Of a stretch of DNA of 24,161 nucleotides, positions 1 to 24,161 are shown one piece after another. Below the pieces are notes generated by a model that saw nothing but the letters and a program-made list of their open reading frames with translations, did no database searches and was not told where the DNA came from. The translations under genes and the position numbers were made by a program. How positions within the stretch are numbered: the first letter of the stretch is position 1; the number at the start of each line of letters is the position of its first letter. This DNA comes from a virus: positions 1 through 24,161 of IMG/VR virus record IMGVR_UViG_3300035670_001215; one strand, 5' to 3'.

Positions 1-560
1 CACGCATCCAGTTCTGCTTGCAGTTCACCAACTCGTTTGTCGTAGTCAGCTTTAGTCACATACCCTTGCTTTACCAGCTCGTCATACTTAGTGGCTTTTG
101 AAACCAACATCTCGTATGTAGCTGCGTCAACTGTTACATCTGCCATAGTGCCTTTCTTGGGTCTGAGCCAGCCCAGAACTCCGTTGTAGTTGTAGTTTTT
201 TAAGTGTGTTTCTCTGTTGAGAGGGTCGTTCTGAGAGAGGGCGGTGAAGCTGTTTACATCTGCCTTGGTTACAATGGCGATGTGTCCGTATGTGCCATAG
301 CTTGTACCCCAGATCATTACATCACCAGGTTGGGGTACTCCCTCTGGAGTATTGGGTATTTGAGTAAAGTTTGTGTTCAGAATGGTATCAGTCTTGTAAG
401 CAGTCCAGAAGTCTTTAGCTCCTATCACTCCCTTAGGTTGAGCGATGCCCAACACATCACGAACATAGAAGCGGAATAAATCTACGCATTGCGCTCCGTA
501 GGCATTATCCCAGTCTACTTTTTTTCCCTGGTAGGTGGTGATAAACTCTTGTAGTGTCAT
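1..560 (-). CDS. CHAP-domain endolysin, 3' end beyond window
   Basis: Reading leftward from ATG at 560, about 186 codons stay open to the window edge, so the C-terminus is missing. The first ~100 residues form a CHAP cysteine amidase/peptidase domain: the nucleophile is Cys25 in AQCVD, a PGDVMIW strand lies near residues 78-84, and the catalytic His93 is in GHIAIV. Past residue ~125 the chain becomes helical and charged, possibly a linker or the start of a wall-binding region. The start overlaps the stop of the holin-like gene by ATGA, with AAGG upstream, which indicates translational coupling. In phages this domain cuts peptidoglycan at lysis. Its place at the end of the structural genes, after two small membrane proteins, fits an endolysin better than a tail-borne enzyme. 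Confidence 0.88.
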   Translation of the reverse strand, partial: MTLQEFITTYQGKKVDWDNAYGAQCVDLFRFYVRDVLGIAQPKGVIGAKDFWTAYKTDTILNTNFTQIPNTPEGVPQPGDVMIWGTSYGTYGHIAIVTKADVNSFTALSQNDPLNRETHLKNYNYNGVLGWLRPKKGTMADVTVDAATYEMLVSKATKYDELVKQGYVTKADYDKRVGELQAELDA

Positions 561-892
561 TGTTTAACCTTCTTGTGTGCTTCCTCTAAAATCACATGGC
601 CTATGAACAAACCCAGGATGTAAAAGAATGTGACCAGCAAGAGGGTGATGGTGGAGTTATACGCATTAGAGCCAAGTGGTTGCTTAAAGCCAGTTTCAAC
701 CAGCCGAGAGGCGGTTGTCAGAAACAGGATAAAAACGTAGGGAGAGAGCAAGGTGAGTGACTTAGACAACCCTCGGTACTTATCATCAAACTTGTTGCCC
801 ACCACCATGCCAAGTGACACCACCCCACCCATGTAGAACCAGAAACCTGTTGCGCCTGTTACTGCTTGGAGTGATTGGATTATTTCTTGCAT
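557..892 (-). CDS. Holin-like membrane protein, 111 aa
   Basis: This protein has three probable membrane segments, at about residues 15-33 (FWFYMGGVVSLGMVV), 48-62 (LLSPYVFILFLTTA) and 80-102 (TITLLLVTFFYILGLFIGHVI), and a short charged tail ending KKVKQ. Size, topology and position directly before the CHAP endolysin (ATGA overlap) are typical of phage holins, which permeabilise the inner membrane so that the endolysin can reach the wall. No named holin family is recognised. The start at 892 lies inside the 3' end of the preceding 56-residue membrane gene (13-bp overlap) and lacks a good ribosome site, so its translation probably depends on the upstream gene. It could instead be the antiholin of a two-component pair. 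Confidence 0.68.
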   Translation of the reverse strand: MQEIIQSLQAVTGATGFWFYMGGVVSLGMVVGNKFDDKYRGLSKSLTLLSPYVFILFLTTASRLVETGFKQPLGSNAYNSTITLLLVTFFYILGLFIGHVILEEAHKKVKQ

Positions 893-1050
893 TGTTCGAT
901 GTGTTTCTCTATCTCTTGTAGTGTTTGGTTTATTTTTGCTAGTTCAATCTGCATGGCAGCCATTTTCTTAGACTGGTCGATAAGCAGTATCCCAATAATG
1001 ACTGGGAGAATGCCGACCTGTACGATTGCGTCTACTATGCTTGCTTCCAT
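880..1050 (-). CDS. Small membrane/coiled-coil protein, 56 aa
   Basis: A short ORF runs from ATG 1050 to TAA 880. Residues 5-24 (IVDAIVQVGILPVIIGILLI) are hydrophobic and are followed by a charged helix with heptad-like spacing (AAMQIELAKINQTLQEIEKHIEQ). One N-terminal membrane anchor plus a helical tail, next to the holin-like gene, recalls small phage holins or hemolysin XhlA-type lysis helpers, but no family match is certain. Its 3' end overlaps the holin-like gene by 13 bp, which supports coupled expression. No clear Shine-Dalgarno sequence precedes it (the leader is mainly A and T). The gene is too small to be found reliably by length alone, and the overlap and composition are the main support. 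Confidence 0.62.
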   Translation of the reverse strand: MEASIVDAIVQVGILPVIIGILLIDQSKKMAAMQIELAKINQTLQEIEKHIEQCKK

Positions 1051-1092
1051 ATATATCTAATGTGTATCTGGTAGTACTGTTTTTTTTTATTG

Positions 1093-1455
1093 TCATGTTG
1101 CTTCAGACCTAAGACCGTATGTAAGAGATGCTCTATCAGTCCAAGCCTGTGTATATCCCGTGAGTGTTGGGTTGTTGGATACACCAGCCCATCTAGAGAC
1201 AGTATCAGAAGTTGTGTCTATCTTTTGAACAATCCATGACCCATCCTCTTTTTCTTTACCTATGTAGGTAATGGGAGCTGCTTCTTCAACATCCATAAGC
1301 TCCCATGATTCAACCCTCATGGCTCCTGACTGGTCAACATTTAACTTTACTGGGGTGAGTGTGTTGGCATCCCAGCCATATAACATCACCCTCTTGGCTT
1401 GAGAGGCATCATCGTGTTCTAGTTTTTCCACCTCTGGGTGGTATAGATTTGCCAT
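1093..1455 (-). CDS. Small virion-associated-type protein, 120 aa
   Basis: This is a soluble protein with no membrane segment. Its first half (MLYGWDANTLTPVKLNVDQSGAM) and its C-terminus (YTQAWTDRASLTYGLRSEA) resemble short hypothetical phage proteins that lie among tail and neck genes and look like small beta-rich structural or decoration proteins. No catalytic motif is visible and the function is unknown. The start is placed at ATG 1455, which follows a hairpin and a run of seven T residues with no separate ribosome site. It is the first gene of the final (lysis) transcription unit, so it may be a late-added virion protein or a lysis accessory. Confidence 0.72.
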   Translation of the reverse strand: MANLYHPEVEKLEHDDASQAKRVMLYGWDANTLTPVKLNVDQSGAMRVESWELMDVEEAAPITYIGKEKEDGSWIVQKIDTTSDTVSRWAGVSNNPTLTGYTQAWTDRASLTYGLRSEAT

Positions 1456-1481
1456 AAAAAAAGAGACCCTTGTGAGGTCTC
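1456..1481 (-). terminator. Stem-loop plus T7 tract (module 1)
   Basis: On the minus strand GAGACC pairs with GGTCTC across a short loop, and seven T residues follow that run straight into the ATG of the 120-aa gene. It looks like an intrinsic terminator, but the promoter at 1507-1535 lies upstream of it, so it is in the leader of the next gene. Confidence 0.7.
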
Positions 1482-1506
1482 GTTACACTACTGTTGAGCT
1501 AATTAG

Positions 1507-1535
1507 AGTCTAGCAACCTATTTGTGATTTGACAA
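1507..1535 (-). promoter_or_regulatory. Sigma70-like promoter, module 1
   Basis: The minus strand shows TTGTCA (1535-1530), a 17-bp spacer and TAGACT (1512-1507). It would transcribe the small structural and lysis genes. The -35 lies inside the inverted repeat at 1517-1551 and overlaps the -35 region of the plus-strand promoter. Confidence 0.6.
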
Positions 1536-1551
1536 GAAATTGACAAATAGG
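1517..1551. promoter_or_regulatory. Operator-like inverted repeat between divergent promoters
   Basis: CCTATTTGT (1517-1525) and ACAAATAGG (1543-1551) are perfect 9-bp inverted arms 17 bp apart. A direct repeat TTGACA-AGAAA-TTGACA (1529-1545) lies at the inner edge. The arms straddle the -35 regions of both the leftward and rightward promoters, so one bound regulator could control both. The regulator is not identified. Confidence 0.5.
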
Positions 1552-1559
1552 ACTATAAT
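1529..1559 (+). promoter_or_regulatory. Plus-strand promoter for the 51-aa membrane gene
   Basis: A perfect -10 TATAAT lies at 1554-1559. The best -35 is TTGACA at 1529-1534, which gives a long 19-bp spacer. The only rightward gene that follows starts at 1581. Confidence 0.55.
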
Positions 1560-1580
1560 GGTAGGCAGGAAGGAAGGAAT

Positions 1581-1736
1581 ATGATTCTCGCAGTTTTTTG
1601 GGGACTAGTCTTATTTTTTGTTGTTCTACCAATAGCTTTTTATATTGTTTTTGCCATAGTTGGCACTATCATCTTTTCTCTTGGCGATTTTGTGAACTGG
1701 CTCGGTCGATTGCGCTCTGCCCCATCACATAAGTAG
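1581..1736 (+). CDS. Plus-strand small membrane protein, 51 aa (moron-like)
   Basis: A plus-strand ORF runs from ATG 1581 to TAG 1736, preceded by a strong purine-rich ribosome site (AGGAAGGAAGGAAT) and a TATAAT promoter. Residues ~3-36 are almost all hydrophobic (FWGLVLFFVVLPIAFYIVF, then AIVGTIIFSL), enough for one long or two short membrane segments, and the tail is short and basic (NWLGRLRSAPSHK). It converges on the minus-strand internal virion gene and overlaps its 3' end by 68 bp. A lone gene of opposite strand with its own promoter is the arrangement called a moron. Such membrane proteins often act in superinfection exclusion or as antiholins, but nothing in the sequence settles the role here. 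Confidence 0.6.
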   Translation: MILAVFWGLVLFFVVLPIAFYIVFAIVGTIIFSLGDFVNWLGRLRSAPSHK

Positions 1737-3423
1737 TTCTTGCTCCAGGGATATTTGGTCTAGCAAATGTTTCTAGTCTTTGAGACTGAGGAATATTTTG
1801 AGGGAACTGTCTCTGTTTTGTTAGTTGTTCTACTAGTTGACTGTTTTTTACTGAACCAGGAGCACCTCCGATCATACTAATTATTTCTTTTAACAAAGAT
1901 TGTTTTTGGTTTTCTGGATAACTTTCTATGACTTTATTTAGGGTCGCTGGAGACTTCTGACCAGATTGAGCTGCTTTAATCATTTGGTCAAATATATTGA
2001 TACTAGCTGTTGGTATACCATCAACTCCTTTAAGTTGATTTCCCACAGACTCTCCCATTAAAATGAGTGCTTCATAATCGGTTAATGCCTTACCAACAAC
2101 CTTATCTGAGTGCATATCTTTCAACAGAGCATCGGCAATCAATTCTCTCAATTGAGCGTTGCCAGAAGACAGAGGAGCAACATTTTTTTCTTTTCCAGCT
2201 GCTGTATAAAGAGTGTTATAAAAATCAGTTTTCATCTTCCATGCTTCACTTGGTGTCAGGTCTTTTTTCACCATTTTCCACATTTTTTCTATCTGCTTGG
2301 CAGTAGTGGGATTTCCATAATCTTTTTCTCTTTTAATCATTTCTTTAACAGCTGACGACATTTTTGTTCCCTTGTCGTCTATCACTAAGTCGTTTAAGTT
2401 TATTTTCTTGTCCTTCTTCAAAAGTGCTGATTCAATTTGTTTTGCTCTCGATGTTTTTGCAGCGTCAATATTTTTTGATATTTCTTCTCTTGAAGCACCT
2501 CCAACCTCATCCCACATTTCTCTTGTTTTTTTAGTTATGTCTATATTCTTATCCATTGCCTTACCGATGATTCTCTTGTTTTTTGAATAACCCATTATTT
2601 CATTGGTAGCAGCATCTGGGTCATGTAGGAATACTCCCTTAGTGTTTTTTGCAATATTTTTAGTTGATTCCTTTACCGCTGTTGCCCCCCTACTATTCCA
2701 TAGGGCTTTTGCTGCATGACCAGCTCCTTTAACACCTTCTATTCCTGTCTGTACAACTGCTCCAGTAGCAGCACCCATCGCAGCACCAGTACCAATATCA
2801 GTTGCTCCTTCTTGAATAGAGTCAGCTTGTGTGGCTCTACCAATACCAGATAGAGTTCCGCCAGCTGCTCCTCTTACAGTGCTGTTGGCTATTCTCCCAA
2901 CCACACTATTTGGCGAGACAACATTGCCTGGGTTATACATAACTGAGCCAATATCTACTGCCCCCTGTAAACTATCTCTACCTATAGCACCAAGATATTC
3001 AGCGTCTGATTTCTGATACCTATTTGCTTCTTCTGCACTCCAACCAGTATTACCTAGTAACTGGCTCTTCCTACCGCTTAAATTGGCCTGAGAAGCCTTC
3101 TGAGCTTCATCTGCCAGAGCTTGATATTGAGCCCGTTTTTGAGGGTCCTGCTCGTTCATAGCAGCCTCTTGTAGTCGTCTCACAGACTCAACTTCTCCTG
3201 CTTGAGCTTTTTGAGCTCTCTGTCCAGCTGGAGTCATATTTATCAGACCAGCAATTGCCCTTTGTAGAAATCCACCAGCAAAACTTTCCTCAGCACCTGG
3301 TTGAGCTGCTGAAGTCCAGTCACCAGATTGCTGTTTTGGTTGGGATTGACCAACTGGTCTTGCACTTTTGGGCATGTAAGCAGATGAAGATGAAACTGGT
3401 TTTGCGCTTTTAGGCATGTACAT
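1669..3423 (-). CDS. Putative internal virion (DNA-ejection) protein, 584 aa
   Basis: This large hydrophilic protein is rich in alanine, lysine, serine and glutamine. It begins with a duplicated motif (YMPKSAKPV and YMPKSARPV within the first ~24 residues), followed by a Q/A-rich helical segment, a glycine/alanine-rich stretch (about residues 155-240, such as GTGAAMGAATGAVVQTG) that may contact a membrane, and a lysine-rich helical C-terminal half. The combination and its place among large Ala/Gln-rich proteins after the tail genes suggest a protein ejected with the DNA. No family is recognised. ATG 3423 is preferred over ATG 3441 because GAGGA lies seven bases upstream of it and it leaves only 2 bp after the preceding stop. 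The 3' end is overlapped by the plus-strand 51-aa gene. Confidence 0.7.
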   Translation of the reverse strand: MYMPKSAKPVSSSSAYMPKSARPVGQSQPKQQSGDWTSAAQPGAEESFAGGFLQRAIAGLINMTPAGQRAQKAQAGEVESVRRLQEAAMNEQDPQKRAQYQALADEAQKASQANLSGRKSQLLGNTGWSAEEANRYQKSDAEYLGAIGRDSLQGAVDIGSVMYNPGNVVSPNSVVGRIANSTVRGAAGGTLSGIGRATQADSIQEGATDIGTGAAMGAATGAVVQTGIEGVKGAGHAAKALWNSRGATAVKESTKNIAKNTKGVFLHDPDAATNEIMGYSKNKRIIGKAMDKNIDITKKTREMWDEVGGASREEISKNIDAAKTSRAKQIESALLKKDKKINLNDLVIDDKGTKMSSAVKEMIKREKDYGNPTTAKQIEKMWKMVKKDLTPSEAWKMKTDFYNTLYTAAGKEKNVAPLSSGNAQLRELIADALLKDMHSDKVVGKALTDYEALILMGESVGNQLKGVDGIPTASINIFDQMIKAAQSGQKSPATLNKVIESYPENQKQSLLKEIISMIGGAPGSVKNSQLVEQLTKQRQFPQNIPQSQRLETFARPNIPGARTTYVMGQSAIDRASSQNRQEKR

Positions 3424-3425
3424 AT

Positions 3426-4619
3426 TTATTTCCTCTTCCATCCATTCTTTTCAGCTTCAGATACTTCTCCAGCATCAACCTCATAAGTTTGCCCATCTGG
3501 GGAAACCATCATTACTGAGTTGTTATTTGGTGTTGGTGATGGTCCAACTGTCGGTTCTACCTGAGTCTTTGAACCAGCATATCTACGATCATTTTTAATC
3601 CAAGTTGGCACTTCTTCACCATATCTAGAATATAGCTCATCAGCGAAAGCTATGTATGCTTCTTCAAGAGACATATTGTTTCTTTTTGCTAATTCACCAG
3701 CATCTAATCCGATTGATATACCGTTATATAGTCTTTGCGCATTTGCTCTTGAGTTACTTTCTAATTGACCTTTGTTTGGTAAGAACTGTTGTAGTCTTTG
3801 TGCCTCTTGTTCAGAAATCGCTGCTCCAGAGATTTGTCTCATTTTTTCAGCAGTTATTTCTCCCATGTCTGCCCTTAATTTTCTTCCCTTATCGCTGGGA
3901 ATTAGATTAAATTGTCCAAGAGGTCCAACTCCAGGGGCGTTTTCACCCTCTGGCATTGCCCCCACAATATCTCCTGCAATTCTTTTAATATTTAATGCTG
4001 CGTCTCTAGATTCTTTTTCTTTGGTTGTGAATATGTCGTTTGCTCCAGCAGACTTAAGATAAGCATCTACTCCTCCGAGAGCCATAATTGCTTCTGCCTT
4101 GGCCTGTTTTCCAGTTAGAGAAGACTCTGTGTCTAGGAGCCAACTTCCACCACTCATCATTACTGCCTTCATTGGGTCATCAGTTATGACATTTTGACCA
4201 GTGGCTGGGTCTTTAACAACATATTGGCTACCAGTTGATTTGTTTTCATCAATAGCAATTCTTCTATCTTCCTGATTGAGTTTAAGAACATTCATTAAGT
4301 TCTCTACTTCTGTATTATCAACTCGTGCCTTAGCTAGGTTATCAGTAGCAGCTTGGTAGTTTTGCTCATAGGGCTGGAGCTGTTCAACAGATGAGGCAAG
4401 CAGAGAATTATAGATAGAACCAAGTTTTTGAGGGTCTAATGGTATGTCGTTTTTAAGCCCAGTGGCAAAATCAGTAGCTCCACGATCTAACACTCCCTGC
4501 TGATAGAGTTGTCTTTCACGCAGTTTATCTGCAAAAGTCTTTTGTTGCCCCTCATACATGGTAATGTTTTGCTGCATTCCGCCAGCCTGTCTGTCCATTG
4601 CTGATTGTAAGTCTGCCAT
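3426..4619 (-). CDS. Putative internal virion protein, 397 aa
   Basis: This helical, glutamine-rich protein has an N-terminal coiled-coil region to ~residue 120. A more conserved-looking C-terminal segment at about 230-320 (GPLGQFNLIPSDKGRKLRAD, then ITAEKMRQISGAAISEQE) has the pattern of a domain common in podovirus internal or ejection proteins, where 'SGAAI(S/T)-E-QE' precedes 'LQQFLP'. The last ~50 residues hold a proline/asparagine-rich linker and a small acidic end (VSPDGQTYEVDAGEVSEAEK). AAAGGAAAT gives a good ribosome site before ATG 4619. It sits between the M23-like gene and the 584-aa protein, which makes a joint role in genome ejection likely but unproven. No enzymatic motif is visible. 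Confidence 0.7.
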   Translation of the reverse strand: MADLQSAMDRQAGGMQQNITMYEGQQKTFADKLRERQLYQQGVLDRGATDFATGLKNDIPLDPQKLGSIYNSLLASSVEQLQPYEQNYQAATDNLAKARVDNTEVENLMNVLKLNQEDRRIAIDENKSTGSQYVVKDPATGQNVITDDPMKAVMMSGGSWLLDTESSLTGKQAKAEAIMALGGVDAYLKSAGANDIFTTKEKESRDAALNIKRIAGDIVGAMPEGENAPGVGPLGQFNLIPSDKGRKLRADMGEITAEKMRQISGAAISEQEAQRLQQFLPNKGQLESNSRANAQRLYNGISIGLDAGELAKRNNMSLEEAYIAFADELYSRYGEEVPTWIKNDRRYAGSKTQVEPTVGPSPTPNNNSVMMVSPDGQTYEVDAGEVSEAEKNGWKRK

Positions 4620-4633
4620 ATTTCCTTTACTTT

Positions 4634-5431
4634 TTATTGTAGGTATCTTCCATACGGACTAGTCATCACATTTGCTATTCTTCCATTACCGTTGTAGTAC
4701 TCTAGGTCGAGATGTTGACCAGTTCTTCCAGCCGTATTGCCAGAAGCCCCTGTTTCTCCCAACACAGTACCACCGCTAATTTGTTGTCCCTGTTGTACTC
4801 CAACACCACCCACTCTTAGGTGTGAATAGCGGAGCTTCTCTCCAGTTTTAGTATTTTGAATAAGAACAGAGTTTCCATAACCCCTGTTGATTCCACCCTG
4901 CGCATTACCTGGACCTTCTGCCTGAGCTTTATCAAATGACTCAACAACAACCCAATCTCCTTCTGGAGCTGCTACCCTAGTTCCTCGTGGCACAGCAAAA
5001 TCAGTGCCATAATTAACTCCACCAGAGTATTTCTCTACTCCACTCTTATTTCCAAATGCCTGAGTAAGAGTGCCTTTGGCTCCTAGAATTGTACCCTGAT
5101 ATGCCCTACCAAGAGCTTCACCAGCGTTCTGTACTCCCTCAGACACCCTATTTACAGCTGTTTGACCCATTCTTCCCATTCGATCTAACATACTCTGTTG
5201 TCCATTCTCAGCCATTTGTGTTTCAAACGATTTATTTGGGTCAGATAACTCAACTGGTTTCTCTGGCTCCTTATTCATTTCCTTCAGTCTTGCTCTTGCT
5301 GAATTTCTCAACAGAGCAGATGTTGAATATGCTTGACTTGCCTGATTAAAAAGGTCAGGAGTATATGTTTCCATAGCCGTATTTATTGGCTTAGAAAAGA
5401 ACGATTGTAGGTCTACATTACGAGTATTCAT
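4634..5431 (-). CDS. M23-like (LytM) virion peptidase domain, 265 aa
   Basis: Residues 1-125 form a helical, Gln/Ala-rich virion-protein-like region. Residues ~128-260 have the layout of an M23/LytM zinc endopeptidase: GGVNYGTDFAVPRGTRV at 137-153, YSHL with His204, and GQHLDLEYY at 239-246. In the family the metal is held by H-x3-D and the last His of HxH. Here those positions are Asn140, Asp144 and Asp242, while His204 and His240 remain, so the metal site is altered. It may still cut peptidoglycan during entry, or it may have become structural. The start at 5431 overlaps the previous gene by 14 bp and has no ribosome site of its own, so coupling is likely. Confidence 0.75.
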   Translation of the reverse strand: MNTRNVDLQSFFSKPINTAMETYTPDLFNQASQAYSTSALLRNSARARLKEMNKEPEKPVELSDPNKSFETQMAENGQQSMLDRMGRMGQTAVNRVSEGVQNAGEALGRAYQGTILGAKGTLTQAFGNKSGVEKYSGGVNYGTDFAVPRGTRVAAPEGDWVVVESFDKAQAEGPGNAQGGINRGYGNSVLIQNTKTGEKLRYSHLRVGGVGVQQGQQISGGTVLGETGASGNTAGRTGQHLDLEYYNGNGRIANVMTSPYGRYLQ

Positions 5432-6239
5432 ATGCGTTTGATGGTGTCATGTCTCTAGCTAATCCTACATTTGATCTCTTATCGTATTCACGCTGTCTCT
5501 CAAGAGCTCTCTTTTGCTTGTCGTAATTTCTCTGAGCTCCTTCTCTGCCAAATTTATCATTCATTATCTGATCTAGAGCATCTCTTCTTGCTTTGGTGGT
5601 TATATCTGCAATATTTCTATCTTTATTTAGGGTTGCATCTTCAAGTCCTCTGGTAGCTTGCTGAGTAACGTCAAATCTTGATCTTCCCAAGGCTCTCTCC
5701 ATAGCTGTATCTCTAGCATTTATGTCTGTCTCTAGAGACTGCACGTCTTGACCTGCCACACCACCAGCTTGGTCTCTTGTACCCTGCAATATACCTCTCT
5801 GAGCTAATTCCTCTTGCTGGGCTATTCTGTCTTCTTTATTGGCTATGGCAGCTTCTTGTTTGTAGACAGCCTCATCTTCGTTTAGCCTCTGAAGAGCTGT
5901 GTTTTTATCTTCACCAATTCGCTTGCTGTTTCTAGCAAAATCTTCCAACTCTCTTGATGTGTATTTCTCGTAGTCATAGGGGATGCGACCAACCCGTTCC
6001 TCTAGCTTATCAGCAACCTTCTCTAGAAACTGAGCTCTAGCAGTCTCGTCTGTTCCTAAAGCTAGTTCATGTTCAGCATCTAATCGTTTAAGAATGAATT
6101 GAAGGTCTCCGTTAGCCTCATTTATGAGATCATCAATATATCTATCAGTAGCTGCATTTAATTCATCTAAATTAGCACCTGTTATATCAAGATAGTTTTG
6201 AGCGTTTTGATCTGGGTTGTTTGTCCATGTGTATGCCAT
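5418..6239 (-). CDS. Coiled-coil virion protein, 273 aa
   Basis: This is a highly charged, almost entirely helical protein. Arginine, glutamate, aspartate and glutamine dominate, with long heptad-like stretches at about residues 95-150 and 205-260 (for example KQKRALERQREYDKRSN). There are no cysteines, membrane segments or catalytic motifs. It precedes the M23-like gene, which overlaps its 3' end by 14 bp, and follows the polyglycine protein. In podoviruses this position is usually filled by internal core or ejection proteins, which is the best guess. AAAGGAAAAT before ATG 6239 is a good ribosome site. No family is recognised. Confidence 0.65.
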   Translation of the reverse strand: MAYTWTNNPDQNAQNYLDITGANLDELNAATDRYIDDLINEANGDLQFILKRLDAEHELALGTDETARAQFLEKVADKLEERVGRIPYDYEKYTSRELEDFARNSKRIGEDKNTALQRLNEDEAVYKQEAAIANKEDRIAQQEELAQRGILQGTRDQAGGVAGQDVQSLETDINARDTAMERALGRSRFDVTQQATRGLEDATLNKDRNIADITTKARRDALDQIMNDKFGREGAQRNYDKQKRALERQREYDKRSNVGLARDMTPSNAYEYS

Positions 6240-6247
6240 ATTTTCCT

Positions 6248-7357
6248 TTAATAGACGTAAGCTAGCGAGCTACAGAATGAATGACCACCTAGAGAAGTTG
6301 ATGCTGATGGGATGGTTGTTCCAGACAATGAACAAGCAACTATTCTTATTACCCCACTTCCACCACTTCCACCAACACCACTAGCTCCATTTGCTCCAGC
6401 TCCTCCAGATGCAGTTACTAGTGAAGTGCCAATACTAATTGAGTTGCCAACTAATAATATGGAACCACCAGCTCCTCCTCCCTCACCATATGGAGAATCA
6501 CCAGCAACAGCATTCTGCCCATTGGCATTTAATGACCCAGTAACAGTAATTGAATTTGAAAACACAACAATTATTCCTCCACCATACCCCTCAACAGCAT
6601 TGGTGGTAAAAGTGTTATTTCTAGTACCACCTTCACCACCAGCTCCGCCAAATGTCATTGTTGCTAAATCAGCAGAACTAGATATTGCCCCACCAACTCC
6701 TCCAGCACCACCATGTAGACCTGTGCCTGTAGTTCCAGCTGTTCCATTGCCTCCACCTCCTCCAGCTGCTGCTGCAAGACCAATATCTCCAGCTCCTCCA
6801 GTTCCTCCGCCACCACCATTGCCCTGCGCAGATGTTGTGCGAGCTAGATCATGGCTAGTTGTTCCTTCACCCCTTCTGCCAGTAAGTTGTTGATCAGAAC
6901 CACCACCAGCACCCCTATATCCTTTTCCTGACAGATTAACAGTTCCACTTATACTCACACTACCATTACAAAGAATGGGGATAATTCCGCCCACGTTTCC
7001 ATCCCAAGCCTTGCCAGTTAGAGTTCCTGCTAGATTTGCTCCAGAGTATTGTGGCATCACAATCACTTGTGCCTGCTCATTTCCAGAGTCTGTGTAGGTG
7101 TAGCTTAGAGGCAACACTGTGGTAATTGTTCCAGTTGTATATGAGGCAATGACATTATGTTCATATTTACCAACATTAGACCCACCTCTTGATTGGTGAA
7201 TGAAGATATGTTGACCAGCAGAAAAAGAAGCATTGGTAGCAGTTAAGCTGGTGCTTCCAGCAGTACCTGAACAACTTGAGTCATATGGGGCAAACGTAGT
7301 TGTCCCTGGAGCCCATGTCCCAGCTGCACCACTGCCGAAGTTTAAGAATGTTGCCAT
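6248..7357 (-). CDS. Polyglycine-rich receptor-binding-type protein, 369 aa
   Basis: The N-terminal ~140 residues are beta-rich, Ser/Thr/Gly-rich and look like a fold that mounts on the virion. Residues ~150-330 contain several glycine runs (GNGGGGGTGGAGD, AAAAGGGGGNGTAG, GLHGGAGGVGG, GEGGGAGGSIL) of the kind that build polyglycine-II sandwiches, as in the T4-type gp38 adhesin. The end is SGVIRIVACSLSG followed by a short tail with a cysteine. The likely role is an adhesin at the tail tip or on fibres, determining host range; this is an inference from composition. The start ATG 7357 overlaps the TAA of the preceding gene (TAATG) and has AGAGGAAG upstream. Confidence 0.68.
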   Translation of the reverse strand: MATFLNFGSGAAGTWAPGTTTFAPYDSSCSGTAGSTSLTATNASFSAGQHIFIHQSRGGSNVGKYEHNVIASYTTGTITTVLPLSYTYTDSGNEQAQVIVMPQYSGANLAGTLTGKAWDGNVGGIIPILCNGSVSISGTVNLSGKGYRGAGGGSDQQLTGRRGEGTTSHDLARTTSAQGNGGGGGTGGAGDIGLAAAAGGGGGNGTAGTTGTGLHGGAGGVGGAISSSADLATMTFGGAGGEGGTRNNTFTTNAVEGYGGGIIVVFSNSITVTGSLNANGQNAVAGDSPYGEGGGAGGSILLVGNSISIGTSLVTASGGAGANGASGVGGSGGSGVIRIVACSLSGTTIPSASTSLGGHSFCSSLAYVY

Positions 7358-7659
7358 TAGACTACTTCCTCTGTTTGATTGGGTATCTTAAGGGTATTTT
7401 CCACATACTCTGGCTTTCCATTTTTCTTATCAATTTTCACCACCAGAGTAACTTCGGCATCTGCCCAGTCTGGGTCAATAGGGATAAACTTTCCAGACAT
7501 CTCTCCGCCAAACATTGGAGCCCAGCGAATTTCTTTTGAGAACCTGGTTAGCTCGGCAGCTGTAGCATCTTTTTTAGTTGGGTATACCCTGCCAGCAGCA
7601 ATCTCATCATTCTGAGAAAAATCTGATACATAGTATTGTTTTGTGAGTGTTTTTTTCAT
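7357..7659 (-). CDS. Unknown small protein, 100 aa
   Basis: This soluble, mixed alpha/beta protein begins MKKTLTKQYYVSDFSQNDE and has a central segment with charged strands (DAEVTLVVKIDKKNGKPEYV). There are no cysteines, membrane segments or recognisable motif. It is translationally coupled on both sides: its ATG overlaps the TGA of the fibre-like gene (ATGGCATGA) and its own stop overlaps the start of the polyglycine gene. Being locked between two adhesin-type genes suggests a fibre assembly factor or small tail component, but there is no direct evidence of function. Confidence 0.72.
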   Translation of the reverse strand: MKKTLTKQYYVSDFSQNDEIAAGRVYPTKKDATAAELTRFSKEIRWAPMFGGEMSGKFIPIDPDWADAEVTLVVKIDKKNGKPEYVENTLKIPNQTEEVV

Positions 7660-8225
7660 GCCATTAGTTGAATTGTTAGGTTGGCTCCAGCAACCGTACT
7701 TCCTACTTGATCTACAGCTGGTCTAAGTAAGTAACCAGCAGTTAAACTAGCCGTGTCGAAAGATGTCGTAGTGCCTGTTTTCGCTGACACAGCAATGGTT
7801 GGTCTATTGGTGGTTGATGTGTTCCAGAGAGATGTCCATGTGGCTCCACTATCTGCTGAATATTCAATATCAACAATTATGCTGGAACCCGTGGGTGCAG
7901 TCTTGACTACCGCCACTGCTTTAGACACGGTTTGGTTGGTGTTCACATACACCCAGGGTCCAGCATCAGAGGAGGTTACAAGACTTCCAGTCACAATCCA
8001 AACATAGCCTTTAGCTATAGCTTTAGAATTAACACCATCATGGTCATGTCCTGTTGAGGTGTTGAATGAGAGTTTTGATTCAACAATAGCAGCAGAACTA
8101 GCTATGTTTGCATTGGAAATAGAACCATTAAATTCATTGAATACAGCGTCAAAAGTGCTGTTTAAGTCTGTGTAGGTAACATTCTCGTTGTCTGCCCAAG
8201 TCTTTGGTTTTGTGATAACTGCCAT
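7656..8225 (-). CDS. Tail-fibre-like protein, 189 aa
   Basis: The N-terminus (KTWADNENVTYTDLNSTFDAV) matches the opening pattern of many short phage fibre proteins that attach to the tail. Residues ~38-75 (SSAAIVESKLSF, then TGHDHDGVNSKAI) hold the His-rich turn often seen before the fibre shaft. The C-terminal ~110 residues are Thr/Val/Ser-rich beta structure that could be the trimeric tip. It follows a promoter/stem-loop module and has a ribosome site (AAAGGAACT) before ATG 8225. The likely role is a small fibre or spike involved in adsorption. It is shorter than typical fibres, so it may be only one component. Confidence 0.72.
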   Translation of the reverse strand: MAVITKPKTWADNENVTYTDLNSTFDAVFNEFNGSISNANIASSAAIVESKLSFNTSTGHDHDGVNSKAIAKGYVWIVTGSLVTSSDAGPWVYVNTNQTVSKAVAVVKTAPTGSSIIVDIEYSADSGATWTSLWNTSTTNRPTIAVSAKTGTTTSFDTASLTAGYLLRPAVDQVGSTVAGANLTIQLMA

Positions 8226-8239
8226 AGTTCCTTTATATT

Positions 8240-8264
8240 AAAAAAGGCTCCATTAAAAGGAGCC
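8240..8264 (-). terminator. Stem-loop plus T6 tract (module 2)
   Basis: The minus strand reads GGCTCC, loop TTTTAAT, GGAGCC, then TTTTTT. The 6-bp stem is perfect. A separate ribosome site (AAAGGAAC) lies between the T-tract and the fibre-like start, so the hairpin is in that gene's leader. Confidence 0.72.
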
Positions 8265-8286
8265 CGTAAACTGTTGAGTTGACTCT

Positions 8287-8315
8287 AGTGTAAAAGCCAA
8301 ACTATGGGGTGTCAA
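8287..8315 (-). promoter_or_regulatory. Sigma70-like promoter, module 2
   Basis: The minus strand has TTGACA (8315-8310), a 17-bp spacer and TACACT (8292-8287), just after the stop of the nozzle gene and about 22 nt before the stem-loop. It is expected to transcribe the fibre and internal virion genes. Confidence 0.65.
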
Positions 8316-8316
8316 A

Positions 8317-9882
8317 TTATTTAGTTTCCCGTAGTTTGAAATTCACATCGAACGTATTAACAATAACTTCGTTTGTCTCAGAACAACGCAGAGACATCTT
8401 GACTGACTTGCCAGTTATGGTTCCACCGCCATCATCAAAATACCACCTGTCAGAGAGGGTTTCAGAACCACCAAGCCTATTGGCTCCAGTTGGTCCAAGA
8501 TAGAAATCTCCAGTTGGTCCAAGTGTTGAACCAGAACCAGATAGGTTAAATGTTTTGTGAAGTGCATATGGAGAGCCATCAACAGAAGAATATACCAATA
8601 TGTCCATGTCTCCCTGAGATGGAGCATAGATGTTCCCGTAGCCGTATTTCTTCCATCTATCTGGGTAGCCATAGTTGTCTAGTTTTCCATCCCATCTACA
8701 GCTAATTGGGTCTCCCAGATCATCATGTCCAGCATGTTTGTAAACTCCACCAGAAGTAGCATCAGCCAGATATAGATCAACAGAACCGCTCTGAAGGTAG
8801 GTGAGCATAACTGATGGTGTCCAGCCAGTGCCCTCATACACAGTCCATGCCTCTTGGTTTACCCTTCTTGAAGCCCTAATGTCATAGACAAGCACCAAGT
8901 TGTTGGTTGTTCCAGAGCCTGTAGGAATGGCGAAATATACCTTGTCATTAAATGACATAGCCACAGCCTTTTGGAGTTGTGCTGGATTAACTGTGCCTAG
9001 AATCTCTGGAATATGAGTAGAGATAATGTTCTTTCTGAAGGCATCAAAATCTGTCTGGTAAATTCTTCTGATATATCCCTGGTCATCAATAAACCACCAC
9101 TCGTCTCCCACCTTACATCCGCCCCTAGGAGAGAGTGTACCCACTGCCTCATCAGGGTTGGCAATATTAGAAGCTGAAGAAGTAATCTTCCAAGAGCTCA
9201 CGCCATACCCAGTAAGAAAAAGTGTTGAGCGTTCCTTTAAGATGATGAGCGCATCACCAATTTCTCCAAATGTGACACCTCTTCCACCAATACCAGGTAG
9301 ATCAATATAGTCAGTTCCAGTCCATGTGTCTGGGTTGCCAAAATTAGATATGTAGAGCCTGTTGCCATAAGTAGTTCCAGAGACTACTACCTCATTTATG
9401 GTGAACATGTGGTTATTCCACCACTTTAGAACATTACCATGTGGAACAGCTGCTCCTAGGTCAGTTAGGCTTGAATTAAGCGTAGTTGATGCTCTATCCC
9501 ACGAGTGTTGTTGGTTGTTTTTAGACGATACATACACCTTGTTCTTCAGAGGACAGTTCTCAATCCATAGGCTTTCTGCTGTGAATCCAGAATCTAAGGT
9601 GTCCCAGGTGGTAGAGTTTAGATAGCGAAGATTTGTTGATTCACCAATTATTAAGTCAGAAGAGCCACTATCTCTCACAAAACTACCCATGGAGTGAATA
9701 GATGTTGAGGCTAGAGCATTGCCAATTCTGGTTAAACCACCCCTGCTCCGTAGTTGTCCTTTGTATGACAAGTCCCAGTTTCTTATGTAAGAAGCACCAG
9801 TAACTGGAACTTCAGCATCAGATGATGCGTCTACTAAACCAATTGAATAATCTCTTTGGTAAACTGTTTTGAAGTTGCTCAT
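8317..9882 (-). CDS. Beta-propeller tail nozzle protein, 521 aa
   Basis: The sequence is a string of short beta strands ending in W, Y or D-turns (GNVLKWWNNHMFTIN, NRLYISNFGNPDTW, GDALIILKERSTLFLTG, NDKVYFAIPTG). This is the repeating-blade pattern of tail proteins of the T7 gp12 / P22 gp10 kind, which form the nozzle under the adaptor in short-tailed phages. The N-terminus (SYIRNWDLSYKGQLRSRGGL) is the usual opening of this class. Length fits the class. The start overlaps the stop of the adaptor gene (TATGA) and has no ribosome site, so translation is coupled and the two products probably assemble next to each other. Confidence 0.8.
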   Translation of the reverse strand: MSNFKTVYQRDYSIGLVDASSDAEVPVTGASYIRNWDLSYKGQLRSRGGLTRIGNALASTSIHSMGSFVRDSGSSDLIIGESTNLRYLNSTTWDTLDSGFTAESLWIENCPLKNKVYVSSKNNQQHSWDRASTTLNSSLTDLGAAVPHGNVLKWWNNHMFTINEVVVSGTTYGNRLYISNFGNPDTWTGTDYIDLPGIGGRGVTFGEIGDALIILKERSTLFLTGYGVSSWKITSSASNIANPDEAVGTLSPRGGCKVGDEWWFIDDQGYIRRIYQTDFDAFRKNIISTHIPEILGTVNPAQLQKAVAMSFNDKVYFAIPTGSGTTNNLVLVYDIRASRRVNQEAWTVYEGTGWTPSVMLTYLQSGSVDLYLADATSGGVYKHAGHDDLGDPISCRWDGKLDNYGYPDRWKKYGYGNIYAPSQGDMDILVYSSVDGSPYALHKTFNLSGSGSTLGPTGDFYLGPTGANRLGGSETLSDRWYFDDGGGTITGKSVKMSLRCSETNEVIVNTFDVNFKLRETK

Positions 9883-10559
9883 AGTGTGTCTGCGTAGCTG
9901 CTATATAAATCACTTCCCTCTGTCAAAATAACATTTGCTGGCTCATCTTCGTTACGAACAACTATATTGTCTAAGAATTTGTTTACAGCCATTTCAAACC
10001 GAACCCTCATTCTTTCAGCAGCCACATGTTCATCGTTTTGATCTAGATAGTTGGCATAGGCTAGGTATTTAAGCTTCCGCTGTAATCCTCTTGGAATTGA
10101 TGGCTCACCAGTATCTTCTATCTCTGGCACTAGATAGGAATACAATACTTTCAAGTTATTATCTCCAGATGAGGTGGGAACAGGCTGAAGACCAATTGAG
10201 TTACCAATCATGTAGTATTTTGGCTCACTAGTTGAATACCCATTGTCTGAGTTTGAGTATGTGGGCATCATTCCAATATTTTGAAGAGGTCTTACTTTTA
10301 CCCATCTACCGTCATTATTTAACTCTACCTGAATAAGTTTCACAAAATCAGATGGAAGAGCGTACTCTGTCTGTCCAGCAATTGTTGAAGTAGTAACTAC
10401 TTTGGTGAAATAGTCTGGTCTTACCCTCAAAATTTCATCAACAACATCTTCATATGCTTCCTGAAGCCAAGTGCCAATACCAGAATCTGAAACTTCAGAG
10501 CCCTTGCCTGCTGGTCCGACCATGTTTTTGAAATCAATAATAAGTTCTGCGAGTGTCAT
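9879..10559 (-). CDS. Head-to-tail adaptor protein, 226 aa
   Basis: The N-terminal helical part (LAELIIDFKNMVGPAGKG, then IGTWLQEAYEDVVDEILRVR) is followed by a strand-rich section starting with TEYALPSDFVKLIQVE. 'YALP-DF-k-i--v' followed by a helical C-terminus (QRKLKYLAYANYLDQNDEHV) is the pattern of podovirus adaptor proteins (P22 gp4 / T7 gp11-like function), which sit under the portal. ATG 10559 is chosen. Extending to GTG 10601 would translate through the stem-loop and its T-tract, which is not credible. The ribosome site is GTGGAA. The adaptor directly precedes the nozzle gene, as in other short-tailed phages. Confidence 0.78.
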   Translation of the reverse strand: MTLAELIIDFKNMVGPAGKGSEVSDSGIGTWLQEAYEDVVDEILRVRPDYFTKVVTTSTIAGQTEYALPSDFVKLIQVELNNDGRWVKVRPLQNIGMMPTYSNSDNGYSTSEPKYYMIGNSIGLQPVPTSSGDNNLKVLYSYLVPEIEDTGEPSIPRGLQRKLKYLAYANYLDQNDEHVAAERMRVRFEMAVNKFLDNIVVRNEDEPANVILTEGSDLYSSYADTL

Positions 10560-10572
10560 ATGATGTTCCACT

Positions 10573-10594
10573 AAAAAAGGCTCCCGAAGGAGCC
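10573..10594 (-). terminator. Stem-loop with UUCG loop plus T6 tract (module 3)
   Basis: The minus strand reads GGCTCC-TTCG-GGAGCC-TTTTTT, a perfect stem closed by C(UUCG)G, a very stable tetraloop. It is nearly the same stem as module 2 and precedes the adaptor gene by about 14 nt. Confidence 0.75.
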
Positions 10595-10618
10595 CGTACA
10601 CTTTTTGCGACTACTCAT

Positions 10619-10647
10619 ACTCTACCCATGTGACCAGTTACTGTCAA
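10619..10647 (-). promoter_or_regulatory. Sigma70-like promoter, module 3
   Basis: The minus strand has TTGACA (10647-10642), a 17-bp spacer and TAGAGT (10624-10619). The TGA inside the -35 is the stop codon of the spike-like gene. The stem-loop starts about 24 nt downstream. Confidence 0.62.
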
Positions 10648-12332
10648 ACTTCTTGCCAGCCAGTCTCTCTGCTTTCCGCCTCACTCCAGTCTGTATCTGC
10701 GACTGCGCTTGATGACCAGCCTGTTTGTGTGGTACGTGGGTCAGACCACCTATATACTACCGTCACATCTTGCGATAATTGAGTAAATTGAAGTACCCCA
10801 ACATCAACATCAAAAACTGCTCCAGTACCAACGCTTATTGTTTCTGAAAATACTCCAAACTCTAGAGAATCAGCATCTACTGATGTAGTCACCCCATCTC
10901 CAGTTGTTACTGATACATCGGTTATATTAAAATCAGTTCCAACCAATGGGTCTTCAGCACTAACTCCAGCACCCTCAATGATTGCTGCATCTGGATTTGC
11001 TATTGTTGTTGTTTCAATGGTTGGAGCAACAGAAACCCCAGTCCCAGCAGTAATTAGCGGATTTGGGTTTGTTGTTGTGATTGAATCAATATTGAGAACA
11101 ACAGATATACCATCTCCAACGGTGGTGGAAAAAGAAGAAGAAACAAAACTAGCTGATGAAACAGTGTCTGTGAGAGATACATTACGAATTGCAGTTATTA
11201 CTACATCTGGATTTGACCAAGATAGTGACTGAACGGTATCGGGGAAAATTACTTTTTCTGATTTATAGGCATCTGGACCAACAACAGTTACCCCAGTTAT
11301 TGTGTCGTGTGCAATTAAGCTAAACAACCAACCAGTATTAGACCCTCCATCAACAGAATCAAAAGCAGTCCAGACAGAAGTTCCGCCTCCTGCTGTTGAA
11401 TTAGTAATTTCTAAATATTCACAGTCAACTTGTCCATCTGGCTTAGATAAAGTGAAGTTAGAAGCACCAGAAAGAGGAATCTTATCTAGAATAATTGGGT
11501 CATCACTCGTACCTATTGCATCAAAACTCTCTACTGTTTGTGTTGTTCCACTTTCAATCTGTAGGGTAAGACCAGCGTCTATCTTAATTTCATTAAAAGT
11601 ATTTGATTCATATATCTTATATACTCCAGTGCCAGTTCCGCTAAACCAGACATTGTAGTAATTTTTACCACCACCACGAAATGCTTTTGCTGTTGCTGTT
11701 GAATCTGTAAATTTAATTGTTGATGTGTCTGGATATATGGTCACATTATCCCCCCAGTCATCAATAAACATTCCATAATCACTTCCTGTGATGGTCCATG
11801 TTCCTGAACCCATATGAATATTGACTGAGGCATCTCCACTCTCAAAATAAAATCCTTTAACCGCAGTTAAGTTATAATCATTAGCATAAAAAGTTGAATC
11901 ACCAATATCAATAAGTCCACTACAATTTATATTGTCTTGCAGTGTATATTCACCATTTTCACCATAAAAACTGATGCTTGGCAAGGTGACACCATTTGTT
12001 GTTATTGTTAATCCAGTAGATGTTCCATAGAAAGTTAAAAACTTTGGTGTGAAAGTAATTCCAGATTCAAGATAGATTGAGCCATACACAAACATCCCAC
12101 TGGTTCCAGTAAGTGTGTATGTGTGTCCAGAGTTTAGTGTTAGATTTTTAGCATTTACATTAGACAGCCCAAGTGTGATTGTTCCACCGCTACCAAATCC
12201 AGAATTTGAGTCTATATAAACGTCATCTGCACTAGTTGGGATTGATGCTCCGCTACTACCACCGCTAGAAGTAGACCATTTGGAAGTACTGGACCAAGTT
12301 CCAGTTCCTCCAACCCAGTATCTATCAGCCAT
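10644..12332 (-). CDS. Beta-rich tailspike-like protein with 24-residue repeats, 562 aa
   Basis: The N-terminus (RYWVGGTGTWSSTSKWSTSS) is a W-V-G-G-T-G-x-W module known from phage and bacterial surface-type proteins. Residues ~40-300 show the regular short-strand and Asn/Gly-turn pattern of a right-handed beta-helix. Residues ~406-525 are five tandem 24-residue units, each opening G-x-G-(V/I/A), which look like a beta-solenoid or triple-stranded stalk. The last ~37 residues are rich in Trp/Ser/Asp (TGWSSSAVADTDWSEAES). The likely role is a virion appendage that binds or degrades surface glycans; no catalytic residues can be assigned. TTAGGATGAT precedes ATG 12332. Confidence 0.7.
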   Translation of the reverse strand: MADRYWVGGTGTWSSTSKWSTSSGGSSGASIPTSADDVYIDSNSGFGSGGTITLGLSNVNAKNLTLNSGHTYTLTGTSGMFVYGSIYLESGITFTPKFLTFYGTSTGLTITTNGVTLPSISFYGENGEYTLQDNINCSGLIDIGDSTFYANDYNLTAVKGFYFESGDASVNIHMGSGTWTITGSDYGMFIDDWGDNVTIYPDTSTIKFTDSTATAKAFRGGGKNYYNVWFSGTGTGVYKIYESNTFNEIKIDAGLTLQIESGTTQTVESFDAIGTSDDPIILDKIPLSGASNFTLSKPDGQVDCEYLEITNSTAGGGTSVWTAFDSVDGGSNTGWLFSLIAHDTITGVTVVGPDAYKSEKVIFPDTVQSLSWSNPDVVITAIRNVSLTDTVSSASFVSSSFSTTVGDGISVVLNIDSITTTNPNPLITAGTGVSVAPTIETTTIANPDAAIIEGAGVSAEDPLVGTDFNITDVSVTTGDGVTTSVDADSLEFGVFSETISVGTGAVFDVDVGVLQFTQLSQDVTVVYRWSDPRTTQTGWSSSAVADTDWSEAESRETGWQEV

Positions 12333-12333
12333 A

Positions 12334-12756
12334 TCATCCTAAGTATAGAATGCCATCTGCATCCCAAGTTATAGTAAAGTCACCATTACTTGAGGTTTTA
12401 TCACTTCCAAAATCTTTGTAGGCAATTAGTAAGTCTGTTGCAGCTGTGCCAGTTGATTTATAGATAACAGCCCCTCGTGCAGTCATAGATGTTGATGTCC
12501 AAGTGACATCATCAGCATCAAAAACTGCCCTATTATTTGTGTTGTCTTGGGTAATGGTTTTATTAGCTAGTGTTTCTCCACCAGTAGTATATCCAGAGCT
12601 GGATACTTCATTGGTTACATCAGCCATGTCCTCATGTGTGTCTTGGTCTGGGGTATAGGAAGATGTTACTAAAGCTACCTTAATGGTATCAGTATCTAGG
12701 TCAATAGACCCATTAGCAATGTTTTTTTTGAATGAGTTGTAAATTAGACTTGCCAT
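12334..12756 (-). CDS. Conserved phage structural-type protein, 140 aa
   Basis: The sequence resembles a widespread family of small phage proteins located near head-tail and tail genes. Its marks are IKVALVTSSYTPDQDTHED, VTNEVSSSGYTTGGETLANK, NNRAVFDADDVTWTS and a closing TITWDADGILYL. The fold appears all-beta. The family is usually left as hypothetical, and a decoration, neck or spike-associated role is plausible from position just before the spike-like gene (1-bp gap). AGGAGC lies between the module 4 stem-loop and ATG 12756, so this gene has its own ribosome site and is the first of a transcription unit. Confidence 0.78.
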   Translation of the reverse strand: MASLIYNSFKKNIANGSIDLDTDTIKVALVTSSYTPDQDTHEDMADVTNEVSSSGYTTGGETLANKTITQDNTNNRAVFDADDVTWTSTSMTARGAVIYKSTGTAATDLLIAYKDFGSDKTSSNGDFTITWDADGILYLG

Positions 12757-12767
12757 AGTGCTCCTAT

Positions 12768-12789
12768 AAAAAAAGACCCTAGATGGGTC
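12768..12789 (-). terminator. Stem-loop plus T7 tract (module 4)
   Basis: The minus strand reads GACCC, loop ATCTA, GGGTC, then seven T residues. At 5 bp the stem is the weakest of the six, but its spacing from the promoter and next gene matches the others. Confidence 0.62.
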
Positions 12790-12810
12790 CGTGTATTATT
12801 GGCTAATTGC

Positions 12811-12838
12811 AGTATAGCAATGCGAGTCAGCAAGTCAA
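12811..12838 (-). promoter_or_regulatory. Sigma70-like promoter, module 4
   Basis: The minus strand has TTGACT (12838-12833), a 16-bp spacer and TATACT (12816-12811). The -35 contains the TGA stop codon of the preceding 54-aa gene. The stem-loop begins about 21 nt downstream. Confidence 0.66.
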
Positions 12839-12999
12839 ATTTTACGAGTGTCTCTCTTGATGTCATTAACTATTTGGTCGAGAGCAGCCGAGACACTTTT
12901 GTGCTGTTTTGTATACTCCTCCAACAACTCCTTAAATCGCTCTGGAGTCCACTCAACATAGATGTCTTTATCGTTATAGATAACTGCAACTCTAAGCAT
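12835..12999 (-). CDS. Small unknown protein, 54 aa
   Basis: This short ORF, ATG 12999 to TGA 12835, encodes a compact acidic/basic protein: two beta-strand-like segments (LRVAVIYNDKDIYVEW) followed by a helix pair (ERFKELLEEYTKQHK and SAALDQIVNDIKRD). Its start overlaps the stop of the 111-aa gene by 8 bp, which supports coupled translation in the same operon, and its stop lies within the module 4 promoter. No family is recognised. It is shorter than the usual annotation cutoffs, and the coupling plus sensible composition is the evidence that it is real. Confidence 0.58.
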   Translation of the reverse strand: MLRVAVIYNDKDIYVEWTPERFKELLEEYTKQHKSVSAALDQIVNDIKRDTRKI

Positions 13000-13327
13000 C
13001 TTCTAGTGCCTTTGCTTGGGTCTCGAATGATTTTGCCATAGACCTAAATTTAATGTACTTGTATATGCCAAATAGAGATGAGTCAGCCAGCCTGTAGCGA
13101 ATATCTCGCAACTTCATTAACTTATCCATGTCGCTGCCTTCTTGCTCATTTAGATAATCATTCACAAGTTTGAGTTGCTCTTTTTGTTTGGTTGTTGGTT
13201 GTTCAATGTGGAAGAATGACTCCAGCATTGGATTTGAATCAATACCTTCCTTGTTCATTACTGGTAATGGGTCAACTTTGTTCTGAACTATGGTTACTGC
13301 CCCATCCAATGGTGATGTGTCTGACAT
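12992..13327 (-). CDS. Unknown soluble protein, 111 aa
   Basis: The N-terminal ~45 residues look extended and proline-containing (TIVQNKVDPLPVMNKEG). The remainder is helical and charged (TTKQKEQLKLVNDYLNEQE, MDKLMKLRDIRYRLAD), ending in a helix with LFGIYKYIKFRSMAKSFETQ. No motif is recognised. The start overlaps the stop of the upstream glycosyltransferase by one base (TAATG), with AAAGGA as ribosome site. It sits at the end of the glycosylation cassette and could belong to it or be a minor virion protein; the sequence does not decide. Confidence 0.7.
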   Translation of the reverse strand: MSDTSPLDGAVTIVQNKVDPLPVMNKEGIDSNPMLESFFHIEQPTTKQKEQLKLVNDYLNEQEGSDMDKLMKLRDIRYRLADSSLFGIYKYIKFRSMAKSFETQAKALEDA

Positions 13328-14412
13328 TAGTGTCCTTTTGCTACAGAATTATACGCATTAAGCCAGTCATTTACACGTTTTTTAGAATCAAAGCCCATTT
13401 TGACCATTTTATGAGCTCTACCAGATAGGGTATCCCTCATTTTCTTGTCCTGAATGAGAGTTTCTAGCATATTTGAGAACTCAATAGGGTTTTTGTAGAG
13501 CGCAGCTGTGTCAGCAGTGGCTACGTTGTGGTATGGACCAATATCAGCCACTACCGATGCCACACCCATTGCACTAAATTCTAGAAATTTGATTGGTGAT
13601 TTATAGTGATTAAATGGCAGGTCAGCAAGTGGGATGATAGCTATGTCTAAGTTGAGACACATCATTCTGTAGGAATGCCCCTTAAAAGGAACCCAGTCGT
13701 GGACTTCTACTAAGTGTTTGTTGTGCGGTTCAATAAGTCCATCAAAAGAATTACCAGCTATAACCAGTGTGAACTGGTGTTTGTTCATAAGTCTGTTGAG
13801 CTGATCTTTTATGGTATGCCAGTCTTCATAGTGGCTGATGCCACCAGACCAGCCAATACGTAAGTTTCTGCTGTGAACAAACCTTGGCTTCCACCATCTT
13901 TCAAAATTTATTAGATTCGGAAGAATAGCCACATTATTGTTGTATGAGCGAGCATATTCAGCTAATTTTGGTGTGGTCACAGTTATTAGATTAGCGTTTC
14001 TCATTCCAAATATGTGTGTTTGCAGTCTAGCCCTGTTCTTCTTCACGTCTATGTTTACTCCGTCTTGCCACAGTTGAACTTTGGCATTTTTATCGTAGTA
14101 CTCATAGGTTCCATATTCTTCAAAGTGAGATGAGTAGGGTGAAATGATTTCTGTGTTGTCGTCTATGTCATAGACATATGGTTTATCTCTAAACTCTGGA
14201 ATGGTGCGAAGTTTTTGAAATCCAACTTCAGCTCCTGGTCTGATAACAAACAGGTCTGCTTCTGTCATCATTCTGGCAGACAGCTCTGGGTCGTCGTGTT
14301 GAGATAACACCTCAGCCCTAGAGTCTGAGTGTCTATTTATCATCTCGAATGGTTGTCTGATTCGATAGTGACCACAACCACCATCATCTACGGGTAGGCT
14401 AACTATTTTCAT
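13327..14412 (-). CDS. GT-B (family 4-like) glycosyltransferase, 361 aa
   Basis: The first ~170 residues give the N-terminal Rossmann domain (DGGCGHYRIRQPFEMI, then RPGAEVGFQKL), and residues ~185-350 the nucleotide-sugar domain, with LRIGWSGGISHYEDW, FTLVIAGNS and the donor-binding stretch SPIKFLEFSAMGVASVVADI. The last stretch is the E-x(4-7)-(E/G) signature region of GT4-type enzymes. It should transfer a sugar from a nucleotide donor to a glycan or protein; donor and acceptor are unknown. Its start overlaps the epimerase stop (ATGA), tying it to sugar-nucleotide synthesis. Length is normal for the fold. The target may be virion proteins or the host surface. Confidence 0.82.
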   Translation of the reverse strand: MKIVSLPVDDGGCGHYRIRQPFEMINRHSDSRAEVLSQHDDPELSARMMTEADLFVIRPGAEVGFQKLRTIPEFRDKPYVYDIDDNTEIISPYSSHFEEYGTYEYYDKNAKVQLWQDGVNIDVKKNRARLQTHIFGMRNANLITVTTPKLAEYARSYNNNVAILPNLINFERWWKPRFVHSRNLRIGWSGGISHYEDWHTIKDQLNRLMNKHQFTLVIAGNSFDGLIEPHNKHLVEVHDWVPFKGHSYRMMCLNLDIAIIPLADLPFNHYKSPIKFLEFSAMGVASVVADIGPYHNVATADTAALYKNPIEFSNMLETLIQDKKMRDTLSGRAHKMVKMGFDSKKRVNDWLNAYNSVAKGH

Positions 14413-15353
14413 GCTGTTCCCATCCAGTTATATAATTTTGTGAAACCGTCAGTTATGTCTGTTTTGCTTCGATAGTCATAGTGAGAGTTAAATTTCCCAC
14501 TAGAAATTAGTCTTGTGTGTACTCCAGATGGTTCTGCTGGCTGGTACTCAAAATCTGGTTCTATGCCTGCAATAGCACACACAGTTTTGGCTACATCAGT
14601 ACAGGACACTAGAGTATCTCCTGCGATGTTGACTGGACCATAGTAGTCTTTGTTAATAACTTGCCAAATCTTCTCAACCGCATCATCAATATACAGATAT
14701 TGTCTCTGTTGAGTGCCATCTCCCCAGATTTTCACTCTGTCTCCATCTTGTTTAGCATCCAACACTTTTTTGACTATGGCTGGTGGAAACTTTACTCTTT
14801 CACCTTCAAATTCTTGATATGGTCCATAGATGGTTCCAAAAATACCCACTCTCACATCAAGAGGTGATCTCTCTGAGAGCATGGTCATCATCAATTTGTC
14901 CCAACCATACATCTGGTCGGCTTGAGCAGGGAAAAGTATGTCCTCTGTTAGAAGTGTGGGAGAATTTTGTTGTTGAAGATGGGTAGGATAAATACAGGCT
15001 GAAGAAGCAAAAAACACTCTAGACACACCAATAGCCTCAGTTGCTCTTAGTATGTTAATGTTCATTTGCTGATTGTCTAGGTAGGGATAGTAGTCATTTT
15101 TGGTAAAGAATCCAACTCCACCCATATTGGCAGCTAGATGGATTACCACATCTGCCCCCCAAATAGCTTCTTGAGTCTGGTTGTAGTCTCTTATGTCAGC
15201 GTTGAATACTTCATCTGCCATAGAGTAGAGATCGGCTCTAATATCTGTCCAGTTGTTGTCAACTGCCACTACCCTGTGTGGGGTATGGTGTTTTAAGAAT
15301 GTGATAAGGTGTGAACCAATAAAGCCACTAGCCCCAGTTACAACTATGTCCAT
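14409..15353 (-). CDS. NDP-sugar epimerase, GDP-mannose 3,5-epimerase-like, 314 aa
   Basis: This is an extended short-chain dehydrogenase. GASGFIG (7-13) is the NAD-binding loop, SSACIYP (117-123) and YGWDK (Tyr149, Lys153) form the active site, and KIWGDGTQQRQYLYIDD is the substrate loop. The pattern (A-N/D-MGGVGF, ASSACIYP, IYGP, a Lys in VKFPPA at 188) follows plant-type GDP-mannose 3,5-epimerase, including the Cys120/Lys188 acid-base pair that family uses to invert C3 and C5 and make GDP-L-galactose. GDP-fucose synthase and other epimerases are close alternatives. AAGGAGC precedes ATG 15353. It lies between two glycosyltransferases with 4-10 bp overlaps, so it probably supplies their donor. 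Confidence 0.82.
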   Translation of the reverse strand: MDIVVTGASGFIGSHLITFLKHHTPHRVVAVDNNWTDIRADLYSMADEVFNADIRDYNQTQEAIWGADVVIHLAANMGGVGFFTKNDYYPYLDNQQMNINILRATEAIGVSRVFFASSACIYPTHLQQQNSPTLLTEDILFPAQADQMYGWDKLMMTMLSERSPLDVRVGIFGTIYGPYQEFEGERVKFPPAIVKKVLDAKQDGDRVKIWGDGTQQRQYLYIDDAVEKIWQVINKDYYGPVNIAGDTLVSCTDVAKTVCAIAGIEPDFEYQPAEPSGVHTRLISSGKFNSHYDYRSKTDITDGFTKLYNWMGTA

Positions 15354-15991
15354 AAACTGCTCCTTTCTTCATAGAGTCTGGTATCTTCCTGTACTTTTTC
15401 TCTTGTCTTTGCATGGGTGGCATCTGGCGACTGGAGACCATATGCTCTAGCGAAATGCTCTACAACACTATCTAAACAAGGTCTGAAAACACCTCTAAAT
15501 TGTGCTGTTTTTATAAACTCAGCATCTGTGTAGTTGTGAGAGTAACCCTCATATAAAACTGGATATGTCCTGTCAAATGTACCGCTGTTGGTACGAATAT
15601 ATTTGCCTCTGACTAAGTAGTGAGTGGCATGATCTCCAGTCAACACTTCTTGGTTGTGAAGGTCGTTTGTCCCAACCACCATAGTATTGCCAACCATCTC
15701 ATCTATGGCTATTTCCTCCCAACCAGGTGTAAATCGTATGTCGTCTGCACCAACAAAAAACAGGTCAGAATCCATTACCTCCCATGCTGAGTTAATTGCT
15801 CCTGCATAAGTCTTAGATCGGTGGTTAATCACTCTGACAGCGGTGGTCTTTGCAGCTTCTTCTCTAGAGAGCCCGTCTTCTTCTTCTAAAATAAGTACCA
15901 CAGTAGCTCTTGGGGTTGACTCCTGGATATGAGCTACCAACTCAACCAGTTTTTCTCCCCTACCGAATGTTGGAATGTATATATCGAGCAT
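15344..15991 (-). CDS. GT-A (family 2-like) glycosyltransferase, 215 aa
   Basis: This enzyme opens with LDIYIPTFGRGEKL, the usual beta-1/loop of GT2-type transferases that binds the nucleotide. Residues ~75-86 (SDLFFVGADDIRF) carry the acidic DxD-like metal/nucleotide motif, followed by FTPGWEEIAIDEM. A later YTDAEF, with Asp and Glu, may give the catalytic base. At 215 residues it is a single catalytic domain without membrane anchors. It overlaps the GT-B gene upstream by 32 bp and the epimerase downstream by 10 bp, an unusually tight coupling. The ribosome site AGAGGAAC lies before ATG 15991. Donor and acceptor are unknown. Confidence 0.78.
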   Translation of the reverse strand: MLDIYIPTFGRGEKLVELVAHIQESTPRATVVLILEEEDGLSREEAAKTTAVRVINHRSKTYAGAINSAWEVMDSDLFFVGADDIRFTPGWEEIAIDEMVGNTMVVGTNDLHNQEVLTGDHATHYLVRGKYIRTNSGTFDRTYPVLYEGYSHNYTDAEFIKTAQFRGVFRPCLDSVVEHFARAYGLQSPDATHAKTREKVQEDTRLYEERSSLWT

Positions 15992-16805
15992 AGAGTTCCT
16001 CTATCTTTTCAGCCATGTAGCTTAATGTGTACGGAGTTATATCTGATGGAACGGGAAGTACGTCTTGATCTAGAATTGAGCCAGACTCATTGACAGTAAA
16101 TACCATACCTGGCTTCCCACACAACCAACCTTCAATAGTTGTTCTCCCAAGCATCACTGAGGCAGTCATATCTACTCTTTGGGTAATAAGTTCTATTGAT
16201 CTCATCTCTGGGAGGGCAATAACATTCTTACTTTTAATATCTTGGTTTCTTCCAACTAAAATGAGGTTAATTTGGTCTTTGTATGCCATATCAACAAGAG
16301 CACCTATTGCCCTCTTTCTCAGATAGTCATTTGGTCCCACAAATAAGACTGTTTTTCTGCTGTCTTTAGCGTATTTAGTTGGGAAAAATCTAGACTCATC
16401 AACTCCATTAAATATGACTGATGATGATGTGAGAACATCTTTGAACTTCTCTTGGATACTTGGTCTAACACAGATATGATGGACAATATTTTTGGCTGTC
16501 ACTGGGTATTCTAGGTCTGTGAAGAGTTCTGAGTGGATGGTTTGAATAACTGGAACATCTAGAATTGAGCCAATCATAGCTGATTGCGCCTGATGAGCAT
16601 GAACAACATCAAATCCATCATCTAAGTCATCTAACAACTCAACACCAGAGGAGACAATCTCCTTAAGCGGTTCACCTCGTATTACAGAGGTGGAGTAAAT
16701 AGCCACTGTGTGTCCAAAGCTAACCTGTTTTTTAGCTAAATCACTCACATAGAGCTCTGCTCCAGTAAGCGAACCAATCTGAGGAATAATGTGTAAAATT
16801 ACCAT
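15960..16805 (-). CDS. Short GT-B glycosyltransferase, 281 aa
   Basis: The N-terminal domain starts VILHIIPQIGSLTGAELYVS, the G-G-AE pattern typical of GT4 enzymes, with GFDVVHAHQAQSAMIG as the next strand-helix. The C-terminal domain holds KTVLFVGPNDYLRKR, INLILVGRNQDI and TTIEGWLCGKPGMVFTVNES, equivalent to the donor-binding E-x(n)-G-x-P region. At 281 residues it is shorter than the usual ~370, so loops or parts of the N-domain are trimmed. ATG 16805 is chosen because TTG 16823 lies within the upstream gene and adds an unlikely six residues; ATG overlaps the upstream TAA region. It is the first enzyme of the glycosylation cassette. Confidence 0.76.
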   Translation of the reverse strand: MVILHIIPQIGSLTGAELYVSDLAKKQVSFGHTVAIYSTSVIRGEPLKEIVSSGVELLDDLDDGFDVVHAHQAQSAMIGSILDVPVIQTIHSELFTDLEYPVTAKNIVHHICVRPSIQEKFKDVLTSSSVIFNGVDESRFFPTKYAKDSRKTVLFVGPNDYLRKRAIGALVDMAYKDQINLILVGRNQDIKSKNVIALPEMRSIELITQRVDMTASVMLGRTTIEGWLCGKPGMVFTVNESGSILDQDVLPVPSDITPYTLSYMAEKIEELYARYIHSNIR

Positions 16806-17143
16806 TTTTCTACAATCCACCAAGGTCTTACTAGGTCATGGTGCATAGCTCGTTTGTCATACATCCAATCTGGACCATAAATGGCTGAGAGCGTCTTGTT
16901 TACGAAGTCGTAAATAAGCGGAGATGGAAATCTAACTACTTCTCGATGCACTTTTGACTTAGAACCCTTCTCAAACACACCAGATGCTCTTAAGCCCTGG
17001 TAGTAAGACATGATTTTTGGGTCACTGTAGGTGCGATAGATGATTTTTCTAGCTTTCTCATCTAGTGAGTCGGCAAGAGCGGTTAAGGTAAGACGTAGTT
17101 TCTCGTCGTCAAAAGCAACTAGCTCGAAGTCTATTTTGGTCAT
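16799..17143 (-). CDS. Unknown protein heading glycosylation operon, 114 aa
   Basis: This basic, soluble protein begins TKIDFELVAFDDEKLRLTLT and has helical segments up to about residue 60, followed by a Trp/Tyr-rich end (YGPDWMYDKRAMHHDLVRPW, closing IVEKW). No domain is recognised. ATG 17143 directly follows the T7 tract of module 5; an in-frame GTG twelve bases further upstream would lie in the hairpin itself and is rejected. Its stop overlaps the next gene's start. It could be a head-completion protein, since it follows the capsid gene, or an acceptor or accessory protein for glycosylation. Neither can be shown here. Confidence 0.68.
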   Translation of the reverse strand: MTKIDFELVAFDDEKLRLTLTALADSLDEKARKIIYRTYSDPKIMSYYQGLRASGVFEKGSKSKVHREVVRFPSPLIYDFVNKTLSAIYGPDWMYDKRAMHHDLVRPWWIVEKW

Positions 17144-17168
17144 AAAAAAAGACACCCCGAAAGGTGTC
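17144..17168 (-). terminator. Stem-loop plus T7 tract (module 5)
   Basis: The minus strand reads GACACC-TTTCGG-GGTGTC-TTTTTTT and the last T is followed directly by the ATG of the 114-aa gene. Stem and T-tract match those of module 6. Confidence 0.74.
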
Positions 17169-17185
17169 GTACTTTTTGAACTAGC

Positions 17186-17207
17186 TTATTATTTCACATG
17201 TTGTCAA
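17186..17207 (-). promoter_or_regulatory. Possible promoter, module 5
   Basis: A consensus TTGACA (17207-17202) is present, but no good -10 lies 16-18 bp downstream. An extended -10 of the form TGA-AATAAT (ending at 17188) fits the promoter-to-hairpin distance seen in the other modules. This is the weakest of the set. Confidence 0.4.
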
Positions 17208-17212
17208 ACAAA

Positions 17213-17239
17213 AAGAGAGGAGTAAGCCATTCCTCTCTT
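17213..17239 (-). terminator. Second intrinsic terminator after capsid gene
   Basis: The minus strand has a perfect 9-bp stem, AAGAGAGGA with TCCTCTCTT, loop ATGGCTTAC, then TTT G. It is the second of two terminators between the capsid gene and the glycosylation operon. Confidence 0.72.
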
Positions 17240-17270
17240 AATGCCCTGGTTTGCGGGTCTATATACTACC

Positions 17271-17297
17271 AAAAACCCCCTCCGTTAAGAAGGGGGT
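17271..17297 (-). terminator. Strong intrinsic terminator after capsid gene
   Basis: The minus strand has ACCCCCTTC, loop TTAAC, GGAGGGGGT and then a T5 tract, about 25 nt after the capsid stop. This GC-rich stem is the best terminator in the window and isolates the head operon. Confidence 0.85.
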
Positions 17298-17321
17298 AAT
17301 GGGTTTCAGTAAATCTGAAGA

Positions 17322-18218
17322 CTAGCTTGTTGCCAAACCAGTGATTTGACCATGAGCTGCTTCGTTTTTCACAACGAGGGTCAACTCACCAACGATTGCG
17401 CCTCGAGTAGAGTCAGCTGCCGTAGGCACATCTTTCTTCTCGATTCCACGCAGGGTAGCGACTTGCGCCATGTCTTTTTGCAGAGCCAGAACGACATCTG
17501 TGGACATGAATGGGTCTAATTCAACAACTTGGCGACCGAAGTCTGAGTTGTAGATAGACACATAATTGCGAAGCTCGCCATTAGCGTCAACCTCTTGGTA
17601 TCTCTGGTTGTTAGTAGCAAAAGCAGAGATTTTTCTCTTTTGCCAACCATTGACGTAGGTGTAGTCAGGTCGTCCGCCAGCAGACCAGATGGATTGTAAC
17701 AGGTTGTTGTACATGTTCTCGGTCAGAGTTTCTGTACCAGTACCTGTTCCAGTCTCCACGTTGGTGGTGACGAAAGCCAGAAGACCCTTCATCTCTCGAG
17801 CAGTTCCAGAAGCTCCAGAGTTACCAGTGGCGGTGATGAGAGCTTTCTCAACATCGGTGGCAATCTCTTTGAGACGCTTTTCCATTTGGTAAGCGAACTC
17901 ATCTTCTAGACCAGCAGTAGAAACAGCACGTTGGGTTTCTGAGACTTCCAGAGTTTTTGTGAAAATCTGGGTCCAGTTTCCAAGCCTGGTTCTTGCGCCT
18001 GGTCGAGCGAACGAGAAGTCAGCACCTTCGATGGCTGCATTTGAGCTGCCAGTTGAAAGTGAATCAACTTGCCATTCGTGGTAGGTTGCACTTGCTTTTA
18101 CTTTAGCTAGACCACTAAAAATCGGGGTTTCATGCCGAGTGATCGTAGCAACTACGTCCGTGAGGTCCTCACGGTTGCCTACTGCTTGGTAGGTCTGAAC
18201 GGCTGTAGAATTAGCCAT
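17322..18218 (-). CDS. Major capsid protein, SU10-type HK97 fold, 298 aa
   Basis: The N-terminal part (YQAVGNREDLTDVVATITRH, TPIFSGLAKVKAS, YHEWQVDSLS) is characteristic of the SU10 major capsid family (formerly DUF5309), an HK97-fold protein. Supporting stretches are RLGNWTQIFTKTLEVSETQ, the helical spine (EDEFAYQMEKRLKEIATDV) and DVVLALQKDMAQVATL in the C-terminal domain. Length (~300) is normal for the family. It follows the scaffold gene and is closed by two terminators, as expected for the most abundant virion protein. No usual ribosome site lies 5-10 bases before ATG 18218; the nearest AGGA is about 17 bases away, so it may rely on coupling or local structure. Confidence 0.88.
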   Translation of the reverse strand: MANSTAVQTYQAVGNREDLTDVVATITRHETPIFSGLAKVKASATYHEWQVDSLSTGSSNAAIEGADFSFARPGARTRLGNWTQIFTKTLEVSETQRAVSTAGLEDEFAYQMEKRLKEIATDVEKALITATGNSGASGTAREMKGLLAFVTTNVETGTGTGTETLTENMYNNLLQSIWSAGGRPDYTYVNGWQKRKISAFATNNQRYQEVDANGELRNYVSIYNSDFGRQVVELDPFMSTDVVLALQKDMAQVATLRGIEKKDVPTAADSTRGAIVGELTLVVKNEAAHGQITGLATS

Positions 18219-18241
18219 ATGTGGTAATCAACAATCCTGCC

Positions 18242-18922
18242 TTAGCCTTTTGGAGAAAAATGCTTCAGATATGCTCTGAGTGCAGACTTGTCTCCAGACA
18301 TAGCTGCTGTCTTTAGGTCGTCAGCCCCAGTTGTTGTGGAGCCACTACCGTCAGATGCCTCAGATTTTGTTCCTTGCGTTTTTGAGAGAGCTTGTTGGAC
18401 TTTCCAGTTGTCTAGTTCTTTCTCGAACTTGAGTTTGTAGAGTATTTCTGGGTCAGTTGAAAGACGTGATTCTCTATAAAATTCAAGAATTTCTTGACGT
18501 GAGAATTTAGGTCTTCCATCTTTTCCATCATACTTAGACTCAAGTTTTGAGAAGGTCTTATCTAACTGTGCGTCTTCTTCTCTTCTGCGAAGCTCTGCTT
18601 CCTGCTCCTCTCGAGTGACGAACCCGAGATTTTTTAACGTCTCTTTGACGATTTTTGTTTGTTCGTCTTCTGGAGTTGGTGGCGTTGCTTTAGCTTTGAG
18701 TTCTTGGAGCTCTCGTTCTAACTCCTCGGCTTTTTTGGCTTTCTCGTTGACCTCTTGAAATCTTTTATACGGAACCACTTGTTCAGAAAGGTCCTTCCCT
18801 TCTGAGGTGGTTTGAGTCTCTTGGGAAGTTTCAGCTTCTTTTGGAGCCTCTGTGTTTGTTTCTGCTGACGATTCAGGGGCAGTCACTTCTGCCTGTGTTA
18901 CGTCTTGTGTTATGTCTTCCAT
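18242..18922 (-). CDS. Scaffolding protein, 226 aa
   Basis: This acidic, Glu/Thr/Ser-rich protein has an unstructured N-terminus (~1-48), a linker VVPYKRFQEVNEKAKKAEEL of the type found in many phage scaffolds, and long coiled-coil regions (ELERELQELKAK, then TREEQEAELRRREEDA). The C-terminus is a small basic helical piece (KSALRAYLKHFSPKG) of the sort that binds capsid shells. It lies between portal and major capsid genes, the usual place for a scaffold that directs procapsid assembly and leaves before packaging. AAGGA precedes ATG 18922. No protease motif is seen, so removal would be by exit or by another enzyme. Confidence 0.85.
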   Translation of the reverse strand: MEDITQDVTQAEVTAPESSAETNTEAPKEAETSQETQTTSEGKDLSEQVVPYKRFQEVNEKAKKAEELERELQELKAKATPPTPEDEQTKIVKETLKNLGFVTREEQEAELRRREEDAQLDKTFSKLESKYDGKDGRPKFSRQEILEFYRESRLSTDPEILYKLKFEKELDNWKVQQALSKTQGTKSEASDGSGSTTTGADDLKTAAMSGDKSALRAYLKHFSPKG

Positions 18923-18951
18923 AACATCCTTTCTTTGCCCTACATGTTTAA

Positions 18952-19046
18952 CGTCTAACGAAGACGACTGGGCGATATTTCTAAGGGTTGCCCCTTAGTA
19001 GGAGCTGTCAGCCTGCCCGAATGACAGCTCGTACCAAGAGACAACC
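18952..19046 (-). other. Structured RNA spacer between portal and scaffold
   Basis: The 141-nt gap between portal and scaffold is unusually long for this compact operon and folds strongly on the transcribed strand. It has a 9-bp perfect stem (GAGCTGTCA with TGACAGCTC, 19030-19002), a 7-bp stem with GCAA loop (CTAAGGG with CCCTTAG, 18998-18981) and a 5-bp stem (18966-18952). GGTTG (19046-19042) can also pair with CAACC (18990-18986), which competes with the second stem. No T-tracts follow and no ORF is evident, so this is more likely a translational or processing element than a terminator. Confidence 0.6.
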
Positions 19047-19063
19047 TATGTACTTGTTAAAGA

Positions 19064-20944
19064 TCATTTGTTGAACGGTCTTCCAGCTGTCTGAGCCACT
19101 TGGTCTCTAAACATCTGAATTACCCTTCTCTGTTCTGGGGTTAATGACTCTTCTGATTCAAGGAAGTAGTCAATGTAATCCAAGAACTCTGGTGAAGCGA
19201 CATTAGGTAGAATTGGTTGCTCTCCCTGTAGGAGTGAGCGGAGTGCTGCTATAGCCTGTTGTGTGCCAGCTTGCTGAGTTGGCTCTCTAGAAGCCTCAGC
19301 CTGGTTGTTCATCATCTGTTTTTGCTGTTCTAGTTCTTGTTCTCGTTCTTTCTCTTTCTTTTCCTGAACACGTCTGACCACATCAGCCACATTACCTACT
19401 TCGTAGAACTCTAGGAGAGTTTGTTCATCAATAGCCTGCATTTGGAAGAGTTCAGCTGCCTTCTTCTGTCTAGCTTCAGGGGTATTAGCCAGCCAAGAGG
19501 TGATTTTGACATCAACCAAGGCTTTCTTGGGTAAGACAACTGCTCCCTCAGGAGCTTCAACAGCTGCTTCCTCACCAATTACCTTGATGTACTCTCTCTG
19601 ACCTGTGGAAGAGAGCGGTGTGATCTCTCTGGCAAACTGATATTTCTCAGCAGCTAGAGATAAGATGTATTCAAATACTTCTTCTAGGAAATCTTCTGTG
19701 TTTTCAACAATTTCAGAGAGATTATTGGCATCACCTGCCTGGAGTGCCTCTACAGCGTCGCCAGAACGTGCTCCAGGTGGGATTCTGCCCATAGAAGCCT
19801 CATGGAATCCGCCAATATCTTCAATATATGTGTCAAATGAATCCTTCAAATTAAATGCGATTGGGGACAATGGAGCAATATTGCCCTGTTTAACCTCATA
19901 TCCTCGCTTTTTCTGGATGATTTGCCCATTATCATTATTGATGATCTTCACTCCAGACCCAATATCGGCAATCCACTTGCCTCTGTTCATTATGTGGTTC
20001 CACTCAGCAATGTGAGACATAACTCTGTTGAGCTCTTTGTTTGGTGAGATGAGGTTTTTTACCCATCCCTGACCAAAGAAAGAACGTGGGTTAATGTCAC
20101 ATCTGAGAACGAAGAACGGCAATCTAGATAAATCTGTTTTTTCATGGCGGATACAGCGGTTATCAGCAATAGTAGTTACCCAAATCTCATGCTTGTTTTC
20201 TTTAGTCCACTCTTTATGCCAGACTTCTTTCACAATTACTGAGCCATCATCTTCTTTGGCAACAAAATTACCCATCTCATAGCGTAAAAAACGCTCCTTT
20301 AGGGATGAAGCAGATAGCTTCTTGTCTCCTTTTAAGAGAGCTACTTCTTTTTGGTCATATTTGGGGTCATGTTTTAGGTCTTCTATGTTGCGTCGTACTT
20401 CTAGCGTTACACGTCTAGCCTCAACTTCATTTCTTGACTTGAAATCCCAGAATAAATCATAGGGGTCAATGTCATTTATGGTTATTTTCCCCTTACCACT
20501 CATGTCTTCAGCGTCTGGGTCCCACAATATCTGCCAGTAGCCAACGGAGTACTTTAGTGCGTCCCAAACAGTCCCCTTCAACTTGTAGCGCATGTCTTCT
20601 GAGTCGTGGATATAGTCTAAAAACTTATTTTGTCCAGAAACATTAGCTAATGCCTCTGCTTTTTCTGGCATCCAATGGGGAGTAACTTCAGCTTTCGGTC
20701 TGTTTCTGAGGGTGTAGTTTCTAACGGCTCGAAGGGTAGTGTAGATTTTATTGATGACTACTTTTGGTCTGCCATCTGATTTTTTAGAGACAATTTGGTT
20801 TGTTTCTCTGTCATAGGTGGCATAGTGGAGTCCAGATACCCACAGATCATATTGAAACCATTTCCAGTCAGTCTTCTTTCGAGCGTCCTCGTCTTCTTGG
20901 GTCCAACGAATAATCTTTTGGAGCTCTTCTGGTTTAATTTTCAT
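19064..20944 (-). CDS. Portal protein, P22-like, 626 aa
   Basis: A large protein between terminase and scaffold. The N-terminal region (TDWKWFQYDLWVSGLHYATY, then RPKVVINKIYTTLRAVRN) and the wing (KITINDIDPYDLFWD) have the features of P22-like portals, which form the dodecameric DNA gate. The crown end is rich in Glu/Gln/Lys (KEKEREQELEQQKQMMNNQA), which may be an extended C-terminal barrel or a coiled coil. Length is typical (P22 portal is 725, others ~600). GGAGGA precedes ATG 20944, which overlaps the small membrane gene by 11 bp. Portal plus large terminase form the packaging motor. Confidence 0.87.
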   Translation of the reverse strand: MKIKPEELQKIIRWTQEDEDARKKTDWKWFQYDLWVSGLHYATYDRETNQIVSKKSDGRPKVVINKIYTTLRAVRNYTLRNRPKAEVTPHWMPEKAEALANVSGQNKFLDYIHDSEDMRYKLKGTVWDALKYSVGYWQILWDPDAEDMSGKGKITINDIDPYDLFWDFKSRNEVEARRVTLEVRRNIEDLKHDPKYDQKEVALLKGDKKLSASSLKERFLRYEMGNFVAKEDDGSVIVKEVWHKEWTKENKHEIWVTTIADNRCIRHEKTDLSRLPFFVLRCDINPRSFFGQGWVKNLISPNKELNRVMSHIAEWNHIMNRGKWIADIGSGVKIINNDNGQIIQKKRGYEVKQGNIAPLSPIAFNLKDSFDTYIEDIGGFHEASMGRIPPGARSGDAVEALQAGDANNLSEIVENTEDFLEEVFEYILSLAAEKYQFAREITPLSSTGQREYIKVIGEEAAVEAPEGAVVLPKKALVDVKITSWLANTPEARQKKAAELFQMQAIDEQTLLEFYEVGNVADVVRRVQEKKEKEREQELEQQKQMMNNQAEASREPTQQAGTQQAIAALRSLLQGEQPILPNVASPEFLDYIDYFLESEESLTPEQRRVIQMFRDQVAQTAGRPFNK

Positions 20945-21161
20945 CTAATAGCTCCTCCATAGCTTCTTCAATTGGGATTTGTGTTTCTTCTTTTTTTTCT
21001 TCTTCTGTTTCTTTTTCTGGTTGGAGTGATTTGAACTCAACTAAGTCTTTTGCCATGATTCGGTCTAATAACTGTTGACGCTCTCTGTTGAACTGAGCCT
21101 CTCGATATGCGATGTAGGCAAGCAGTAAGACAGTAATGATGGTGAGTAGAATTTCAGACAT
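20934..21161 (-). CDS. Small single-span membrane protein, 75 aa
   Basis: Residues ~2-18 (SEILLTIITVLLLAYIAYR) form one N-terminal membrane segment, followed by a charged coiled-coil helix (NRERQQLLDRIMAKDLVEFK) and a very acidic tail (EKETEEEKKEETQ, EEAMEELLDEN). It is short, has no cysteine and no recognised family. Its start (ATG 21161) directly follows the T7 tract of module 6; the in-frame GTG upstream lies in the hairpin and is not chosen. It is coupled to the portal gene by an 11-bp overlap. A membrane-tethered assembly factor or portal nucleator is one guess, not a finding. Confidence 0.68.
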   Translation of the reverse strand: MSEILLTIITVLLLAYIAYREAQFNRERQQLLDRIMAKDLVEFKSLQPEKETEEEKKEETQIPIEEAMEELLDEN

Positions 21162-21187
21162 AAAAAAAGACACCCTTGTGGGGTGTC
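21162..21187 (-). terminator. Stem-loop plus T7 tract (module 6)
   Basis: The minus strand reads GACACCC-CACAA-GGGTGTC-TTTTTTT-ATG, with a perfect 7-bp stem. The stem sequence and the GTGTC-T7-ATG junction are shared with module 5. Confidence 0.76.
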
Positions 21188-21212
21188 CGTGTTTCTATTG
21201 AACTGCCTGAAG

Positions 21213-21240
21213 TCTATACTCAAGTTTCTTCGTTTGTCAA
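21213..21240 (-). promoter_or_regulatory. Sigma70-like promoter, module 6
   Basis: The minus strand has TTGACA (21240-21235), a 16-bp spacer and TATAGA (21218-21213). The -35 and spacer lie in the 3' end of the 83-aa gene. The stem-loop starts about 25 nt downstream. This is the head operon promoter. Confidence 0.68.
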
Positions 21241-21471
21241 TTTTTTCCTGCTTTCGGCTGTCAGAGAGGAGCGTTTGAATGCGTGTTGAATCTTGCCAGC
21301 CTGATAAGTAACTGTGACGTCACCATACTGGGTCTCTTTCCACATATCCACCAGCGCATAGACAACACTCCATACTTTGGGGTCTTGCCTACCATAGATG
21401 TAGAGGTCATGTATTTGAGGGAAGTAGGCTTTCAGGTCCTCAAGAAATTTTGATGGGGCAGCGTCATCCAT
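21220..21471 (-). CDS. Unknown protein, 83 aa
   Basis: A small alpha/beta protein starts MDDAAPSKFLEDLKAYFPQI and contains aromatic-rich stretches (DLYIYGRQDPKVWSVVYALV, then VTVTYQAGKIQHAFKR), with a basic helical end. No motif is recognised. Its start overlaps the upstream 120-aa gene by 8 bp, and its last codons carry the module 6 promoter, so it closes the terminase operon. It could be a packaging accessory or the missing small terminase, but it lacks a visible DNA-binding helix-turn-helix. Confidence 0.68.
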   Translation of the reverse strand: MDDAAPSKFLEDLKAYFPQIHDLYIYGRQDPKVWSVVYALVDMWKETQYGDVTVTYQAGKIQHAFKRSSLTAESRKKLTNEET

Positions 21472-21826
21472 GAGTGTGGCTCCGTATGTATGTTTCTACT
21501 TGTGAAAGAAATTCATCTTTCATAGATTCGTTCAACCATAGGTTCTCTGAGCGTAGTGTTTTGGTGGTGGCAGAGATGTGTTCTTTCAGTCTGTCTTCAT
21601 ACGACTCAAGCAGTGCTTCAATTAAGCCATCTGGAATGCCGTCCTTTACTGTCTGCTCTAGACTTACTACCCTAGGAAACAGCTCCTTTCTAGTGTTGGA
21701 GATGGTTCGCTGAAGGTAGTCCTGTCTGCCTGATAGGTGTTTGATGACCTCTGCTGTCTTGGTGAAGTCTTCTTCAATCCCAAGTAAATTCCTCAGAGTT
21801 TTTTGTATCTTCAAACCCAGTTTCAT
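21464..21826 (-). CDS. Coiled-coil unknown protein, 120 aa
   Basis: This mostly helical protein carries a long charged region (EEDFTKTAEVIKHLSGRQDY, then VSLEQTVKDGIPDGLIEALL) and a C-terminal helix with MKDEFLSQVETYIRSHTHG. ATG 21826 is chosen because a perfect AGGAGG lies three bases before it; the earlier ATG 21850 has no site. The gene overlaps the terminase 3' end by 53 bp in another frame. No family is recognised. Location next to the large terminase suggests a packaging or head role. Confidence 0.7.
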   Translation of the reverse strand: MKLGLKIQKTLRNLLGIEEDFTKTAEVIKHLSGRQDYLQRTISNTRKELFPRVVSLEQTVKDGIPDGLIEALLESYEDRLKEHISATTKTLRSENLWLNESMKDEFLSQVETYIRSHTHG

Positions 21827-23156
21827 ATTCCTCCTCGTGTACTGGCACATACGTCCCTGGAATCTTGTCTTCCCAGGGTTTTTTAGCTTCTGACTGTTTG
21901 TAGTAGTGTTGGTACATCACATTTAAGTCTCCCAGAGAGTCCATACCGTGGTCGTTGGCTTTCTCTGGGTTTTCATCTTCATTGGGGGAAATATCTCCCA
22001 GTTCTGCCATCATGTCAGCAGTAATCTTCTTATCTTTGTATTTGTAGGTCTCAAATTCTCTGATGTAATTCACACACCTGGGGTGAATGTAGATGTTTGG
22101 CTTGCCATTGGCTTTAATATCTAGTCTGGAATACAATCTCTGAATCTTATATCTGACGTATTCTGCGTTGGTTTCTCCTGATTCTTTTCTCACAGGCAGA
22201 AAGTCATGTCCTAGGTCTTGGAGCTCTTTAATGTCTCCAGCCTGAGCAGAGTCCATGGTAGACAGTTCGTACTCTCGAATATCTAGTTCATTGTCCATGT
22301 CAAATAGTCTGTCTGAGAGACGGGAATTGGTTAGTCCTGTTTCATAAATTTCATGGGTCATATACCAAATACCATCCTTGTTTACCTGGACATAACAGAC
22401 AGCTGTTGGGTTAGTAAATCCACGGTCAAGCCCTCTTATCCAGAACACTGGTTGAAAGTCAGTCAATACCTGAACGTGAATATCTCTGTTGAAGTTCTTG
22501 TAGACCAGTCCCTTCATCTTTCTAAAATCACCCAGCATTTCTTGGGCAAAAGAGTCTTCAGTCATCTCTGATCTGGACTGTTCTATTTCTTCTCTAGGGA
22601 TATGTGGATTGTCAAACACTGTGAAGTGAAAGTACTCCCAGTCACTTCTTCTGTTACAGGTGTCAGCTAGGCTCTTGAAGTGATTAAATCCATTGGGAGT
22701 AGAGATAAACCAACACTCTGCTTGTGAGTCCATTAGTGTAGGTCTTAGAATTGACCAAACAGCTCCCCAATTCACAATAAAAGCCACCTCATCAAAAATA
22801 ATGAAATCTATCTTCACTCCACGCAGGGAATCGGGGTTATCTGCTCCCTTTAATTCAATCACTGTGCCGTTGCTCATAACAACAGTCAGCTCTTGTTCAT
22901 TCTTCTTGGCAATCATGGCTTCAGGAACATAGTCACCAATCATCTGCCACATGATGTTTTTAGCCTGTCTATAGGTAGGAGCTACATACCAAATCCTAGC
23001 TCCAGGCTTCTTGGCAGCTAAATCAATCATTTTCAGGAGAGCAAGGGTAGATTTACCTGTTCTTCGTCCACAGTTAATCACCTTAAAGCGGTGAGCATCA
23101 TCCCAGACTTGGGTTTGCCATTTGAGGAGGTAGACAGGTTTATATTGAACGTCCAT
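21774..23156 (-). CDS. terL: Terminase large subunit, 460 aa
   Basis: The ATPase half has Walker A GRRTGKST (30-37), Walker B IIFDE (119-123, catalytic Glu123) and the coupling motif STPNG (152-156). The RNase H-like nuclease half carries acidic residues in GLDRGFTNP (Asp244), TMDSAQ (Asp302) and NDHGMDSLGDL (Asp402/Asp406). This is the full motor/nuclease layout of the Terminase_6 type, and the length is normal. It cuts concatemeric DNA and pumps it through the portal. ATG 23156 is the only start after an upstream in-frame stop; it lies in the 3' arm of a hairpin and has no ribosome site. Its 3' end overlaps the next gene by 53 bp. Confidence 0.95.
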   Translation of the reverse strand: MDVQYKPVYLLKWQTQVWDDAHRFKVINCGRRTGKSTLALLKMIDLAAKKPGARIWYVAPTYRQAKNIMWQMIGDYVPEAMIAKKNEQELTVVMSNGTVIELKGADNPDSLRGVKIDFIIFDEVAFIVNWGAVWSILRPTLMDSQAECWFISTPNGFNHFKSLADTCNRRSDWEYFHFTVFDNPHIPREEIEQSRSEMTEDSFAQEMLGDFRKMKGLVYKNFNRDIHVQVLTDFQPVFWIRGLDRGFTNPTAVCYVQVNKDGIWYMTHEIYETGLTNSRLSDRLFDMDNELDIREYELSTMDSAQAGDIKELQDLGHDFLPVRKESGETNAEYVRYKIQRLYSRLDIKANGKPNIYIHPRCVNYIREFETYKYKDKKITADMMAELGDISPNEDENPEKANDHGMDSLGDLNVMYQHYYKQSEAKKPWEDKIPGTYVPVHEEEYETGFEDTKNSEEFTWD

Positions 23157-23174
23157 GAGTTTTTAGGCTCATGG
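23153..23174 (-). promoter_or_regulatory. Hairpin over terminase start codon
   Basis: On the minus strand CCATGAG pairs with CTCATGG (7 bp, loop CCTAAAAA). The terminase ATG is inside the 3' arm. No Shine-Dalgarno sequence is seen, so translation may be restrained. Confidence 0.5.
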
Positions 23175-23181
23175 TGGGTGC

Positions 23182-23190
23182 ATTATAGCA
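23182..23190 (-). promoter_or_regulatory. Extended -10 promoter before terminase
   Basis: The minus strand has TGC-TATAAT, an extended -10 with perfect hexamer, flanked by GTGC/GCAC arms. No good -35 lies 17 bp upstream. The start would be about 7 nt on, so the RNA begins almost at the hairpin at 23174. Confidence 0.6.
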
Positions 23191-23191
23191 C

Positions 23192-23422
23192 TCAATACCA
23201 CACAGTCTTCTTACCTATCTTAAACAAATCTTTCCTCACCAGTGAGATAAAAATTCCTCTGCCAAAGTCCCACTCATCCATCAATTCAAACTTGGGATAC
23301 CAAATAGAAAAATACCTATCTACCACATGTCTTCTCTTAGGTTCTCTATAGATACCACTGGCTGTTAATGGTTCAACTATAGAGAGAGCACTGTGAGCCT
23401 GTTTAATTGTTTTTTTTGTCAT
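23192..23422 (-). CDS. Unknown basic protein, 76 aa
   Basis: A small, basic and aromatic protein begins TKKTIKQAHSALSIVEP and has EPKRRHVVDRYFSIWYPKF and FGRGIFISLVRKDLFKIGKK. No recognised motif. It starts 3 bp after the preceding gene's stop, with AAGTGAT as a weak ribosome site, so both are probably cotranscribed from the TTACGTAA control region. Position before the large terminase and the basic charge make a small-terminase or DNA-binding role possible, but no helix-turn-helix is evident. Confidence 0.65.
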   Translation of the reverse strand: MTKKTIKQAHSALSIVEPLTASGIYREPKRRHVVDRYFSIWYPKFELMDEWDFGRGIFISLVRKDLFKIGKKTVWY

Positions 23423-23425
23423 TTA

Positions 23426-23812
23426 TCACTTTGAGAACATATGTTTCTTACAGAGGTTTTTAGGAATTCCACAGGGACAGAGATCACCTACTTTTTTCTC
23501 GTAGAACCCCGATGATTCAGTTTTGGGTGTTGGTTTAATTTTCTTCTTAATCTTAGGCATTTCTGGACCAGGGTATGTGAACTCAGCCACAGAACCATCA
23601 TCTAACTTCACCTCAGTAGTTACTATTGGTTTTATCTTAGGTATGGTCTTAGGAGTGATGGGAATGGCTCTTACTGGTTTCTCAACTGCATGCTCCTCAA
23701 TCACCGCATGAATTGTTGCCACAACCTTACCATAGTGTGTTATTTGCACGGGCAAATCTTCCAAACACTTAGAAGGGTTGATTTGTAATTGACGAATACT
23801 GATTTGTTTCAT
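23426..23812 (-). CDS. Phd/YefM-like DNA-binding protein with Cys-rich tail, 128 aa
   Basis: Residues 2-38 (QISIRQLQINPSKCLEDLPV, then QITHYGKVVATI) follow the Phd/YefM antitoxin N-terminal pattern 'ISIRELR-NPS--LE-----V-ITR-GKPVA-I', a ribbon/helix fold that dimerises and binds palindromic DNA. The middle (45-105) is a Pro/Lys-rich linker with an acidic strand (EVKLDDGSVAEFTYPGPEMP). The end holds CPCGIPKNLCKKH (Cys112, Cys114, Cys121, His124), a possible small metal site. No toxin gene follows, so it is not a standard toxin-antitoxin pair. ATG 23812 is used; it abuts the first TTACGTAA copy and has no ribosome site, and TTG 23869 would read through the array. It is the first leftward gene and may regulate itself. 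Confidence 0.66.
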   Translation of the reverse strand: MKQISIRQLQINPSKCLEDLPVQITHYGKVVATIHAVIEEHAVEKPVRAIPITPKTIPKIKPIVTTEVKLDDGSVAEFTYPGPEMPKIKKKIKPTPKTESSGFYEKKVGDLCPCGIPKNLCKKHMFSK

Positions 23813-23813
23813 G

Positions 23814-23904
23814 TTACGTAAGATTAGATATGTTACGTAACTTATATATCCAAATGTTACGTAAGTCAATGAGTGTTACGTAAGATGTTACGTAATTTAC
23901 GTAT
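23814..23904. repeat. Array of TTACGTAA palindromes (five exact, one degenerate)
   Basis: Exact copies lie at 23814-23821, 23833-23840, 23857-23864, 23876-23883 and 23888-23895, with TTACGTAT at 23897-23904. All exact copies share TGTTACGTAA in the same orientation on the plus strand. Start-to-start distances are 19, 24, 19, 12 and 9 bp, so helical phase is not constant. The array covers the promoter and leader of the Phd-like gene. Confidence 0.9.
23841..23869 (-). promoter_or_regulatory. Promoter of Phd-like gene inside the palindrome array
   Basis: The minus strand has TTGACT (23869-23864), a 17-bp spacer and TATAAG (23846-23841). Copies of TTACGTAA overlap the -35 edge and spacer (23857-23864), abut the -10 (23833-23840) and sit next to the start codon (23814-23821), a typical repression layout. 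Confidence 0.66.
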
Positions 23905-24161
23905 ACCACCCTTTCAAAAACAAACCCTACCCCACTTGGACACAGGTAATCAGGTACACCAGGGGGGGTTACCAGGGGTAGGATTCAGAGATAGGATTGC
24001 ATGTACACGCACCCAAGTTTCCCTCAAGAGGAGGTATGGACAACACACCTACAAGGTGTCACGTCGCACAATATTTATTGTGCGAAGTCTATCCCCTCGA
24101 GTAGAGACTACTGTTCTTTGTTATGGGATTCTATTGGCGTAACATCTATGACAGTACTCCC
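23905..24161. other. Non-coding control or packaging region with inverted repeats
   Basis: No convincing ORF is seen in these 257 bases on either strand. They hold a G-rich stretch with ACCAGGGG repeated (23957-23978), a 6-bp hairpin ACACCT-ACA-AGGTGT (24045-24059) and a 22-bp near-perfect palindrome TCGCACAATA-TT-TATTGTGCGA (24064-24085). The position upstream of the terminase gene suits a regulator, origin or packaging site; no assignment is possible. The right end may also contain the last codons of a leftward gene from outside the window. Confidence 0.55.

Follow-up and report, generated by a model that had tools for sequence, protein, structure and literature searches.

Promoter-terminator modules repeated before the late genes of an uncultured phage: candidate minimal attenuators in which the RNA 5' end may act as antiterminator

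The window, that is, the whole stretch of DNA analysed here, is a 24.2-kb IMG/VR virus record whose late genes lie on the minus strand. These encode the large terminase, the portal, a scaffold-like protein, the major capsid protein and structural and tail proteins, and glycosyltransferases are also encoded on this strand. No close relative of the window was found among 50,697 phage records by megablast. Its portal had only distant matches, to Arthrobacter and Cellulosimicrobium phages (22-25%), and the portal of one of its relatives lacked any match to cultured phages. Matches to MAGs were scattered, may be mis-binned and pointed to no one host.

Six hairpins followed by six or seven T residues were found where the preliminary description had placed them, all on the minus strand and all in the order promoter, hairpin, T-tract and gene, the promoters being predicted as sigma70-type. 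Module 1 (1456-1535) has a -35 TTGTCA (1535-1530) and a -10 TAGACT (1512-1507), with the transcriptional start site (TSS) predicted at about 1500, followed by a stem-loop (1481-1463), a T7 tract (1462-1456) and the ATG at 1455 of the gene 1093-1455. Module 2 (8240-8315) contains TTGACA (8315-8310) and TACACT (8292-8287), a predicted TSS at about 8280, a stem-loop (8265-8246), T6 (8245-8240) and an ATG at 8225 with an AAGGA Shine-Dalgarno (SD) sequence. In Module 3 (10573-10647) the promoter elements are TTGACA (10647-10642) and TAGAGT (10624-10619), the TSS is predicted at about 10612, and the stem-loop (10595-10579) and T6 (10578-10573) precede the ATG at 10559 of a tail gene (9879-10559). 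Module 4 (12768-12838) shows TTGACT (12838-12833), TATACT (12816-12811), a predicted TSS at about 12804, a stem-loop (12790-12775), T7 (12774-12768) and an ATG at 12756 with an AGGAG SD. Module 6 (21162-21240), at the terminase/portal joint, consists of TTGACA (21240-21235), TAGACT (21216-21211), a predicted TSS at about 21204, a stem-loop (21188-21169) and T7 (21168-21162) before the ATG at 21161. Direct reading of the sequence bore out the proposal that in Modules 3 and 4 the -35 holds the TGA of the preceding ORF, which in the case of Module 4 is short (12999-12835, 54 aa).

The promoter of Module 5 (17144-17196) had to be redrawn. For the TTGACA at 17207 no suitably spaced -10 exists, but a usable extended -10 promoter is predicted, TGAAATAAT (17196-17188, hexamer 17193-17188), which has the same placement relative to the start-site motif described below as the promoters of the other modules. 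Its TSS is predicted at about 17181 and is followed by a stem-loop (17168-17151), T7 (17150-17144) and the ATG at 17143. Upstream of this module, an ordinary terminator with no promoter in front of it follows the major capsid gene (17275-17297, minus strand), and a second hairpin with a 12-bp stem and TTT (17213-17239, minus strand) lies between that terminator and Module 5.

In the six modules of the window the G+C-rich stem starts 13-19 nt after the predicted TSS and the last T of the tract falls at +37 to +45. Under strict criteria (a hairpin, a promoter score of at least 9 and an ORF start within 34 nt) a scan returned five modules in the window; Module 5 escaped it, since its extended -10 promoter has no -35. 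In 150 dinucleotide shuffles the same scan gave a mean of 0.007 modules and a maximum of 1, and the mean fell to 0.000 at a promoter score of at least 10. The number of modules in the window is far above chance (5 observed, 0.007 expected). An Rfam covariance-model search gave no match at the modules.

Uncultured relatives were gathered by scans with the capsid, terminase and portal proteins. The same modules recurred in relatives with a capsid identity of about 57% or more, whereas only 8 modules were found in 1,566 kb of distant capsid relatives. The terminase/portal joint carried a module in 13 of 13 close loci. In a wider set of 71 non-redundant loci with a terminase score of at least 280 bits, a promoter leading into a terminator was present at this joint in 31; the controls gave 0 of 75 for a region 2 kb farther downstream and 1 of 84 for the opposite strand. 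Other joints of the window were also occupied in relatives: the one after the capsid gene, as in Module 5 (L029 and L064), the one before the gene 1093-1455, as in Module 1 (L143), and the one before the homologue of the tail gene 9879-10559, as in Module 3 (L148). In the relative G008 (27.8 kb) five modules were detected by the strict scan and a sixth by a thermodynamic finder, and the scan listed just six strong terminators across the entire record. Stems that are long or bulged escape the weaker hairpin/promoter scan, and the thermodynamic finder recovered more modules.

Stem sequences at homologous joints were unrelated among relatives, and therefore position and structure, not sequence, appear to have been kept. 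The near-identical stem pairs reported earlier for Modules 2/3 and 5/6 are indeed alike, but the likeness stops at the stem, while the loops and leaders differ. Duplication or recombination at the joints, which had been suggested from these pairs, was not supported, because the likeness is confined to the stem arms and modules at the same joints in relatives have stems of unrelated sequence.

As to the strength of the terminators, the module hairpins scored at least as high as the terminators of phage RB49 in our own implementation of a d'Aubenton-Carafa-type score. When hairpins were sought downstream of promoters with no T-tract required, 17 of 20 strong ones had at least six T residues in the next 8 nt. 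The modules have the form of intrinsic terminators, with a U-tract directly after a G+C-rich hairpin. A strong promoter lay upstream of the terminator in 13 inner-clade and 20 outer-group cases, and downstream of it in one inner and no outer case (33 vs 1).

This order bears on the PeSL cassettes, which the preliminary description had likened to the modules and which were reportedly described in T4-type phages by Arbiol in 2010 and Comeau in 2014. In 140 kb scanned of RB49, a phage reported to carry PeSLs, strong sigma70 promoters close to a terminator stood downstream of it in 12 cases and upstream in one. Since the terminator comes first there (12 vs 1) and the promoter comes first here (33 vs 1), the PeSL layout is reversed, and on this order the assignment of the modules to the PeSLs was rejected. 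Both systems join a sigma70-like promoter and a stem-loop terminator, its strength here judged by score, at a gene boundary. PeSLs serve early genes in hyperplastic regions and their sequence-similar copies recombine. The modules described here, in contrast, precede the portal, tail and other late genes, the likeness among their copies is limited to the stem arms of two pairs, and the stems of orthologous modules are unrelated.

Nearly all modules of the inner clade carried a motif that lies around the predicted start site, 3-4 nt past the -10 (information of 5.13 bits at a width of 9, against a shuffled maximum of 4.53). The motifs were alike within one genome (AGYUCAA in the window, GUCUAAUUGAA in G008 and CUCUAGUAAUUUA in L148), and the predicted start sequences were of the AGYUCAA or GUCUAAU type, without a homopolymer. 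In G008 the start motif tracked the stem, GUCU occurring with AGAC, GACU with AGUC and GGCU with AGCC. A boxA-like reading of the CTCTT motifs was dropped, because the motif follows the stem and not a fixed consensus.

Scores between the 5' end of each transcript and the 5' arm of its terminator were compared with those of permuted module partners. The first ~14 nt of the transcript were complementary to the bottom 6 nt of their own terminator 5' arm (z = 7.5, p = 5e-5, n = 52), also when one module per genome was used (z = 6.1, n = 33). Nothing comparable was found between the 5' end and the 3' arm or the upper 5' arm, nor for the rest of the leader, and ordinary promoter-less terminators had no complementarity of this type (RB49, p = 0.996; other loci, p = 0.93). 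For the inner set, in which the complementarity was first noticed in G008 so that the hypothesis arose from the same data, p was 5e-5, and 0.004 without G008; the outer set alone gave p = 5e-5 with the first 18 nt. When the intermediates that precede the 3' arm were folded, the 5' end paired with the 5' arm in 45 of 51 modules, compared with 19.4 +/- 3.3 for shuffled leaders. In most folds of the outer group another small hairpin, P2, lies within this putative helix, termed P1. In the alignment of the G008 modules 97% of the P1 cells were paired, and any slide of the register destroyed the pairing, which was best at zero slide. One pair column of P1 in G008 contained U-A, A-U and G-C, and the covariation within this genome rests mainly on that pair. 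Seven modules found later served as the one genuine hold-out, of which three were paired against 1.3 expected, a result in the same direction and not significant alone.

P1 by itself would be weak in the inner clade, where it is predicted at -1 to -6 kcal/mol and the terminators at -9 to -16. A permutation restricted to the window was not significant for the complementarity between 5' end and 5' arm (p = 0.91), and P1 was present in the minimum-energy fold of Modules 1, 3 and 6 only (leader CUC with stem GAG, AGUC/GGCU and GUUC/GGAC, respectively). The window's own modules are therefore less certain than those of the group, and Modules 2, 4 and 5, whose minimum-energy folds lacked P1, may be plain terminators or may depend on a trans factor.

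The attenuation or antitermination reading offered in the preliminary description was strengthened by the terminator-like scores, the retention of the T-tracts and the complementarity of the transcript 5' end to the base of the terminator 5' arm, all of them computed from sequence. As the simplest interpretation we propose, with a probability of roughly 55%, that the modules are minimal transcription attenuators, each linked to its promoter, in which the RNA 5' end would be the antiterminator. Transcription from the sigma70-type promoter would run into an intrinsic terminator located between about +15 and +45. As the RNA emerges, its 5' end would pair with the lower 5' arm to form P1, which in many relatives would be capped by the extra hairpin P2. 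The target of P1 would be the bottom of the terminator stem, which has to close adjoining the U-tract; P1 would block the completion of the terminator beside this tract, and RNA polymerase would read into the late gene. If P1 fails or is displaced, an RNA of ~45 nt would be released. The balance may be shifted by a phage or host protein, by the speed of the polymerase or by NTP levels, or the module may give a fixed level of read-through. The evidence for mutually exclusive structures, which are predicted ones, is strong at the group level, and from them we infer an effect on transcription.

The main rival, which we hold to be unlikely, is that the late promoters are gated by a protein, a phage antiterminator loading at the promoter or start region, in which case the start motif would be its site and P1 would be secondary. 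The motif keeps a constant distance of 3-4 nt to the -10 and is alike among the modules of one genome, as such a site might be, and late genes under host-type promoters need some delay. The layout of a promoter, a terminator and a late gene is also that of lambdoid pR'-tR' with Q (PMC6606751) and of AlpA of Pseudomonas aeruginosa (PMC7969949), where the promoter leads straight into an intrinsic terminator ahead of late or lysis genes. Those systems, however, need protein binding between the -35 and the -10, where inspection by eye did not reveal a common spacer element in the modules, whose RNA appears instead to carry the competing pairing. Moreover, the covariation of the start motif with the stem, not expected of a site read by a protein, disfavours a fixed protein operator at the start site. 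Among 20 non-structural, early-side proteins from the fragmentary records of three relatives, Pfam recognised neither an antiterminator family nor an RNA polymerase of their own.

The modules could also be punctuation of dual use, without a switch, if the hairpin stopped RNA reading through from upstream and tolerated partial read-through from its own promoter. We regard this as quite unlikely. Other terminators are few in these genomes, as this explanation would have it, but a terminator placed before the promoter would insulate at no cost and yet the order is almost never reversed, and Module 5 keeps its own hairpin despite two further hairpins upstream. Pairing of the 5' end was likelier in module-started than in read-through RNA (0.63 vs 0.37), a difference that did not exceed the one seen when the upstream sequence was shuffled (0.37 vs 0.31, p = 0.11), and the complementarity between 5' end and 5' arm would be left unexplained. 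An origin-sensing terminator, in which the upstream RNA is selected to block the antiterminator so that transcripts from the own promoter pass and read-through stops, was not supported by the same comparison (p = 0.11). Least probable, indeed improbable in our judgement, is that the stem-loop protects the mRNA or shapes its translation, the hairpin and U-tract directly before the AUG replacing an SD. The ATG does stand 6-10 nt after the stem without an SD in Modules 1, 5 and 6 and in about half of the terminase-joint modules, while the capsid and several other genes of relatives have strong SDs; the T-tract, however, would be needless, nor would this explanation predict that the 5' end pairs with the 5' arm. 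Usual 5' mRNA protectors sit closer to the 5' end than 13-19 nt. Given this distance, which is greater still in the outer group, and the retention of the T-tract, pure protection, as suggested earlier, became less likely. The proposed attenuator switch might also affect translation.

The closest parallel to the proposed attenuator is pyrG of Bacillus subtilis, in which, as reportedly described by Meng, Turnbough and Switzer in 2004, untemplated G residues are added when CTP is low. Its promoter is said to be followed by a very short leader and, ahead of the gene, by a terminator, with whose 5' arm the very first nucleotides of the transcript pair as antiterminator. The modules share this pairing at the group level, and in the window in Modules 1, 3 and 6 only. 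They differ in that the pairing bases are encoded, with no G-run at the start site or tract for G slippage, and in that they serve phage late genes, in up to six copies per genome. The pyrG attenuator is cited in PMC4448216. There is a fair chance that the modules, as a variant of transcription attenuators, form a distinct class. Tentatively, and at somewhat less than even odds, this would be a new class of ~45 nt in which a genomically encoded 5' end is the antiterminator of a promoter-adjacent terminator, repeated as a standard unit at late-gene starts in a large group of uncultured phages, the stem evolving together with the 5' end.

Phage late genes that are transcribed from host-type promoters require a gate, and the known gates are dedicated proteins (Q, p7 and AlpA-like) or long RNAs such as put. 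In the present group the gate appears, from predicted pairing, to be an RNA switch of ~45 nt at the start of each transcript, kept in position and not in sequence across phages without a cultured relative. The 4-6 bp pairing is a simple and directly testable prediction, the modules could supply very small antitermination parts, and their signature offers a tool to find operon starts in uncultured phage genomes. The put RNA of HK022 (~70 nt), which has two stem-loops, binds RNA polymerase and acts at distant terminators (PMC9378689), is likewise encoded by a phage directly after a sigma70 promoter and influences termination in cis; the modules, in contrast, are ~45 nt long and contain the terminator.

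The two genes at window positions 12334-12756 and 10644-12332 were flanked by modules 4 (12768-12838) and 3 (10573-10647), minus-strand units in which a predicted promoter is followed by a hairpin, a T6-T7 tract and a gene. Homologues of both genes were nearly absent among the uncultured relatives, the sole one being weak and found in locus L021, which is consistent with the sequence at 10644-12756 being an exchangeable cassette with modules at both sides.

The ATG directly adjoined the T-tract at 1456-1462, 17144-17150 and 21162-21168, as it also did in modules of the relatives. Roughly half of the modules in the window and its relatives lacked a Shine-Dalgarno sequence between the hairpin and the start codon; strong Shine-Dalgarno sequences were present at many other genes of the relatives.

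The contig that carries locus L035, from a relative with 58% capsid identity, was assigned to the bin of a Candidatus Micrarchaeota MAG, possibly by mis-binning.

Glycosyltransferase genes, together with a sugar epimerase-like gene, formed a block (13327-16823) that separated the capsid region from the tail genes, with the same gene order in the related locus L029. The glycine-rich protein encoded at 6248-7357, which bears GGxGG-type repeats and looks structural, had no match in the Pfam search.

Finally, the palindrome GTTACGTAA occurred at five sites spaced 12-24 nt apart at 23813-23895 (six matches counted strand-wise, against 0.02 expected), at the 5'-end of the minus-strand ORF 23426-23818. 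This ORF gave no Pfam match, and by-eye comparison indicated an N-terminus like that of Phd/YefM-type DNA-binding antitoxins. The GTTACGTAA sites are likely to be an operator array.

Follow-up and report, generated by a model that had tools for sequence, protein, structure and literature searches.

A 24,161-base virus record from IMG/VR, which is analysed here over its whole length and is referred to as the window, carries a cluster of the octamer TTACGTAA directly upstream of an orphan 128-aa ORF. We give about an even chance that this array is a multi-site transcriptional operator, most likely bound by the 128-aa product, which would repress its own promoter. The main reason for preferring an operator is that the position of the octamer relative to the -35 element is the same as in the promoters of viral HicAB operons and of a KfrA gene. 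If this is right, a phage protein that no library recognises can be assigned a binding site and a candidate role as repressor.

The record is classed as linear and is probably a fragment. Profile matches place the terminase large subunit gene (terL), a P22-like portal and an SU10-type capsid protein on the minus strand of the window, and genes resembling glycosyltransferases and NAD-dependent epimerases form a block (13327-16823) amid the structural genes. The 76-aa ORF that follows the 128-aa ORF is probably on the same transcript. On the other side of the array the contig ends after ~256-266 bp. No credible ORF was found in this noncoding leader, and Rfam and tRNA searches across the array region were empty. 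The DNA fold of 24040-24110 has a z of -4.9, and the three consecutive hairpins before the contig end (24038-24105) include TCGCACAATA-AA-TATTGTGCGA. The features are collected in Table 1.

Table 1. Coordinates of the array, the predicted promoter and the neighbouring genes in the window.
Feature	Position	Strand	Evidence	Remark
Terminase large subunit (terL)	21774..23156	-	PF03237 7e-16, phrog_2 7e-51	
76-aa ORF	23192..23422	-		3 bases after the 128-aa ORF
Orphan 128-aa ORF, candidate autoregulator	23426..23812	-	ORF prediction, no homologue	
TTACGTAA site 1	23814..23821		exact match	one base upstream of the start codon, ribosome-binding-site position
TTACGTAA site 2	23833..23840		exact match	immediately after the -10, covers the predicted start of transcription
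Putative sigma-70 promoter TTGACT-17-TATAAG	23841..23869	-	10/12 consensus bases	
TTACGTAA site 3	23857..23864		exact match	in the promoter spacer, abuts the -35, shares base 23864
TTACGTAA site 4	23876..23883		exact match	upstream of the -35
TTACGTAA site 5	23888..23895		exact match	upstream of the -35
Degenerate site 6, TTACGTAT	23897..23904		one mismatch	upstream of the -35
Noncoding leader, 256 bp, with G7 run and three consecutive hairpins	23905..24161			up to the contig end

All five exact copies of the octamer in the 24-kb fragment lie inside 82 bp, and the sixth copy with its single mismatch extends the array to 91 bp (23814-23904), in agreement with what the first-pass annotation had described. 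The number expected in 100 dinucleotide shuffles was 0.10 on average with a maximum of 1, and five copies were reached in none of them. The proposal that the rest of the genome be searched for the octamer led to the same place: enrichment is found at the array only, with no exact copy elsewhere in the fragment. Besides site 6 there are only two single-mismatch copies in the 24 kb, neither near a gene start, and no copy, even with one mismatch, lies upstream of any other gene start in the fragment. Read on the plus strand all five exact sites are TGTTACGTAA; because the octamer itself is palindromic, their common orientation is a property of the flanking bases. The sites are spaced by 19, 24, 19 and 12 bp. 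This unequal spacing, together with the differing intervening sequence, indicates that the copies did not arise by simple tandem duplication. Their helix-face phasing (R=0.80, simulated p=0.07) is suggestive of sites that lie roughly on one face.

The array coincides with a predicted promoter. On the minus strand, TTGACT (23869-23864) is separated by a 17-bp spacer from TATAAG (23846-23841), with a predicted start at about 23834, in site 2. A single base separates site 1 from the ATG of the 128-aa ORF at 23812. This ATG is without a Shine-Dalgarno sequence, and many genes in the window have one. Shuffling the flanks around unchanged sites produced a promoter with 10 of 12 consensus bases that overlapped a site in 0.9% of trials. 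The earlier claim that the array covers the -35, the -10, the start site and the start-codon region stands, with TTGACT-17-TATAAG beneath the sites and site 1 one base from the ATG.

The octamer recurs in the same promoter register at other viral loci. Loci with two copies of TTACGTAA within 24 bp were sampled from IMG/VR, and a control set was built with TTAGCTAA. Pairs of TTACGTAA lay outside long ORFs in 58 of 118 cases, as against 33 of 120 for the control. Among 64 distinct intergenic TTACGTAA-pair loci, there are nine in which a strong promoter has the octamer between its -35 and -10 (e.g. TTGACATTACGTAAATTACGTAATATAAT), compared with 1.6% when the flanks were shuffled and 1/31 control loci. 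Seven of these nine precede hicA/hicB (L077, L089, L101, L108, L109, L123 and L170, with L089 cut after hicA); the remaining two precede a KfrA_N gene (L015) and an ORF (L131). The HicB proteins of the seven operons have a ribbon-helix-helix (RHH)-like tail at their end. These viral HicAB operons have in common a promoter of the form TTGACA-TTACGTAA-(A/T)-TTACGTA-like-TATAAT, which looks like a shared operator of RHH-type HicB antitoxins. In L015 (1841-1912) five copies of TTACGTAA lie over the promoter of the KfrA_N-family gene, two of them in the -35/-10 spacer. HicB antitoxins are autoregulators (PMC11594946), as are KfrA proteins (PMC7783346). Two unrelated classes of autoregulated genes, HicAB and KfrA, have the octamer at the same place in their promoters, and the window gene would be a further case if the operator is correctly identified. 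Several repeat loci of TTACGTAA proved to be coding repeats and were discarded (L013, L016/L020, L012/L023, L017 and L065/L067). No operator from bacteria or phages emerged when the literature was searched for TTACGTAA, and almost all of the papers dealt with eukaryotic bZIP proteins.

The first-pass annotation had predicted an operator with autoregulation, and at the level of sequence this prediction gains support from the promoter overlap and from independent loci with the octamer in the same promoter position. In the mechanism that we propose, a small protein that binds DNA as a dimer, and is most likely the 128-aa product, would occupy several copies of TTACGTAA side by side, presumably filling them cooperatively on one helix face. 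Occupancy would span the -35, the spacer, the -10, the start site and the start codon, so that the protein would shut off its own promoter once enough of it had been made. We infer both that repression occurs and that the 128-aa protein is the binder. The 128-aa and 76-aa ORFs would then probably form a small self-controlled cassette before terL and not the master control of the late operon. Of the six reading frames here, that of the 128-aa ORF has the highest codon score, and at 0.07 this score is well below that of nearly all known genes in the window (mostly 0.24-0.50); the 76-aa ORF also scores more poorly than nearly all neighbouring genes. Such low scores would fit a recently acquired cassette. 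Control of the terminase operon by the array is unproven, since terL is directly preceded by an extended -10-like TGCTATAAT (23154-23190, minus strand). An inverted repeat, CCATGAG-CCTAAAAA-CTCATGG, is also found there, and its second arm contains the terL start codon. With TGCTATAAT and this repeat at its start, terL may have a promoter of its own, and a separate promoter and operator for terL are possible.

A point against autoregulation is the 128-aa protein itself, which matches none of the DNA-binding families significantly. It is composed of a weakly Phd-like N-terminus, a Pro/Lys-rich linker and a C-terminal CxCx6CxxH cluster. Searches of Pfam, PHROGs and NCBIfam returned nothing relevant, a PDB sequence search returned one irrelevant weak match only, and no relatives were found in IMG/VR, GTDB genomes, GenBank phages or plasmids. 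The product had been said to look like an orphan Phd/YefM domain, an assignment that these searches do not establish. The Phd/YefM family PF02604 gave no Pfam match up to E=1 with the full length or up to E=10 with the N-terminal 50 aa, and structure predictions for the full length and for the N-terminal 60 aa were of low confidence with no Phd fold visible. The suggested profile comparison had a divided outcome: hhalign aligned residues 1-34 with the N-terminus of Phd in the correct register, but with a marginal score of 19.8. Of 844 shuffled or unrelated sequences five scored as high, although none of those five aligned N-terminus to N-terminus. The Phd-like N-terminus is a weak hint from sequence and does not establish family membership, and the Phd label is unfit for annotation.

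The operators of the family also differ from the window array. The comparison used a profile and 110 upstream regions from real Phd/YefM family genes, a set that leans towards YefM and was fetched with a YefM query sequence that its matches confirmed. TGTACA occurs in 53 of the 110 upstream regions (2.1 expected) and GGTACC in 25, so that the family operators have a GTAC core, whereas TACGTA, as in the window, occurs in 2 of the 110 (2.5 expected) and is not enriched. A Phd-like 128-aa protein would therefore need a DNA specificity unlike that of the sampled, YefM-leaning family members. The accompanying observation that no toxin gene is adjacent holds for the downstream side, where the 76-aa neighbour matches no family in the profile libraries; the upstream side ends at the contig end.

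The binder could instead be another regulator, either one from the host or one whose gene lies in the part of the phage genome beyond the fragment. It is possible, though on the unlikely side, that the array is the operator of such a regulator (RHH, HTH or HicB-like) and that the promoter is one target of its regulon. The octamer stands in the same register in the seven HicAB operons whose HicB has the RHH-like tail, and the 128-aa protein is not recognisable as DNA-binding, both of which favor a binder of another kind. However, there are no further copies near other gene starts in the 24 kb, and neither of the adjoining ORFs matches the HicA or HicB profiles.

A different and rather improbable explanation is that the array is the recognition part of a packaging-initiation site (pac or cos) that is bound by a small terminase function. 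With 658 bp between it and the downstream terL, the array is in the position that terS has in relatives; in four phages related by their terminase or capsid protein (L006, L040, L041 and L042) a terS-like gene directly precedes terL, where the window has the array and the two orphan ORFs. Scans selected for the motif additionally returned TTACGTAA arrays before terS-terL (L027 and L032/L038), before a terL-proximal ParB-like gene (L033/L037) and, in G007/L026, 80 bp from one contig end with a TerS-like ORF starting the other end. This explanation is kept because the array stands where terS would be expected and a few unrelated phages have similar arrays ahead of their terS. Against it, profile searches recognised no TerS-like protein in the window, the 128-aa protein is without a helical TerS-like architecture, and the four relatives carry no TTACGTAA array. 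Among 72 terL-bearing loci an upstream three-copy palindrome array was found only in the window (with its own sub-loci) and in L027, which had been fetched for the motif. Among randomly sampled TTACGTAA pairs terL is not clearly enriched, with only L088/L157, L148 and the doubtful L159, and a packaging site leaves the promoter overlap unexplained.

Several arrangements seen at these loci are recorded here as observations. The 23.8-kb record G007 (L026 at its end, L299 at its start) has four copies of TTACGTAA after an HNH-like gene and looks like an HNH-array-terminus-terS order. In a phage of 55% GC, tandem 21-bp repeats TGTTACGTAACA(G/A)GATT(C/T)CGC lie directly upstream of a putative terS-terL-portal block (L032:2730-2780, identical to L038). 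The AT-rich L148 has, upstream of terL and ahead of a TerS-like gene, a long series of short palindromic repeats that resemble ACGTAATATA. The broader idea that the arrays generally stand before terminase genes arose from the motif-specific hits and was rejected on the random sample and the 72 terL loci. Arrays as marks of contig or genome ends, an idea prompted by a few striking loci, were also rejected on the larger sample, since 5 of 58 TTACGTAA loci and 7 of 33 control loci lay within 300 bp of a locus end.

A combined scheme, which we regard as very unlikely, would make the arrays a packaging-initiation element upstream of terS in several unrelated phages; in the window a Phd-like protein with a zinc-type tail would have replaced the small terminase and would bind the array both for self-repression and as a packaging mark. 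An iteron-like replication origin or partition site, as might be suggested by the directly oriented short repeats, the strong adjoining hairpins and the 256-bp noncoding stretch, is scarcely plausible given the irregular spacing (12, 19, 24, 19), the promoter and start codon embedded in the array, and a fragment in which no replication initiator or partition gene lies beside it. Chance or a meaningless repeat expansion has nothing more in its favor than the general existence of short repeats and hardly merits consideration, being already contradicted by the 0/100 shuffles that reach five copies.

An operator is likely, and the form with autoregulation, which we prefer, would be a type of switch that is itself already known; of wider bearing is that TTACGTAA recurs at the promoters of HicAB and KfrA. 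If the operator is correct, the octamer offers a simple way to search viral DNA for accessory cassettes that regulate themselves, as well as a binding-site prediction for phage RHH-type HicB antitoxins, for which (e.g. the HicB of L108) the candidate target is TTGACATTACGTAAATTACGTAGTATAAT.

Several known systems resemble the array in part. The hexamers of P1 pac and the R sites of lambda cosB are phage pac/cos recognition arrays. The window sites are likewise short, clustered and near terminase genes, but they overlap a promoter, are absent from relatives and are accompanied by no recognised TerS. YefM-YoeB and Phd-Doc share with the window short palindromes over the promoter, and the 128-aa protein has its weakly Phd-like N-terminus; the L and S palindromes of YefM are spaced by 12 bp (PMC7730913), as are sites 4 and 5. 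The window differs from them in its ACGT rather than GTAC core, in having no toxin gene and in its five copies as against one or two. In the seven HicAB cases TTACGTAA abuts the -35 inside the spacer with more copies close by, as in the window, but the window ORFs are neither HicA nor HicB, the sites number five as opposed to two or three, and the binding of TTACGTAA by HicB is putative. The closest published architecture is the KfrA operator of the IncU plasmid RA3, in which five 9-bp repeats, absent from the rest of the plasmid, overlap the -35 and -10, and the strength of which depends on copy number (PMC7783346). The RA3 repeat differs in sequence, and the window gene is not KfrA-like and is a putative repressor. 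Nevertheless, the window also has five short repeats over the -35 and -10, the 24-kb stretch that probably is part of a larger genome contains no further copies, and the KfrA_N gene in L015 even has five copies of TTACGTAA itself.
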